Position numbers and translations under genes: made by a program
The notes under the pieces: model-generated
The model's input: the letters and a program-made list of their open reading frames with translations, nothing else
Databases searched by the model: none
What the model was told of the DNA's origin: nothing
Assembly (NCBI GenBank): GCA_017616475.1
Contig: JAFZYD010000076.1
Span: 1 to 56,528, forward strand
Reading direction: 5' to 3'
Length of the DNA: 56,528 bases
Origin: Bacteroidales bacterium
GTDB lineage: Bacteria; Bacteroidota; Bacteroidia; Bacteroidales; UBA932
Part shown: in pieces, positions 1 through 56,528 of the stretch
How the letters are laid out: every line of letters begins with the position of its first letter
Numbering within the stretch: the first letter of the stretch is position 1

Positions 1-115
1 ACGCTGGAGATAAGCGGATTGCGGTAATCTGTTTCGGTAGGGAAATTCTCCGGCCTGGCTTTGCCGTAGAGGTTGCCGGTATTGTCGAATTCGATGCGGT
101 CGGCATACTCATAAA
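1..115 (-). other. Coding-like fragment of an unrecognised protein, leaving the window at the left edge
   Basis: The minus strand is open from about 176 to 1. From about 115 leftward the translation looks like real protein (it includes VYEYADRIEFDNTGNLYG) with the GC-rich codon choice of the other genes here (gcc, gac, cgc, atc, ttc, acc, ggc). The plus-strand translation of the same bases is poor in these codons. There is no ATG in the open stretch, which runs back into the inositol monophosphatase fragment. I therefore read it as the broken 5' side of a minus-strand gene whose remainder lies outside the window. I do not recognise the family. Confidence 0.3.
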
Positions 116-116
116 C

Positions 117-440
117 GTGCGCCGTACGGGCTCTGCCGCGATCGAGCTGTGCCTTCTTGAATCGGGTTATGCCGACCTATATTTTGAGATACGCATAATG
201 CCGTGGGACTATACCGCTGCAACCTTGATACTCAAAGAAGCCGGCGGTGCGGTATGCAGTTTCGATGGAGCCTCCCCTTCCCTCTTCAAACCCTCGATGT
301 ACATCGCAGCCAACACCAGTGAGAACTGCAACCGCATCCTTCAACCAGTCCGCAGGCACATGCCAGCTGCCATACTGATACCCTTAAACTTCGAAGAACT
401 GCGCCTTGAAGCGCGTGAAATACTAATCAAAAGCGGGTAG
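117..440 (+). CDS. Inositol monophosphatase family protein, C-terminal fragment only
   Basis: The roughly 100 residues match the C-terminal half of the IMPase/SuhB/CysQ fold. RRTGSAAIELC corresponds to the family's R-x-GSAALDLC helix, and MPWDYTAATLILKEAGG contains the metal-binding W-D-x-A-A motif followed by the conserved EAGG. The first two metal motifs (GEE and DPLDGT type) should lie about 100 residues upstream but are absent. The frame is open to the window edge, yet the bases before about 110 do not translate into IMPase-like sequence and instead look like a gene on the other strand. It is therefore probably a truncated, inactive remnant rather than a gene entering from the left. The GTG at 117 is only the first formal start. 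Confidence 0.55.
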   Translation: MRRTGSAAIELCLLESGYADLYFEIRIMPWDYTAATLILKEAGGAVCSFDGASPSLFKPSMYIAANTSENCNRILQPVRRHMPAAILIPLNFEELRLEAREILIKSG

Positions 441-1637
441 CTATCTGCGTTTCCAGTAACGTACGCCTCCATCTGACTCGGTCCATTCCATTTTGTCCCT
501 GGAAGAATCCAGCAGGGCTTTGACCGCGTAACGTTGTTCTTTGGCGGTCTGTTCCCTCATATAATCCAACGTTCTCTCTTGATAGCTATTCAGCCAAGTA
601 GCCAGGGTATCTTTCATATTATCCTCAACCTCAATATCGCTTGAATCTATCTGCACATCCGACGTAGAGTAATCGGGCACCATAACCAGGGAATCCCTTT
701 GCAAAGCCCAGGTTCCATGATACGATACCCTCATTTTATAACTGCCGGACCAGTATCTCGTCTTTATATAGGAAGAAGTATTCTCGTTTGTATAGGTATA
801 GCTGTTGTCAGAACGGAAATCATATTCCATTCTTTGATCCTTTGAAGAGAACAGCCAGTGTCCCGGAAGATCGGCCCGGTTCAAGGCAATACCCTTGTTG
901 GTGATGCTGTTGACATAGTCCTCCATTTCCCGGTCCGTGATGCCCATTATGAATTTGTTCTCTTCGTTCAATTTGGCGAACTTGTCTATATACTCCTTCA
1001 GGGCAGACACTCTGGCATAGGAAACATTGATATAGTAAACCACTCGCTTGTCATACAACTGATCCCTCAGGAAAGACCACTGATTGGCGTCATACTCCTG
1101 CTGGGTAACCCAGCCGGATTCCATAACAACCTTCATATACTCATCGTCGGGGATGGGCTCCCGGAACCAATCTTCCGTACTGGCCGTCTCAAGCAAACTC
1201 TGCCGTTCATAGAAAAACCTCTGTACATTGTCAATGAACTTCATATTTCCAAGGTTTTGCCAAGTATCCACGTCGCTGTTAAAAATCTGCTCCTTGGAAG
1301 TGTCGAAGTGATATTCGGCTTTTCTTCTGACCAGGTGAGTCAATATACTAGTCATGGTATCTGACGGAATGGGGTCCTTCTGATCCCTATGTTCCAGTGC
1401 ATATAGCAGCAGGGCCTGTCCCTCCTCTTCCTGCTCTTTCCAGGTTTCGAGGATGTTGATGGTATTGTCTATATCGTGTATGACCATAATGGCCGTGAGC
1501 CGCTGAGCCTGCTCCTTATTGCGGTGATTGATTATTCCGTTCACAACAAAGGTAAGCGCCACGCCGATGGCGGTTCCCAGGACGGTGATGATAAACTGCT
1601 GCCAGTCTATCCTTCTGATGGTTGTCTTCTTTTCCAT
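441..1637 (-). CDS. Hypothetical protein with one N-terminal membrane anchor
   Basis: I do not recognise this 398-aa protein. After a short basic stretch there is one hydrophobic segment (about residues 12-33, with GTAIGVALTFVVNGII), then a largely charged region with helical, coiled-coil-like character and many aromatic residues. This fits a type II membrane protein with its bulk outside or along the membrane. I chose the ATG at 1637 because the longer frame uses TTG at 1652. A TAnnTTTG box (tatatttg, minus strand, 1674-1681) sits about 37 nt upstream. It stops right next to the IMPase fragment, with which it is convergent. Proteins of this general design (short N-terminal TM, then a DUF6090-like helical body) are common in Bacteroidetes, but the assignment is not firm. 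Confidence 0.7.
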   Translation of the reverse strand: MEKKTTIRRIDWQQFIITVLGTAIGVALTFVVNGIINHRNKEQAQRLTAIMVIHDIDNTINILETWKEQEEEGQALLLYALEHRDQKDPIPSDTMTSILTHLVRRKAEYHFDTSKEQIFNSDVDTWQNLGNMKFIDNVQRFFYERQSLLETASTEDWFREPIPDDEYMKVVMESGWVTQQEYDANQWSFLRDQLYDKRVVYYINVSYARVSALKEYIDKFAKLNEENKFIMGITDREMEDYVNSITNKGIALNRADLPGHWLFSSKDQRMEYDFRSDNSYTYTNENTSSYIKTRYWSGSYKMRVSYHGTWALQRDSLVMVPDYSTSDVQIDSSDIEVEDNMKDTLATWLNSYQERTLDYMREQTAKEQRYAVKALLDSSRDKMEWTESDGGVRYWKRR

Positions 1638-1761
1638 TCTTTCAGTCTGCAATTTCTTACTCTATATGCATTACAAATATACTCATTTGTCCAATTATCC
1701 CTATCTTTGAAATCAAATAGAAAGCATGTCCCGACCGCAACAAGGGAATGCGCAGCGTTAG

Positions 1762-1778
1762 CGAGCCCAATCCCGAAC
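1762..1778 (+). repeat. Upstream copy of the 17-nt direct repeat (one mismatch)
   Basis: The bases cgagcccaatcccgaac match the perfect pair at 2480-2496 and 3429-3445 except for one base. The match to the 3429 copy continues downstream for about 30 nt (ccactccttctt...ttcatcggatcttt), so this copy belongs to the duplicated promoter region of the YdeI gene. Confidence 0.7.
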
Positions 1779-1851
1779 CACTCCTTCTTGTTATTCATCG
1801 GATCTTTCGTATATTGTGCGGTAAATCGGATTTTGCCGAGCACGAATTGTT

Positions 1852-2427
1852 ATGGAGATATCCAACCTGCTTGACATACACACGCGCGAGGAGTTGTACC
1901 GGTGGTACCTGGGCAATCACGACAAAGTGAGTGACTTCTGGCTGCGCGTAAACCGGGCTGCGGCAGACTGCCCCGGCGTGGTGCGGTATGTCGATGCAGT
2001 GGAGGTCGCCCTTTGTTTCGGGTGGATTGACAGCACCCAGAAGAAGATTGACGATGGGAAGCCCATCCAGCATTTCACACCCCGCCGCAAGCGGAGCAAC
2101 TGGTGCGAACGCAATCTGATTCGCTGCAGGCGGCTGGTTCAGAATGGAGAAATGACGCCTGCCGGGCTTGCGGCAGCCCCGGACCTCGATCCATCCCTCT
2201 TTGTCTTTGAAGACTGGGTGCTGAATGCTTTAAAGGCCAATGAAAAGGCCTGGGCAAACTACAACTCATTCCCGGAGACCTACCGCCGCATCCGGGTAGA
2301 TTTCATACAGGGTTACCGGCAATCCGGCCGGGAAGAAGAAGCTCAAAACGCCCTCCAGAAATTCATCCAGTATTGTCACGATGGCAAAATGCTTCCCGGC
2401 TGGGATGATTTCGGAAGATTGAAGTAG
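1852..2427 (+). CDS. YdeI/OmpD-associated family protein
   Basis: This 191-aa protein belongs to the YdeI/OmdA family. Typical features are the N-terminal REELYRWYLGNHDKVSDFWL segment, the VRYVDAVEVALCFGWIDS motif, and the RRKRSNWCERN motif (family consensus P-R-x-x-x-S-x-W-s-x-x-N), followed by a C-terminal helical OmdA domain (about 130-190). Family members are linked to resistance to cationic peptides or bacteriocins in some bacteria, but no enzymatic activity is established. The gene stands alone. Its 5' half, its upstream region and its last codons recur in a shortened copy about 1.5 kb downstream (3429-3617). Confidence 0.8.
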   Translation: MEISNLLDIHTREELYRWYLGNHDKVSDFWLRVNRAAADCPGVVRYVDAVEVALCFGWIDSTQKKIDDGKPIQHFTPRRKRSNWCERNLIRCRRLVQNGEMTPAGLAAAPDLDPSLFVFEDWVLNALKANEKAWANYNSFPETYRRIRVDFIQGYRQSGREEEAQNALQKFIQYCHDGKMLPGWDDFGRLK

Positions 2428-2512
2428 AGTACCGCTTCAAGCAAAAGTCAATCCGTCAGGGAATACACAGCCCGAAGGGCGAGCACAATCCCGAACAAGT
2501 ATTCTTTTTCTC

Positions 2513-2542
2513 TTTGAACTTCTCAAAAAAGTCTTACCTTTG
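2513..2542 (+). promoter_or_regulatory. Bacteroidetes-type promoter of the candidate ncRNA
   Basis: TTTG at 2513-2516 and tacctttg (TAnnTTTG) at 2535-2542 are 18 nt apart, which fits the Bacteroidetes -33/-7 promoter. No start codon with a useful reading frame follows, so the transcript is probably non-coding. Confidence 0.55.
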
Positions 2543-2547
2543 CATTG

Positions 2548-2684
2548 AGACATTAATCCGTGATACGGATGGGTAATCGAGTCGCGCAAAAGTCCCCGCC
2601 CGCGAGGCCCTAACTTTTAAAGTAATTCCGCCACGTAGTCTTGGGGCAAGTTTAACAGGAGGTCATTTTTTGACCCCCTGTTTT
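2548..2684 (+). ncRNA. Candidate small RNA of about 135 nt
   Basis: A good promoter (-7 box ending at 2542) and a strong terminator hairpin (2654-2682) bracket about 135 nt without a credible ORF; the longest ATG frame is 14 codons. Local structure is visible: atccgtgatacggat (2555-2569) can form a 6-bp hairpin, acttttaaagt (about 2612-2622) is self-complementary, and gtcccc (about 2592) can pair with ggggc (about 2643). It does not resemble SRP RNA, tmRNA or RNase P. I could not match it to 6S RNA or a named family by eye. Confidence 0.4.
2654..2682. terminator. Bidirectional terminator between the ncRNA and the HTH gene
   Basis: A 12-bp stem with one mismatch (aacaggaggtca / tgaccccctgtt) has an all-T loop on the plus strand and T-rich flanks on both sides. 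It overlaps the last codons of the minus-strand HTH gene, whose stop codon is at 2663-2665. Confidence 0.7.
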
Positions 2685-3376
2685 ATTTTGCTTGCATCAA
2701 TAGCAGTAATACAATACTGAACTTTCATTTTATCACTCCGGCGAACCCCAACTGTCATTTTTACACGCCCAACCCCCGTGCAGATATATTCCATAATCAG
2801 CATACGTTCAAATGAGCGCTGATTCTTACTGCCGTTTTTAGCCGGCACGGATTTAACCAACCAAGCGTTGGTCAATATTGCATCGAGTTGTAACACCGCA
2901 AGTGTTGACAAATAAGTCAATGATGCCTGTGCTGCAGTTTCATCAAGAGAAACTGCTCGAATGTTTATATCTTCATTTAACGCCAAATTGAACCTTTTCT
3001 GATCGGGGTTCTTTAGTTTCCAATTTTGATAAAACGAGTAAATCAGGTCCTGTCGTTTACGCCTATCCTCAACAGATACTCCAGTCGGAATTATATCTTC
3101 TGTTATATCCTCAACCTCCGCCTCGAACGAACTATCCTCTTCCAATTGTGGCTCGGGGAACAGCGTCGAATCGGGCATCTCAGTATAGCCTATAAGCATT
3201 TCAAAAGGCACATTCATCACAATAGCCGCCTTGTATATTGTCTCCAGGTTTTTGGACTTAAACAACGCCTTTACATTTTGCTTCCTAATACCCATCTGTC
3301 TGGCAAACTCACTTTTGCTCATCCCTATCGTCTTCAATAGAGCCTCTCCTTTTGCTTCGAAATAAATCTTACACAT
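2663..3376 (-). CDS. HTH (XRE-like) DNA-binding protein with a conserved C-terminal domain
   Basis: The 237-aa product has a helix-turn-helix at about residues 8-62 (MSKSEFARQMGIRKQNVKAL, then ETIYKAAIVMNVPFEMLIGY), an acidic linker (about 66-92) and a conserved-looking C-terminal domain ending in VGRVKMTVGVRRSDKMKVQY. That tail recalls hypothetical proteins from Bacteroidales phages and integrative elements, but I cannot name the domain. The frame is open further upstream to 3448. However, a TAnnTTTG box (tacttttg, minus strand, 3393-3400) lies inside that extension, so translation should begin at the ATG at 3376. It faces the candidate small RNA across a shared terminator. A regulator of that RNA or of the module's own movement is possible but unproven. 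Confidence 0.75.
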   Translation of the reverse strand: MCKIYFEAKGEALLKTIGMSKSEFARQMGIRKQNVKALFKSKNLETIYKAAIVMNVPFEMLIGYTEMPDSTLFPEPQLEEDSSFEAEVEDITEDIIPTGVSVEDRRKRQDLIYSFYQNWKLKNPDQKRFNLALNEDINIRAVSLDETAAQASLTYLSTLAVLQLDAILTNAWLVKSVPAKNGSKNQRSFERMLIMEYICTGVGRVKMTVGVRRSDKMKVQYCITAIDASKIKQGVKK

Positions 3377-3428
3377 ATCTTTTCTATTTCCACAAAAGTA
3401 ATAATTAATTATTACCGCACAAACAAAT

Positions 3429-3617
3429 CGAGCACAATCCCGAACCACTCCTTCTTGCTATTCATCGGATCTTTGTACCTGGGCAATCACGACAAAGTGA
3501 GTGACTTCTGGCTGCGCGTAAACCGGGCTGCAGCAGACTGCCCCGGCGTGGTGCGGTATGTCGATGCAGTGGAGGTCGCCCTTTGTTTCGGAAGATTGAA
3601 GTAGGGTACCGCTATAA
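3429..3617 (+). pseudogene. Deletion-scarred copy of the YdeI-family gene
   Basis: Three blocks of the gene at 1852-2427 are joined here: its upstream region (matches about 1762-1806), part of its 5' coding sequence (3475-3591 matches about 1904-2020 with one mismatch over roughly 117 nt), and its last codons with the stop and following bases (matches about 2411-2434). The second join lies in the shared bases tttcgg, as expected for deletion at a short direct repeat. The near-identity indicates a recent duplication. It has no start codon and cannot code for the protein. Confidence 0.8.
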
Positions 3618-3622
3618 AACAC

Positions 3623-3647
3623 AACGGCCCGCTGGAGGCGGGCCGTT
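3623..3647 (-). terminator. Terminator of the fimbrillin-like lipoprotein operon
   Basis: A 10-bp GC-rich stem (aacggcccgc / gcgggccgtt) with a 5-nt loop lies 24 nt past the stop codon of the minus-strand lipoprotein gene. On that strand it is followed by tgtgtttta. Confidence 0.7.
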
Positions 3648-3670
3648 AGTGGAATATAAATGGTAAAACG

Positions 3671-5452
3671 CTAGTTTACTATCGGAATCGGCCTAGTCGT
3701 CCTGACAAACATAAAGTTGAGGGTCCTCATATCCAAGTAGATGTGGTAATAGCCGGGAGTAACATTGAAGACCATATAATTGAAGTCCGTTGGCGGACAA
3801 TCTTCGGACGGACTATATTCAACGGCTTGTGCATACGGCTTGGCATCAGTAATAACAACGGGATTTGCTAACAGACACACCAAAACCATCCCATACCTGT
3901 ATACAGGGCTACCTTCCCCATTGAGTATAACATTGCCATTCTCGTCTTGTAAAGGGTTACTCAACTGCCCATCAATCTCAAAGGCGAAGTTATAATCCTC
4001 GGGGTAAGTGATGTAAACAGGCTCCGTTGTACACCAAAGCATATTATTATCATTATCTGACTTGGTCAAAAAACTATGAAAATCATCATTGTTCGAAGAA
4101 CAATAGAAGACAACTTGAGTATTTGATTTCACAAAGCATCTGTTGTAATCATTCCACCCCCGGTCGCTCAACACCCAATCATCTCCGCTTTTGGTGATGG
4201 TTGCAGTGAAAATTTCATTTGTTGCCCTGCTGCACAAAGCCGCTTGGTCGGCATCTGCCGATTGAGTCATTATGCCGGACGATCCGTTTGCCACGCCGTA
4301 ATATGCAAACGAATAATTGGATGTATCGAAGTGTGAAAAGTTATACCCGGTATCCGGATCCGCCCAAGTAGAAATCTCGTATGTGTCAGGTGCGGTCTTG
4401 ATTAATTGGAAGTTAGGATTATAGTTATACCAACTGGTCATATCCGACCTCAGGAACCACTGATCAATCTGATCTGCATCATATGTAATCGTACCGAAAT
4501 TTGCGTGCATACCACGTTCCAGAGTCACGGAGGTTCCGGGCTTTGATATACGCTGTTTATAATAGTGCTGGTCGTAGGTACTATAAGAATAACCATCTAT
4601 CAATGAGATACTGAAGTCTGTATATGTTCCTGCGGGAAGAGGGATGTAATACGTGCCGTCTCCGTCAACTGCCACGGAGCACCTGTTGCTTGCACCTCCG
4701 GACACATAGCAAGGCATAAGATGGTGCGGGGTGCCATCCGCATTCATAAATGCTTGATATATAGTGAAAACCTCCGTTGTGGTATAGCTCGGCTGGCCTG
4801 ATGAATCGTACATCTGGATGGGAGTGTTGTTCTCAAATTGAAGCACTTTTGCATCGGCAGGGACGTTCTCCAAAGTAACCTCCGCAATAGCTCCAAGATG
4901 GTAGAATGTCGCACTCATCGTAGCACCTGTGGTGTTTATGTAGCCAATCATAGGTACTTGTACTCCCGATACAATGTATTCACCATCAGGCGTTTCTCCC
5001 ATAATCGGCCAAGATTCCCCCGGCCAGATAAAATCCGGGTTTTCCTCATCAATAAAACCACCGGCAAGAACGGAATGTTCGGAAATTATTTCATAGGGAT
5101 AATATGCGAACTTGCCCATCTCTGCGTTTTCGGGGACATCGCCTTCAAAAACAACCGTAGTCTCGTTCTCCACACCAGTGGCGGTAAGTTTATATCTGCG
5201 GGTAACCGTACTTCCTCCTTCAATGGCCGTTCCGGAAATAGCAATCTTATCGCCTACGGCAAACTGCACCTTCTTGTTATAATAGTTAGCTTTGGTTCCG
5301 GGCTGCGACGGGGCATCGATGGTAGCTCGGAGCTCTATGTGACGCATCTTCACGGAATCTTCTTTCAAGTTGTCGTCGATGGGCTGCTTATCCTTGTTGC
5401 AGCTAACGGCAACCAGCGCAATGGCTGCTAAAAAAACGAATAACTTCTTCAT
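3671..5452 (-). CDS. Fimbrillin-like surface lipoprotein
   Basis: The 593-aa protein starts with a classic lipoprotein signal (MKKLFVFLAAIALVAVSC, lipid-modified Cys18), followed by NKDKQPIDDN, so it should sit in the outer membrane. Residues of about 30-330 have the pattern of Bacteroidales fimbrillin/Mfa-like proteins: a polar beta-strand-rich start with GTKA, a VGDKIAISG segment, FAYYPYE, a YHLGAIAEVTLENV strand, and a PLPAGTYTDFSISL strand before VTLERGMHANFGTITY. The remaining roughly 270 residues are Tyr/Asn/Asp-rich beta sequence that I cannot assign. A 57-aa peptide gene lies 19 nt upstream in the same transcription unit. A role as surface adhesin or pilus component is inferred from the family. 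Confidence 0.7.
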   Translation of the reverse strand: MKKLFVFLAAIALVAVSCNKDKQPIDDNLKEDSVKMRHIELRATIDAPSQPGTKANYYNKKVQFAVGDKIAISGTAIEGGSTVTRRYKLTATGVENETTVVFEGDVPENAEMGKFAYYPYEIISEHSVLAGGFIDEENPDFIWPGESWPIMGETPDGEYIVSGVQVPMIGYINTTGATMSATFYHLGAIAEVTLENVPADAKVLQFENNTPIQMYDSSGQPSYTTTEVFTIYQAFMNADGTPHHLMPCYVSGGASNRCSVAVDGDGTYYIPLPAGTYTDFSISLIDGYSYSTYDQHYYKQRISKPGTSVTLERGMHANFGTITYDADQIDQWFLRSDMTSWYNYNPNFQLIKTAPDTYEISTWADPDTGYNFSHFDTSNYSFAYYGVANGSSGIMTQSADADQAALCSRATNEIFTATITKSGDDWVLSDRGWNDYNRCFVKSNTQVVFYCSSNNDDFHSFLTKSDNDNNMLWCTTEPVYITYPEDYNFAFEIDGQLSNPLQDENGNVILNGEGSPVYRYGMVLVCLLANPVVITDAKPYAQAVEYSPSEDCPPTDFNYMVFNVTPGYYHIYLDMRTLNFMFVRTTRPIPIVN

Positions 5453-5471
5453 AGCTTCTAAACTTTAATAG

Positions 5472-5645
5472 TCACCAATTAACCGTACCGTCGGTACCAT
5501 ACTCGGTCGTCTCCTCCGATGTGGAGTTGCCAAGCGCGTTCAAAGCCGCATTTACAGAAGTGTCTCGTTCAGACTCACAAACCACGCCCGCCGGCCTCAC
5601 AAAAAAGGTCTCCGCAACAGGCGATTCATAAATTGCTTTCTTCAT
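5472..5645 (-). CDS. 57-aa small protein encoded ahead of the lipoprotein
   Basis: This short frame begins MKKAIYESPVAETFFVRP and ends YGTDGTVNW. It lies 19 nt before the lipoprotein gene and behind a TAnnTTTG box (minus strand, 5697-5704) about 50 nt upstream. Its centre is Thr/Ser/Glu-rich, with no signal peptide or membrane segment. Short proteins of the shape MKK-x-Y-x-x-P...-W commonly precede fimbrillin-like or other surface lipoproteins in Bacteroidales, and their function is not established. Being under 60 codons, it is easily missed in gene calling. Confidence 0.6.
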   Translation of the reverse strand: MKKAIYESPVAETFFVRPAGVVCESERDTSVNAALNALGNSTSEETTEYGTDGTVNW

Positions 5646-5696
5646 AACTCGGGAATAGTATTAGGTTTATTTAATATTTCCATCAAAATCGGTTGT

Positions 5697-5733
5697 CAAA
5701 GGTACAACTTATTTGCATAAAGTGCTACTTTTG
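5697..5733. promoter_or_regulatory. Back-to-back divergent promoters
   Basis: A minus-strand TAnnTTTG box (tacctttg, 5697-5704) drives the 57-aa peptide and lipoprotein. A plus-strand box (tacttttg, 5726-5733) drives the SGNH hydrolase. The two -7 boxes are only 21 nt apart, so each promoter's -33 region must overlap the other's core and the two may compete. Confidence 0.6.
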
Positions 5734-5741
5734 TGTATAGT

Positions 5742-6338
5742 ATGAAAAGAATAGCGTGCATAGGTGACAGCATAACCTGGGGATTCACGCTGCTGAACCC
5801 TTGGAAGCAGAGCTACCCTGCGCTGCTGCAGAAGCGGCTGGGAACGGAATATGAGGTGCGTAACTTCGGCTACAACGATGCCGCAGCCCGCTTTGATGCG
5901 GACACTCCCTACGTCAGGAAAAAGGTCTACCGGGACAGCCTCGCCTGGAACCCCGACATAGTACTTATTATGCTCGGCACCAATGACACAAAGAAACGCA
6001 ACTGGGACCCGGAAATCTTTGAGCGCGACTACCGCAAAATTGTGGAATCTTATACTTCCCTCCCCTCCCGGCCGCGCGTCGTGCTGATTGCCCCCATCCG
6101 GGTCCACTACATAATGAACATTCCCCTGATGGGCCTGTACCCTGAAACTATGGAGCAGGGCGTCCGCTCCATCATCCACAAGGTAGCGGCAGAAACGGGT
6201 CTGGAAATAATCGACCTCAAAGACCTCTTTACCGACACAAAATACTGCCGGGACGGCGTCCACCCGCAGCGCGAAGGCGCCCGGATGCTGGAAGAAGCCA
6301 TATATCGTGGATTGTTCCCGGAAGGACACACTTCATAA
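5742..6338 (+). CDS. SGNH/GDSL-family esterase or lipase
   Basis: The 198-aa protein has the SGNH blocks: GDSITWG near the N-terminus (nucleophile Ser), MLGTNDTK (block III Asn) and CRDGVHPQREG (block V, catalytic Asp and His). No signal peptide is seen, so it is probably cytoplasmic. The frame could begin at GTG 5733, but that overlaps the -7 box, so I chose the ATG at 5742, which makes the mRNA nearly leaderless. Just downstream come a GH101-like lipoprotein and a membrane protein. Removal of acetyl groups from imported glycans is a plausible role but is not shown. Confidence 0.85.
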   Translation: MKRIACIGDSITWGFTLLNPWKQSYPALLQKRLGTEYEVRNFGYNDAAARFDADTPYVRKKVYRDSLAWNPDIVLIMLGTNDTKKRNWDPEIFERDYRKIVESYTSLPSRPRVVLIAPIRVHYIMNIPLMGLYPETMEQGVRSIIHKVAAETGLEIIDLKDLFTDTKYCRDGVHPQREGARMLEEAIYRGLFPEGHTS

Positions 6339-6339
6339 T

Positions 6340-6347
6340 TACATTTG
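6340..6347 (+). promoter_or_regulatory. -7 promoter box for the GH101-like gene
   Basis: tacatttg (TAnnTTTG) lies 19 nt before the ATG at 6367 and directly after the SGNH stop codon. The glycosidase can therefore be transcribed on its own. Confidence 0.5.
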
Positions 6348-6366
6348 CACAAACAAAATAAATAGT

Positions 6367-8208
6367 ATGCGCCATATCTTTTCACTTCTAATCGCGGCAA
6401 TGCTCTCATTTGCATTGCTTACGTCTTGCAAAGATAACCCTGAACCCATCGATGACCCCAAGCCGGAGGCCCCCGTCCTGAACACCAGAGACTTTAACAT
6501 AATCTCCTGGGAAGGCGGTATTTACGACTTCGCGGTGGAGTACAATACCGATTTTGAAATAGCTATTGATGCCGAGGCGCAGCCCTGGATCGAATACATC
6601 CAGACCAAGGCGACCACAAACGGCAGCCTGGAATTCAAGTTCGCCGCCAACGACAGCTACAATTCACGCATTGGCAAGGCTGTCTTGAAGGACAAAAAGG
6701 GCAAGGCAGAGTCCGTTGAAGTCACCTTTATCCAGGAAGAGAAAAAGATATCCGAGGCCGAGGCCGACATATACGATTTGGGAGTGACACCCGGCGTGCT
6801 CAATTTCAATCAGGAACCCTTCGTATGGAAAGTAACTCCGCGCTATGACTATTCCAAGCTCTATATGAGCAAACTTTTCCTTGGTATGGCCAATTACGAC
6901 GGTGAATACCTGGGATGGTGCAAGATGCGCGACAACGGCACCCAGAGCGTGAACCTGACCTTTGAGCAGGCGCTGGAGGTAATCAAAGGGCTGGACGCCA
7001 TTACACCGGGACTGAAAAAGATAATCTACCTGGTGGGTTGGCAGTACTTGGGACACGACTCTAAGTACCCCGCTTTCTTCGCCGGTAACGAAGCGCTCAA
7101 GCGTGCAGGCGACAAGGACGCCCTGGAGAGTTTGCGCTGGCTTATGAAGGAGGCGCGCAGCTATAACACCATCGTGAGCCTGCACATCAATATGTTCGAC
7201 TGCTACGTCGACAGCCCGATATATGAAAAATACCTCGAGGCCGACGTGTTGTGCAAGGACCGCAACGGCGAGTTGATTCACGGCGACTGGGGCTACAAGG
7301 TATGCTATCCGGCCGAGTGGGACGCCGGGCTCGCCCAGTGGCGTCTCGACACCCTCTGCAAACTGCTTCCCCTTGAGGAGCAGGGCACGCTTCATATCGA
7401 TGCGTTCCACAGCAAGATACCGATCCCCGGGCCGGACGGCAACATAATTGGCCGCGGCTCTCCCCTGAGCCCCTATCACGGCTATTCCGCCCAGGATGAC
7501 ATAGACGCCAAGAAAAAGATTGTGGCCTATATGGATGCCAAGGGCATCGACATTACCTGCGAAGGGACCGGCAACGATGTCGGCACCGGTGTAACCCCGC
7601 GCGAAGGATGGTTCCCTGCATACTGGGGATACAGTGACCTTCTGACCCATCTGCTGGCTCTCAATGCCCAGCAGGCCACCGGGCCCAACTGCTCGCTCGA
7701 GATTCTTGGCACCAACGCCAATGCAGAGACCATCTTCAACAACGGCCTGCCCCGCGAGCAGCAGTTCGAATGGTTCAAGAAAGATTTCTGCGAAAAGTCC
7801 GTCATCTATCTGTTCCTCAACAATTTCGGTCGCAAGCAAATGCTTTATGACCCGAGTGACTCCAACGGCCGCAACATTGCCATTTTCGAGAAGGGCGTAC
7901 GCACCTTCTATGACCGCGGCAATATGCATCTGGCCAAAGACGGCAACGTTCTGGCCGAGAACGGCGATATCTTTGTCCCGGCGGTCTGGCTGGACGACCA
8001 GTCGCTGGTAGCCTTCTCTGAAAACGGCTACAGCGGCCGTACCTGGACCATTCCGGCCGGATGCGCAATCACACCCGACACCCCCGCCTACACCATAGAT
8101 TACAACGGCAGGACTCCATTTTCCGGTTTCTCAGTAGATGGCAGGCAGGTTACATTGAGCCTCTCCCCCGGGCAGATGGTAATCTTTTCAAAGGCAATAA
8201 CTCAATAA
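6367..8208 (+). CDS. BACON-domain lipoprotein, GH101-like glycoside hydrolase
   Basis: The 613-aa protein has a lipoprotein signal ending LLTSC (Cys21). A BACON-type beta-sandwich follows at about 38-125 (DFNIISWEGGIYDF, RIGKAVLKDKKGKAESVEVTFIQ), then a (beta/alpha)8-type catalytic region. SLHINMFDCYVDSP, the strand ending HIDAFHS and the following DITCEGTGND resemble the nucleophile (Asp) and acid/base (Glu) strands of GH101 endo-alpha-N-acetylgalactosaminidases, which cut O-glycans from mucin. The protein is shorter than streptococcal GH101 enzymes and lacks their extra modules. BACON domains are common in mucin- and glycan-binding Bacteroidetes lipoproteins. The longer frame from 6307 starts inside the upstream gene; 6367 gives the proper signal peptide. 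The family call is moderately sure, the substrate less so. Confidence 0.7.
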   Translation: MRHIFSLLIAAMLSFALLTSCKDNPEPIDDPKPEAPVLNTRDFNIISWEGGIYDFAVEYNTDFEIAIDAEAQPWIEYIQTKATTNGSLEFKFAANDSYNSRIGKAVLKDKKGKAESVEVTFIQEEKKISEAEADIYDLGVTPGVLNFNQEPFVWKVTPRYDYSKLYMSKLFLGMANYDGEYLGWCKMRDNGTQSVNLTFEQALEVIKGLDAITPGLKKIIYLVGWQYLGHDSKYPAFFAGNEALKRAGDKDALESLRWLMKEARSYNTIVSLHINMFDCYVDSPIYEKYLEADVLCKDRNGELIHGDWGYKVCYPAEWDAGLAQWRLDTLCKLLPLEEQGTLHIDAFHSKIPIPGPDGNIIGRGSPLSPYHGYSAQDDIDAKKKIVAYMDAKGIDITCEGTGNDVGTGVTPREGWFPAYWGYSDLLTHLLALNAQQATGPNCSLEILGTNANAETIFNNGLPREQQFEWFKKDFCEKSVIYLFLNNFGRKQMLYDPSDSNGRNIAIFEKGVRTFYDRGNMHLAKDGNVLAENGDIFVPAVWLDDQSLVAFSENGYSGRTWTIPAGCAITPDTPAYTIDYNGRTPFSGFSVDGRQVTLSLSPGQMVIFSKAITQ

Positions 8209-8216
8209 AAAAGTAT

Positions 8217-8807
8217 ATGGAGACAAACGCACACAGGTATTGGGGAAAAACCATAGCATCCTTTATGCTGGTGCTGTTCACAATGCCGCTCGGTCATGCG
8301 CTGATGCGGGTTATGGAAGACACTATGACCCCTTCTGCGGTGCATCACTGGGCCTTTGCAATGGGCGCTGTGGGCCTGGCCATAGTCATTTGGGGCGTTT
8401 TTGTCAAAGGGGACGTAAAGCAGACCTTGATGGGCCTGTTCGGCGGCCTGCTGTTCTGGACGGGCTGGGTGGAATTCCTTTACGCCTACTTTGCCGCCCG
8501 CTTCGGCGTTCACTACGACCTTGTGGGCAGCGGCATCGTGCAGACCACCACCGAATATGTAAACGGCATCGGCGTCACGCACGAAATGCTTATCAACGGG
8601 GTGAATGTCAACGACATACCGGCAGCCGAGCTCAAGGCGATGCGCGGGTCGCGGCCGGTGGTAAGATACGATACCATCAAATATCTCGGCGACGAAAGCA
8701 CATTATTTATGGCCGGTCTGGACTGGTGGCCATGGACACACCTCCGCCTCCAGGCCAATTACATCTCGAACAACACATTCCAGACAATGCTGTCCGTCAA
8801 ATTCTGA
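8217..8807 (+). CDS. Hypothetical membrane protein
   Basis: This 196-aa protein begins METNAHRYWGKTIASF. It has three clear hydrophobic segments in its first 110 residues (about 10-30, 42-62, 68-95), followed by a soluble tail with VRYDTIKYLGDESTLF. The ATG is 8 nt after the GH101-like stop codon, so the two are probably co-transcribed. I do not recognise the family. The ending (NTFQTMLSVKF) gives no sign of a frameshift. Confidence 0.65.
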   Translation: METNAHRYWGKTIASFMLVLFTMPLGHALMRVMEDTMTPSAVHHWAFAMGAVGLAIVIWGVFVKGDVKQTLMGLFGGLLFWTGWVEFLYAYFAARFGVHYDLVGSGIVQTTTEYVNGIGVTHEMLINGVNVNDIPAAELKAMRGSRPVVRYDTIKYLGDESTLFMAGLDWWPWTHLRLQANYISNNTFQTMLSVKF

Positions 8808-8907
8808 CATTCTCTGAATCCGCTTACAATCTTTTTAACCTGCGGAATTCTTCCTGTGCCGCAAACATATGACGTTGGAACTCCTCTGAAGCCGGAGATC
8901 AATAATA

Positions 8908-9597
8908 CTACTTCAACGGGAAGGTAAAATAGGTGTCGGGGTACGGTTCGTCTTTGAGGGTGAAATGCCACCACTCGGAATCGAGCGTCTTGAACCCGTG
9001 GCGGACCATAGCGTCTCGCAGAATCATACGGTTTGCGAACTGCTCTTCTGTGATGCCGCGGTAGTCCGGGTGGCTCTCTTCGCCGAACCAGTCGAACACG
9101 CCGCCCATATCAACCTCCTTCTCGGTGGACATATCGAACAGCGTCAAATCGACCGTCGAGCCGCGGGTGTGGCCCGACTTCTCCATTATATATTCGAGTT
9201 CGAATAGGCGGCTCTTATCGACATTCGGGTAGAAATATTGCCGCATTGTGGTATCGGGAACATCGGCTGCCCAACGCACAAAATGGTCTACCGCGCACTG
9301 CGGCCGGTAGGCGTCGTATATCTTGAGCCGATAGCCCAGCGCCTTGACATCGTCGCTAACCGCCTTGAGGCTGTCCGCCGCCTCGCGCGTGAGCATTGCC
9401 GTAGGCGCCAGATAGCCGTCTATCCGTTCTCCCACAAAATTGAAGGTAGAATAATAGCGGATCTCCAGAATCGCGTCCGGGACCACATCGGTAATGTGCA
9501 CGAAACCGCTGGAATCTGCCAGAGGGTCGACCCGTTTGCAATTTGCCGCACCCAAAACGGCGACGGCCAGAATAACGAATAAAAAGAAGCGTTTCAT
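8908..9597 (-). CDS. ddpX: D-alanyl-D-alanine dipeptidase (DdpX/VanX family)
   Basis: The 229-aa zinc peptidase carries SGHTRGSTVDLTL (S-x-H-x-x-G-x-x-x-D metal motif) and SEWWHF (catalytic Glu and metal His), plus the YDAYRPQ motif typical of the VanX/DdpX (M15D) family. A signal ending LGAANC predicts a lipoprotein, so it would act in the periplasm on D-Ala-D-Ala from peptidoglycan turnover. I used the ATG at 9597 because the first six residues of the longer frame add nothing to the signal peptide. No vanH or vanA homologue is nearby, so this is a nutrient or recycling enzyme rather than vancomycin resistance. The next gene upstream is also a peptidase. Confidence 0.88.
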   Translation of the reverse strand: MKRFFLFVILAVAVLGAANCKRVDPLADSSGFVHITDVVPDAILEIRYYSTFNFVGERIDGYLAPTAMLTREAADSLKAVSDDVKALGYRLKIYDAYRPQCAVDHFVRWAADVPDTTMRQYFYPNVDKSRLFELEYIMEKSGHTRGSTVDLTLFDMSTEKEVDMGGVFDWFGEESHPDYRGITEEQFANRMILRDAMVRHGFKTLDSEWWHFTLKDEPYPDTYFTFPLK

Positions 9598-9618
9598 CTT
9601 AGTATTTTTTAACAATAA

Positions 9619-10743
9619 TTATTTGACAGCTTTGCGCAACTTGCGGGGCAGGGCGAGGCGGTTGAGAAATATGTAGGTGGTGTTGAGCAACATATAGTCG
9701 CGGGACATATACCAGATGCCCTTGTACGGGCCGTAGTCGCCCCAGGAATTCTTTACCAAGTAGTAGGGCATCCCCTGCCCGTCCACCGCCTTGCCGTAGA
9801 TAAGCATCACGTGGTCGTAGGTGAAGCGCCAGTCGTCCCATTGCTCCTGCCGCATCTGCTGGGTGGGCACGATGCCTTCCGGCAGGCAGGCCACCGCCTC
9901 CTTGCGGGAGAAGTTCTCGCCCGACACATCGCCGCCCCAGGCCACCGTATAGCCCTTGTCCAGGGCCCTGTCCAACACTTCCATAAGTTGTTCGACGGGG
10001 ATGTTGTAGCTCGGTTTGAGCCTCCACTTGTAGGGCGCCTCCAGCACGAACCACTCATTGAAGGGATGGTGCGTATAGCTGGTGAGACTCACATAATCGT
10101 CCATATCGAGCCCCAGACTCCCGGCGAACGATTGCGGCGTATAGGTCTTCCCTTCGTATACAAAGCTCTCCGGGCACTGCCCCACATAGCGATCTATTAC
10201 AGCCTGCACGCTGTCTTGCCAGTGGGCCTTGGGCTCCTTGTTGCGCAGCGGCTTCTGCTCCTCCGCGGTAAAGCGGTTCAGCTCCGGCTGCCCTTCGCTC
10301 CAAACTATGCCGCTCACCGTGCGCTCCAGCTCGGGGAAAAAGACCTTGAAGTTGGCGTACGGGTCGCCGGTAAGTGAGCCGGGGGCGGGCATCGCCTCCT
10401 CCGGGCAGATACCGTGGCGTCGTATCACCTCTATCACATCGTCACACGAACCGCCCTCTGAAATTTGGCTGAAGCCGTGCATCCGCACGTAGTGGGTGGC
10501 GCAATCCATATAATCTTTGCTTACCACAAACATTTCGCACAGGTCCACCGTGCGGCCCGTCTTGCGCAGAATCTCGCTCTCCAGGAAGCCGATGGTGCCA
10601 TAGTCCCAGCAGGTGCCGCTGCGGTACTGGTTCTTGACGCTCGTAATGGGGAGTTCCTTTATTGTGGTGAAACTCTTTGCCTCCTGGGCCGGTGCGGTTG
10701 CGGCAATCAGAAAGAGCGCAACCAAGGTGATTGTTCTTTTCAT
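9619..10743 (-). CDS. pepC: C1B cysteine peptidase (aminopeptidase C / bleomycin hydrolase type), exported
   Basis: The 374-aa protein has a signal peptide (about 1-20, ending ATAPAQ) and the papain-fold catalytic set: QYRSGTCWDYG (Cys45), YDHVMLIYG (His) and YLVKNSWGDYG (Asn). Length and spacing fit the bleomycin hydrolase/PepC branch, which normally forms cytoplasmic hexamers; Bacteroidales have exported versions. The ATG at 10743 is chosen because the longer frame places 15 unlikely residues before a good signal peptide. It lies 21 nt upstream of the DdpX-like dipeptidase gene, and together they could trim peptides in the periplasm. Confidence 0.88.
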   Translation of the reverse strand: MKRTITLVALFLIAATAPAQEAKSFTTIKELPITSVKNQYRSGTCWDYGTIGFLESEILRKTGRTVDLCEMFVVSKDYMDCATHYVRMHGFSQISEGGSCDDVIEVIRRHGICPEEAMPAPGSLTGDPYANFKVFFPELERTVSGIVWSEGQPELNRFTAEEQKPLRNKEPKAHWQDSVQAVIDRYVGQCPESFVYEGKTYTPQSFAGSLGLDMDDYVSLTSYTHHPFNEWFVLEAPYKWRLKPSYNIPVEQLMEVLDRALDKGYTVAWGGDVSGENFSRKEAVACLPEGIVPTQQMRQEQWDDWRFTYDHVMLIYGKAVDGQGMPYYLVKNSWGDYGPYKGIWYMSRDYMLLNTTYIFLNRLALPRKLRKAVK

Positions 10744-10770
10744 AATAGGCGAAGATACATATAATTGTAG

Positions 10771-10778
10771 TACCTTTG
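10771..10778 (+). promoter_or_regulatory. -7 promoter box upstream of the aldehyde dehydrogenase
   Basis: tacctttg is a perfect TAnnTTTG. The aldehyde dehydrogenase ATG is about 145 nt downstream, leaving an unusually long leader that contains a short frame. Confidence 0.5.
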
Positions 10779-10796
10779 GTGAAAACATTTATTCAA

Positions 10797-10946
10797 ATGA
10801 GAAACGCGATTATCTGTCTTTCTGCCATTGCTGCGGCCCGTGGCTCTACAGCGAATGTCTGCAGGAAAACAAAGCCGTCCGCACCAACGCCAGGCGTGAG
10901 AGGCAAACAGCTAATTTGTAACAATGAATATGACAGACAATACTAA
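10797..10946 (+). CDS. Possible 49-aa leader peptide
   Basis: An ATG 18 nt after the -7 box opens a 49-codon frame beginning MRNAIICLSAIAAARGS, a short basic start followed by a hydrophobic stretch. The frame runs over the start of the aldehyde dehydrogenase gene and stops 23 nt inside it. It could be a leader peptide, the remains of a small secreted protein, or chance. Confidence 0.2.
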   Translation: MRNAIICLSAIAAARGSTANVCRKTKPSAPTPGVRGKQLICNNEYDRQY

Positions 10947-12363
10947 TAAATGGTTGGAGGCGGATGTCCGCGAAATTGTTGCAGCGCAGCGGCGCTTCTT
11001 CCGCAGCGGGGCGACGCTTCCCGTCCGCTGGCGCCTCAAACAGCTCAAGCGGCTCAAAGCGGCGGTTTTGACTCACGAAAAGGAGTTCGAAGAGGCGCTG
11101 GCCGCAGATCTGGGCCGAAGCCGTCTGGAAGCGTACCTGTGCGACATAGGGCCCGTCATCACAGAAATAAACGAGATGATTGCCGGGCTGCGGCGCTGGG
11201 CACGGCCGGAGCGGCATTTCAGCGGCCTTATGTGCTTCCCGAGCATCATTACTAAGGTGTACAAAATGCCTTACGGCGTGTCGCTGGTAATAAGTCCGTT
11301 CAACTTCCCCATCCTGCTCACCATAGGCGTTGTGGCGGCGGCTATGGCGGGCGGCAACACTGTGGTGGTCAAGGCCAGCAGCAAGTCGGCCGCCTGCACC
11401 GAGGCTCTCAAGCGCTTCTTTGCGGAGGTCTTCCCGTCGGAATACATCACTCTTATTGACGGCGGACACGACGTTGCCGATATCTGCCTGGCTCAGCGAT
11501 TCGACAAAATTTTCTACACCGGTTCGCCCGCGGTGGGCAGGCACGTGCTTGCAGAAGCTGCCAAGAATCTGACACCGGTGGCGCTGGAACTCGGTGGAGA
11601 AACGGGCAACTGGTGCGTGATTCGAAAGGACGCCGACCTTCGCGATGCCGCCCGAAAAATAGCGTTCTTCAAGCTTTGCAACGCCGGCCAGGTCTGCATC
11701 AACATAAACCAGATAGCTGTGGCAGAAGAGGTCGCCGATGCGTTTCTGGCGGAGCTCAAAAAGGCCTTTGTGACGCAGATTGGCGAACACCCGGAAGAGA
11801 ACGAAGAATACCCTCGGCTCATCACGGCCAGCGCTTATGACAAATGCGCCCGGCAGGCGGACGAGTATCGCGAACGCATAGTGTTTGGCGGAGTTGGCAA
11901 CCCGGAGACGCGCCGCTATTCGCCCACTATAATCTATCCCGTAGGAATTGACGAGGACATCGTGCAGCACGAGCTTTTCTGCCCGCTGCTGCCTGTGGTG
12001 CCGTTCCGCGACGCGGAGGTGGATGCTCTTATGGAGACCATCGCAGAGCGCGAGCATCCGCTGGCTATGTATCTGTTTACCAAAGATATGCGCTGGGCGA
12101 ACCGGGTTATGCGCGCCCAGCAGTTCGGCGGCGGCTGCATAAACGAGGTCTGCGTGCATATGATGGTCAAAGGGGTGCCGTTCAATGGTACGGGCCACTC
12201 CGGTATGGGGGCCTACCACGGCGTGTGGGGCTTCCGCGAGTTCACCCATCCCCAGACGGTGCTACGCGGCAGCACCCGCTTCAACCTGTCGCTGCGCGAG
12301 CATCCCTACAGCGGCAAGGCCGGCCAAAAAAAGATGAAGCTCCTGAAATTATTCGAGAAATAA
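10924..12363 (+). CDS. Aldehyde dehydrogenase, class 3-like
   Basis: The 479-aa protein matches NAD(P)-dependent class 3 aldehyde dehydrogenases. It has PYGVSLVISPFNFPI (cofactor site, about 117-130), FYTGSPAVGR (about 198-206), catalytic Glu222 in ALELGG and catalytic Cys258 in NAGQVCININQ. It ends with a basic tail (KAGQKKMKLLKLF), as in membrane-associated ALDH3 relatives. The residues after LELGG are ETGNWC instead of the usual KSP. It oxidises aldehydes, possibly fatty aldehydes, to acids. A small conserved protein and pgeF follow within 11 nt and with overlap, suggesting co-transcription. Confidence 0.88.
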   Translation: MNMTDNTNKWLEADVREIVAAQRRFFRSGATLPVRWRLKQLKRLKAAVLTHEKEFEEALAADLGRSRLEAYLCDIGPVITEINEMIAGLRRWARPERHFSGLMCFPSIITKVYKMPYGVSLVISPFNFPILLTIGVVAAAMAGGNTVVVKASSKSAACTEALKRFFAEVFPSEYITLIDGGHDVADICLAQRFDKIFYTGSPAVGRHVLAEAAKNLTPVALELGGETGNWCVIRKDADLRDAARKIAFFKLCNAGQVCININQIAVAEEVADAFLAELKKAFVTQIGEHPEENEEYPRLITASAYDKCARQADEYRERIVFGGVGNPETRRYSPTIIYPVGIDEDIVQHELFCPLLPVVPFRDAEVDALMETIAEREHPLAMYLFTKDMRWANRVMRAQQFGGGCINEVCVHMMVKGVPFNGTGHSGMGAYHGVWGFREFTHPQTVLRGSTRFNLSLREHPYSGKAGQKKMKLLKLFEK

Positions 12364-12373
12364 TCAACAGGCA

Positions 12374-12565
12374 ATGACTCGCATCCAATATACAGGAACA
12401 AATTTTGAAGAAATTAAAACGCTGTGCGGCGACCGCGTACTGGCCCCGTACTTCTGTATGGGGTTTTCTATGCTATCGTTAGAGACCGAAGAGGGATTTG
12501 TAACCGTGAACGAAGGGGACACTGTTGTACTTGAAGATGACGGCCGGATACATATAGAAAAATGA
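12374..12565 (+). CDS. Small conserved protein, unknown function
   Basis: The 63-aa protein (starting MTRIQYTGTNFEEIKTLCGD) has a compact beta-rich pattern ending in VNEGDTVVLEDDGRIHIEK. This resembles the small PGDWIIR-type proteins found in phages and some genomes. It begins 11 nt after the aldehyde dehydrogenase and overlaps the pgeF start by 4 nt. No catalytic residues can be named. Confidence 0.6.
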   Translation: MTRIQYTGTNFEEIKTLCGDRVLAPYFCMGFSMLSLETEEGFVTVNEGDTVVLEDDGRIHIEK

Positions 12566-13242
12566 TGGAAACAGAACTGCTCACATACGATATGGGCTGC
12601 GGCGCGCAGGCCTTCACTTCGCGTCGGTTTTCGACGCTGCCCTGTCACGTGATCCAGGGGCATCAGGTGCACGAGAGCAAGGTGGCTGTAATTGACCGGC
12701 CCGGCCTGACGCGCGAAGAGTTGGAAGGATACGACGCCTTTATCACGGCGCTGCCCGGCGTCGCCATTGGCGTGCGCACTGCCGACTGCGTGCCGGTGCT
12801 GCTGTACGACCCTGCGGCGCAGGTTGTTGCGGCGGTGCACGCCGGCTGGAAGGGCACCGTGCTGCACATCGTATGCCGGGCCATCGAAGTGATGGCGGCA
12901 CAGTTCGGATGCCGGGCGGCGGATATGCGGGCTGTAATAGGCCCGTCCATCGGCCCGGACAGCTTTCAGGTCGGTCAGGATGTGGTGGATCGTTTCCGCG
13001 CGGCCGGATTTCCTATGAATAAGATCTGGTGCTTCCGCGGCCGGGGCGACGGTGCGCCTATGTCGGGCGGACATCATATCGACCTTTGGGCCGCCAACCG
13101 CTGGCTGCTGGAAGTTTCCGGAGTGCCGCCCGCGGGCATTCAAGTGAGCGGCATCGACACATTCACCGACGCCTCCTTCTTCTCCGCCCGCCGCGAAGGC
13201 CCCGCCTGCGGCCGCAACATCAACGCGATACGCCTGCTCTAA
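12562..13242 (+). CDS. pgeF: Multicopper-oxidase-fold purine nucleoside phosphorylase (YfiH/PgeF/LACC1 family)
   Basis: The 226-aa protein shows the family zinc site: QGHQVH (His37), RTADCVPVL (Cys76) and AAVHAGWKG (His93), with the late FFSARREG motif. Members are cytosolic purine nucleoside phosphorylase/deaminases; E. coli YfiH (PgeF) also corrects misincorporated L-Ser in peptidoglycan precursors. The old label of laccase or polyphenol oxidase is misleading. Translation is coupled to the preceding gene by an ATGA-type overlap. The stop codon is the first base triplet of a 22-nt repeat array. Confidence 0.9.
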   Translation: MMETELLTYDMGCGAQAFTSRRFSTLPCHVIQGHQVHESKVAVIDRPGLTREELEGYDAFITALPGVAIGVRTADCVPVLLYDPAAQVVAAVHAGWKGTVLHIVCRAIEVMAAQFGCRAADMRAVIGPSIGPDSFQVGQDVVDRFRAAGFPMNKIWCFRGRGDGAPMSGGHHIDLWAANRWLLEVSGVPPAGIQVSGIDTFTDASFFSARREGPACGRNINAIRLL

Positions 13243-13305
13243 CAGACTGGGCGGCAGGTTTTAACAGACTGCGCGGCAGGCCTTAGCAGACGGGCGTCAG
13301 GTCCG
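13240..13305 (+). repeat. Three 22-nt tandem repeats at the pgeF stop codon
   Basis: Units start at 13240, 13262 and 13284. The first two differ at about four positions, mostly at the end; the third is more diverged. The shared core is cagact-g-cggcagg. Each unit begins with a stop triplet (taa, taa, tag). Because 22 is not divisible by three, the array places stops in all three forward frames. No function is known. Confidence 0.65.
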
Positions 13306-13310
13306 CGCCG

Positions 13311-13934
13311 CTACCAAAGTTGTCCGGGGAGTTTCAGTTTTTCTTTCGGAGGGAATGACTTGTCAAACTCGTCGCATTCTTTTTCATCCACGAAATAGCC
13401 CGCGGGAGTTGCGTACTCCCCGGTAATCCCTGCCAAATAGCCGGGAATCAGCTCCTTGCAAAGGAAGAAGGAAGCATCTTCGCCTTCCGGGAGGCCGTGA
13501 TAACGGATGCCGAAAGCCGATGCGTATGTAAAGCCGCTTTTCCCATAGAAATCGATATTCCCCTCAAAGCAGACTGCGCCGAAGCCCATTTTCGCAGCCT
13601 TTTCCAGGCTGTAGTCCAAAAGGGTTTTCCCGTATCCCTGGCGTTTGAATTCCGGTAGTATGCCTATCGGGCCCATAGTCAAGATGGGGATAGTTCTCCC
13701 GGCATCAGCTTTAATGGTAGCCCGCATATAGATGCACTGGCCAATCAACCGCCCGTCGGCCTCCATCACAAAATCCAGTTCCGGGACAAAAGCCGGGTCG
13801 CTCCGGAGACAGTGAAGGACATAATGCTCCAGACAGCCCGGGCGATAAACATTCCAAAAAGACTCGCGCACGAGGTGCTCTACCGGCCGGTACTCTTCCT
13901 GCCGCTCGTTGCGGATAACTATCTCTTTATTCAT
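13311..13934 (-). CDS. GNAT-family N-acetyltransferase
   Basis: The 207-aa protein has the GNAT fold: an N-terminal IRNERQEEYRPVEHLVRESF segment, a MGPIGILPEFKRQGYGKTLL acetyl-CoA loop (R-x-x-G-x-G/A) and FGAVCFEGNIDFYGKSGF with the typical FYxKxGF motif. It should transfer an acetyl group to an unknown amine. The start is the ATG at 13934. The longer frame begins upstream of a TAnnTTTG box (tatctttg, minus strand, 13958-13965), so the extra 12 residues cannot be translated from that promoter. Confidence 0.85.
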   Translation of the reverse strand: MNKEIVIRNERQEEYRPVEHLVRESFWNVYRPGCLEHYVLHCLRSDPAFVPELDFVMEADGRLIGQCIYMRATIKADAGRTIPILTMGPIGILPEFKRQGYGKTLLDYSLEKAAKMGFGAVCFEGNIDFYGKSGFTYASAFGIRYHGLPEGEDASFFLCKELIPGYLAGITGEYATPAGYFVDEKECDEFDKSFPPKEKLKLPGQLW

Positions 13935-13977
13935 CGTTGCAAGGTTTGTTCTTAGCCCAAAGATAAACATTATTTAC

Positions 13978-14107
13978 CTCAAAGTGGACGAGGTCCTCCG
14001 GGAAGGCCGGGACCTCGTCCACTCCAAAAGCCCAACACGCTGGTTCTGAGCCAATTGCGAAAAATAGGTGGCCGAGGTGTCGCCCCTCCGCGAGGACCTC
14101 GGCCAGT
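13978..14107 (+). repeat. REPIN-like pair of palindromes (copy A)
   Basis: Two hairpins lie 45 nt apart. The first has a 14-bp perfect stem (agtggacgaggtcc 13983-13996 / 14010-14023). The second has a 10-bp stem (tggccgaggt 14069-14078 / acctcggcca 14096-14105). The whole 130-nt unit recurs in inverted orientation at 18288-18415, directly downstream of the HUH transposase gene, and its outer edge recurs at 17212-17238, just upstream of that gene. This is the arrangement of REP doublets mobilised by RAYT enzymes. Confidence 0.8.
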
Positions 14108-14161
14108 TAACCGGGCGGCATCCCGGAAGCGATATTGGAAAATTATCGATATCTTTGTGAT

Positions 14162-14467
14162 ATGGTAAAACACATTATTCTTTGGACTCTTAAGCCGGAT
14201 TTCTCAGAAGAAGAAAAGGCGACAATTAAGGCGGGCATCAAAGCCGGCCTGGAAGGGCTTGTTGGCAAAGTGCCGGGGCTTATCGATGTCAAGGTTCATA
14301 TCGACGGCCGCCTGGCTTCATCCAACGCAGATGTTATGTTGGACAGCACGCTGGAAAGCGAAGAGGCGCTTAAGGGATACGCAAAGCATCCCGCGCACGT
14401 GGCCGTGGCGAATGAGAAAGTGCGCCCTTACACCGAGCAACGTTCCTGTCTGGATTTTGAGGTTTAG
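14162..14467 (+). CDS. Dabb (stress-responsive alpha-beta barrel) domain protein
   Basis: The 101-aa protein starts MVKHIILWTLKP and continues with the single-domain ferredoxin-like Dabb pattern (VKHIILWTLK strand, GLIDVKVHIDG, DVMLDSTLESEEAL, YAKHPAHV with the conserved His, then VRPYTEQRSCLDFEV). Such proteins form dimeric alpha-beta barrels; most have no known substrate. A tatctttg box at 14150-14157 ends 4 nt before the ATG, so the mRNA is probably leaderless, and the ATG at 14135 lies before the promoter and is rejected. The next gene begins 2 nt after the stop. Confidence 0.85.
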   Translation: MVKHIILWTLKPDFSEEEKATIKAGIKAGLEGLVGKVPGLIDVKVHIDGRLASSNADVMLDSTLESEEALKGYAKHPAHVAVANEKVRPYTEQRSCLDFEV

Positions 14468-14469
14468 TT

Positions 14470-14994
14470 ATGGCCAGCAACGCAGATTTTGTCCAGTACA
14501 TCGTGGACCAGTGCTCCGGCGCCGGAGATATCGCCGTCAAGAAAATGATGGGCGACTATTGCATCTATTGCAACGGCATTCTCTTTGGCCTGATATGCGA
14601 CAATAATCTTTTCATCAAGGTGACGGAGCCCGGCCGTGAGGCGCTGCGCGAAGAAGTGCTGCGCCCGCCTTATCCCGGCGCCAGGGACTATTTCTACATT
14701 GAGGATGTGGACGACAACGACTACCTGGCGAAATTGGTACGGGCCTCACTGCCTGCTCTTTCGGACCCCCGCGCAAAGAAATCCGCTCCGCTCAAACGCA
14801 ACCGGCAGGTTCCCATTTCGCTGGACGATGTAATCGTGCCCGACCTGACTTGCTCACAAGACCTCCGTGCCTTCTTCGAGCAGTACCTGGGAAGCAACTT
14901 CGTCTTCTCCGTCGAGTTCCAGAAATGGCTCCACGAGAACGACGGCCTCACCTACCGCGACGCCGTTGATGCTTATGAATCGATGAAAAAATGA
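14470..14994 (+). CDS. TfoX N-terminal domain protein with a C-terminal DUF6434-like domain
   Basis: The 174-aa protein has a TfoX/Sxy N-terminal domain (about 1-100: VKKMMGDYCIYCNGILFGLICDNNLFIKV). After a basic linker comes a C-terminal domain (about 115-172: IVPDLTCSQDLRAFFEQYLG, EFQKWLHENDGLTYRDAVDAY) that resembles DUF6434 (SAP-adjacent). TfoX domains act as competence regulators in gamma-proteobacteria, but in Bacteroidetes no competence link is established. It overlaps the next gene by 4 nt and follows the Dabb gene by 2 nt, so these genes form an operon. Confidence 0.75.
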   Translation: MASNADFVQYIVDQCSGAGDIAVKKMMGDYCIYCNGILFGLICDNNLFIKVTEPGREALREEVLRPPYPGARDYFYIEDVDDNDYLAKLVRASLPALSDPRAKKSAPLKRNRQVPISLDDVIVPDLTCSQDLRAFFEQYLGSNFVFSVEFQKWLHENDGLTYRDAVDAYESMKK

Positions 14995-15368
14995 AACAAC
15001 TAACTATGTGTATACTTTCCCTTTTGGGCCTGTTTGGCTGCAAAGGATACGGTGACCTCAAGGTCGATGAGTTTGAAAAGATGCTTGCAGAGGACCCCAC
15101 CGTCCTACTGATTGACGTCCGCACTGCAGAAGAGTACGCCGAGGGCCATCTGCCCGGAGCCATCAACATAGACTGGTACGACAAAGATTTTATGCAAAAG
15201 GCCGCCGCCCTGCTGAGCAAAGACCGCGCGGCTATGGTCTATTGCCGCAGTGGCCGCCGCAGTGCCGAAGCCGCCGCCAAACTGTACGGAGCCGGCATCA
15301 AGACCTACAATATGTTGGGAGGATATCTTGCCTGGACCGAGGCCGGCAAACCCACCTCAACCAACTAG
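14991..15368 (+). CDS. Rhodanese-domain lipoprotein
   Basis: The 125-aa protein is a single rhodanese domain with an N-terminal lipoprotein signal (MKQLTMCILSLLGLFGC, Cys17). Visible motifs are LIDVRTAEEYAEGHLPGAINID and the active-site loop VYCRSGRRSAEAA, where the Cys should carry the persulfide. NMLGGYLAWTEAGKP is the usual end. It should act in the periplasm as a sulfurtransferase or persulfide carrier. The start overlaps the preceding stop (ATGA). Confidence 0.88.
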   Translation: MKQLTMCILSLLGLFGCKGYGDLKVDEFEKMLAEDPTVLLIDVRTAEEYAEGHLPGAINIDWYDKDFMQKAAALLSKDRAAMVYCRSGRRSAEAAAKLYGAGIKTYNMLGGYLAWTEAGKPTSTN

Positions 15369-15400
15369 CACTTTAACCAGACCGAAAATAAAGAGGCCTG

Positions 15401-15817
15401 TCAGTGAATGGCCTTCCACCAGCGGACGATGAATCGGATGCCGGCGGAGAGGAGGCCTGGGCCGAGGCCGCAGTAGAACCAGGCGATGAAGGAGCCGGGC
15501 ACCTGCGGGATGCGCTTCAGGGTGATGCCCAGGGTAATCATAAAGGCGATGATGAGGTAGCCTCTGACGCTGAATGTCTTGAAGATGGAGGTCCGCTGTT
15601 CCGGCATCGCCATTATGCGCGCGGCGTACTTGCGCACCACTCCGGTGAACATAAACCAGAAGCCGGCGAAGACTGCGGCGGAGAGCACGAAATACCACCA
15701 CGGTATACTCGCCAGCCGGCCGTAATAATCCACGCCAATCAGCAGAATTTTGATGCCGATGGCGGTCCACAGCAGGCCGTTGACCAGTAGCAGATATTTG
15801 GTGGGAATCTTGAGCAT
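15401..15817 (-). CDS. Small integral membrane protein
   Basis: The 138-aa protein has four predicted membrane helices (about 8-27, 38-58, 85-104, 108-126) and the conserved-looking endings RIPQVPGSFIAWFYCGLGPGL and FIVRWWK. No known family is recognised, though similar short four-helix proteins are common in Bacteroidales. A TAnnTTTG box (tacctttg, minus strand, 15820-15827) ends 2 nt before the ATG at 15817, so the mRNA should be leaderless. It is convergent with the rhodanese gene. Confidence 0.7.
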   Translation of the reverse strand: MLKIPTKYLLLVNGLLWTAIGIKILLIGVDYYGRLASIPWWYFVLSAAVFAGFWFMFTGVVRKYAARIMAMPEQRTSIFKTFSVRGYLIIAFMITLGITLKRIPQVPGSFIAWFYCGLGPGLLSAGIRFIVRWWKAIH

Positions 15818-15882
15818 ACACAAAGGTAATCATTTCGCAAATAATGCGTAAAATGAGTATCTTCGTAGCAAATTAATCTGCT

Positions 15883-16386
15883 ATGAAACATCTCTTCATA
15901 TGTTTAGCCGCTGCCGTGTGCCTGTGCAGCTGCTCCTCAAATACGGCAAAACCCGTACAACCAGAAGAATATCAATCACTTAACCCCGATAATATGCAAA
16001 GAGTCCGCGATTTTCTGCATCAGACAGGATATTATTTCCTGGCCACTGTCGACGGCGACCAGCCGCAGGTCCGCCCTTTCGGCACCGCCGAAATAATTGA
16101 GGGCAAGCTTTATATCCAGACGGGCCACGTAAAGGCCGTTGCACATCAGATTGCCGCCAATCCCAAGGTCGCCATCTGCTCGTATAACGGCAGCGAGTGG
16201 CTCCGCATCACCGCCACTCTGGTAGAAGATTCCCGCGTGGAAATCAAGAAGGCGATGCTGGATGCCAACCCCGGTCTCCGCTCGATGTACGACGAAAACG
16301 ACGACAACACGGCAGTCTTCTTCCTCAAAGACGCCAAGGCCACCATCAACTCATTCACCGCCGCGCCGGTGGAAATAAACTTTTAA
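15883..16386 (+). CDS. Pyridoxamine 5'-phosphate oxidase-like flavin-binding lipoprotein
   Basis: The 167-aa protein has a lipoprotein signal ending VCLCSC (Cys17), then a split-barrel domain (about 38-165: MQRVRDFLHQTGYYFLATVDGDQPQVRPFG, LYIQTGHVKAVAHQIAANPKVAICSY). This is the PNPOx-like/general stress protein 26 fold that binds FMN or F420-like flavins. A lipid anchor on this fold is unusual outside Bacteroidetes. It is the first gene of a run with a zinc-ribbon protein and a DNA alkyltransferase. Confidence 0.82.
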   Translation: MKHLFICLAAAVCLCSCSSNTAKPVQPEEYQSLNPDNMQRVRDFLHQTGYYFLATVDGDQPQVRPFGTAEIIEGKLYIQTGHVKAVAHQIAANPKVAICSYNGSEWLRITATLVEDSRVEIKKAMLDANPGLRSMYDENDDNTAVFFLKDAKATINSFTAAPVEINF

Positions 16387-16398
16387 CCCAGAATCGAT

Positions 16399-16668
16399 AT
16401 GGAAATGAAATTCTGCCAGAGCTGCGGAATGCCGCTCACCGATGAAATCCTCGGCACCAACGCCGACGGCACCAAGAACCAGGACTACTGCATATACTGC
16501 TACAAGGACGGCGCGTTCACCCAGGATTGCACTATGGACGAGATGATTGAATTCTGCTCGCAGTTCGTGGACGAAGTGAACAAGAATATGCCCAAGCCAA
16601 TGACCAAGGAAGAATACAAGCAAATGATGCGCGGCTTCTTCCCGATGCTCAAACGCTGGAAAAAGTAG
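16399..16668 (+). CDS. Zinc-ribbon domain protein
   Basis: The 89-aa protein begins MEMKFCQSCGMPL with a CxxC knuckle and continues DYCIYCYKDGAF with a second CxxC, matching the putative zinc-ribbon family (PF12674 type). The C-terminal half is helical (MDEMIEFCSQFVDEVNKN) and ends with basic residues. Function is unknown. Its TAG stop overlaps the GTG start of the next gene by 1 nt. Confidence 0.82.
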   Translation: MEMKFCQSCGMPLTDEILGTNADGTKNQDYCIYCYKDGAFTQDCTMDEMIEFCSQFVDEVNKNMPKPMTKEEYKQMMRGFFPMLKRWKK

Positions 16669-17207
16669 TGTCCTTTACGTGGCATTACGACTCCCCGCTG
16701 GGCGGCATCACCCTGGCCAGCGACGGCGATGCGCTCACCGGGCTTTGGTTCGACGGGCAGGCGCATTTTGCGGAGACTCTTGCCGCAGAACACAGGGAGA
16801 AAATGCTCCCGGTTTTTGAGGCGGCCTGCCGCTGGCTGGACATCTATTTCGACGGCAGAGACCCGGGATTCACCCCGCCGTTGAACCCATCCGCGACTCC
16901 CTTCCGGCGCCGTGTCTGGGACGTTTTGCTGACGATACCCTTCGGACAGACAATGACCTACGGCGAAATTGCCCGCCGCCTGGCCGAGGCAGCCGGAACG
17001 GCATTAGGGACCGGGGCGATTTCTGCCAAAGCGCCGGGCTCCCACCGCATCTGGCCCCGGGCCGTCGGCGGCGCTGTCGGCCACAATCCCATCTCACTTA
17101 TCATCCCATGCCACCGCGTAATAGGCACCGCCGGCCGCCTCACCGGCTACGCCGCCGGCATCGACAAGAAAGCCCGCCTTCTGCGGCTGGAGCAATCGCG
17201 GCAATAA
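16668..17207 (+). CDS. ogt: Methylated-DNA-[protein]-cysteine S-methyltransferase
   Basis: The 179-aa protein has the full AGT/Ogt architecture: an N-terminal ribonuclease-like part (FTWHYDSPLGGITLASD), the RVWDVLLTIPFGQTMTYGEIA wing, and the active site LIIPCHRVIG, in which the Cys accepts the alkyl group from O6-methylguanine. GYAAGIDKKARLLRLE is the usual end. Between GEIARRLAEA and RAVGGAVG there are about 20 extra residues compared with common forms (AAGTALGTGAISAKAPGSHR). The start is GTG at 16668, coupled to the zinc-ribbon gene. Confidence 0.9.
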   Translation: MSFTWHYDSPLGGITLASDGDALTGLWFDGQAHFAETLAAEHREKMLPVFEAACRWLDIYFDGRDPGFTPPLNPSATPFRRRVWDVLLTIPFGQTMTYGEIARRLAEAAGTALGTGAISAKAPGSHRIWPRAVGGAVGHNPISLIIPCHRVIGTAGRLTGYAAGIDKKARLLRLEQSRQ

Positions 17208-17211
17208 TCCT

Positions 17212-17238
17212 TCCCGGCAGACCTCGTCCACTTTGAGA
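17212..17238 (+). repeat. Half-REP upstream of the transposase gene
   Basis: ttcccggcagacctcgtcca plus ctttgag is the inverse complement of the outer edge of repeat copy A (13978-14006), with two differences near its inner end. Only one arm is present, so it cannot form the hairpin alone. Confidence 0.65.
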
Positions 17239-17334
17239 AAGAAAAATCGATTATTTGAATCGAAAAGCAGTTATTTTTCATAACTTGCGTTGTCTTTCCT
17301 TGCCACAGAAGGACGGATTAAAAAGTTGTTAGAT

Positions 17335-18276
17335 ATGAAGAGCCGATTCGAAAAAAATCCGTACCGGGAGTTACCCGATGGCACAATTGCCAAAGTTTAT
17401 CCATTTCACGTTTCTCTGGAGGGCCTTGAAAGCAAGATCCTTTGCAGAGTAGACTCTGATTACGACGCGTTTGTCAAGATTATCTGCGTTTGCGCCAAGC
17501 GGACAAACGTAATTCTTGTGATATATGCTGTCGTATCCAATCATGTGCATTGCATTGTCCTAGCCATTGACCAAGCGGCTGCGAATGCTTTTGCGGCAGA
17601 AGTTAAGAGAATGTACTCGATGTATTTCGCCCGAAAGTATTCAGACCACTCCGTTCTCAAGGGTGTCGATGCCAGTGCCGTGTATCTCTATTCCGATTAT
17701 TACCTCCGCAACGCCGTCGCCTATGTTGTGCGCAATGCTATGGACAATGGGGCGGAGAGCATCCAGAGTTACCCCTGGACTGGGTACAGGGGAATGTTTT
17801 GTGGAGGGAAGCCGGGGAACGCCGGCCCGCTGTCAAAGGTGAGCGAGTTGTCTAGACGCGAAAAGCGCCGCATTATGCACACCGACGACGACCTGAGCCG
17901 TGTACGTTGGTTGCTGAATGCTGATAACACACTGGAGCCAGCCACGATATGTGATTGGTATTATGTGGAGGATGCCTTCTCTAACGAACAGAGCTACTTT
18001 TTGAGATTAATCGGCGGAGTAAACAGGGCCGAGATGCAGAGTTCGTTGATTGACGGCCCTAGAGTAAAGAGACCGGATACCGACTTTCTTCGCACTGTAA
18101 ATGACATTTCTACGCGATGGTTCCAGAAACCCATACAAGAACTTCCCGTGGAAAAGAAGGCAAAACTGCTTCAGTATGTTTCTCTCTCGAATCGCACCGA
18201 TCCGTCTCAATTGGCCAGAGTGTTCGAGTTCAAAAGAGAGGAAGTCCTCCGCCTCCTTGGTCAGAAAAACCGGTAA
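17335..18276 (+). CDS. REP-associated tyrosine transposase (RAYT, Y1/HUH family)
   Basis: The 313-aa protein has the Y1 transposase fold: a VYPFHVSL first strand, the HUH motif in AVVSNHVHCIVL (His70 and His72) and the likely catalytic tyrosine Tyr130 in NAVAYVVRNAMDNG, followed by YPWTGYRG. A C-terminal helical region (about 263-310, LLQYVSLSNRTDPSQLARVF) looks like an HTH domain, as in Bacteroidetes RAYTs. Such single-copy enzymes nick and join REP hairpins through a 5'-phosphotyrosine. The flanking sequences match that role: a half-REP lies upstream and a REP doublet 12 nt downstream, with a further doublet 3.2 kb away. I used the ATG at 17335; the longer frame uses TTG at 17290. Confidence 0.88.
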   Translation: MKSRFEKNPYRELPDGTIAKVYPFHVSLEGLESKILCRVDSDYDAFVKIICVCAKRTNVILVIYAVVSNHVHCIVLAIDQAAANAFAAEVKRMYSMYFARKYSDHSVLKGVDASAVYLYSDYYLRNAVAYVVRNAMDNGAESIQSYPWTGYRGMFCGGKPGNAGPLSKVSELSRREKRRIMHTDDDLSRVRWLLNADNTLEPATICDWYYVEDAFSNEQSYFLRLIGGVNRAEMQSSLIDGPRVKRPDTDFLRTVNDISTRWFQKPIQELPVEKKAKLLQYVSLSNRTDPSQLARVFEFKREEVLRLLGQKNR

Positions 18277-18287
18277 CAGCGCACACT

Positions 18288-18415
18288 TACTGGCCGAGGT
18301 CTTCTCGGAGGGGCGACACCTCGGCCACCCGTATTTGGCAATCGCCACAATATTAGCACGTTACAATCTGAGGGCGGCCGAGGTCCCGGCCTTCCCGGAG
18401 GACCTCGTCCACTTT
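18288..18415 (-). repeat. REPIN-like pair of palindromes (copy B, inverted)
   Basis: Read on the minus strand, this 128-nt unit follows copy A at 13978-14107 almost base for base in both hairpins: gtggacgaggtcctccggga at one end and tggccgaggtgtcgcccctc at the other. The spacer is diverged except for a short attg...aaata block. Stem pairs are 18291-18300 / 18318-18327 and 18376-18386 / 18399-18409 (one mismatch). It lies 12 nt after the RAYT stop. Confidence 0.8.
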
Positions 18416-18442
18416 AGAGCAAAAAAACCTACCTTTGCGGGG

Positions 18443-19396
18443 ATGAAACTACCGGAGAAACTTACCAAATGGCTCAGGCCGAGGCTGCGGCTGTGGAAGA
18501 TGTACAACGAACTGGGGTACATCCCGTGGCACAAACCGCGCAAGGAGAAAAAGAAAAAGGAACGCAAGGGGGTCTACATCGGCACCCGCGAGGCCATCCC
18601 GTTTATGAACGACGATGCCAAGCGCACCCTCTCCCACTTGCTGCTGCGGCCCGGCTATATGATGCGGGACTACATTATGCGCGGCCAGCACGAGCGCTAC
18701 CTCGCCCCGTTCACCGCCCTGTTGGTGTTCTACTCCGTCTTCACCCTGATTGTCGCCATTGTCAAGCCCGGGACTTCAAAGAATACTATGATTGACAGTC
18801 TGATAAACGGCTTCAACGACGCCACAGCCGAGATAGACGAGCCGTCTGCCAAACGCGACAGCCTTACGATTAGCTTTGACGGTAAAAGCGTAAAATCTAT
18901 AGACGGGGGAAGCTTAAAATCGATGGTCAAGATTATGCGGGACGCCGTGCTGCTAACCAGGCTCGACCTTTACCCGGAGGCGGCCGACACCCCGTGGAAA
19001 GAGTCCCTCGCCGCGGTGGAAAGCGACCTGCGCGGCAAGGGCATCCCTCTTTTCCTGGGCAACTTCCTGCTGATTTGGCTTACAATGATAATCGTGCTGA
19101 AGAAATACAAGATAAGCGCCTCGGGCACAGCCGCGGCATCGGCCTACGTCCTGTGTCAGTTCTGCATATTTATGTTTCTGGCGCTGCTGTTCTCCCTTGG
19201 CCGGGACACCAGCCTCGGCCTGCTGCTGATGGGCATCCTGCTGTTCATAGACTATCGTCAGATGCTCCAACTGGACAATAAGAAGGCCTTTTGGCTCACT
19301 GTCAAAACCGGTTGGTATTATTTGATACTCCTGGTTGCCTTCTATGTCCTAATTGGCAGTATATTAATTACTTATGCAGCATTCAAGGCGTTATGA
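18443..19396 (+). CDS. DUF3667-like membrane protein
   Basis: The 317-aa protein has a basic N-terminus (KPRKEKKKKERKG) and TLSHLLLRPGYMMRDYIMRGQHERYLAPFT, the segment typical of DUF3667 proteins (L-x-x-P-G-x-x-x-R-x-Y-x-x-G-x-R-x-x-Y-x-x-P). A first membrane helix lies at about 90-112, a soluble middle follows, then four C-terminal helices (about 198-310). DUF3667 has no known function. The frame is open to 18101 inside the transposase gene, but a tacctttg box at 18430-18437 ends 5 nt before the ATG at 18443, giving a leaderless start. It overlaps the phosphatase gene by 4 nt. Confidence 0.78.
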   Translation: MKLPEKLTKWLRPRLRLWKMYNELGYIPWHKPRKEKKKKERKGVYIGTREAIPFMNDDAKRTLSHLLLRPGYMMRDYIMRGQHERYLAPFTALLVFYSVFTLIVAIVKPGTSKNTMIDSLINGFNDATAEIDEPSAKRDSLTISFDGKSVKSIDGGSLKSMVKIMRDAVLLTRLDLYPEAADTPWKESLAAVESDLRGKGIPLFLGNFLLIWLTMIIVLKKYKISASGTAAASAYVLCQFCIFMFLALLFSLGRDTSLGLLLMGILLFIDYRQMLQLDNKKAFWLTVKTGWYYLILLVAFYVLIGSILITYAAFKAL

Positions 19397-19848
19397 GACG
19401 AATCATTTTTGTCTGTCATGGGAACATTTGCCGCAGTGCGATGGCGGAATTCATACTAAAGGCTATGGTCAAGGAGCGCGGCGTCGCAGACCAGTTCCAC
19501 ATTGAATCGGCGGCGGTTTCTGACGAAGAGATGGGCAACCCCATTTACCCGCCCGCAAAGCGGTGCCTGACGCAGCACGGCATTCCCTTCGACAGCCAGA
19601 AGCGGGCGCGGCGCATAAACAGCGCCGATTACGACCGGTTCGACACTATTGTTTGTATGGACGCCTCCAACCTGCGGCTCATCAAATACATAATCCCGAG
19701 CGACCCGGAGGGCAAAATCCATTTAATGATGACCTACGCCGGCATCCACCGCGACGTGGCGGACCCTTGGTACACGGGCGATTTTGAGGCGACCTACCGC
19801 GACCTTGTGCAAGGCTGCACCGCAATGTTGGACCAATATTTGTTATAA
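19393..19848 (+). CDS. Low-molecular-weight protein-tyrosine-phosphatase
   Basis: The 151-aa protein carries the P-loop VCHGNICRS (C-x5-R-S, Cys8 and Arg14) and the general-acid motif VADPWYTGDF. Length and motifs are standard for LMW-PTPs, which remove phosphate from tyrosine, often on exopolysaccharide-control kinases or arginine-phosphorylated proteins. ATGA overlap with the DUF3667-like gene couples the two; no kinase gene is nearby. Confidence 0.92.
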   Translation: MRRIIFVCHGNICRSAMAEFILKAMVKERGVADQFHIESAAVSDEEMGNPIYPPAKRCLTQHGIPFDSQKRARRINSADYDRFDTIVCMDASNLRLIKYIIPSDPEGKIHLMMTYAGIHRDVADPWYTGDFEATYRDLVQGCTAMLDQYLL

Positions 19849-19874
19849 ACGACAAAAACCAAATATACCGCATT

Positions 19875-20405
19875 ATGAAAAGAATGATTTGTGCCATTGC
19901 TGCAATCTTTATCGCAGTATCGACCTTTGCCCAGACATCCCTGCTGCAACAGAGGAACTCCATAGTGGAAGTCGACTACAACAACGAGACGCTGGAGGTG
20001 TTCAGTACAGAAAAAGACGGCCAGCTGAGCTACTATCTTTCTGCAGGCCGTGTAGGTATCGGCAACGAAGTGATTCAGGTTTACATAGACCCCCTCACCG
20101 AGATTTTCATCCCGCTCGGCAACACCCTCGCCGATGCCATAAAGACGCTCCAGGATTTGCAGACCTTCTGCAAGAACCCGTCCGGCACAACTATGACGAT
20201 GGATTGTTGTATATCCGTAGGCCTCCCCAACGACAATCTGGAGCCTGTAACGGTAACTGCAAGAAAAATATTGTTGAGCCGCCGGCTCGAATTTTCGGTG
20301 AACCGCGACGGCTTCCTGCGCGCCAATTTTATACCGCGCTCCAACTTGAACTCTATGGTGACCAGCATCAAAATCTACAGCAAACTGCATCCCAGCGAGA
20401 AATAA
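19875..20405 (+). CDS. Secreted hypothetical protein
   Basis: The 176-aa protein has a clear signal peptide (MKRMICAIAAIFIAVSTFAQ, cleavage after about residue 19-20) and a mature beta-rich domain without cysteine clusters or known motifs. The gene follows the phosphatase by 26 nt. I cannot assign a family. Confidence 0.72.
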   Translation: MKRMICAIAAIFIAVSTFAQTSLLQQRNSIVEVDYNNETLEVFSTEKDGQLSYYLSAGRVGIGNEVIQVYIDPLTEIFIPLGNTLADAIKTLQDLQTFCKNPSGTTMTMDCCISVGLPNDNLEPVTVTARKILLSRRLEFSVNRDGFLRANFIPRSNLNSMVTSIKIYSKLHPSEK

Positions 20406-20451
20406 TTTAATTATATTTGTAACGGATAATAACTACTTAACAAGTAATAAT

Positions 20452-20640
20452 ATGCTCACTAAAATCGTTTATTTTGTAGGTCTCGTACTTGCAATTCTCG
20501 CTGTAATAGACATTTCCAAAAAGCCCATCAAGTTCATTTGGAAAATTGTCTGGTCCGTTCTGGTTCTCGCTTTCAGCTGGATCGGCCTCGTTTTCTACTA
20601 CCTCATTGGCAAAGACAACATCGCCAAGTGGTGCAAATAA
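20452..20640 (+). CDS. Small two-helix membrane protein (PLDc_N-like)
   Basis: The 62-aa protein has two hydrophobic helices (about 4-18 and 28-50) joined by DISKKPIKFIWK and ends FYYLIGKDNIAKWCK. The pattern W-x-x-x-x-L-x-x-x-W-I-G-x-x-x-Y-x-x-x-G resembles the phospholipase D N-terminal membrane domain (PF13396), found alone in many Bacteroidetes. A strong terminator follows. Confidence 0.75.
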   Translation: MLTKIVYFVGLVLAILAVIDISKKPIKFIWKIVWSVLVLAFSWIGLVFYYLIGKDNIAKWCK

Positions 20641-20666
20641 GCCTATAACGTCGCAGCGAATAAAAG

Positions 20667-20700
20667 CCGCCTTCCGACACAAACGGGAGGCGGTTTTTTT
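20667..20700 (+). terminator. Rho-independent terminator
   Basis: ccgccttcc (20667-20675) pairs with gggaggcgg (20685-20693) with one T-G pair, and seven T residues follow. It ends the unit containing the small membrane protein. Confidence 0.85.
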
Positions 20701-20738
20701 GATTATTCGGCAAAAAGCACTACCTATGCCGTTGAGCA

Positions 20739-21677
20739 ATGAAACATCTGGGCGAAATAATATCCCTGCTGGTTGCGGTTTCTTGGACCTTTTCGGCGTG
20801 GTTTGCCGACAAGTCCAGCCACCGCATAGGGGCGATGGTCACAAATGTGATACGCCTGGCGCTGGCCACAATCTTTCTTGCCGTCCTGCTGTGGATAACC
20901 ATAGGATATCCCTACCCCGCCTTTGCAGACGCCAAGACCTGGTTGTGGCTGGCACTGTCGGCACTGGTAGGCTATGTATTCGGCGATTTCTGCCTTTTCA
21001 ACTGCTATCTGCACATCGGGCCGCGATTCGGACAGCTGTTTATGACCGTGGCACCGCCGGCCGCCGCTATAGCAGGCTTTTTCCTGCTTGGCGAAGCCTT
21101 CACCTGGAAGACCTGCCTGGCGATGGCGGTAACCCTGGCCGGCATCGCAATCTCCATCCTGAGCCGCGGCGGGGACAAGCACATCCGCCTGTCGCTGCCA
21201 TTCAAAGGCATTCTGCTGGGCCTCGGAGCCGGTATCGGCCAGGGAGTCGGCCTTGTGCTGAGCAAGGTCGGTATGGAGCATTATGCCGCTGCCCTGCCGC
21301 AAGAAGCACCGCGGGCTATGCAGATAATGCTGCCGTTCGCCTCGACCCTCATCCGGGCTATCATAGGCTTCGCCGGCTTCTTCGCCATAGTCGCGCTCCA
21401 GAAAAACTTAGGCCGTCTGAAAGCGGGCGTCAAGGATAAGACCGGAATGAAATACGCCACCCTGCTGACACTCTTCGGCCCGGTGTTCGGGGTGTCGCTG
21501 TCGCTTATGGCGGTGCGTTATGCCGACGCCGGCATAGCCTCCACTCTTATGGCGCTGACGCCGGTTATGATAATTGTTCCGGACGTGCTAATCAACAAGA
21601 AAAAGCCAAGCCTTCGCGAAATCATTGGCGTAGTTGTAACAATGCTGGGCGTGAGTCTCTTTTTCCTATATCAGTAA
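20739..21677 (+). CDS. EamA/DMT-family transporter
   Basis: The 312-aa protein has ten hydrophobic helices in two EamA halves, with GYVFGDFCLFNCYLHIGPRFGQLFM in the first and YADAGIASTLMALTPVMIIVPDVL in the second, both typical of the drug/metabolite transporter superfamily. The substrate cannot be told. It is likely an exporter in the inner membrane. The gene precedes the GH97-glp operon by 47 nt but may be a separate unit. Confidence 0.88.
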   Translation: MKHLGEIISLLVAVSWTFSAWFADKSSHRIGAMVTNVIRLALATIFLAVLLWITIGYPYPAFADAKTWLWLALSALVGYVFGDFCLFNCYLHIGPRFGQLFMTVAPPAAAIAGFFLLGEAFTWKTCLAMAVTLAGIAISILSRGGDKHIRLSLPFKGILLGLGAGIGQGVGLVLSKVGMEHYAAALPQEAPRAMQIMLPFASTLIRAIIGFAGFFAIVALQKNLGRLKAGVKDKTGMKYATLLTLFGPVFGVSLSLMAVRYADAGIASTLMALTPVMIIVPDVLINKKKPSLREIIGVVVTMLGVSLFFLYQ

Positions 21678-21724
21678 TCAATATTTTTTCTAACTTTATA
21701 GTTTAGAATAAATACCAAGTATTG

Positions 21725-23686
21725 ATGAAGAAGACTCTGATTACCATTGCGGTGGTGCTCCTGGCACTGTCCGCACAAGCTAAAGATTACAAAGTAGCAT
21801 CTCCCAACGGAAGAATTAACGTGCTGATTCAGAGCGGTTCTTCGCTCACATGGAGCGTAACCGCAGACGGTGCCCAGTTGATTGCGCCCTCACAAATTGC
21901 CCTCTCCCTTACAGACGGCACTAAGTACGGCCCCGGCGCCAAATTCCGCAAGGCGGTGCGCAGCAGCTGCAACCAAACCCTCCCCGCGCAGAATTTCAAG
22001 CGGGCCGCGGTAAAAGATAACTACAACGAGCTCAAGCTTGTGGCCAAGGATTTCGACCTGGTTTTCCGGGTCTACGACGACGGCACTGCCTACCGCTTCG
22101 TTACCAAGAAGGGCACCGAAATAAAGAGCGAGACCGCCGATTTCAACTTCCCCGGCGACCCTGTCGGCTGGATACCCTACGAGAGGGACGGCGGAACCTT
22201 TGAAGATCAGTTCTTCAATTCATTCGAAAATGTATACTCTAACATCCGCCTTTCTGAATGGAACCCCGCCCGAATGGCGTTTCTGCCCCTCACTATAGAG
22301 ACCGCGGCCGGTCCCAGAGTGTGCATTACCGAAGCCGACCTGCTCAACTACCCCGGTATGTACCTGTCCAATTGCGACGGCGATTCCTGTTTGGAGGCTA
22401 TGTTCGCCGGCTACCCCAAGACCATCGTGCAGGGCGGCCACAATATGCTGCAGGGCGTGGTGACCTCCCGCGAGCCGTACATCTACAAGTGCGACAAGGG
22501 CGAGCCTCTCCCCTGGCGCGTGGTGGTGATTACCGACACCGACAAGCAGCTGGCCGACAACGATTTGGTGTGGCGCCTGGCCATGCCGGCCGAGGGCGAC
22601 TTTTCCTGGGTAAAGCCCGGCAAGGTGGCCTGGGACTGGTGGAACGACTGGAACATAAAGGGTGTGGATTTTGCCTCCGGCATAAACAACGACACCTACA
22701 AATATTACATCGATTTTGCCTCGAAGAACGGCATTGAATACGTAATTCTGGACGAAGGCTGGGCAGTGAACCTGCAGGCCGACCTGATGCAGGTGGTGCC
22801 CGAAATTGACCTGCCTATGCTGAGCCGCTACGCAATTGACCGCGGGGTCAAGTTGGTGCTCTGGGCTGGCTACTGGGCCTTCAACCGCGATATGGAAGGC
22901 GTTTGCAAGCACTACAGCGAGATGGGCATCGCGGGCTGGAAAATTGACTTTATGAACCGCGACGACCAGCCTATGGTGGCCTTCTACGAGCAGGCCGCCC
23001 GCACCGCCGCAAAATATCATCAGTTTGTCGATTTCCACGGCGCGTTCAAACCCGCCGGACTGACCCGCACCTGGCCCAACGTGCTCAATTTCGAGGGCAT
23101 CAACGGGCTTGAGCAACTCAAATGGATGGGCCCCGAATACGACCAGGTGACCTACGATGTTACCGTCCCGTTCACCCGCTATGTTGCCGGCCCTGCGGAC
23201 TACACTCAGGGCGCTATGCGCAACGCCATCAAGGCCAACTACTACCCTTGCGACAACGAGCCTATGAGCCAGGGCACCCGCTGCCGTCAGCTGGCGGAAT
23301 ATATAATATTCGACGCCCCGTTCACAATGCTTTGCGACTCTCCCACAATGTATGAGGCGGAGCCCGAGTGCACCGGCTTCATCGCCTCCGTCCCCACCGT
23401 GTGGGACGAGACCATAGCCCTGGACGGCCGCATAGGCGACTATATTGTGATGGCTCGCCGCAGCGGCGGCAAATGGTATCTGGCCGCAATGACCGACTGG
23501 GACGAGCGCGACATCACCATAAAACTGCCGTTTGACGCTGCCGACGGCGCCGGGGCCACCCTTTGGCGCGACGGTGTAAACGCCCACCGCAACGGACAGG
23601 ACTACCGCAAGGAGACCGTGAAGGTCACCGGCGGCGAACTGAAGGTTCACCTTGCCCCCGGCGGCGGCTGTGTAGTAGTTTTCTAA
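21725..23686 (+). CDS. GH97 glycoside hydrolase, retaining alpha-galactosidase-like
   Basis: The 653-aa exported protein (signal about 1-20, ending ALSAQA) has the three GH97 parts: an N-terminal beta-sandwich (YKVASPNGRINVLI, FRVYDDGTAYRF), the central (beta/alpha)8 barrel, and a C-terminal beta domain. The barrel contains GWKIDFMNRDDQ, whose Asp aligns with the nucleophile of retaining GH97 alpha-galactosidases such as BtGal97b; inverting SusB-type alpha-glucosidases lack it. The acid/base Glu is probably in LNFEGINGLEQLKW. A calcium-binding role for nearby Glu residues is known in the family. The stop codon is 9 nt before glpA, so the gene seems to lead the glp operon. TTG at 21722 is also possible as start, but ATG at 21725 is preferred. 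Confidence 0.9.
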   Translation: MKKTLITIAVVLLALSAQAKDYKVASPNGRINVLIQSGSSLTWSVTADGAQLIAPSQIALSLTDGTKYGPGAKFRKAVRSSCNQTLPAQNFKRAAVKDNYNELKLVAKDFDLVFRVYDDGTAYRFVTKKGTEIKSETADFNFPGDPVGWIPYERDGGTFEDQFFNSFENVYSNIRLSEWNPARMAFLPLTIETAAGPRVCITEADLLNYPGMYLSNCDGDSCLEAMFAGYPKTIVQGGHNMLQGVVTSREPYIYKCDKGEPLPWRVVVITDTDKQLADNDLVWRLAMPAEGDFSWVKPGKVAWDWWNDWNIKGVDFASGINNDTYKYYIDFASKNGIEYVILDEGWAVNLQADLMQVVPEIDLPMLSRYAIDRGVKLVLWAGYWAFNRDMEGVCKHYSEMGIAGWKIDFMNRDDQPMVAFYEQAARTAAKYHQFVDFHGAFKPAGLTRTWPNVLNFEGINGLEQLKWMGPEYDQVTYDVTVPFTRYVAGPADYTQGAMRNAIKANYYPCDNEPMSQGTRCRQLAEYIIFDAPFTMLCDSPTMYEAEPECTGFIASVPTVWDETIALDGRIGDYIVMARRSGGKWYLAAMTDWDERDITIKLPFDAADGAGATLWRDGVNAHRNGQDYRKETVKVTGGELKVHLAPGGGCVVVF

Positions 23687-23695
23687 ATCTGGACA

Positions 23696-25294
23696 ATGAG
23701 TAATCAGGAATTTGACGTAATAATTATTGGCGGCGGCATAACCGGAGCCGGCACTATGCGCGACTGCGCTATGCGCGGCCTAAAGACGCTGCTTATTGAG
23801 CGCAGCGACATCGCCACCGGCGCCACGGGCCGCAACCACGGCCTGCTGCACTCCGGCGCCCGCTATGCGGTGAACGACCCCGAAAGCGCCGAAGAATGCA
23901 TCAAGGAGAATATGATTCTGCGCCGCATCGCCTCGCACTGCGTAGACGAAACAGACGGCCTGTTCATCACCCTCCCGGAAGACGACCTGGCCTATCAGCA
24001 GACATTTGTTGAGGCGTGCCGCAAGGCGGGCATCAGTGCGGAGATAATCGACCCCGAAATGGCCAAGCGGCTGGAGCCGTCTGTCAATCCGGATATTACC
24101 GGGGCGGTGCGCGTGCCGGACGGCAGCGTGGACCCGTTCCGCCTTTGCGCCGCAAATATGCTGGACGGCAAGCTTCACGGCGGGCAGGTGCGCCTGCACA
24201 CCACCGTAACCGGCTTCATAAAGGAAGGCGACACCATACGCGGCGTGCACACCCGCAACTTGGTGACCGGCGAGGAGCGTGACTTTTACGCCCCAGTCAC
24301 GGTTAACGCCGGCGGCATCTGGGGGCACGACATTGCCCAAATGGCGGGCGTCCACGTGGGGATGTACCCCGCAAAAGGAGCGCTGCTGGTGTTCGCCCAC
24401 CGCGTTAACAATATGGTTATAAACCGCTGCCGCAAGCCCTCCAACGCCGATATTCTGGTGCCGGGCGACACAGTGTGCATAATAGGTACCACCTCCACCC
24501 GCATCCCGTTCGAGGAGTGCGACAACGTGGCTGTGACTCCGGACGAAGTGAACCTGCTTATAACCGAGGGGGCCAAGATGACCCCTTCCCTCTCCTCCAC
24601 CCGCATCCTTCGCGCCTACGCTGGCGTGCGACCGCTGGTGAGTGCGGACAACGACCCGACCGGGCGCAACATATCCCGAGGCATAGTGTGTCTGGACCAC
24701 GAGGAGCGCGACGGCCTTAAGGGGTTCATAACCATAACGGGCGGCAAGCTTATGACTTACCGCCTGATGGCGGAGATTGCCACCGACGCCGTGTGCCGCA
24801 AACTGGCCGTCGACAAAAAGTGCCAGACGGCGGAAACGCCTCTGCCCGGCAGCGAGGAGGCGTCTTACGAGGCGGTGGCCCGCAAGATTTGGGAGAAACC
24901 ATCTATGGCCCAGAAGGCCGCCGCAGCCCGTTTGGGCACCCGTGCAAGACACATCCAGACCCGAGACAGGCTGGACGAAGCGCTCATTTGCGAATGCGAA
25001 GAGGTTTCGGTTGGCGAGGTAAAGAATGCCATAGAGATGATGAACGCCTCCACCCTCACCGACCTTCGCCGCCGCACCCGCATAGGTATGGGCACCTGCC
25101 AGGGCGAGTTCTGCGCCTGCCGCGCCGCCGGCCTGCTGGCCGCTTCGCACGGCTGCATAGAGAAAGAACGGGAAGACCTCAAAGACTTCCTGCAGGAGCG
25201 CTGGAAGGGCAATTTCCCCATCGGATGGGGCGACACCCTGCGCGAGGCGGAATACACTCAGTGGGTTTATAAACACGTATTAGGTATCTTATGA
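23696..25294 (+). CDS. glpA: Anaerobic glycerol-3-phosphate dehydrogenase subunit A
   Basis: The 532-aa FAD enzyme opens with the dinucleotide motif VIIIGGGITGAGTMRD and has GRNHGLLHSGARY, VNAGGIWGHDIAQMAGV and ITITGGKLMTYRLMAE, typical of GlpA/GlpD. The C-terminal third carries a BFD-like [2Fe-2S] domain (ICECEEV ... RIGMGTCQGEFC), which marks GlpA of the GlpABC type. It oxidises sn-glycerol 3-phosphate to dihydroxyacetone phosphate, passing electrons through GlpB and GlpC to menaquinone. It overlaps glpB by 4 nt. Confidence 0.95.
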   Translation: MSNQEFDVIIIGGGITGAGTMRDCAMRGLKTLLIERSDIATGATGRNHGLLHSGARYAVNDPESAEECIKENMILRRIASHCVDETDGLFITLPEDDLAYQQTFVEACRKAGISAEIIDPEMAKRLEPSVNPDITGAVRVPDGSVDPFRLCAANMLDGKLHGGQVRLHTTVTGFIKEGDTIRGVHTRNLVTGEERDFYAPVTVNAGGIWGHDIAQMAGVHVGMYPAKGALLVFAHRVNNMVINRCRKPSNADILVPGDTVCIIGTTSTRIPFEECDNVAVTPDEVNLLITEGAKMTPSLSSTRILRAYAGVRPLVSADNDPTGRNISRGIVCLDHEERDGLKGFITITGGKLMTYRLMAEIATDAVCRKLAVDKKCQTAETPLPGSEEASYEAVARKIWEKPSMAQKAAAARLGTRARHIQTRDRLDEALICECEEVSVGEVKNAIEMMNASTLTDLRRRTRIGMGTCQGEFCACRAAGLLAASHGCIEKEREDLKDFLQERWKGNFPIGWGDTLREAEYTQWVYKHVLGIL

Positions 25295-26424
25295 GATTCA
25301 ACACTGTCATAATAGGCGGCGGCCTTGCCGGACTCACCGCGGGCATCACCCTTCAGAAAGCCGGGCGCAGCACCGCCATAATAAGCACAGGCCAGAACGC
25401 GCTATATTTCTTTTCCGGCAGTTTCGAGTCGCTGGAAGAGGCGCCGCAGCGCATCACCGACCTCTTTACCGAGGCGGGCATCGGGCTGCATTACAACCCC
25501 GGCGTGCGCCTTATGCCGATGGGCACATTCCGCAAGGCCGTCCTGTCGCTGGAAGACATCAGCCTTTTCCCGGAACCCAAGATTGGCAACAAAGCGCTTA
25601 TAGTGAGCTTTACCGGCTACCACGATTTCTTCTGTTCGTTCCTTGCGGAGGGGCTGGAGAAGCAAGGGATGCAATGCCGCGTCAAGTTGCTAAACCTGCC
25701 GGAGTTGGAGCAGTTGGAAAAGAGCCCGAGCGAGATGCGTTCGGTGCAGATTGCCCGCACAATGGACCGCATTTGGGAGACCGTCGTGCGCGAAATCCGC
25801 ATCCTTCTGCGCGACGAAGACACGGTTATCCTGCCGCAGGTTTTCGGTCTCAAGGACACATCGGTTCCGAGCCGAATCCGCCAGGGCGTGCCGGCGCAGG
25901 TGGTCTTTACTGGCACCCTGCCCCCGTCGGTGCCGGGCGTGCGCACCCAGATGCTGCTCAAGCGCCGCTACGAGCTGCTGGGCGGCACCTATTTGATGGG
26001 CGACGAAGCCACCGGCGCCCACGTGCATAACAAAGTGGTGCACAGCGTGGTAACCCAAAATTTGGGAAATCATTTCCTGGAGGCGGACAACTTTATTCTG
26101 GCCACCGGCGGCTTTTTCTCCAAGGGGCTCAAGTCCAACCCGTTCGAGATTTCTGAACCGGTGTTTGACCTGGACGTGGAGCAGGCAGAAGACCGCAGCG
26201 ACTGGTACAACCCGGAGTTTATGCGGGAGCAGCCCTATATGAAATATGGCGTGGCAACCGACCCCGCGCTTCACGCACTTTCTGGTGGAGAGCCCTACAA
26301 GAACTTGTTCGCGATAGGTTCTATACTGGGCGAGACCCGGCCCGACCTCGGCACGGGCGGCGGCCTTGCGCTGCGAAGCGCCCTTGCGGCAGTGGACGAA
26401 ATTCTTAAACCTGACGAAGAATGA
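25291..26424 (+). CDS. glpB: Anaerobic glycerol-3-phosphate dehydrogenase subunit B
   Basis: The 377-aa flavoprotein starts with a dinucleotide-binding motif (VIIGGGLAGLTAGITLQKAG) and shows the GlpB-typical ILATGGFFSKGL and FAIGSILGETRPDLGTGGGLAL near the end. It is the FMN/FAD-containing partner of GlpA. Overlaps of 4 nt with both neighbours couple translation of glpA, glpB and glpC. Confidence 0.94.
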   Translation: MRFNTVIIGGGLAGLTAGITLQKAGRSTAIISTGQNALYFFSGSFESLEEAPQRITDLFTEAGIGLHYNPGVRLMPMGTFRKAVLSLEDISLFPEPKIGNKALIVSFTGYHDFFCSFLAEGLEKQGMQCRVKLLNLPELEQLEKSPSEMRSVQIARTMDRIWETVVREIRILLRDEDTVILPQVFGLKDTSVPSRIRQGVPAQVVFTGTLPPSVPGVRTQMLLKRRYELLGGTYLMGDEATGAHVHNKVVHSVVTQNLGNHFLEADNFILATGGFFSKGLKSNPFEISEPVFDLDVEQAEDRSDWYNPEFMREQPYMKYGVATDPALHALSGGEPYKNLFAIGSILGETRPDLGTGGGLALRSALAAVDEILKPDEE

Positions 26425-27641
26425 AACTGCAAGAATATACCCTGAGCACCCACAATTTTGAAGAGTGTATGAAGTGCACGGTGTGCACCGCATACTGCCC
26501 CGTCCTGCAGGTGAATCCTTTGTATCCCGGCCCCAAGCAGGCCGGCCCTGACGGCGAGCGGCTGCGGCTTAAGGACCCGTTTTTCTTCAACTACGCCCTA
26601 AAATATTGTCTCAACTGCAAGCGGTGCGAGGTCGCCTGCCCTTCCGGAGTGAAGGTCGCCGACCTTATCCAATCGGCCCGCATCAAATATGACACCTCCC
26701 CGCCCAAGTGGCGCGACCGCCTGCTGGCTTCCACCGATTTTATGGGAAGCCTGGCGCGGCCGGTGGCCCCCATCGCCAACGCCGTCACGGGCCTTGGGGT
26801 CACCAGGAGTATGATGGACGCTATGTTCAAGATTGACCATCGCCGCATCTTCCCCAAATACAGCCCGTACAGCTTCGAGTTCTGGATGGGCCGGCACGAA
26901 AAGGAGCAGGCCGCCTTTAGCGAGCAGGTCGCCTATTTTCACGGCTGTTATGTCAACTACAATTATCCCCGTCTGGGCAAGGATCTGGTAAAGGTTCTCA
27001 ACGCGCTGGGCGTGGGAGTGCAGCTGTTGGAAAAGGAGAAGTGCTGCGGTATTGCGATGATTACCAACAGAATGATGAAGGAGGCCACTCGCAACGCCAA
27101 CCACAATGTCGGCGCCCTGGCCAAGGCGGTGGACAAGGGGCTTATGGTGATCACAACTTCATCGACTTGCACCCTGACGCTGCGCGACGAATATCCGTCG
27201 CTGCTGGGTGTGGACAATTCGGGGGTGCGGGACTTTGTGATGATGGCCACCAGGTATATTTACGAACGCCTCGAGAAGGGCGCCACGCTGCGGTTCAAGA
27301 GCGATTATCACAAGAAGGTGGCGTATCACACCCCCTGCCATATGGAGAAGCTTGGCTGGGGCATTTTCTCCGAGAAGTTGCTCCGGATGATTCCGGGCGT
27401 GGAGTTCACTATGCTCGACAGCGCCTGCTGCGGCATTGCCGGCACCTACGGTTTCAAGCGGGAGAACTACGAGGCCTCACAGGCAATCGGAGAGAATTTG
27501 TTCACCCAGATACGCGCCGTGGACCCGGAGGTGGTGGCCTGCGATTGCGAAACTTGCAAGTGGCAGATTGAGATGTCCACCGGCTACACAGTTATGAACC
27601 CGATATCTATTTTGGCAGAAGCAATAGAAGATAAACAGTAA
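26421..27641 (+). CDS. glpC: Anaerobic glycerol-3-phosphate dehydrogenase subunit C
   Basis: The 406-aa protein has two N-terminal [4Fe-4S] motifs (CMKCTVCTAYCPV and CLNCKRCEVACPSG) and two CCG domains (KEKCCGIAM and DSACCGIAGTYGF), the layout of GlpC. It anchors the GlpAB flavoproteins at the membrane and passes electrons to the quinone pool. It is followed 6 nt later by glpT. Confidence 0.94.
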   Translation: MKLQEYTLSTHNFEECMKCTVCTAYCPVLQVNPLYPGPKQAGPDGERLRLKDPFFFNYALKYCLNCKRCEVACPSGVKVADLIQSARIKYDTSPPKWRDRLLASTDFMGSLARPVAPIANAVTGLGVTRSMMDAMFKIDHRRIFPKYSPYSFEFWMGRHEKEQAAFSEQVAYFHGCYVNYNYPRLGKDLVKVLNALGVGVQLLEKEKCCGIAMITNRMMKEATRNANHNVGALAKAVDKGLMVITTSSTCTLTLRDEYPSLLGVDNSGVRDFVMMATRYIYERLEKGATLRFKSDYHKKVAYHTPCHMEKLGWGIFSEKLLRMIPGVEFTMLDSACCGIAGTYGFKRENYEASQAIGENLFTQIRAVDPEVVACDCETCKWQIEMSTGYTVMNPISILAEAIEDKQ

Positions 27642-27647
27642 TAAGAT

Positions 27648-29027
27648 ATGCTCAAATTTCTCAAACAGCCCGCATACAAACCGGCCGAGACCGGCCCTGC
27701 TGCGGATGCAAAATATAAACGGTTGCGCTGGCAGGTTTTCCTTGGCGCCTTTATAGGCTATGCCGGTTTTTATCTGGTGCGCAAGAACCTGTCTATGGCC
27801 ATCCCGGCAATGGCGCCGCTCGGTTTCGAAAAGACCGAACTGGGCTTTGTGCTGGGTCTCAACGCCGCCGCTTACGCCCTTTCAAAGTTCTTGATGGGCA
27901 GCGTTTCCGACCGGTCTAACGCACGTGTTTTCTTGCCTCTGGGTCTGATACTTACGGCCATTTCTATGTGCTTTATGATTGTTCCCATCCAGTGGATCGG
28001 GGCGGAGCACAAGACGTGGGCCATTGTTGTGATGGGCGTGCTCAATGCGCTGGTCGGGTGGTTCAACGGTATGGGCTGGCCTCCGTGCGGGCGGGTAATG
28101 ACACATTGGTTCTCGCCGGGCGAGCGTGGCACAATGATGAGCATTTGGAATTGCGCCCACAACGTGGGCGGCGCGCTGGTGGGTCCTATGGCCACCTACG
28201 GTGCCGCGTGGTTCGGCAGTTGGTTCTACGGCAGCCACAGCGAGCTTTATTTCCTTATCGGAACGTTCGCTTTCCCGGCCGCGGTAGCTCTGTTCATCGC
28301 GCTGCTGGCCTACATTCTGCTGCGCGACACGCCGCAGTCCTGCGGGTTGCTATCGGTTGAGGCCTGGAGAAACGACTATCCAAAGAATTACTCCGAGAAA
28401 CACGAGACTACCCTCAGCACCAAGGAGATTCTGTTCAATCACGTGCTTAACAACAAGTTTTTGTGGTTCATTGCTTTGGCTAACGCGTTCGTGTATATGG
28501 TGCGCTACGGTTGCCTGGACTGGGCGCCAACCATTCTCACGGAGAAGGGCATAGACCTCAAGAGCGCAGGCTGGGCATATTTCGCCTACGAGTTCGCCGC
28601 CATTCCCGGCACGCTGCTTTGCGGCTGGCTCTCCGACAAACTGTTCCACGGCCGCCGCGCGCTGCCCACTATGCTCTTTATGGCGCTGGTGCTGGTGTTC
28701 GTGGTGCTCTACTGGCTCTTTATAGACAACCTCACCGTGGTGATTATCAGCTTGATAGGCATCGGCTTCTTTATCTACGGCCCGGTTATGCTTATTGGCG
28801 TGCAGGCGCTTGACCTAGCCCCCAAGAACGCCGCCGGCACCGCCGCAGGTCTCACTGGCTTCTTCGGCTATTTCCTGGGCACCTTCATCCTCGCCAATAC
28901 CATAATCGGCCTGGTGGCCCAACACGCCGGCTGGAGTTGGACCTTTATCTTGTTGATTGCCGCCTGCCTGCTAGCCATCTTCTTTATGGGGTTGACCCTC
29001 CGCGAAGAGCGCAAACCCGCCGAGTAG
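27648..29027 (+). CDS. glpT: Glycerol-3-phosphate transporter (MFS, organophosphate:phosphate antiporter)
   Basis: The 459-aa protein has twelve membrane helices and the organophosphate antiporter signature: RWQVFLGAFIGYAGFYLVRKN with the substrate Arg, FNGMGWPPCGRVMTHWF, and MSIWNCAHNVGGAL. These features are typical of GlpT/UhpT. It imports glycerol 3-phosphate against phosphate. Being in the same operon as glpABC favours GlpT over UhpT. The operon ends at a perfect inverted repeat 36 nt downstream. Confidence 0.93.
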   Translation: MLKFLKQPAYKPAETGPAADAKYKRLRWQVFLGAFIGYAGFYLVRKNLSMAIPAMAPLGFEKTELGFVLGLNAAAYALSKFLMGSVSDRSNARVFLPLGLILTAISMCFMIVPIQWIGAEHKTWAIVVMGVLNALVGWFNGMGWPPCGRVMTHWFSPGERGTMMSIWNCAHNVGGALVGPMATYGAAWFGSWFYGSHSELYFLIGTFAFPAAVALFIALLAYILLRDTPQSCGLLSVEAWRNDYPKNYSEKHETTLSTKEILFNHVLNNKFLWFIALANAFVYMVRYGCLDWAPTILTEKGIDLKSAGWAYFAYEFAAIPGTLLCGWLSDKLFHGRRALPTMLFMALVLVFVVLYWLFIDNLTVVIISLIGIGFFIYGPVMLIGVQALDLAPKNAAGTAAGLTGFFGYFLGTFILANTIIGLVAQHAGWSWTFILLIAACLLAIFFMGLTLREERKPAE

Positions 29028-29062
29028 CCCCGTGGCACTCAACTGTCTGGCGTTCACCAGAT

Positions 29063-29106
29063 TACAATATGTCCCTTGCGTAAAAATACGCAAGGGACAT
29101 ATTGTA
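29063..29106. terminator. Perfect 20-bp inverted repeat between the convergent glp units
   Basis: The arm tacaatatgtcccttgcgta (29063-29082) is followed by aaaa and its exact complement (29087-29106). It lies 36 nt after glpT and 44 nt before the glpF stop, so it probably terminates both units. The stem is unusually long and perfect, and it lacks a T run on either side. It could equally be an operator or recombination site. Confidence 0.6.
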
Positions 29107-29150
29107 TCTCGCTGATAGTCAGGAATGTATCTGCCACGCAGAAAGGTATC

Positions 29151-29891
29151 CTAGAACACCAGCAGGAAGAGGCCTGCTGCCAAAGCGCAGCCGACCATAG
29201 GGCCCACGACTGGAACCCAGCTGTACCACCAGCCGGAGTCGCGCTTTCCGGCGATGGGCAGCAGGGCGTGGGCGCAGCGCGGCGAGAGGTCGCGGGCGGG
29301 GTTGAGGGCGTAACCGGTGGTGCCGCCGAGCGACATACCGATGGACATAATGAGGCAGGTTACGGGCCAGGAGCCGAGGGCGCCTGTTCCGAGCGCCACG
29401 CCGCCCATAGAGAAGGCATTGCCGTTGGTGCCCAGCGCCAGAATCACGAACACCAGCAGGCAGGTGGCGATAACCTCGCAGAGGAAGTTGCGCCAGCCGT
29501 TCTTTATGGCGGGCATAGTGCAGAAGGTGCCCAGCATTGTGTCGGGCTCCTCTGCGGTAGCTTTGTAATGGTCTTTATAGAACAGCCACACCAGCACGGC
29601 GCCAAAGAAGCCGCCGAGCATCTGGGCGATTATGTAGCCCAGCACCAGCGACCATTCGAACTTGCCGGCGATGGCCAGGCCTACTGTCACTGCGGGATTG
29701 AGGTGAGCGCCCGACACCGGACCGGCTATAAGCACGCCCATCATAACGGCCAGGCCCCAGCCGAGGGCGATTACCACCCAGCCGGCACCTTTGGCCTTGG
29801 AATGATTCAGGGAGCAGGCGGCGCATACACCGTCGCCCAAGAGTACCAGCACCAGAGTGCCTATGAATTCGAAGATGAATTTGGGATCCAT
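29151..29891 (-). CDS. glpF: Glycerol uptake facilitator (aquaglyceroporin)
   Basis: The 246-aa MIP-family protein has six membrane helices and both NPA half-helices (SGAHLNPAVTVG and GYALNPARDLSPR). The Asp after the second NPA box and the length are GlpF-like rather than aquaporin Z-like. It admits glycerol passively, trapped by the glycerol kinase encoded 66 nt upstream. The C-terminal segment GWWYSWVPVVGPMVGCALA is standard. Confidence 0.94.
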   Translation of the reverse strand: MDPKFIFEFIGTLVLVLLGDGVCAACSLNHSKAKGAGWVVIALGWGLAVMMGVLIAGPVSGAHLNPAVTVGLAIAGKFEWSLVLGYIIAQMLGGFFGAVLVWLFYKDHYKATAEEPDTMLGTFCTMPAIKNGWRNFLCEVIATCLLVFVILALGTNGNAFSMGGVALGTGALGSWPVTCLIMSIGMSLGGTTGYALNPARDLSPRCAHALLPIAGKRDSGWWYSWVPVVGPMVGCALAAGLFLLVF

Positions 29892-29957
29892 ATAATGATT
29901 TGTTTTTAGATTCCTCGACTACGATCGGAATGACATCGGGAGCAGTCGTGTTTACAT

Positions 29958-31442
<1,485 letters not shown>

Positions 31443-31445
31443 TGT

Positions 31446-32423
31446 TTATTTCTTTTTCATCAGACCGTGAACACGGATAAGGAAGTCCTGCACGCGGGCC
31501 TTGTACTCCTCCGGATATTTCTGGAAAGAATTGGCGTGCACCGCGCCTGGAGCCACCCAGTACTCTTTGTATCCCTGCTTCTTTGCAGCAAAGTTTCTCC
31601 AAAGGTGGTCGATGGGCACAAAATCGTCTGCATCGCCGTGGATGAAATACATAGGTATTGTGCACTTCTCGAGCTGCTTTTCTGCAGATGCCTCCCAGAA
31701 ACCCCAGCCGTGACGCTTCTTGGTGACCAGACTTGCGCTCTGAAGCACATCCGGCGGAATGAAAGCGAAACTCTGCTTGCGGTTGTTGTTGAACTGGGTC
31801 ACTACGGAAGAATAGCCGCAGTCCTCAACCACACAGCGGACATACTCCGGCAGCGGGTCGCCGCTGGCCATCATAACGGTGGCAGCGCCCATAGAAACGC
31901 CGTGGAGCACCATAAAATCGTCGTTGAAGATATTGTGGGCCACTTCTATCCATTTTTCCACGTCAAAGCGGTCGTTCCAACCCATCTGCACGTGGTCGCC
32001 CTCCGAATAGCCGTGATACTGCAGGTCGGGGAACAGCACGTTGTAGTTGAAATCGTCCCGGTACATACGCACCAGGTAGAGGAACACGTAATGGTTGTCG
32101 CCATAGCCGTGTACCACTATTGCGGTGCCTTTGGCCTTTGCAGGATCGGCGGCGGGCACATAGCAGGCGTGCACCTTGAAGTTACGGAAACCTACGATGG
32201 TTGTGTCCTTGAGGATGCCCTCCGCCTTGAGGTCGTCATACCATTTGGTACTGCCGGGCAGCAGGGAGTCGGCTTTGTGGCGGCAGCGCTCAATGTCGTC
32301 GATGCCGTGCGGCTGCGGCTGCAGCGCGTAGCCGCTCATAAACTTACCAGCCATACAACTGGTAAGGGTAACGGTCGCCAATGCCAGGGCGATGAAGCGA
32401 ATAACTTTTCTCATAACCGACAT
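31446..32423 (-). CDS. Alpha/beta-hydrolase lipoprotein (possible lipase or acyl esterase)
   Basis: The 325-aa protein has a lipoprotein signal (FIALALATVTLTSC) and the alpha/beta-hydrolase fold: oxyanion segment IVVHGYGDN, nucleophile elbow LHGVSMGAAT (G-x-S-x-G), the acid region HGDADDFVP and the late His in PGAVHANSF. An insert between strand 6 and the acid (FIPPDVLQSASLVTKKRHGWG) could be a lid. The start overlaps the stop of the barrel gene upstream by 1 nt (ATG at 32423, or ATG 9 nt later). Between an outer-membrane barrel and glycerol kinase genes, release of glycerol and fatty acid from an ester substrate is an attractive guess. Confidence 0.82.
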   Translation of the reverse strand: MSVMRKVIRFIALALATVTLTSCMAGKFMSGYALQPQPHGIDDIERCRHKADSLLPGSTKWYDDLKAEGILKDTTIVGFRNFKVHACYVPAADPAKAKGTAIVVHGYGDNHYVFLYLVRMYRDDFNYNVLFPDLQYHGYSEGDHVQMGWNDRFDVEKWIEVAHNIFNDDFMVLHGVSMGAATVMMASGDPLPEYVRCVVEDCGYSSVVTQFNNNRKQSFAFIPPDVLQSASLVTKKRHGWGFWEASAEKQLEKCTIPMYFIHGDADDFVPIDHLWRNFAAKKQGYKEYWVAPGAVHANSFQKYPEEYKARVQDFLIRVHGLMKKK

Positions 32424-33802
32424 TAGAACTGATAATTAATACCGATGCCGATCCAGAGGCCTGCATCCATTCCCTCGGTGAAGCACTTTGCAAAGTCGGC
32501 GGAAACAATGAAGTTCTGATTCATCGCAATCTTGAGGCCGGCGCCGCCGCTGTAAACAAGGGTCTTAACCTTGGATGCGTCGTAAATAGGATCGGTGGTT
32601 CCGGTGAGGAGGTTGAATGCGGGGTCGTAAATCTTTCCCTCATTATCGGCAATGCGGGCAAGAGCGTCTGCCTTGTAAGGCTTGGTGATGATACCGGCGT
32701 CAAAGAACGGATTCACTGCGATATAGAAATACTGCTTGGCAACGGTGAACTTCACCAGCTTGATGCGCAGTTCGGTGTTGGCCCATGCCATACCTTCTGC
32801 CAGGACACGGTTCTCGCGCAGACCGCGTATGGTGTTGGAGGATCCGAAGCCCTCGGATATCATATTACGCTGGACCAGCAGAGGGTTGTTCTGGATCATT
32901 GCCAGAGGGGTTTCACCCAAGATTGTGTGCTGCCAGGCCAGGCGGTATGCGAATACGGGATTGCCGGCAGGGATGGGAACGGGAATGCTGATGTACTGAC
33001 GGAAATACGCGCAGGCCTTCAGATAGCGCTGATCCAGGACATTTCCGTTAAGGTAGGCTTCGGCCCAGATGCCTCTGTTAGGAGCAGCTTCGATGTCACG
33101 GGTGTCGTAAACCACGCCGGCATTGAGTTCCAGCGCCATACTTCCATCCTTCTCTTCCTCGGAAATCACTCCATTTCTGGAGAGGAAGTTGTACAGGGTG
33201 GCATCGGTGTTATAATACTGCTTGTTACCGTCGACTTCCACACCGACATCCTTCATCGGGCCAAGTATCCAGTTCCAGAAGTTCACGCCGGCAGCCCAGT
33301 TCAGGTTGTCGGTGATACGGCCCTGGAAATTGGCGAGGATGCGGAGCATCTCGCGGCTCATTCCGTAGTAGTTTACGTTATCTTTGGTGAGAGGAACGTA
33401 TATCTCCCTGTTTCCCCACACATCATAGTTCTGCGTTGCAGCAGCGCCGTTAAAGCCCCACATACTGTACAGAGGGTCAGTCATATAGGTAACGGATGCA
33501 TTAACGCGCATGTTGGGAATCAAATACTTGGAGTCATATGCCAGATACAGGCGCATACGGTGGCTGTGGGTGAAATACGAGCCTTCCCAACTGATCTTGT
33601 GGAGGGGATCGGGATAGGTGCTGCCGTCACCATAGTAATAAACATCGCCAAAGGCGCCGGCCTGGAATCCATTGTCAACAGAATAAGTTGCGGTAGGGAG
33701 CAAACCGAAGCTCCAACCCTTCTTGATCTCTTTTTCCTCTTCCTGCGCAAATGCAGAGAAAGAAAGGGCAAGAATCAAAGTTACAGTCAGAATTTTTTTC
33801 AT
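32423..33802 (-). CDS. POTRA-less Omp85-type outer-membrane barrel (copy 1)
   Basis: The 459-aa protein has a signal peptide (about 1-19, ending SFSAFAQ) and then alternating beta strands ending GIGINYQF, the usual terminal Phe of outer-membrane barrels. FGSSNTIRGLRENRVLAEG corresponds to the conserved loop-6 region of the Omp85 (surface antigen D15) barrel, with IRGL in place of VRGF/Y. No POTRA domain fits between signal and barrel, so it is a stand-alone barrel. A clear paralogue lies directly upstream. A role in lipid or protein translocation is inferred from the family. Confidence 0.8.
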   Translation of the reverse strand: MKKILTVTLILALSFSAFAQEEEKEIKKGWSFGLLPTATYSVDNGFQAGAFGDVYYYGDGSTYPDPLHKISWEGSYFTHSHRMRLYLAYDSKYLIPNMRVNASVTYMTDPLYSMWGFNGAAATQNYDVWGNREIYVPLTKDNVNYYGMSREMLRILANFQGRITDNLNWAAGVNFWNWILGPMKDVGVEVDGNKQYYNTDATLYNFLSRNGVISEEEKDGSMALELNAGVVYDTRDIEAAPNRGIWAEAYLNGNVLDQRYLKACAYFRQYISIPVPIPAGNPVFAYRLAWQHTILGETPLAMIQNNPLLVQRNMISEGFGSSNTIRGLRENRVLAEGMAWANTELRIKLVKFTVAKQYFYIAVNPFFDAGIITKPYKADALARIADNEGKIYDPAFNLLTGTTDPIYDASKVKTLVYSGGAGLKIAMNQNFIVSADFAKCFTEGMDAGLWIGIGINYQF

Positions 33803-33835
33803 TATGTTTTTAGTTAAAAATTTTAGTCGTTCCTA

Positions 33836-33843
33836 CAAATCTA
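33836..33843 (-). promoter_or_regulatory. Internal -7 box before barrel copy 1
   Basis: tagatttg (TAnnTTTG, minus strand) lies 33 nt before the ATG in the only gap (63 nt) of an otherwise tightly packed run. Barrel copy 1, the hydrolase, glpK and glpF could therefore be expressed independently of the upstream genes. Confidence 0.5.
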
Positions 33844-33865
33844 CAAAAAATCTTTTTGATTTCCG

Positions 33866-35158
33866 CTAGAAAATGTAGTTAAGTGCGATATAAAGGGCGC
33901 TGTCACCGTCGGTTTTCAGGAACGGCTTTGCCCACTCGGCAGAGATAATGAAGTTGGTGTTCATCACCAGTTTGATGCCGGCGCCGGCGCTGCAGTGCAG
34001 TTTGAGAGCTTCGGCCTGCAGGTCGGAGACGCTACGGCCATAGAAGCGGGACAGTTCCTCGCCCTTATAGAGGCGGGTGACCATACCGGCGTCGAACAGC
34101 GGATTGGTGGCCAGATACCAATTCTGGCCAATTAACTTGAAGTCGAACAACTTTATGCGGAGTTCGGAATTCATCCAAGCGTAGCTGTCACCCACCAGCC
34201 GCTGGGCCAGCAGGCCGCGCACGGTGTTTATGCCGCCCAGGCCGTCCGTGCAGGTCTGACGCAGGAACAGGGTGCTGATGTTCTGCATACTGTAGAACGG
34301 CGCCTCTCCCGCTATAACCCCCTGGTATGCAAGATGATAAGCAAAAACCATCCTATCAGGCCAAAGGGAGATGTAGTGGCGCAGGTGCGCTGCCAGGCGG
34401 AGGTAATCTTGATTTGAACCCGAGTAAAAATAATATGGGGATAATCTATAAAGATCCGGAGATCCTATCAGATAGGTTTCCATCCAAAGACCGCTGTTAG
34501 GTGCAGATTCGTTATCCCGGGTGTCATATACCAGGCCGGCCTTAACCTCAACACGGTGTCCACCATATTCTTCCCTTGGCCGAAAAACGCCGGCTGAACG
34601 CATCTGGTGATATAATGTATTTTCGGCATCATAGGCATCCATCTTAATGTCATCAATACCATAATACCAGTAGCTTAAGCCCCCCACCCAATTGAGGTGC
34701 GGCAGTATGGGCCCCTGGAAATCGGCCAGGATGCGCACCATAGAGCGCTGGTAGGCGTAACGGGCGGTGCGGGTCTCCTTATTGGCATCCAGCGACTTGT
34801 CGTAAGGCTCCAGGCCGTTCAGACCGTAGAAAAGGAACATAGGGTCGTACTGGTAGCTTGCGGAGAAGGTTGTGCGGATGCCCGGAATAAGATAGCGCGA
34901 ATCGAACTGACCGTGAAGCAGAGTCTGGCCGCCCGTGTACCGCGACGCTTCCACGTACATACGCTGGCGGTATTCAGGATAGATGCTGCCGTAGTTGAAA
35001 ATGTCGGCGCAGACTCCATACTGGAACCCGAGGTCGGAATTGTAGCTCACACACGGCAGGATGCCGATGTTCCAACCTTCTACCTTGTCGTCTTCGCCGG
35101 CAAAAGCGGCGGTGCACAGCGCAAACAGCGCTATGATTGCTGCGAAAAGTCTTTTCAT
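33866..35158 (-). CDS. POTRA-less Omp85-type outer-membrane barrel (copy 2)
   Basis: The 430-aa paralogue of the downstream barrel shares its layout: signal peptide (ending TAAFAG), WNIGILPCVSYNSDLGFQYG near the start, YDTRDNESAPNSGLWMETYL in the middle, and the loop-6-like GGINTVRGLLAQRLVGDSYAW, with a C-terminal Phe (ALYIALNYIF). It overlaps the stop of the GtrA gene by 1 nt. The two copies are well diverged, so each may have its own substrate or they may act as a pair. Confidence 0.8.
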   Translation of the reverse strand: MKRLFAAIIALFALCTAAFAGEDDKVEGWNIGILPCVSYNSDLGFQYGVCADIFNYGSIYPEYRQRMYVEASRYTGGQTLLHGQFDSRYLIPGIRTTFSASYQYDPMFLFYGLNGLEPYDKSLDANKETRTARYAYQRSMVRILADFQGPILPHLNWVGGLSYWYYGIDDIKMDAYDAENTLYHQMRSAGVFRPREEYGGHRVEVKAGLVYDTRDNESAPNSGLWMETYLIGSPDLYRLSPYYFYSGSNQDYLRLAAHLRHYISLWPDRMVFAYHLAYQGVIAGEAPFYSMQNISTLFLRQTCTDGLGGINTVRGLLAQRLVGDSYAWMNSELRIKLFDFKLIGQNWYLATNPLFDAGMVTRLYKGEELSRFYGRSVSDLQAEALKLHCSAGAGIKLVMNTNFIISAEWAKPFLKTDGDSALYIALNYIF

Positions 35159-35601
35159 TATCTGTTGGTTTCTTCTGTCGCGGCCTTAGCCTTGGCCGGC
35201 TCGCGGTTATCTACCTTACTGCCGTAAACCACGTATCTCTGGAACAGGAATTCGGTGACAAGGTTCAGGAACATACAAATGAACAGCACCAGATATTCGT
35301 TCCAATGGAGCGTCTCCGAAAGGTAGTCGCCGCCCCAGGAACTCAGCGGGGTAAACACCGCGTAATAGCCTATCACTTTGAGCATTGCGATAGGGACATT
35401 GGCGGTGCTTTTGAAGGTGAACCGGCGGTTCAGGGTGAAATTCCAGACCACCGACAGGGTCAATGCTATAAGGTAGCACGGCCAGTAGCGCCAGCCGGTG
35501 AACTCGTTCAGAAGGGCAAAAGAGATGGTCTGTATAAGCCCCGCGCTCATCGAGAACAGGAGGAACTTGATGGCGCGCCAGGCTTCCTTATTGATTTTCA
35601 T
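35158..35601 (-). CDS. GtrA-family membrane protein
   Basis: The 147-aa protein has four membrane helices and the GtrA signature (FLLFSMSAGLIQTISFALL, then NFTLNRRFTF between helices 2 and 3). GtrA proteins help move lipid-linked sugars across the inner membrane or form part of glycan-modification systems. The ATG at 35601 overlaps the 3' end of the acyl-CoA ligase gene by 14 nt, while the longer frame from 35646 has no support. No glycosyltransferase gene is adjacent, which is unusual for this family. Confidence 0.88.
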   Translation of the reverse strand: MKINKEAWRAIKFLLFSMSAGLIQTISFALLNEFTGWRYWPCYLIALTLSVVWNFTLNRRFTFKSTANVPIAMLKVIGYYAVFTPLSSWGGDYLSETLHWNEYLVLFICMFLNLVTEFLFQRYVVYGSKVDNREPAKAKAATEETNR

Positions 35602-37309
35602 TGGCTCTCTCCTCCTCTTCCAGTTTAGTGTATGCCACCTTGCCAACCAGCGTAGTGGGGAGCGAATCGCGCACCTCTATCTCGCTGGGCATAGCATATT
35701 TGGCGATGTTGCGGCGGCAGTGGGCAAGTATGCTCTCACGCAGTTCCTCGCTATCCTCATAGCCGGGACGCAGCACCAGGAACGCCTTTACGCGATGCAT
35801 CTTGTAGGGGTCGGGCACGCCTATTACGCAGCTGCGCTGAACGGCCGGATGACCCTCCAGAATGTTCTCTATCTGGGAAGGATACACATTGTAGCCGCTG
35901 GTCACAATCATTCGTTTGATGCGCTGGCGGAAGTATATGAAGCCTTCTGCGTCCATCTCGCCCAGGTCGCCGGTGTGCAGCCAGGTATGGCCGTCTTCGT
36001 GCACCCGCATCGTTTCGGCATTCTCCTTCTCGTGGTTTATATAGCCCAGCATCATAGACGGGCCGGTGAGGCAAATTTCACCCTCTTCGCCATAAGGCAC
36101 CTCGTCGCAGGTTCCGGGCTTGCAAATCTTGTAATAAGTATCGGGGTAAGGTATTCCGATGCTCCCCTCCTTCTCTTTGTTATAAGGGGTCAGGCAGCTG
36201 GCCGTGACGCACTCGGTGGTGCCGTAGCCTTCGCGCACCTGCACATTTGCATTGTGCTCCGCCAGGAACTTGTCAAACTTTTTCTTGAGCTCTATGGTGA
36301 GCGAGTCGCCGCCGGAGAAAACGCCGCGCAGGCAGCTCAAATCGGCACCGTCCAGATATTTGTTGCGGGTAATCGCCTCGAACAGCGTGGGTACACCCGC
36401 AATCACGTTGGGGCGGGTCTTCTTAATGAGGTTGGCGTAGCTTTTCACATTGAAGCGGGGCACCAGTATGGAAGTGCCGCCCACCACCATCATAGTATGT
36501 ATACAAACGCCCAGGCCAAAGCCATGAAAAACCGGCATAGCCGCCAGCATCTTGGCGTGATGAACCTCAAAATTGGCCATAGCGCCGGTCTGCTGTCCTA
36601 AAGCGTTGAAATTCAAATCGGAAAGCATGATGCCCTTGGTGGTGCCGGTCGTGCCGCCGGAGAAGAGCACCACCGCCTCGGTGCGGTAGTCCTTGGCAGC
36701 GACATAGCCCTCCTTGACGCTGTCGGCGCCCTTAAGCATATCTTTCCATAGGATGACGTTGCCCTCCGTGCGAATCTTGGGGAACTTGCTCTCCGTGAGG
36801 AGCTTCTGTCCTAAAGAGAGAGGGAACGGGAGCTCTTCCGATACGCGGGTAATTACAAGCTTGGAGATGGGGCGCAGCTTCTGGACCTCAAGGAATTTTG
36901 CATAAAACTGATCCAGCGTAATGGCTATTTCGCAGGATGCCTCGTTCATAAAGAAGGCTATTTCTGCCTCTGCGGAGAGCGGATGCACCATAGAGGCCAC
37001 CGCCCCGATGCGGTTGAGGCCGTACAGGCAGTAGATGGCCTGCGGCACGTTGGGAAGGCATACCAGCACGCGCTGTCCGGCGCGAATGCCCAACGCGTAG
37101 AATGCGCGGGCCGTTTTGTCCAAGTTCTCTGCAAGCGATTTGTAAGAGATCCTACGCCCCATAAATGTCATAGCCGGGAAACCGCCTTCTCGGGAGGCAG
37201 TATCCAGCACCGTTTCTGACATTGTTTTTTCGAGATAATCAAGATGTGCAGGCACCTCTCCGTAGCTGTTGAGCCAGGGAGTTGCTATGTTGTCTAAGAT
37301 ATATTTCAT
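35588..37309 (-). CDS. AMP-forming acyl-CoA ligase (FadD-like)
   Basis: The 573-aa ANL-family enzyme has VVLFSGGTTGTTKGIMLSD (P-loop), VREGYGTTECVTA (A5), TWLHTGDLGEMDAEGF (A7) and the C-terminal lysine region TTLVGKVAYTKL (A10). Family pattern and length suit a medium- or long-chain fatty acyl-CoA synthetase: fatty acid + ATP + CoA to acyl-CoA + AMP + PPi. It is co-directional and 10 nt from the acyltransferase-like gene upstream and overlaps gtrA downstream. An acyl-AMP ligase for envelope modification is an alternative. Confidence 0.9.
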   Translation of the reverse strand: MKYILDNIATPWLNSYGEVPAHLDYLEKTMSETVLDTASREGGFPAMTFMGRRISYKSLAENLDKTARAFYALGIRAGQRVLVCLPNVPQAIYCLYGLNRIGAVASMVHPLSAEAEIAFFMNEASCEIAITLDQFYAKFLEVQKLRPISKLVITRVSEELPFPLSLGQKLLTESKFPKIRTEGNVILWKDMLKGADSVKEGYVAAKDYRTEAVVLFSGGTTGTTKGIMLSDLNFNALGQQTGAMANFEVHHAKMLAAMPVFHGFGLGVCIHTMMVVGGTSILVPRFNVKSYANLIKKTRPNVIAGVPTLFEAITRNKYLDGADLSCLRGVFSGGDSLTIELKKKFDKFLAEHNANVQVREGYGTTECVTASCLTPYNKEKEGSIGIPYPDTYYKICKPGTCDEVPYGEEGEICLTGPSMMLGYINHEKENAETMRVHEDGHTWLHTGDLGEMDAEGFIYFRQRIKRMIVTSGYNVYPSQIENILEGHPAVQRSCVIGVPDPYKMHRVKAFLVLRPGYEDSEELRESILAHCRRNIAKYAMPSEIEVRDSLPTTLVGKVAYTKLEEEERANENQ

Positions 37310-37319
37310 TGGTAAAGGT

Positions 37320-38213
37320 TTAGTCTAATTCTACAGGTGTGGCTGCGTCCAGGTCAAGGAGTTCGGGATGGGCAAAGAGCTGGCGCATTACCTTGATTGT
37401 CTGTGCAAAGTAATAGCCGTCTGCAATGCGCTCGTCTACCGTCAGACCCAGTTTGATTGTGTTACGCAGCTCATATGTGCCGTCTTCGTGCCAGAACGGG
37501 CGGAGTTTCTTCTCGCTGATGACCATAAAGAATGATATATTTCCCCAGTCAAACAGATGGTGATAGTCTGCATGGAGCTTTATGCTGCCCAGATTAGTCA
37601 GATATGCGCTCGAAAAGCAGGGATCGTCCTTGGCCAGAGATTTGGGATAGTGGCCGTAATACTCAAGTTTGTTAAGCGTCCAGGCTACCAGCTTGTAGAT
37701 TGGTCTCGGGAGAACCTGCAGAATATTCATTGCGTTTGTGATACCCACAACCTTGTCTTCCTTTCTCACCTTTGTGACAAATTGCTGCACATAGTCGTGT
37801 ACCTGCTCGATGGGCGCGCCGCCTTCGGGATCGAGGACAAACTTTGCAATCGCCTCTTCCGCCTCGTCGTTGAACTGACGCTTTACATTGAAAGCTACTA
37901 CGATTTTCTTGCGCTCATAATACCGGTGGCCGGCTATAAAATAGTTCATCTTGGGGCGCAGCAGGAATGTTTTTGCCGTAACGGCAGTGATTACGTGGAA
38001 CCACGTGTATTTGAATTCGGGATTTGCGGCGTTTTTCTTTTCGAGATACTTGTCAACCTCCGTGAGATCTATCACCTCGCCCATCACCGCCTCGTTCTTG
38101 GTCCTGGGGCCCATGATGTACGGCATCAGCACATGCAGCGAATCAAGTCCGGACACATAGTATGCGTCGTATCGGTCCCGCCAGTTCCTCTTACGGGTTT
38201 TTGAATCTTTCAT
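37320..38213 (-). CDS. CAT/E2-like acyltransferase-fold protein lacking the catalytic histidine
   Basis: The 297-aa protein resembles the catalytic domain of 2-oxoacid dehydrogenase E2 enzymes and chloramphenicol acetyltransferase: FKYTWFHVITAVTAKTFLLRPKMNYF at the start and TIKLGLTVDERIADGYYFAQTIKVM at the end. The second stretch corresponds to the HxxxDG active-site motif (usual form DHRVVDG), but the His position holds Glu261 (DERIADG). No lipoyl domain is present. It may bind acyl-CoA without transferring, or use another residue. It is the first gene of the run towards glpF and sits 10 nt before the acyl-CoA ligase. Confidence 0.75.
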   Translation of the reverse strand: MKDSKTRKRNWRDRYDAYYVSGLDSLHVLMPYIMGPRTKNEAVMGEVIDLTEVDKYLEKKNAANPEFKYTWFHVITAVTAKTFLLRPKMNYFIAGHRYYERKKIVVAFNVKRQFNDEAEEAIAKFVLDPEGGAPIEQVHDYVQQFVTKVRKEDKVVGITNAMNILQVLPRPIYKLVAWTLNKLEYYGHYPKSLAKDDPCFSSAYLTNLGSIKLHADYHHLFDWGNISFFMVISEKKLRPFWHEDGTYELRNTIKLGLTVDERIADGYYFAQTIKVMRQLFAHPELLDLDAATPVELD

Positions 38214-38288
38214 CAGTATTTTAAGTTATTTGCAATTTGTAAAGATAGTAATTTTTAGCGAATTACCAAGTGTTGGGCCGGCAGCAAA

Positions 38289-38314
38289 AAAGGCGGTCGC
38301 AGTGGACCGCCTTT
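38289..38314 (-). terminator. Terminator of the nucleobase salvage operon
   Basis: aaaggcggtc / gaccgccttt (10-bp stem, 6-nt loop) lies 24 nt after the permease stop. On the minus strand it is followed by a run of T. Confidence 0.85.
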
Positions 38315-38337
38315 CAAGGTGAGAGGTTTGGTATCTC

Positions 38338-39660
38338 TTAGATGAAGATGTACTTGCAGATGAAAAGGATTGCAAGTATCCACATCGTGATGGAGATGTC
38401 TTTGAATTTGCCGGCTACGGCGTGGCAAAGAACATAGGAGATTACGCCGAGCAGGATACCGTCGGAGATGCTGTATGCAAGGGGCATCATAATAATGGTT
38501 ATGAATGCGGGGATTGCCTTGCAGTAGTCTTCCCAGTGGATGGTCTTGATGGACGGCATCATCATAACGCCCACAATAATGAGGGCGGGAGCGGTAGCTG
38601 CGCCGGGGATTGCCAGGAATATGGGACTCAGGAACAGCGCCAGAGCAAAGAGCACTGCCACGGAGAAGGCGGTGAGGCCGGTGCGGCCGCCCTCGCCTAC
38701 GCCCGATGCGCTCTCTACGTAAGTGGTGGTGGTAGAAGTTCCGAAGCAAGCGCCTGCAATGGTCGCGATAGAGTCGGCCAGGAACATCTTCTCTACGCCG
38801 GGAATCTCCTCGTTGCCTTTGTCGATAAGGCCCGCACCCTGGTGCACGCCGATAATGGTGCCCATAGTGTCGAACATATCAATAAAGAGGAAGGTGAAGA
38901 CCACGGCCAGCATATCCCAGCTGAGAATCTGGCCCCACTCGAACTTGCAGAAGATGGGAGAAATGCTCTCCGGCAGGGAGACGTACTTGGAAGGGAGAGT
39001 GGTGATGGCTGCACCCGTTGCAGGGTCTTTGATAAACAGACCCAGAATGGCGGTTATGAGGATACCCCACAGTATGCCGCCGCGGACCTTTGCCATAACC
39101 AGGCCGGCGGTGATAAAGAGGCCTATCAGGGCCAGCAGGCCGGTGCCGTGGGTAATGTCGCCCAAAGTCACCAGGGTGGCGTCGCTATTGGCAATGATGC
39201 CGGCGTTCTGCAGGCCGATGAAGGCGATGAACAGGCCGATACCGGCGCCGATGGCTTTCTTGAGGGTGCCGGGAATGGCGTTGATGAGCCAGGTGCGGAC
39301 CTTGGTCAGGGTGAGGATAATGAAGATTATACCCTCCAGGAAAACAGCCGTGAGTGCAAACTGCCAGCTGTGGCCCATACCCAGGCACACTGTAAATACA
39401 AAGAAAGCGTTGAGGCCCATACCGGGGGCGAGGGCGAACGGCTTCTTGGCGTATAACGCCATTACGAGAGTACCTACGATGGCGGCCAGGGCGGTAGCTG
39501 TGAACACTGCTCCGCCGGGCATATCGAGGGCGCTGAAAATGCCGGGATTGACAGCCAGAATGTACGCCATAGTGAGGAAGGTGGTAAGACCCGCCAGAAT
39601 CTCGGTGCGTACATTGTGTTTTGCTTTATCAAACCCGAAGGCTTTAGCTAAAAAACTCAT
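38338..39660 (-). CDS. NCS2-family purine permease (AzgA-like)
   Basis: The 440-aa transporter has about 12-14 membrane helices and the AzgA/PbuG signatures: LAGLTTFLTMAYILAVNPGI at the start, GMGLNAFFVFTVC, and FGTSTTTTYVESASGVGEGG. Family members import adenine, guanine or hypoxanthine with protons. It is the last gene of an operon with uraA, apt and a DUF5020 barrel. Confidence 0.92.
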   Translation of the reverse strand: MSFLAKAFGFDKAKHNVRTEILAGLTTFLTMAYILAVNPGIFSALDMPGGAVFTATALAAIVGTLVMALYAKKPFALAPGMGLNAFFVFTVCLGMGHSWQFALTAVFLEGIIFIILTLTKVRTWLINAIPGTLKKAIGAGIGLFIAFIGLQNAGIIANSDATLVTLGDITHGTGLLALIGLFITAGLVMAKVRGGILWGILITAILGLFIKDPATGAAITTLPSKYVSLPESISPIFCKFEWGQILSWDMLAVVFTFLFIDMFDTMGTIIGVHQGAGLIDKGNEEIPGVEKMFLADSIATIAGACFGTSTTTTYVESASGVGEGGRTGLTAFSVAVLFALALFLSPIFLAIPGAATAPALIIVGVMMMPSIKTIHWEDYCKAIPAFITIIMMPLAYSISDGILLGVISYVLCHAVAGKFKDISITMWILAILFICKYIFI

Positions 39661-39677
39661 AATCGATATGTTTTAGG

Positions 39678-40394
39678 TTAGAATACCCATTTGGTACCGA
39701 TGCAAGGCAGCACGTGGAAGCCCTGCATACCTGCAAAGTTGTAGCTGAACTCAACCTCGCTGCCGATGTTGAAGTGGTCGAACAGCTGATACCAAATCTG
39801 GGGCTCGGAGAGGAACACCAGATGGTCGTACTCGCACCAGAAATCGGCAAAGCCGCTGAAGCGGAGGCCGGGAGCGCCAAAGAGATCCTGGCAGCCCCAG
39901 ACTGCGGTGAACTGCATAGGCACCTTGGAGGGGAGCTGCACAAAATGTTTGTAGAGGAGTTTGAGGTTCAGTGTATTCTTGAAATCACCGCTGTGCAGGA
40001 AATAATCCACACCGGTGAGGAAAGCACTGTTTACGGGGAATGCACCGTAATCTACACCGGGAGTACCAAACAGGTTGCCCCAGGTGCCGAAACTGCCGTT
40101 GTACTCAAGTTGCCAACTGAACGGGGCCAGTTTGGTGTCCTGCCAGAAGTTCAGGCAGCGTGCAATCTCAAAGTAGGTGTTGTTGGGAGAAACTACTACA
40201 TTGCCGTTGCGGAAATTGTAGTCGTAATCAATGAAAAAGAAGGTGTTACCCCAATTGTCCATATGGAAACCTTCCATAGTGGTGGTAAAGTGGCCTCTGC
40301 CAAGATCGTAGAAGCTCTGGAAGTTTGTCTGGGCGTTGACGGTGGTCGCCATTGCCAGCAGCGCGAAGGCTGCAATGAAGAGTTTTTTGAACAT
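39678..40394 (-). CDS. DUF5020 outer-membrane protein, probable nucleoside/nucleobase channel
   Basis: The 238-aa protein has a signal peptide (ending TTVNAQ) and twelve or so amphipathic beta strands ending CIGTKWVF. FQSFYDLGRGHFTTTMEGFHMDNWGNTFFFIDYDY is typical of DUF5020, relatives of the Tsx nucleoside channel of enterobacteria. Lying between apt and two nucleobase permeases, it is well placed to be the outer-membrane entry for nucleosides or bases. Confidence 0.82.
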   Translation of the reverse strand: MFKKLFIAAFALLAMATTVNAQTNFQSFYDLGRGHFTTTMEGFHMDNWGNTFFFIDYDYNFRNGNVVVSPNNTYFEIARCLNFWQDTKLAPFSWQLEYNGSFGTWGNLFGTPGVDYGAFPVNSAFLTGVDYFLHSGDFKNTLNLKLLYKHFVQLPSKVPMQFTAVWGCQDLFGAPGLRFSGFADFWCEYDHLVFLSEPQIWYQLFDHFNIGSEVEFSYNFAGMQGFHVLPCIGTKWVF

Positions 40395-40422
40395 AGCTAT
40401 TAGGTTAAAAAAATGTTGTTTA

Positions 40423-40956
40423 TCAATTCTCGCTCAACTGTAGTAAGGATGTCACGGGCACGCCGTCCGGCAGCGGGTTGGTGCGCGGCACGTCTGTGAT
40501 GTCAATAATAAAGTTCACGAACACCGCCTTGGGGTGGAACTTTTTAACAAGCGAAATGGCGGCCGAGGCAGTGCCGCCGGTCGCCAGTATATCGTCGTGT
40601 ACAAGAACAATATCGTCGGGAGTTATTGCATCCGTATGAATCTCTATCATATCGGTGCCGTACTCCTTGGAATAGGTTTCCCGAATGGTGTCGGCTGGCA
40701 GTTTGCCCGGCTTGCGCACGGGGACGAATCCCGCCCCGAGCCGGTGGGCCACCGCCGCGGCAGATATAAACCCGCGCGACTCTATGCCGGCCACCTTGGT
40801 AATGCCCTTGTCTTTATATAATTCGCAAATGGCGTCCACAATCTCTTTCATACACTCCTTGTCTTTGAACAGGGTGGTCACATCAAAGAACATTATCCCT
40901 TTCACAGGATAATCGGGCACCACGCGAAGGTTTTTTATGAGCAGGTCCTTATTCAT
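40423..40956 (-). CDS. apt: Adenine phosphoribosyltransferase
   Basis: The 177-aa enzyme has the type I PRTase signature VLVHDDILATGGTASAAISL (PRPP loop) plus GIESRGFISAAAVAHRLGAGFVP and VRKPGKLP, all standard for Apt. It converts adenine and PRPP to AMP. It overlaps uraA by 8 nt and is followed after 28 nt by the DUF5020 gene. Confidence 0.95.
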   Translation of the reverse strand: MNKDLLIKNLRVVPDYPVKGIMFFDVTTLFKDKECMKEIVDAICELYKDKGITKVAGIESRGFISAAAVAHRLGAGFVPVRKPGKLPADTIRETYSKEYGTDMIEIHTDAITPDDIVLVHDDILATGGTASAAISLVKKFHPKAVFVNFIIDITDVPRTNPLPDGVPVTSLLQLSEN

Positions 40957-42304
40957 CTTTCTCGAGACGGTTCACCTCGAAATCCACCGACTTGTCGCCA
41001 AGATTGTTCTTGCCGAACTCATAGTCTTTGCCGGGAAGGATGGCGTTGAGAATGATGCCCACGAGGGCAGCTACTGCAAGGCCGGAAAGTTTAACGGAAC
41101 CGATGGTGAGAGATCCTGCCTCGCTATAGGAGATACCTATTGCAAGCACCAGGATGAGCGCCATTACAAGCACGTTGCGGGACGATTTAAAGTCCACCTG
41201 ATTCTCCACTACGTTGCGCACGCCGACGGCGGAAATCATACCGTAGAGCACCAGCGAAACGCCGCCGATGGTGGCTGCCGGCATAGCTCCGATAAGTGCG
41301 GAGAACTTGGGGCAGAAACTCAGGATTATTGCGAAAACGGCTGCGATGCGAATCACGCGCGGGTCATAAACTTTGGTGAGGTTGAGCACTCCGGTGTTCT
41401 CGCCGTAGGTGGTATTTGCCGGGGCGCCGAACAGCGAAGCCAGGGAGGTAGCCAGACCGTCGCCCATAAGGGTGCGGTGCAGACCCGGATCCTCAAGATA
41501 GTTTATACCTGTGGTAGAGGAGATAGCACACATATCGCCTATATGCTCCATCATAGTTGCCAGTGAGATGGGGATGATGGCGATGATGGCTGCAAGAATC
41601 AGGCTCCAGTCAGGGTTGCTGAACACGGATATTGCGGTGTTCTCCCACTGCACGGGAAGACCTACCCAGGCTGCCTCCTTGACGGCGGTAAAGTCGCACA
41701 GGCCAAAGCAGGCGGCAACAATGTAAGAGCCGAGCACGCCCAGAAGGATGGGGATAATCTTTATCATACCCTTGCCCCAGATGTTGCACACAACAATAAT
41801 GGCGATTGCCAGCAGCGCAATCCACCAATTCTGGTTGCAGTTGTTGATGGCGGAACCGGCCAGGATGAGACCGATGGCGATGATTATGGGACCCGTTACA
41901 ATCGGCGGGAAGAAGCGCATCACCCTCTTTGCCCCGAAGGCAGCGAAAAGCCCTGCGAGAATAAAGTAGATGAGACCTGCGCAGAAGACGCCGATGCAGG
42001 CATAAGGGAGCGCCTGCGCCTGGGTGAGGCCACCCGCCATACCCATCTGGACCACAGTGGCGTAACCGCCGAGGAATGCGAACGAAGAGCCCAGGAATGC
42101 GGGCACTTTGAGCTTGGTGCAAAGATGGAAGATGAGAGTACCCAGACCTGCGAATAGCAGTGTAGCGGACATCGAAAGACCGGTGATGACAGGCACCAGT
42201 ACGGTGGCGCCGAACATCGCGAACATGTGCTGCAGACCGAGTGTCAGCATTCTGCCCGAACCTAACTTGCGGGCATCATAAATAGCTTGATCGCTGATTT
42301 TCAT
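40949..42304 (-). CDS. uraA: Uracil/xanthine permease, NCS2 family (UraA-like)
   Basis: The 451-aa NCS2 transporter has 14 helices and the motifs MLTLGLQHMFAMFGATVLVP at the start, GATANTTYGEN-type sequence (FGAPANTTYGENTGV) and the second-half signature GGVSLVLYGMI. These mark the UraA/PyrP branch for uracil rather than the xanthine branch. It is the first gene of the salvage operon, behind a TAnnTTTG box at 42348-42355. Confidence 0.92.
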   Translation of the reverse strand: MKISDQAIYDARKLGSGRMLTLGLQHMFAMFGATVLVPVITGLSMSATLLFAGLGTLIFHLCTKLKVPAFLGSSFAFLGGYATVVQMGMAGGLTQAQALPYACIGVFCAGLIYFILAGLFAAFGAKRVMRFFPPIVTGPIIIAIGLILAGSAINNCNQNWWIALLAIAIIVVCNIWGKGMIKIIPILLGVLGSYIVAACFGLCDFTAVKEAAWVGLPVQWENTAISVFSNPDWSLILAAIIAIIPISLATMMEHIGDMCAISSTTGINYLEDPGLHRTLMGDGLATSLASLFGAPANTTYGENTGVLNLTKVYDPRVIRIAAVFAIILSFCPKFSALIGAMPAATIGGVSLVLYGMISAVGVRNVVENQVDFKSSRNVLVMALILVLAIGISYSEAGSLTIGSVKLSGLAVAALVGIILNAILPGKDYEFGKNNLGDKSVDFEVNRLEKDE

Positions 42305-42341
42305 AATATATTTGGTTGTATGATTATTGCCCAGTTTTCGC

Positions 42342-42358
42342 GCGTAGCAAAGTTACGC
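42342..42358 (-). promoter_or_regulatory. uraA promoter -7 box inside a small inverted repeat
   Basis: The -7 box taactttg (minus strand, 42348-42355) sits within gcgta-gcaaagt-tacgc, a 5-bp inverted repeat. A -33 TTTG-like element (tttggttgg) lies upstream on the minus strand. The repeat could be an operator overlapping the promoter core. Confidence 0.45.
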
Positions 42359-42420
42359 CAAACCATCCAACCAAACACCCCCTGCCCGTTTTTTCTATTT
42401 ACATTTTTTCAACATAAAAA

Positions 42421-42448
42421 AGCCGGTCTGAAGTGCATCAGACCGGCT
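42421..42448. terminator. Terminator of the rhamnose operon
   Basis: agccggtctga / tcagaccggct forms an 11-bp stem with a 6-nt loop, with A-tract before and T-tract after it on the plus strand. It therefore works on the minus strand for the rhamnose operon (stop at 42467) and could act on both. Confidence 0.85.
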
Positions 42449-42466
42449 TTTCTACAAACGGCGCGG

Positions 42467-43498
42467 CTATCCTATCAACTGCGGGAGAAAGATTGAGAAG
42501 ATAAGAATGGCCAGGCCGATGGCCAGGGTCCAGATGATTTTGGATTTACACCCTTTCCACTCTTTGAGCACAATGCCCCAGAAATTGGAGAAGAGGATAT
42601 CCAGCGACATCAGGATTGCCCAGGCGAAGGCCAGCAGCGCGGGAGACGAAGTGAGGAACGCCTTGCCCAGCGACAGGCCAAAGAACTGGCTGTACCAGAG
42701 GATACCGGCCAGGGCGCAGAACAACAGGTTGTGGCCCCAGAGCTTGCCTTTCTTGTAGTCGCCCCAGGTCTTGTTCTTGGTGTTCTGGGAGAAACAGTAG
42801 ACGGCGTTTACAATGAAGCCGCCTATGGTAACCAGCAGCACCGCGGGGAGCTGCTTGAACATCTCGTTGGTCCCTTCGAAGAACATTTTGTTGCCGCAAC
42901 CCAGGCCAATTGCGAAGCAGGCGCTCATAAAGCCCGAAATAAGCGCTACGAGGATACCCTTGCCAAAGTTGAAGCGCTGGGGCTCGGCCCCGTCCTTCTT
43001 GTCTTTGGCAGTGGCTTTGGCCCTCATACTGCCCGCCAGGCCAATGATGAGCACGCCAATGAACATAACCACGACTCCGGCTATTACCGCACCGGTGATG
43101 GTGCCCACCGCGCCGGAGCTAAGTCCCAGCAGGTCGGTGGCGACCGGGGTCAGAATAACGCCGAGCGCGGAGCAGATACCCAGCGCCAGGCTCTGGCCCA
43201 GCGCGACGCCAAGGTAGCGCATCGACAGGCCGAAGGTAAGGCCTCCGATGCCCCACAGCATACCGAAGAAGATAGTGAGCAGCGTCGCCTTGGGATCGGC
43301 ACTATAGAGCGACATAAGGTTTTCGCCCGGAGTCACTGCCAGCAGAGCACCGAGGAACGGGAATATGAGCCAGGCGAAGACGCCCTGAACAATCCAGTAG
43401 CTCTCCCAGCTCCACTCCTTGATTTTGTTGATAGGGACGTAGCTGCTCGCCTGGCAGAACGCACCTATCGCAATAATTAACAGACCTATAAAAATCAT
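42467..43498 (-). CDS. rhaT: L-rhamnose/proton symporter
   Basis: The 343-aa membrane protein has ten helices and the RhaT signatures SYVPINKIKEWSWESYWIVQG near the N-terminus and GGLTFGLSMRYLGVALGQSL. Nearly identical patterns occur in enterobacterial RhaT. It imports L-rhamnose with protons and is the last gene of the rha operon, 12 nt after rhaA. Confidence 0.95.
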   Translation of the reverse strand: MIFIGLLIIAIGAFCQASSYVPINKIKEWSWESYWIVQGVFAWLIFPFLGALLAVTPGENLMSLYSADPKATLLTIFFGMLWGIGGLTFGLSMRYLGVALGQSLALGICSALGVILTPVATDLLGLSSGAVGTITGAVIAGVVVMFIGVLIIGLAGSMRAKATAKDKKDGAEPQRFNFGKGILVALISGFMSACFAIGLGCGNKMFFEGTNEMFKQLPAVLLVTIGGFIVNAVYCFSQNTKNKTWGDYKKGKLWGHNLLFCALAGILWYSQFFGLSLGKAFLTSSPALLAFAWAILMSLDILFSNFWGIVLKEWKGCKSKIIWTLAIGLAILIFSIFLPQLIG

Positions 43499-43510
43499 AG
43501 CCGGAAACGT

Positions 43511-44764
43511 TTAGCGTTTGCTGGTAACCTGTGCTTCGTATTTCTGGATAACCTCGATGAACTCGTCGCCCACGGGCACGTTGTTCTTGAGGCAGAACAT
43601 ATCGTAGATGGCGCCCCAAGGCATAGCCTTTGCCTCTTCGTAGAGTGCGAGCACCTCAAAGTGCTTGTCTTCGAGCTCATATTTGCTCATAAGCTCACGC
43701 GGCTCCAGCATTGCGCGCAACATACACTTCTGTGCAGCGCGGCTGCCGGTTACGTATGCGCCGACGCGGTTCATAGCGCCGTCGAAATAATCCAGACCGT
43801 AATGTACGCGCTCCAGAGCGTTTGCGCGAACTATCTCTGCAAAGAGCTCCAGGGTATTGTCGTCCATAATGGTAACGTGGTCGGAATCCCAGCGGATGGG
43901 ACGGCTAACGTGCAGCATAAGCTCGGGCACGAAGTTGAGCAGTGCGGATACCTTGTCGGCGGGAATCTCTGCGGGATGATAGTGACCGGTGTCGATTGTA
44001 GGGATCTTGCCGTTGGCGGCAGCGTATGCAGTGTAGAAGTCGTGCGAACCTACGGTGAAGCTCTCCAGGCCGATGCCGAACACCTTGCCCTCGATGCAGT
44101 CTTTCATATGCTTCTTGTCCTCTGCAAATATCTTGTCCAGGGAGTCCTTGAGCAGGCTGCGGTACAGCATATGGTTAACAGAAACATCCTTGCAGCCGTC
44201 GTGAACCCAAACGTTCAGGATACAAGGGTCGTTCTGGGCCTTACCCATTGCGTCGGCGATGTCACGGCAGCGCTTTGTGTGCTCGATCCAGAAATCGCGG
44301 ATGCCCTTGTCGGGATTTGAAAGCGACAGGTTGCCGCTCTTGGGATGCGAGAAGGAAGTGGAGTTGAAGTCCAGCTTGGTATCGTTGGCCTTGCCCCACT
44401 CTATCCAGCTCTTGAAATAGTCTACAGTGACCTCGTCGCGGTCTACGACTTTGCCCTGGAAGTCGCCGTAAATCTCGTGCAGATTCAGACGGTGGTTACC
44501 GGGGATCAGGCTCTTGGCCTTGAGTACGTCAGCGCGCAGTTCATCTATGTTGCGGGCAGCGCCGGGATAGTTGCCGGTGGACTGAATGCCGCCCGAGAGG
44601 GCGCCGGCCTGAACCTCGAAGCCCTTTACGTCGTCTGCCTGCCAGCAGTGCATAGAGAGATGGAAATTCTGGAGTTGCTCCAGCACTTTGTCGGTGTCGA
44701 TACCGATGGCGGCGTAGCGCTCTTTGGCCAGTTCGTAAGCCTTGATTACTTGTTGTTCTTTCAT
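43511..44764 (-). CDS. rhaA: L-rhamnose isomerase
   Basis: The 417-aa protein has the RhaA patterns FHLSMHCWQADDVKGFE at the start, DFNSTSFSHPKSGNLSLSNPD, WVHDGCKDV, and the metal-binding region ESFTVGSHDFYTAYA with DTGHYHPAE. It interconverts L-rhamnose and L-rhamnulose using Mn2+/Zn2+. The length fits the family, and it lies 17 nt after rhaB. Confidence 0.95.
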   Translation of the reverse strand: MKEQQVIKAYELAKERYAAIGIDTDKVLEQLQNFHLSMHCWQADDVKGFEVQAGALSGGIQSTGNYPGAARNIDELRADVLKAKSLIPGNHRLNLHEIYGDFQGKVVDRDEVTVDYFKSWIEWGKANDTKLDFNSTSFSHPKSGNLSLSNPDKGIRDFWIEHTKRCRDIADAMGKAQNDPCILNVWVHDGCKDVSVNHMLYRSLLKDSLDKIFAEDKKHMKDCIEGKVFGIGLESFTVGSHDFYTAYAAANGKIPTIDTGHYHPAEIPADKVSALLNFVPELMLHVSRPIRWDSDHVTIMDDNTLELFAEIVRANALERVHYGLDYFDGAMNRVGAYVTGSRAAQKCMLRAMLEPRELMSKYELEDKHFEVLALYEEAKAMPWGAIYDMFCLKNNVPVGDEFIEVIQKYEAQVTSKR

Positions 44765-44781
44765 ATCGGATTAATTGTTTG

Positions 44782-46257
44782 TTATTTTGATATTATCTCT
44801 TTGAATCTCTTGTAAGCGGCGTCCCAAAGCTCTGTATCCTGCGGCAGATACTCCTCCAGAGTGATGCTGCGGCCAATCAGGGCGCGCATTTCCTCCTTGG
44901 TGTTCACGATGCCTGCGGCACGGGCCTGAATCATAACGTTGCCGATGGTGGTCGCCTCCGAAGGACCCGCCAGCACGCGCAGTTTGGTAGCATTGGCTGT
45001 AATCTGGTTCAGCAGGGCGTTCTTGCTGCCGCCGCCAATAATGTGCAGCACCTCTATGGGCTCCTTTACAAACTTGCTGTTGAGGGTGTCAATTACGTTG
45101 CGATACTTGAGCGCCAGGCTTTCGAAGATGCAGCGCACCAGCGCCTTGTCGTCTTCGGGAACAGCCTCGCCGTGGGAACGGCAATAATCTTTGATGGCCT
45201 TCTCCATATCGTCCGGAGCGGCAAACACAGGGTCATCCGGGTCCACGAACGACACGAAGGGCTTGGCCTGGCCCATCATCTCCACAATCTGCGGATAGCT
45301 GTAGTCCTTGCCCTGCTCCGCCCAGCGCACGCGGCACTGCTCCAACAGCCACATACCGGTAACGTTCTTTAGGAAGCGGATGGTGCCGTCTATGCCGCCT
45401 TCGTTGGTATAATTCTCCTTGAACGACTCTTCGCCTATAATGGGCTCATAGGCCTCGATGCCAATCAGCGACCAAGTGCCGGAAGAGAGGTAGGCGAAAT
45501 TCTTTGTGGTGGCGGGCACGGCGGCCACGGCGCTGCCGGTGTCGTGACCTGCAACTGCAATGACCCTTACGGGGCCCAGGCCCGTTTCGCGCGCCAGTTC
45601 GTCGGTGAGCGGACCCACCACGTGGCCCGGCATAACAATCCCCGGGAAGAGGTCGGGGTCAATTCCTGCGGCCTCCAGCAACCCTTCGTCAATCTTCTTG
45701 TCGTAGGGGTTCAGGAACTGCGAAGTGGAGAGGATTGTGTATTCGCACACCATATTGCCCGTCATAAGGAACGACAGTGCGTCGGGCAGGAAAAGCACCC
45801 TGTCGGCCGCCTCCAGGGAGGAGTTGCCCTCGCGGTGGAGAGTGAACAGCTGGAACAGAGTGTTGAAGTTCATAAACTGAATGCCGGTGCGGCGGTATAC
45901 CTCATCTTTGGGAACAATCTTGAAATATTCCTCCATCATTCCGTCTGTGTACGGGTCGCGGTAGGCGCGAGGCTGCGAAAGGATATGCCCGTCGCTGCCC
46001 ACGCAAACAACATCCACGCCCCAGGTGTCAACGCCGATGGAGGCTACCTCAATGCCGCGGGAGCCCACTTTCTTGAGCCCCTTGCGGATTTCATCGAACA
46101 GATAATAAAGATTGCAATAGGTACGACCGGCGATTGTAGAGAAACCGTTGGGGAAGCGGTGAACCTCTTCCAGCTCCAGTTTGCCATTGTCCAGTTTAGC
46201 CAGCACGACCCTGCCGCTGGTCGCGCCAAGGTCCACACTTATAGAATTAAAAGCCAT
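44782..46257 (-). CDS. rhaB: L-rhamnulokinase
   Basis: The 491-aa FGGY kinase starts SVDLGATSGRVVLAKLDNGK and has SIGVDTWGVDVV, VAGHDTGSAVAAVP, SSGTWSLIGIE and IGGGSKNALLNQITANAT, characteristic of RhaB. It phosphorylates L-rhamnulose at C1. It is the first gene of the operon behind a TAnnTTTG box (taattttg, minus strand, 46285-46292). Confidence 0.95.
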   Translation of the reverse strand: MAFNSISVDLGATSGRVVLAKLDNGKLELEEVHRFPNGFSTIAGRTYCNLYYLFDEIRKGLKKVGSRGIEVASIGVDTWGVDVVCVGSDGHILSQPRAYRDPYTDGMMEEYFKIVPKDEVYRRTGIQFMNFNTLFQLFTLHREGNSSLEAADRVLFLPDALSFLMTGNMVCEYTILSTSQFLNPYDKKIDEGLLEAAGIDPDLFPGIVMPGHVVGPLTDELARETGLGPVRVIAVAGHDTGSAVAAVPATTKNFAYLSSGTWSLIGIEAYEPIIGEESFKENYTNEGGIDGTIRFLKNVTGMWLLEQCRVRWAEQGKDYSYPQIVEMMGQAKPFVSFVDPDDPVFAAPDDMEKAIKDYCRSHGEAVPEDDKALVRCIFESLALKYRNVIDTLNSKFVKEPIEVLHIIGGGSKNALLNQITANATKLRVLAGPSEATTIGNVMIQARAAGIVNTKEEMRALIGRSITLEEYLPQDTELWDAAYKRFKEIISK

Positions 46258-46284
46258 ATTGTTGTTTTGTTGAATTCAATCTCT

Positions 46285-46292
46285 CAAAATTA
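46285..46292 (-). promoter_or_regulatory. -7 box of the rhamnose operon
   Basis: taattttg on the minus strand lies 27 nt before the rhaB ATG and separates the rha operon from the PhnP-like gene upstream. The surrounding A/T-rich bases leave room for a regulator, but no clear operator repeat is visible. Confidence 0.5.
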
Positions 46293-46304
46293 AATATTCT
46301 TTGT

Positions 46305-47072
46305 TTAAAAGACAAGTTGCAATCCGTCGTACGCCGGTTCCACGCCGGGCGGCAGGGCCGCCTTGAACGCCTCGTGGGCGGGCAACTGGTGCGAAAGATG
46401 GGTGAAGAAAGAACGCCTTGCGCCCACTTTTTCAACCACTTGCATTGCCTCTGCCACATTAAAGTGGGAAATATGTTTTTCGTAGCGGATTGTGTTCACC
46501 ACAAAAATGTCCACCCCGCGGAATTTTTCTATTTGTTCATCGCTTATGCTGCTGGCGTCGGTCAAATAGCCGAAGGCGCCGAAGCGGAAGCCCAGCACCG
46601 GCAGCATATAGTGGAGGGCACGGACGGGAATTATCTCCACTCCGTTTATCTTGAAGGGCTCCTCGCCTATAGTGTGGAGGTCGTACTGCGGCGCGCCCGG
46701 GTAAGGGTGCTCTTCAAAAGCGTAAGCATATTCCTGGCGGAGCGAGGCCTGCACGTACGGCTCGCAATAGATTGGAAAGGCGCGCTTCTCAAAATAGTTA
46801 AAACTGCGCACGTCGTCCAGGCCGCCGGTGTGGTCCTTGTGGTTGTGGGTCAGCAGTATGGCGTCTATGTGGCTTATGTTTTCCCGCAGCATCTGGCTGC
46901 GGAAATCTGGTCCTGCGTCCACCAGCAGCTTGAGCCCCTCGTACTCCACGTAAACCGAAGCCCGCAGCCTTTTGTCGCGAGGGTCGGCCGACCGGCACAC
47001 GGGGCAGCTGCAACCGAGCATAGGGACGCCGGACGAAGTGCCGGTGCCCATAAATATCACTTTGTTTGCCAT
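46305..47072 (-). CDS. PhnP-like metallo-beta-lactamase-fold hydrolase
   Basis: The 255-aa protein carries the MBL metal motif LLTHNHKDHTGGLDD (HxHxDH) and GTGTSSGVPMLGCSCPVC with a Cys set near the N-terminus that can bind a structural zinc, as in PhnP-type cyclic phosphodiesterases. SFFTHLSHQLP near the end supplies a further metal His. The natural substrate in Bacteroidetes is unknown. It follows mtaB with a 1-nt gap. Confidence 0.88.
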   Translation of the reverse strand: MANKVIFMGTGTSSGVPMLGCSCPVCRSADPRDKRLRASVYVEYEGLKLLVDAGPDFRSQMLRENISHIDAILLTHNHKDHTGGLDDVRSFNYFEKRAFPIYCEPYVQASLRQEYAYAFEEHPYPGAPQYDLHTIGEEPFKINGVEIIPVRALHYMLPVLGFRFGAFGYLTDASSISDEQIEKFRGVDIFVVNTIRYEKHISHFNVAEAMQVVEKVGARRSFFTHLSHQLPAHEAFKAALPPGVEPAYDGLQLVF

Positions 47073-47073
47073 A

Positions 47074-48315
47074 TTACAATTCGACTTCGACTATCTGCCC
47101 CACCAGCGCGGGGTCGTAGTCGCGTTCTACCTTTATATAGTTGCGGCTGTAGCCGAACATCTTTCCGTCGCGCACGGTGCTCTCGAAAAGCACCTGCTCC
47201 CGCCGGCCGCGGTTGGCGGCGTAAAACTCGCCGTGCAACCTTTCGCACAGCTCTTCAAGAGCCTGCACACGGGCCTTTTTCTCCCCTTCCGGAACCTGGC
47301 CCGGCATATCGGCGGCCGGGGTGCCGGCGCGGCGGGAGTAAGGGAAAATGTGGATGAAGGCGGGCCGTATCTCCTCGAGAAATCTGTATGTAGTTTCAAA
47401 ATCTTCCCGGCTTTCGCCAGGGAAGCCCACAATAACGTCTATGCCAAAAAAGACCCCTTCCATCTTACTGCGGATATACTCTATTTTGCGACGGAAGAAA
47501 CCGGTGTTGTAGCGACGGTGCATAGCGGCCAGGATTCGGTCGCAGCCCGACTGCAGCGGGATGTGGAAGTGCGGCAGAATCTTGGTGCCGGAAGCAATCC
47601 AATCTATCATTTCGTCTGTGAGCAAGTTGGGCTCGATGGACGATATCCGGTAGCGCTCTATCCCGTCCACACCGTTCAGGGCGCGCAGCAGGTCAAAGAA
47701 AGTCTCGCCGGTGGTCTTGCCAAAATCGCCCGTGTTGACGCCGGTAATCACCACCTCCTTGAAGCCGGCGGCCGCAATTTCGCGTGCCTGCGCCACTATT
47801 TCCGCTATTGGGGCGTTGCGGCTGTCGCCGCGGGCCAGGGGCACGGTACAGTAGGTGCAATGGTAGTCGCAGCCGTCCTGGACCTTCAAAAAGGCCCGGG
47901 TGCGCCCCACTGAAGAATGGGCCGGGAAATACTTGAGGCTCTCCCCGATGGGCTTTATAAACAGTTTTGTTTCCAGGGAATCTGCCGTGGCTATTTCCAG
48001 TATTTCACCTTTGAAGTCGCTGCCGACCACTGCCCAGACGCCCTCCAACGCCGCCAGCTGCTGTGCCTTGAGTTGCGCCTGGCAGCCGGTGACCACAATG
48101 CGGGCCTGTGGGAATTTGCGGTGGTAGCGGTTTATTATGTTGCGCCCTTTTTTGTCCGCGTGCTCCGTTACCGAGCAAGTGTTTATAACGTAGATGTCGG
48201 CGCTCTGCCCCGGCTCCACAATCTCGAATCCGGCGGCGGCAAAGCGGCGGGCCATTGCAGATGACTCGGCAAAGCTCAGTTTGCAACCCAGAGTATCAAA
48301 CGCTGCCCGCTTCAT
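47074..48315 (-). CDS. mtaB: tRNA t6A37 C2-methylthiotransferase MtaB
   Basis: The 413-aa radical-SAM enzyme has an N-terminal UPF0004 domain (DTLGCKLSFAESSAMARRF, VINTCSVTEHADKKGRN, VTGCQAQLKA with three cluster cysteines), the radical-SAM CDYHCTYCTVPLARG cluster and a TRAM-like end. The N-terminal TLGCKLN-type motif and length place it with MtaB/YqeV, which makes ms2t6A in tRNA. It lies 1 nt after folB. Confidence 0.93.
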   Translation of the reverse strand: MKRAAFDTLGCKLSFAESSAMARRFAAAGFEIVEPGQSADIYVINTCSVTEHADKKGRNIINRYHRKFPQARIVVTGCQAQLKAQQLAALEGVWAVVGSDFKGEILEIATADSLETKLFIKPIGESLKYFPAHSSVGRTRAFLKVQDGCDYHCTYCTVPLARGDSRNAPIAEIVAQAREIAAAGFKEVVITGVNTGDFGKTTGETFFDLLRALNGVDGIERYRISSIEPNLLTDEMIDWIASGTKILPHFHIPLQSGCDRILAAMHRRYNTGFFRRKIEYIRSKMEGVFFGIDVIVGFPGESREDFETTYRFLEEIRPAFIHIFPYSRRAGTPAADMPGQVPEGEKKARVQALEELCERLHGEFYAANRGRREQVLFESTVRDGKMFGYSRNYIKVERDYDPALVGQIVEVEL

Positions 48316-48316
48316 A

Positions 48317-48697
48317 TCAGAAACTCATTGTGACGCAGGCCGCAGTATGCCCGGTGTCCAGAGCTGCGGGAGAATAGTCGAACGGCGGCTGCATCTTGCA
48401 GATGGTTACGGTGGCAGATTTCACTTTGGGCGCGTAATAACGCACGTTCTTGAGGATGGTACCCGCCACTTTCTCCAGCAAATTCACCGGAGTCTGCATA
48501 GCATCCTTAACTATGTTATAGAGCACCGAATAGTCCACAGTGTGCTTGAGATCGTCGGTTGCGGCAGCCTTTCGCAGGTCCACCACGCAGGTTAGATTCA
48601 CCTCATAGTCGGCCCCTACAATGCGTTCGTCCGGCAGGCAGCCGTGGTATGAGTGGAACTTCAGACCCTTTAGCTCTATAACTGAGTTTTTATTCAT
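48317..48697 (-). CDS. folB: Dihydroneopterin aldolase
   Basis: The 126-aa protein matches FolB: IELKGLKFHSYHGCLPDERIVG (usual L-x-F-x-x-x-H-G-v/c-x-x-E-r-x-x-G), YEVNLTCVVDLRKAA, and the catalytic LLEKVAGTILKNV. It cuts dihydroneopterin to hydroxymethyl-dihydropterin in folate synthesis, probably as an octamer. It sits 24 nt from the methyltransferase gene. Confidence 0.92.
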   Translation of the reverse strand: MNKNSVIELKGLKFHSYHGCLPDERIVGADYEVNLTCVVDLRKAAATDDLKHTVDYSVLYNIVKDAMQTPVNLLEKVAGTILKNVRYYAPKVKSATVTICKMQPPFDYSPAALDTGHTAACVTMSF

Positions 48698-48721
48698 ATA
48701 ACAGCCGTTAACTTATTGATT

Positions 48722-49435
48722 CTATGCAGATATAACAAACACGCAAGGTCGCTTGCCAATGGTCGGAACCTGCCTCTTCCACTCCCCTGCGGTGCGCGTT
48801 GCAATAAAGGCGTCCGGGCAGGTGATGTCGGCGGCGATGCATATCCGGGTGTCTGAAGAAAGCACCTCCAGCATATCGGCCAGGAGCGCGTCGTTGCGGT
48901 ACGGTGTTTCAATTATTATCTGGGTCTGACCGGTGCGGCGGGAAATCTTCTCCAGTTCTGCCAGGCGCGCGCGGCGTTCGGCCGGTTTAACCGGGAGATA
49001 GCCGGTAAAGGCGAACGACTGGCCGTTCATCCCGGAAGACATAAGGGCCAGCATAAGCGACGACGGTCCCACCAGCGGCACGACTTCGATGTTATGACGG
49101 TGCGCCGCGGCCACCAGCACGCCGCCCGGGTCGGCCACCGCCGGAAGCCCGGCTTCGCTTATAAGCCCCACGTCGCGCCCGTCTTCAAGCAGTTTGACAT
49201 AGGCGGCGGCATCGGCGTCGGCGGTGTGTTCGTTGAGTTCGTAGAAGGTCAGGCCGTCTATCTGCCCCTTGAGGCCGGCGGAGGAAAGGAAACGGCGCGC
49301 GGTGCGCACCTCCTCCACCACGAAAGTATCGAGTTTTGCAATGCAATCGAAAACGGCGGCAGGGAGTACCTGCCTGGGGTCACCATCGCCCAGCGGCGAA
49401 GGTATCAGATATAATTTGCCTTTCACGGAAGGCAA
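48722..49435 (-). CDS. RsmI-like SAM-dependent methyltransferase
   Basis: The 237-aa tetrapyrrole-methylase-fold protein has KLYLIPSPLGDGDP at the start, LISEAGLPAVADPGGVLVAAAHR and VVPLVGPSSLMLALMSSGMNG, all RsmI features. RsmI 2'-O-methylates C1402 of 16S rRNA. Bacteroidetes carry both RsmI and a shorter paralogue, and the early ProSer-Pro-Leu-Gly-Asp (in place of TPIGN) fits the paralogue, so the exact target is open. Confidence 0.85.
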   Translation of the reverse strand: MPSVKGKLYLIPSPLGDGDPRQVLPAAVFDCIAKLDTFVVEEVRTARRFLSSAGLKGQIDGLTFYELNEHTADADAAAYVKLLEDGRDVGLISEAGLPAVADPGGVLVAAAHRHNIEVVPLVGPSSLMLALMSSGMNGQSFAFTGYLPVKPAERRARLAELEKISRRTGQTQIIIETPYRNDALLADMLEVLSSDTRICIAADITCPDAFIATRTAGEWKRQVPTIGKRPCVFVISA

Positions 49436-49441
49436 ATTTAC

Positions 49442-52400
49442 TCAAACTTTTTCTATTTTGTGCTCGGCTGCGTACCAAAGATATCCTTCTACTTCTTCGA
49501 AGCCCATTTCGCGCAGCAGCGCCATATAGTTGCGCACCTGGCGCTGGTAGCCGCTGTGGCTGGTGCCGAACTTGTAGTCTATCACCACCGCGCGACTGCC
49601 GCGGGTAAGCACCCGGTCGGGACGGTAAAGCTTGCCGTCAGTGTCAATAATCGAGGCTTCGTTGAGGGTATCCCAGTCGGAGCTGAACCAGCCGTAGCCG
49701 GCAACCTCGGAGAGCATCTGCTGCACCATCTGCACGGTTTCCTGAGCCTTTGCGCTCTCCAGTTCGCCACCGTCCACCGCCGCTTTTACCGCCGCCGGGA
49801 TGTCGGCGACGCTGTTGATGGACGACAGTATGTCGTGCAGCACGATGCCGCGGGCGCGGGCGGACTGAGCCCCCTCTTCAAAGAATTCCGAGCCGCGGAA
49901 CACCAGCGCAAGCCGCTTTTTGCCGGCGGTGCCCTCCATTGGAATGGAGTTGTAGCCGGGCAAAGGCCGGCGGGTGACTTTTGCAGACTCGTCGTCTTCG
50001 GCCTTGTATGAACACGACTCCCCTATTTCGTAGACATTATCTTCTGCAAGGGGTGAATACATCTCATAGAGCATATCGGAAATGCCCGGCTTTTTGTTCT
50101 TTATGCGGGCGAACACAATGAGTTCGTGCTTGGCGCGGGTAAAGGCCACGTAGGCGGTGTTGAGCGCATCCATCTTGTAGTAGAGGGCCTCGCGGGAATA
50201 GTCGCCGCCGAAGGTGGTCTCGCCCACCTCCTTCTTGAACTCGACGGGCATAAGGCCGGCGTCGAAATGTTCCGTTTCGGAGCACCACATATAGTTGGTC
50301 ATTTTGGGGGTCAACTGCTCGTGGAAGAAGGGCAATATTACCACCGGGCAGCCGAGTCCCTTGGCCTTGTGGATGGTCATTATGCGCACAGCGTCCGCCC
50401 CTTTGGGCGCCGAAATGGTCTGCTTACAGCCCGTTTCGCCCCACCACTTGATGAACCCGGCGATGTCCGACCCGTAGTCGCGCATATAGTCCAGCACCAG
50501 GTCCATAAAGGTCATAAGATAGGGCATCTGCCCATCCAGCAAGTCCTCGCCAAGGGCGCGGACCACATTCTCGCAGATGTCGTAGAGGGAGTTGCCTTCC
50601 GGGTTCAAAATAGCCTTGTCCAGCCCCATTTCCGCCACAACCTGCGCATTCACGGGGTCCTGGGCGTTTATCAAATATTTGAGCACCGCCACTATTCTCT
50701 GGACATAGCCGGAGGCCCCTACCACCAACGATTCGTCTGTAATAACGTCAATGTCGTCTGCAATCAGGCGCGCCGCAACGGCCGACGCCTCGCGGTTGGT
50801 GCGGACCAGAAAATAGATATCGCTGCGGGGATAACCAAGGTCGGTCAGTCGCTCTACCTCATCTTTGAGCATTGCCAGGCAGGCAGGGTCGTCGCTCTCG
50901 TCCTTGCCTTCCCAGAAGGTCACCTTGACGTGGCCGCCGCCCGCTTTGACCGGCGTCTGGACGCAGTCGGAATAGACTTGGGCAATGGTTTCATCGCCTT
51001 TGAAACTGCCGTTGTCCTTATTGGTGATGGCCGCAAAGAATTCGTTGTTGAAATCTACAATCACCCGGTCGCTGCGCCAGTTGTCGCCCAGCGATTTGAT
51101 GTCCAGACTCTTCCCGCTCAGCTGCTCCTCCACCCCACGCTGGAGGGTGCTCCAGTCGCTGCCGCGCCACCGGTAGATGCTCTGCTTTACATCGCCCACA
51201 ATAAGGTTGTCGCCGCCCGTGTCCAGGCTCTGCTCCAGCAGCGGCTTGAAATTATCCCACTGCATCAGCGAAAAGTCCTGGAACTCGTCCAGCAGATAGT
51301 TGTCCAGCCAGCTGCCTATGCGCTCGTATATGAACGGGGTGTCGCTGCCGGCAATCATCTTGTTGAGAGCGTGGGTTGTTTCGCCCAGCAGCATTATGTT
51401 GTTCTCCTTGAGGTAGCGCAGCAGGCTGTCGTGGATCCCGCCGAAAATCTTCATAACGCCCAGATTGGTGCGGATTATGGCGGCGGTGCGGTATTGGGCG
51501 TAGGGTTCGCCGAACAGCTCCACTATCTGCCGCAGCAGGTCGTCCAGCCCCGGTTTGCCCGGGCGGTTGCAGGCGGCTTGGGCAAGAGCTATTTTGTGTG
51601 CTGCCTGTTTATCTTTGGAAAACCACCCGTCCGGTGAGCCCAAAAACATCTCCTTCTGCCCATCTGTGAGCAGCGGCATCTCACCTTTAGCGTATGCCGG
51701 CAACTTTTGCATAACGCCCCTTGAACCGCCTTTAAAATCGGTTAAGTCCAGCCCCTGGCCCTTGATGGCCAGAATAGCTTCTTCCGCCAGGCTCTTGAGC
51801 TTGTCTTCGAAAGCCGCCGCATAGTCCGCCGCCTTCTTGCCCGCATTGTCTATACGGGCAAAATCGGATTTATAGTCCCCAGCCTTGGTCTTGAAATCTT
51901 CCTTTATAAAGAGTTTTGCAAAGGAGAGCAGCTGCTCTGTATATTGGGACTTGCTGCTGTAGCGCCACTGGTCCAGCGCAAAGCTGTTTATAATCTTGAA
52001 GATTGTTTCTGCGTCCGGAGCGGAAGCGTCGTCCAGCCGGGAGAGCATCTCGTCTATAGCGTGAGTGAGAACGTCCTCGTCGCTTAGTTCCACCCTGTAG
52101 TTGGTAAAACTGCCCAATTCGCGGGCGAAGGAGCGGAATATCTGCTGGAAAAACTTGTCTATTGTGGTGACCTGGAAGTTGGAGTAATCGTGCAGAATGG
52201 CGGTGAGGATGGTCTTGGCGCGTGCTTTCACCTCCGCCGCCTCCGCCGGAGACAGTTTTTCAAGTTCCTCCCCTTTCCCTTGCGAGAGTTTGTAGAGGAT
52301 GGACACTATGCGCCCCTTCATCTCCTCGGTGGCCTTATTGGTGAAGGTCACCGCCAGGATATGTTTGTAGGCCTCGGTGTCCGCATTCTTGGACAGAAGG

Positions 52401-52483
52401 ATATCTATATATTTGTGTGCCAGCGTGTGGGTTTTACCGCTGCCGGCAGATGCCTTGTATATGTCAAGTTGTCCTTTTTCCAT
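49442..52483 (-). CDS. AddA-like UvrD/Rep helicase-nuclease subunit
   Basis: The 1013-aa protein begins MEKGQLDIYKASAGSGKTHT, with the Walker A at residues 11-18. UvrD-type motifs follow (VTFTNKATEEMKGRI, DEFQDFSLMQWDNFKPLL, VGDVKQSIYRWRGSD, VRIMTIHKAKGLGCPVVI, YVAFTRAKHELIVFA). The C-terminal PD-(D/E)xK nuclease is intact (RPDRVLTRG, AVVIDYKFG). It resembles AddA of the double-strand-break repair complex. I used ATG 52483; an ATG at 52498 is equally possible. The AddB-like subunit gene ends 17 nt upstream. Confidence 0.9.
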   Translation of the reverse strand: MEKGQLDIYKASAGSGKTHTLAHKYIDILLSKNADTEAYKHILAVTFTNKATEEMKGRIVSILYKLSQGKGEELEKLSPAEAAEVKARAKTILTAILHDYSNFQVTTIDKFFQQIFRSFARELGSFTNYRVELSDEDVLTHAIDEMLSRLDDASAPDAETIFKIINSFALDQWRYSSKSQYTEQLLSFAKLFIKEDFKTKAGDYKSDFARIDNAGKKAADYAAAFEDKLKSLAEEAILAIKGQGLDLTDFKGGSRGVMQKLPAYAKGEMPLLTDGQKEMFLGSPDGWFSKDKQAAHKIALAQAACNRPGKPGLDDLLRQIVELFGEPYAQYRTAAIIRTNLGVMKIFGGIHDSLLRYLKENNIMLLGETTHALNKMIAGSDTPFIYERIGSWLDNYLLDEFQDFSLMQWDNFKPLLEQSLDTGGDNLIVGDVKQSIYRWRGSDWSTLQRGVEEQLSGKSLDIKSLGDNWRSDRVIVDFNNEFFAAITNKDNGSFKGDETIAQVYSDCVQTPVKAGGGHVKVTFWEGKDESDDPACLAMLKDEVERLTDLGYPRSDIYFLVRTNREASAVAARLIADDIDVITDESLVVGASGYVQRIVAVLKYLINAQDPVNAQVVAEMGLDKAILNPEGNSLYDICENVVRALGEDLLDGQMPYLMTFMDLVLDYMRDYGSDIAGFIKWWGETGCKQTISAPKGADAVRIMTIHKAKGLGCPVVILPFFHEQLTPKMTNYMWCSETEHFDAGLMPVEFKKEVGETTFGGDYSREALYYKMDALNTAYVAFTRAKHELIVFARIKNKKPGISDMLYEMYSPLAEDNVYEIGESCSYKAEDDESAKVTRRPLPGYNSIPMEGTAGKKRLALVFRGSEFFEEGAQSARARGIVLHDILSSINSVADIPAAVKAAVDGGELESAKAQETVQMVQQMLSEVAGYGWFSSDWDTLNEASIIDTDGKLYRPDRVLTRGSRAVVIDYKFGTSHSGYQRQVRNYMALLREMGFEEVEGYLWYAAEHKIEKV

Positions 52484-52500
52484 AACTCTATCTCCCATAT

Positions 52501-55293
52501 TTATCTGCCGCAAATAGCCCGTGCGGGGCAATATTCACAAGTTTTGTTACCGGCCTCCACCCCGTCGAACGGGACCGATGCGTCAAAGATTTCCTCCAGC
52601 AGCGTCCGGAGCCGGGCGGCGAAAGCCTCCACAGTTTCTCCCGGGCAGAAACGGTTCTCCACCCGCTTGGAATAGATGGTTTTGACGGGATAAACCGCCA
52701 AAAGATAATTCTCGGGCGCAGTGCCATCCAGAGTCTTGAGAAGGGCATAGACCAGCATCTGGAAGGAGGTTTTTTTCTCCCCTGCGAACACAGCATCCAA
52801 GCATTCTGCGTCCAGATAGCTGCTCACCTCGTCCACGCTGCCGGTTTTGTAGTCGCAAATACGCAGGGGCTCGCCATCCTTACGGTCCTGACGGTCTATG
52901 AACCCCTTCAGGTAAACCTTTTCCGGGGCGCCGCCCACCGTTATTTCCAGCTCGTGACGCAGACGCTTTTCCGCCTCCACGAAAGTGAAATCGGCATATT
53001 CGGCATCCTTCGAAAGCGTTGTGCGCACCATCTCAGCCACAAGGTTTGCGGTTATTTGGTTGCGGCGCGAAAGAGGGCTCTCCTCCGGCTGATTGAGTTC
53101 CTTGTTCAAGAAACGGCGCACCAGAGAATCGATGTACTCATCTTCTTTGATGTATTTCTTAAGGAGCGGGGCGGTGACTACTGCGTTGGTTCCTATGCTC
53201 TCGTATATAGCCTGCATTGTGTGGTGATAGGTATTTCCGAACTGCCCTGCGTCCACCTCCTCGCTTACCTCCTCTTCTTCCTGCAGCCCCTTCACATGCT
53301 TGTAATAGAATTTGAGCTTGCAAGCAAGATAGTCGTTTAGGGCGCTGGCAGAGAAATCTTTCTTGCCCTCCCCTATGAACAGCTCCCGCATCCTGGCAAT
53401 AATATCATCTGACTTGGCCACGCTGCGGACCTCGTTCCCCACCGGCTTTATCTCCAGATCCAGGCTTTCGAAGACTATGGGATACTGATAATGATATTGA
53501 AGTTGCTTTATGAAACGGCTCTCTTCGCCGCTCATCATCCCTTTGGTGCGGGAGTCATACACCAGCACTACCTTCTTTGCGCGGTATATGCTGCGGTAGA
53601 AGTGATAGGCGGCAATGGAGTCGAAAAGCTCCACCGTGGGGAGGCCGAAGCCGCGCCGCACGTTATAGGGTATCATACTGTCGCTCTGCACTTTGGCCGG
53701 GAACACGCCCTCGTTCACTGAGAGTATTATGAGGGTATCGAAATCCAGCGCGCGCACTTCAAGCGGCCCCATAACCTGCAGGCCGCTGAGCGGCTCGCCG
53801 CGGAACGACACCGTGAGAGAGGCGGTCACCTCCCGCAGAAAGCGGAAATAGGTCTTCTTTTCCATAGGGATGTCCAGGTCCCTCAGATGGCTTATGGCGG
53901 TGTAGTACCCGTGGGCGAACTCCCGCTCTATGTCGGTCAAATGGGGGGCGATAGCCGCCAGGCACTCCAGCTGCCAGGAAGCAATCTGCTGCGGTGATTC
54001 CATCGGGCGGAATATCTGTCCCTGGAGTGCGTCCTGTGAGAATGCGTCCGGCCCGACATAAATCTTGTTGGCTGCGATTATGCCCTGCCTTATGTTCACC
54101 GAACTTTCCGGGCATGCTTCGCGGATGGCGGGATGGTTCAAGATTGCGGTGACATCTTTATGATAAAACCCTTTTTCGCGCTTGTTTATTTGCAGCGACG
54201 CCATCGCTTCCAGCAGCGAGGCGACAGAGCTGTTGTGCAGCCCGTAGCCCATAGTGACGTTTATATTGCGGATGTTCTCGGGGATGGAATTTAGCAGCGG
54301 CATAAGCATCCCTTCGTCCGGGAGCACCACTGCGGTGGTGTCTTCCCCGGCGGTCCTAAGTTCGTCCTGTGCAACCTTGGCCTGGGCCACGGCACTCGAA
54401 ACGGCCACAACCTTGACCTCCGGACGCCCATCCGCCCCGGCGGATATCTTGTATTTTGAAGGATAATCCTTTACATAGCCCTTTATGAAATGCGAGGCCT
54501 TGTTGGCGCCGTCGGTGAGGCATTCGCCGTAATAGTCCCAGTAAAAGTCGCCGTCAAAATCGCTCTTTATATATTTGAGCAGCGCCAGTTCGCATTTTGA
54601 GAGGGCGTTCTGGCCAATCACCACAATGCGGTTGTATGCAGCCAGTTGCGCCGCAATGCCGTCCGTTTCGCAGTGCAATATGCGCTCCGCCACCTCTCTC
54701 TCCACCATCCCTTCGTAGGCGATGCCCCGTTCGCAAAGGGCCTCCTTAAAGGCGCAATAAAGGTCTTCCAGCATCTCCCAGGTGCTCAGGAACTGCTTCT
54801 TCTGCTCCGAATCCTGCCCTGCGACCATCACTCCCCAGAACTTTACCAAGGCCTCGCGCTGTTCGTCCGAGAGAAACTCGTATCCGCTGTCCAACTGGCG
54901 CAGGTCGCTGACAAGGGTAAACAGTTTTGAATGGTCCGCCAGATACTTGTCCACATCGCCGAAATCGGCCAGCAAGGTTTCGCCGAAAGAGACAAAATCG
55001 TCGAAAGTCCCCGCTTCGCGGCCGGCATTGCGGCAAATGGCCTCATACTGCTGCCAAAGAATGTACAGCAGCTCTATTTTATCGCCCTTGCGATAGGGGC
55101 TCAATCGGGCGAAAAGATCCCCTATCGTAACCATATCGGGCGAAAACACCGGAGCGTCGCTGCACTGGCCCAGATACTTCTGGAAGAACAGCGACGAACG
55201 GCGGGAAGGAAAAACAAACAGGCAACGCCTCAGTTCCACATCACTCTGGCGGGCGTAAGCCTTTGCAATTTGGTATAAAAAACTATTTGCCAT
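52501..55293 (-). CDS. AddB-like PD-(D/E)XK nuclease subunit
   Basis: The 930-aa protein has a degenerate helicase-like N-terminal part (CLFVFPSRRSSLFFQKYL) without a functional Walker A. Its C-terminal nuclease domain shows KGFIDRQDRKDG, LRICDYKTG and a cysteine set for a [4Fe-4S] cluster (YLACKLKFYY far upstream, then CEYCPARAIC, C-x2-C-x5-C). This is the AddB layout; with AddA it processes DNA ends for RecA loading. The start at 55293 overlaps the PAP2 gene by 11 nt. Confidence 0.88.
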   Translation of the reverse strand: MANSFLYQIAKAYARQSDVELRRCLFVFPSRRSSLFFQKYLGQCSDAPVFSPDMVTIGDLFARLSPYRKGDKIELLYILWQQYEAICRNAGREAGTFDDFVSFGETLLADFGDVDKYLADHSKLFTLVSDLRQLDSGYEFLSDEQREALVKFWGVMVAGQDSEQKKQFLSTWEMLEDLYCAFKEALCERGIAYEGMVEREVAERILHCETDGIAAQLAAYNRIVVIGQNALSKCELALLKYIKSDFDGDFYWDYYGECLTDGANKASHFIKGYVKDYPSKYKISAGADGRPEVKVVAVSSAVAQAKVAQDELRTAGEDTTAVVLPDEGMLMPLLNSIPENIRNINVTMGYGLHNSSVASLLEAMASLQINKREKGFYHKDVTAILNHPAIREACPESSVNIRQGIIAANKIYVGPDAFSQDALQGQIFRPMESPQQIASWQLECLAAIAPHLTDIEREFAHGYYTAISHLRDLDIPMEKKTYFRFLREVTASLTVSFRGEPLSGLQVMGPLEVRALDFDTLIILSVNEGVFPAKVQSDSMIPYNVRRGFGLPTVELFDSIAAYHFYRSIYRAKKVVLVYDSRTKGMMSGEESRFIKQLQYHYQYPIVFESLDLEIKPVGNEVRSVAKSDDIIARMRELFIGEGKKDFSASALNDYLACKLKFYYKHVKGLQEEEEVSEEVDAGQFGNTYHHTMQAIYESIGTNAVVTAPLLKKYIKEDEYIDSLVRRFLNKELNQPEESPLSRRNQITANLVAEMVRTTLSKDAEYADFTFVEAEKRLRHELEITVGGAPEKVYLKGFIDRQDRKDGEPLRICDYKTGSVDEVSSYLDAECLDAVFAGEKKTSFQMLVYALLKTLDGTAPENYLLAVYPVKTIYSKRVENRFCPGETVEAFAARLRTLLEEIFDASVPFDGVEAGNKTCEYCPARAICGR

Positions 55294-55936
55294 CTGCAGC
55301 CGGGTATTTTTCTTGAATTTTTCTGATTGCAAATTTATATAGTCTATTGAGTAAAATTGCTACACATATACCGTAAATTAAACCAACCGCAACATCGCAG
55401 GGAAAATGACAGCCCAGGTAGATGCGGCTGTACGAAACCAGCAGCGACCAAACAACCAAACACAACCGCAGCCAGCGGCGGCCCAGGATGCCCGAAACAA
55501 GCAGCGCATAGCACATTGTGTTGGCCGCGTGGGCAGAGAAGAAACCGTATGGGCTGCCGGTGCCGGTCGGGAAGCGGCCAGCCGCGGTCGCGGGATTGTA
55601 ACCGGGGCGCGGCCGGGCTACCAAATCTTTAACAAGGTTGCTACCCCAATCGCAGAGCAGATAGCCCAGGATGCAAATTGCCACCGCCGTAACGCCCGCC
55701 AGCCAGAACTTATTGTCCTTTATAGGCTTACGCAGGGCATATCCGCCGCATTGTGTCGAGTAGAACCTTTTGAAGAAGCAGGCCACCGCCAGCAGCAAAT
55801 ACAGCGGGAACCATATCGCAATCGCAGAAAGCGGCTTCATTATTGCATCCAGAAACGGGCTCCAGGCGCCGTTTACAGCAAGCAGCCATCGCTCGTCCAG
55901 AGCTATTATTTTATCAAAACCAGTTGTCAGAAACAT
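55283..55936 (-). CDS. PAP2-family membrane phosphatase
   Basis: The 217-aa protein has about six membrane helices and the PAP2 motifs KDLVARPRP (K-x6-RP), YGFFSAHAANT (usually PSGH, here FSAH) and SRIYLGCHFPCDV (SR-x5-H-x3-D). Members dephosphorylate undecaprenyl diphosphate, phosphatidic acid or lipid A. It leads the run towards addB, with a TAnnTTTG box (tatatttg, minus strand, 55961-55968) 24 nt upstream. Confidence 0.9.
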   Translation of the reverse strand: MFLTTGFDKIIALDERWLLAVNGAWSPFLDAIMKPLSAIAIWFPLYLLLAVACFFKRFYSTQCGGYALRKPIKDNKFWLAGVTAVAICILGYLLCDWGSNLVKDLVARPRPGYNPATAAGRFPTGTGSPYGFFSAHAANTMCYALLVSGILGRRWLRLCLVVWSLLVSYSRIYLGCHFPCDVAVGLIYGICVAILLNRLYKFAIRKIQEKYPAADGK

Positions 55937-56021
55937 TGGAATAACTATTTTCGCACCTTACAAATATAAACATTTCGTTAACCTTTTTGGCACCGAATAC
56001 GTCTATACGATAAAAACCTCT

Positions 56022-56528
56022 ATGAAACATATACGATTCTCACTCCTTATTCTTGCATCGACACTCATTAATTTTGCAGCATTCGCACAAACCAGCATCA
56101 CAGGCCGCGTGCTGGACGCCGAAACCCGCGAGGGCGAGGTGGCCGCGATTGCACAACTGCTGCAGGGAGGCGAGAGCATCACATATACTATTACCGATTC
56201 GGCCGGTGTATTCTTTCTCAAGACATCCGCCAAGGGTGAAATGACGCTGCGGGTGGAGAATCTGGGGCGCAAGACCGTAGAGCGGAGCCTCAACGCCACC
56301 GGAGCGCCCATCGACCTCGGGGAAATTCTGGTGGAATATGACGCCGAGACGCTCAAGGAATCGAGCGTCAGCGCCCTGCGCACCCTGGTCAAGATAGATG
56401 CCAACAAATTGAGTTACGACGTGGAGCACGACATAGACGCCAAGAGTATGACGGCGCTGGATCTGCTGCGCAAGGTGCCTATGGTTACGGTGGACGCGCA
56501 GGACAACATCATCGTGAAAGGCTCGTCT
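56022..56528 (+). CDS. Outer-membrane beta-barrel family receptor, N-terminal part, cut by the window end
   Basis: The frame is open through 169 codons to the last base. A signal peptide (LLILASTLINFAAFAQ) precedes a carboxypeptidase-regulatory-like domain (ITGRVLDAETREGE, TDSAGVFFLKTSAKGEMTLRVE) and the start of a plug domain (LSYDVEHDIDAKSMTALDLLRKVP, then VTVDAQDNIIVKGSS). This is the layout of OMP_b-brl_3-type TonB-linked proteins. Which ligand it takes cannot be told. Confidence 0.85.
   Translation, partial: MKHIRFSLLILASTLINFAAFAQTSITGRVLDAETREGEVAAIAQLLQGGESITYTITDSAGVFFLKTSAKGEMTLRVENLGRKTVERSLNATGAPIDLGEILVEYDAETLKESSVSALRTLVKIDANKLSYDVEHDIDAKSMTALDLLRKVPMVTVDAQDNIIVKGSS

Follow-up and report, generated by a model that had tools for sequence, protein, structure and literature searches.

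Two convergent operons in a Bacteroidales genome, a candidate locus for scavenging glycerolipids and glycerophosphodiesters

Gene content of the two operons

Do genes for glycerol and glycerol-3-phosphate (G3P) use that stand beside an alpha-galactosidase, a lipoprotein hydrolase, outer-membrane barrels and an acyl-CoA ligase form one working locus, and what would such a locus break down? The question is raised by a stretch of 56,528 nucleotides from a Bacteroidales bacterium (assembly GCA_017616475.1, contig JAFZYD010000076.1), which as a whole is called the window here. A sequence-only reading had suggested that positions 21725-38213 may be a glycerolipid or galactosylglycerol utilisation locus, an interpretation that our analysis partly supports. 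The features are:

21725..23686, plus strand: GH97 retaining alpha-galactosidase (NF053844, 973.5 bits, cut-off 800)
23696..25294, plus strand: glpA, anaerobic G3P dehydrogenase subunit A (TIGR03377, 774.9 bits, cut-off 552.8)
25291..26424, plus strand: glpB (TIGR03378, 320.5 bits, cut-off 174.15)
26421..27641, plus strand: glpC (TIGR03379, 583.7 bits, cut-off 279.9)
27648..29027, plus strand: glpT-like G3P/phosphate antiporter (TIGR00712, 559 bits, under the curated cut-off of 632.55)
29063..29106, no strand assigned: 20-bp perfect hairpin without a T run, between glpT and glpF (sequence and fold)
29151..29891, minus strand: glpF, MIP-family glycerol channel (PF00230, E 2.8e-43)
29958..31442, minus strand: glpK, glycerol kinase (TIGR01311, 742 bits, cut-off 590)
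31446..32423, minus strand: abh, lipoprotein alpha/beta-hydrolase, predicted esterase/lipase (Pfam)
32423..33802, minus strand: omp2, small Omp85-family outer-membrane barrel (NF047779, 230.3 bits, cut-off 200)
33866..35158, minus strand: omp1, second small Omp85-family barrel (NF047779, 259.4 bits, cut-off 200)
35158..35601, minus strand: gtrA, GtrA/DPMS-like membrane protein (PF04138), its ATG start overlapping acl by 14 nt
35588..37309, minus strand: acl, AMP-forming acyl-CoA ligase (PF00501/PF13193)
37320..38213, minus strand: E2-like stand-alone acyltransferase-fold protein (PF00198, E 4e-6, the only Pfam match)
38289..38314, minus strand: terminator-like hairpin of 10 Watson-Crick pairs ending in six T (sequence and fold)

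On the plus strand the order is GH97, glpA, glpB, glpC and glpT, with a gap of 9 nt before glpA, overlaps of 4 nt at glpA/glpB and glpB/glpC, and 6 nt between glpC and glpT. The minus strand reads, 5' to 3', E2-like, acl, gtrA, omp1, omp2, abh, glpK and glpF, spaced by 10, -14, -1, 63, -1, 3 and 66 nt, and the operons converge tail-to-tail on the 3' ends of glpT and glpF. Gene calls, overlaps and gaps all agree with the earlier description, whose gene content, short GH97-glpA gap and tight minus-strand packing are confirmed by coordinates and profiles. The hairpin between the operons (-34.9 kcal/mol for a 60-nt stretch) is a possible shared terminator of both. The other lies between purine genes and the E2-headed operon (-17.9 kcal/mol) and was not picked up by the consensus terminator scan; both hairpins were read from the sequence. 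The scans themselves gave about chance numbers, with 15 sigma-70 matches against an expected 9.9 +/- 3.1 and 17 terminators against 17.4 +/- 5.4.

All three GlpABC subunits score above the NCBIfam equivalog cut-offs and their genes are contiguous, which identifies an anaerobic G3P dehydrogenase. The GlpT relative aligns over nearly its full length with E. coli GlpT (1pw4), and it keeps the motifs around an Arg, a Lys, a His and an Arg that we take to be the substrate-site residues. The glpF gene is the sole MIP match in its own genome, an assembly that is 83% complete. Enterobacterial glp genes form glpABC, glpTQ and glpFK, and the window matches this set with GlpA, GlpB and GlpC equivalogs, a GlpT relative, GlpF and GlpK; its relatives also carry a glycerophosphodiesterase (GDPD) gene next to glpT, as in glpTQ. 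The window differs in that its operon has no GDPD, and in that the glp genes are gathered in a single place, as a convergent operon pair that also encodes a lipoprotein hydrolase and outer-membrane barrels. In this hydrolase, abh, S177, D266 and H296 are invariant in an alignment of 38 sequences, a lipobox (LTSC) is recognisable by eye, and the fold of the predicted model (pLDDT 70.5) matches the P. furiosus esterase Pf2001 and monoglyceride lipases. The protein is therefore predicted, from sequence and model, to be an esterase or lipase acting on acyl esters.

Hydrolase, barrels and GDPD beside glp genes in relatives

The order of the locus appears to be more than chance because much of it is found again in other genomes. 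Synteny within a single subclade proves little, since the purine genes upstream of the E2-like gene are just as constant, adjoining it in 8/8 genomes of the window's subclade (A) that have it. The wider comparison is more telling. Among 398 genomes of the host's family, abh occurs in 114, GlpT in 93 and both in 76 (Fisher p 5e-36, a value that ignores relatedness and takes both searches to cover the same 398 genomes). The two genes lie within 12 kb of each other in 34 of these 76, spread over three genera (15 in g1, 10 in g146 and 9 in g2), and two arrangements recur: in one, abh-glpK-glpF converges on glpT, and in the other abh and glpA are divergently oriented. They are not together in the remaining 42, on different contigs in 40 (37 of them in genus g2) and about 16 kb apart in 2. 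The abh tree interleaves g2 and g146, so the link between abh and glp has survived rearrangement or transfer.

Outside the window's genus, we inspected a chosen, non-random set of 37 abh neighbourhoods, of which 12 include glp genes at a distance of up to 12 kb from abh and 25 do not, contig ends explaining some of the latter. Within the same distance, 10 of the 12 also have an Omp85-type barrel. Elsewhere abh adjoins the E2-acl pair instead, in two g2 genomes (L170, L174) and in five named Bacteroidales MAGs (L036, L038, L040, L041, L052). The proposal that hydrolase and barrels belong with the glp genes is supported by the abh-glp loci.

The relatives also supply a gene that the window's operon lacks. 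Of the 12 abh-glp loci outside the genus, 8 carry GDPD in the glpC-glpT interval, as does one genome within it (G339), and GDPD is next to glpT in 6/7 judgeable genomes of the sister subclade B. Four GDPD proteins from loci that have the gene there were inspected and are lipoprotein-like. Ten subclade-A loci have a visible glpC-glpT junction, and 9 of them, including the window's, lack GDPD at that point. The association of a secreted GDPD with GlpT points to the breakdown of glycerolipids and glycerophosphodiesters, and implies that the glycerol is phosphate-linked.

The ligase pair and the alpha-galactosidases

The sequence-only reading had placed a fatty-acid-activating ligase in one chain with the glp genes. 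Gene order in relatives, its own suggested check, preserves that chain in part: glp genes are kept with hydrolase and barrel, without the ligase. None of the 12 abh-glp loci outside the genus has the E2-acl pair nearby, and among the loci examined the window's subclade is the only one where it joins them. The E2-like and acl genes are adjacent in 63/80 relatives, Clostridia included (best 80 of 291 confirmed matches), and by ORF clustering of these 80 loci no third same-strand gene family occurs in more than 11. Two further ORF clusters at these loci are shadow ORFs opposite acl and the E2-like gene. E2-acl is a separate cross-phylum module, independent of glp. The ligase itself is of long-chain type by its best profiles, its best NCBIfam match being PRK05605 (366 bits, under the cut-off of 766). 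A search with it at order level (E <= 1e-80) returned only its own genome of 149, which we do not take as absence, and one at family level (E <= 1e-40) matched 72/199 genomes, mostly with distant ligases.

The E2-like protein shares its fold and a D-x-R-x-x-D-G motif with the E2 cores of 2-oxo acid dehydrogenases; its AlphaFold model (pLDDT 87.9) matches E2 cores in Foldseek (best E 3.7e-14). It differs from those enzymes in having an acyl-CoA ligase as partner rather than E1/E3, and in reading DERIADG instead of DHRxxDG. A Glu occupies the position of the canonical catalytic His, aligned to that of 3mae, in 64/64 aligned sequences, so that the protein lacks the E2 catalytic His, and no lipoyl domain was matched.

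The alpha-galactosidases are likewise unevenly distributed. The closest solved relatives of the window's GH97 protein are 3a24/5e1q, which we take to be the structure of BT1871. D408 of the window's protein aligns with the Asp that is replaced by Gly in 5e1q and is the likely nucleophile, and a signal peptide without a lipobox, judged by eye, makes a periplasmic location likely. BT1871, the closest characterised relative and also a GH97 alpha-galactosidase, belongs to a B. thetaiotaomicron PUL (PUL24) with a SusC-like transporter, serves raffinose-family sugars, and is reported to be required for growth on melibiose and for full raffinose use (PMC11501099). The window's gene instead precedes glpABC, and none of the 13 locus genes has a Pfam match to SusC or SusD, so the locus does not qualify as a PUL. 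As for the claim that GH97 heads glpABCT, the arrangement recurs, upstream of glpA on the same strand, in 11/12 subclade-A genomes, directly in 7 (the twelfth is a contig break). The link is confined to that subclade: among the matches listed, GH97 lies within 20 kb of glpT in 9/60 genomes with both, all nine of subclade A, and most of the others have them on separate contigs. In G339 the order is GH97-glpABC-GDPD-glpT. Subclade B has a GH27 gene after abh, and neither GH97 nor GH27 occurs within 12 kb of abh in the 12 abh-glp loci outside the genus, so that the core function seems not to require an alpha-galactosidase. Within the locus the enzyme is thus lineage-specific, and the use of two families in sister lineages hints at a galactose-decorated target. 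One conserved super-locus was considered and ruled out, as E2-acl, abh-omp, glpABC(-GDPD)-T, glpK-F and the alpha-galactosidase are each distributed separately.

Candidate substrates and proposed function

Our preferred reading, which we hold to be probable, is that the two convergent operons are one locus for scavenging glycerolipids and glycerophosphodiesters. Two of its rivals group the genes differently. The alpha-galactosidase could be an unrelated passenger for raffinose-family sugars, leaving only hydrolase, barrels and glp genes to act together. The role of BT1871 agrees with this, as do the many genomes in which GH97 and GH27 genes lie away from glpT and the two (G381, G446) in which they stand side by side; unrelated genes do enter the run, an S41 protease gene following GH97 in five subclade-A genomes and a PfkB-family gene too in one of them (G270). 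Yet two different families sit within 35 nt of abh (GH27, 8/8 subclade-B genomes) or glpA (GH97, 7/12 subclade-A genomes), and in G417 GH97 is about 0.9 kb from abh, a single case among many genomes that could be chance. We regard the passenger as somewhat unlikely. Distinctly less likely is that the minus-strand operon makes lipid, with ligase, E2-like protein, GtrA and barrels building or exporting an acylated envelope compound and glpK and glpF captured by chance. E2-acl, at times with GtrA (L042, L095), does occur without glp genes nearby in Bacteroidales and Clostridia, and in G237 acl and omp1 are separated by polysaccharide-export genes, but the proximity of abh to glp in three genera, in examined loci without E2-acl outside the window's subclade, speaks against it.

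Two further readings concern the substrate. The first, in which plant galactolipid (DGDG) or floridoside is consumed and GH97 takes off alpha-galactose, draws on the profile match and position of GH97 and on the closest named relatives, which among the matches listed come from ruminant forestomachs, where leaf galactolipids arrive. DGDG would also need a beta-galactosidase, of which there is none among the locus genes, and would yield glycerol rather than the G3P suited to the recurring partners GlpT and GDPD; the restriction of the GH97-glpT link to subclade A weighs against both compounds. Our analysis brought no positive evidence for the galactolipid substrate proposed earlier, and we dropped DGDG as leading reading for the missing beta-galactosidase and the phosphate-handling partners, leaving this use improbable. 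Judged from the gene families, alpha-galactosylated poly(glycerol phosphate) would fit better: alpha-galactosidase and esterase would free this teichoic acid of Gram-positive neighbours from its alpha-galactose and ester substituents, GDPD would exolytically free G3P, and GlpT-GlpABC would consume it. The B. subtilis teichoicase GlpQ is a GDPD-family enzyme that frees G3P for the Glp route, as the relatives' GDPD would, and the window's locus has no gene of this type. GlpQ-type enzymes require that the C2 hydroxyl carry neither sugar nor D-alanine, and B. subtilis GlpQ comes to a halt at glycosylated or alanylated units (PMC7086022); this need would explain the alpha-glycosidase and predicted esterase that the relatives add near GDPD and GlpT. 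Five subclade-B genomes (G161, G290, G299, G280, G348) have abh-GH27 convergent to glpT-GDPD, and G339 joins GH97 to GDPD. In subclade B, GlpK is near abh in 0/7 and glpK and glpF are located elsewhere, which makes a backbone with phosphate more plausible than free glycerol. Still, we only infer such scavenging, from a locus with no teichoic-acid-binding or endo-acting enzyme, no SusC/SusD and, in the window's operon, no GDPD; the 12 loci without GH97 or GH27 tell against it, and the same source has GlpQ cutting wall teichoic acid and inactive on intact lipoteichoic acid (PMC7086022). We consider teichoic-acid scavenging unlikely, and slightly more doubtful still a dedicated rumen Bacteroidales locus for alpha-galactosylated teichoic acids, built twice, with GH97 or GH27.

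In the glycerolipid and glycerophosphodiester reading that we prefer, substrate or product would cross the outer membrane through the Omp85-type barrels, and abh would remove acyl (or other) ester groups in the periplasm. In genomes with a lipoprotein GDPD gene next to glpT, that enzyme would release G3P from the glycerophosphodiester; for the window, a GDPD encoded elsewhere in the genome would need to serve. GlpT would import G3P, GlpF and GlpK would take glycerol, and the oxidation of G3P to DHAP, with reduction of quinone, would fall to GlpABC, roles that are established for these families. In the window's subclade the same-operon ligase may activate the freed fatty acid for use with the E2-like protein, and GH97, as a lineage-specific part, is predicted to act on a glycerol compound decorated with alpha-galactose and to take this sugar off.

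Within the open-licence literature, as titles, abstract openings and best matches present it, we found no account of this locus, of a Bacteroidales teichoic-acid locus or of the E2-like family. What the catalytic His does in E2 enzymes is called an open question in one report (PMC5986005), and a family with Glu in its place, paired with a ligase across phyla, is a natural case for that question. For this gut Bacteroidales family, the comparison ties a lipoprotein hydrolase, named only "alpha/beta hydrolase" in the sources examined, and small Omp85 barrels to glycerol-phosphate metabolism, and offers a testable case of lipid or teichoic-acid breakdown in bacteria known chiefly for polysaccharide use.

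Operon structure in the window

The sequence-only reading had proposed a glycerolipid or galactosylglycerol utilisation locus made of two convergent operons (21725..38213), and every one of its genes was found in the window with the position and strand it had been given. On the plus strand, GH97, a predicted alpha-galactosidase, precedes glpA, glpB, glpC and glpT, and the closeness claimed for it holds, as 9 nt separate its end from glpA. The tight packing described for the minus strand was borne out too: along the order E2-like gene, acl (the ligase), gtrA, omp1 and omp2 (small Omp85-type barrels), abh (a lipoprotein alpha/beta-hydrolase), glpK and glpF, the spacings are 10, -14, -1, 63, -1, 3 and 66 nt. 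The minus operon likely starts with the E2-like gene and ends with glpF, because this run is flanked by two hairpins, one between the converging operon ends and one, with 10 Watson-Crick pairs and six terminal T, between the E2-like gene and the upstream purine genes.

Features of the window around the minus-strand operon
29063-29106: perfect 20-bp hairpin with no T run, separating glpT from glpF where the two operons converge
37320-38213, minus strand: E2-like protein with an E2-core fold (predicted model, pLDDT 87.9)
38338-42304: purine cluster 5' of the E2-like operon (two Xan_ur_permease-family transporters, a DUF5020 protein and adenine phosphoribosyltransferase)

Elsewhere in the window, 6307-8208 encodes a protein that matches GH101 and BACON only weakly; it lies near a lower-GC stretch (1-6000, 46-48% GC vs 52-61% elsewhere in the window).

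Hydrolase and glp genes across the family

Among 398 family genomes, abh occurs in 114, GlpT in 93 and both in 76. The two lie within 12 kb of each other in 34 of these 76 (15, 10 and 9 from the genera g1, g146 and g2), about 16 kb apart on one contig in two, and on different contigs in 40, 37 of them g2; random placement in a 2.2-Mb genome would give 12-kb proximity in roughly 1% of genomes, an estimate that ignores kinship. We fetched 40 further abh neighbourhoods, of which 37 are from outside the window's genus and were picked for spread of genus and identity rather than at random. In 12 of these 37, glp genes lie no more than 12 kb from abh, and two arrangements are seen. A glycerophosphodiesterase (GDPD) gene sits between glpC and glpT in eight of the 12. 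The proposed joining of barrels, hydrolase and ligase to the glp genes survives in part: 10 of these 12 loci have an Omp85-type barrel within 12 kb of abh, and none has the ligase nearby. In the abh tree, sister subclade B forms one clade (100/99), but subclade A, the window's own group, falls into two parts and g2 and g146 are intermixed, so the abh-glp association has outlived rearrangement and perhaps also transfer between genera.

Alpha-galactosidases in the two subclades

GlpK identity divides the 26 sampled genomes of the genus into subclade A (12 genomes, namely the window's own and 11 at 89-92%), subclade B (eight, at 77-78% in the seven where GlpK was found; the eighth, G327, was assigned by abh and GH27) and six that fall in neither or lack the genes. 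In subclade A, abh adjoins glpK in all 12 genomes (within 41 nt by match bounds), and a same-strand GH97 lies 5' of glpA in 11. It directly precedes glpA, by 9-17 nt, in seven; an S41 protease gene alone intervenes in G237, G315 and G351, and S41 and PfkB-family genes do so in G270, where GH97 is split in two pieces. In the twelfth genome, G259, one contig ends with GH97-S41 and another begins with glpA; in G351 and G248 the same contig carries no more of the glpABCT run than glpA, or glpA with part of glpB. In all, five subclade-A relatives (L130, L131, L134, L142 and L144) have this S41 gene, for a tricorn-like protease, after GH97.

In subclade B the pieces of the locus are separate, and glpK is near abh in none of the seven genomes with GlpK. 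Here abh is paired with a GH27 gene, at most 35 nt away, in 8/8 genomes (L148, L154, L157, L160, L162, L202, L203 and L204), and the best matches of this GH27 are solved alpha-galactosidases; the G161 copy has an in-frame stop. GlpT is encoded within 3 kb of abh in seven of the eight (cut by a contig end in G333; in G327 the contig ends), and GDPD adjoins glpT in six of seven judgeable genomes, with GDPD genes in five listed loci. A DUF3089 lipoprotein gene stands beside glpT in four loci. The glpABC genes of G161 lie away from glpT and are more distantly related (glpA scores 645 bits vs 1065-1174 in subclade A). Some genomes of each subclade have an acyltransferase-3 family gene next to the locus; none was found in the window.

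Flanking or inserted genes in fetched loci of relatives
L127:3824-4930, L146:8704-9828, L148:6799-7887, L154, L202:7196-8299: acyltransferase-3 family gene
L129:12457-16310, L141:10274-13837: polysaccharide-export or similar-looking genes (G237 and G259)

The GH97-glpA link held within subclade A; among the matches listed, GH97 is within 20 kb of glpT in nine of 60 genomes, all subclade A, and most others of the 60 with both have them on different contigs. In G417 (g2), about 0.9 kb separates GH97 from abh; a MIP-family gene on the other strand occupies this interval, and the 19 kb fetched showed no further glp-like gene. GH97 and GH27 are found elsewhere in many genomes, and are adjacent to each other, away from glpT, in G381 and G446. 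Because two different families, one in each sister subclade, lie close against abh or glpA, there is reason to think that the alpha-galactosidase is more than a passenger, and a common target would be alpha-galactose on a glycerol compound. Among characterised enzymes, the GH97 of the window is closest to BT1871, the protein of structures 3a24/5e1q. BT1871 functions in melibiose and raffinose use (PMC11501099). Teichoic acid is a candidate substrate: GlpQ stops at glycosylated or alanylated poly(glycerol phosphate) units and cut wall teichoic acid, not intact lipoteichoic acid (PMC7086022), so a locus that joins an alpha-galactosidase and an esterase to GDPD and GlpT would be chemically sensible for this polymer. 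The window's operon itself has no GDPD; three GDPD matches lie elsewhere in its genome.

The ligase module and the reading of the locus

The E2-like gene is directly upstream of the ligase in 63, and absent there in 17, of the best 80 of 291 ligase loci; the pair (L032-L111) spans Bacteroidales, Clostridia and a Sphaerochaetaceae MAG, and no third same-strand gene family recurs in more than 11 of these 80. The four best named ligase matches (86-90% identity) all belong to Bacteroidales MAGs, recovered from the rumen of yak, the omasum of water buffalo and of goat, and the reticulum of sheep; the host assembly comprises 109 contigs and 1.67 Mb and is 83% complete. A close E2-like gene is present in eight of 12 subclade-A genomes, with the purine cluster upstream in 8/8 having that operon. 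In G259, other genes occupy the stretch from omp2 to the purine genes, and those at the E2-acl position look, by eye, like the SLBB and Wzz-like polysaccharide-export genes that G237 carries between acl and omp1. The sole E2-like gene seen near glp genes outside subclade A is a distant copy in G161 (35% identity, no ligase beside it, about 5 kb from glpABC; L151:1314-10493), which retains the DER motif.

Whereas E2 enzymes carry a canonical catalytic His in the motif D-H-R-x-x-D-G (aligned to 3mae), all 64 E2-like sequences have D-E-R-x-x-D-G, with Glu at that position and an invariant Tyr-His-His elsewhere in the sequence, and no lipoyl domain was matched in the window's protein. More distant copies in the genus share the DER motif (7/7). 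The E2-like protein may nevertheless be active, since the acid-base role of this His is disputed for E. coli E2o (PMC5986005).

The E2-like/ligase pair, instead of the glp genes, is the neighbour of abh in five named MAGs and two g2 genomes. This placement fits, without proving it, a role of abh in releasing a glycerol moiety as well as a fatty acid. The core of abh, barrel and glp genes, often with GDPD, is real and occurs in three genera; the alpha-galactosidase is a lineage-specific addition to it, and the ligase and E2-like protein are an independent module attached in one subclade. The locus is likely one for scavenging glycerolipids and glycerophosphodiesters.
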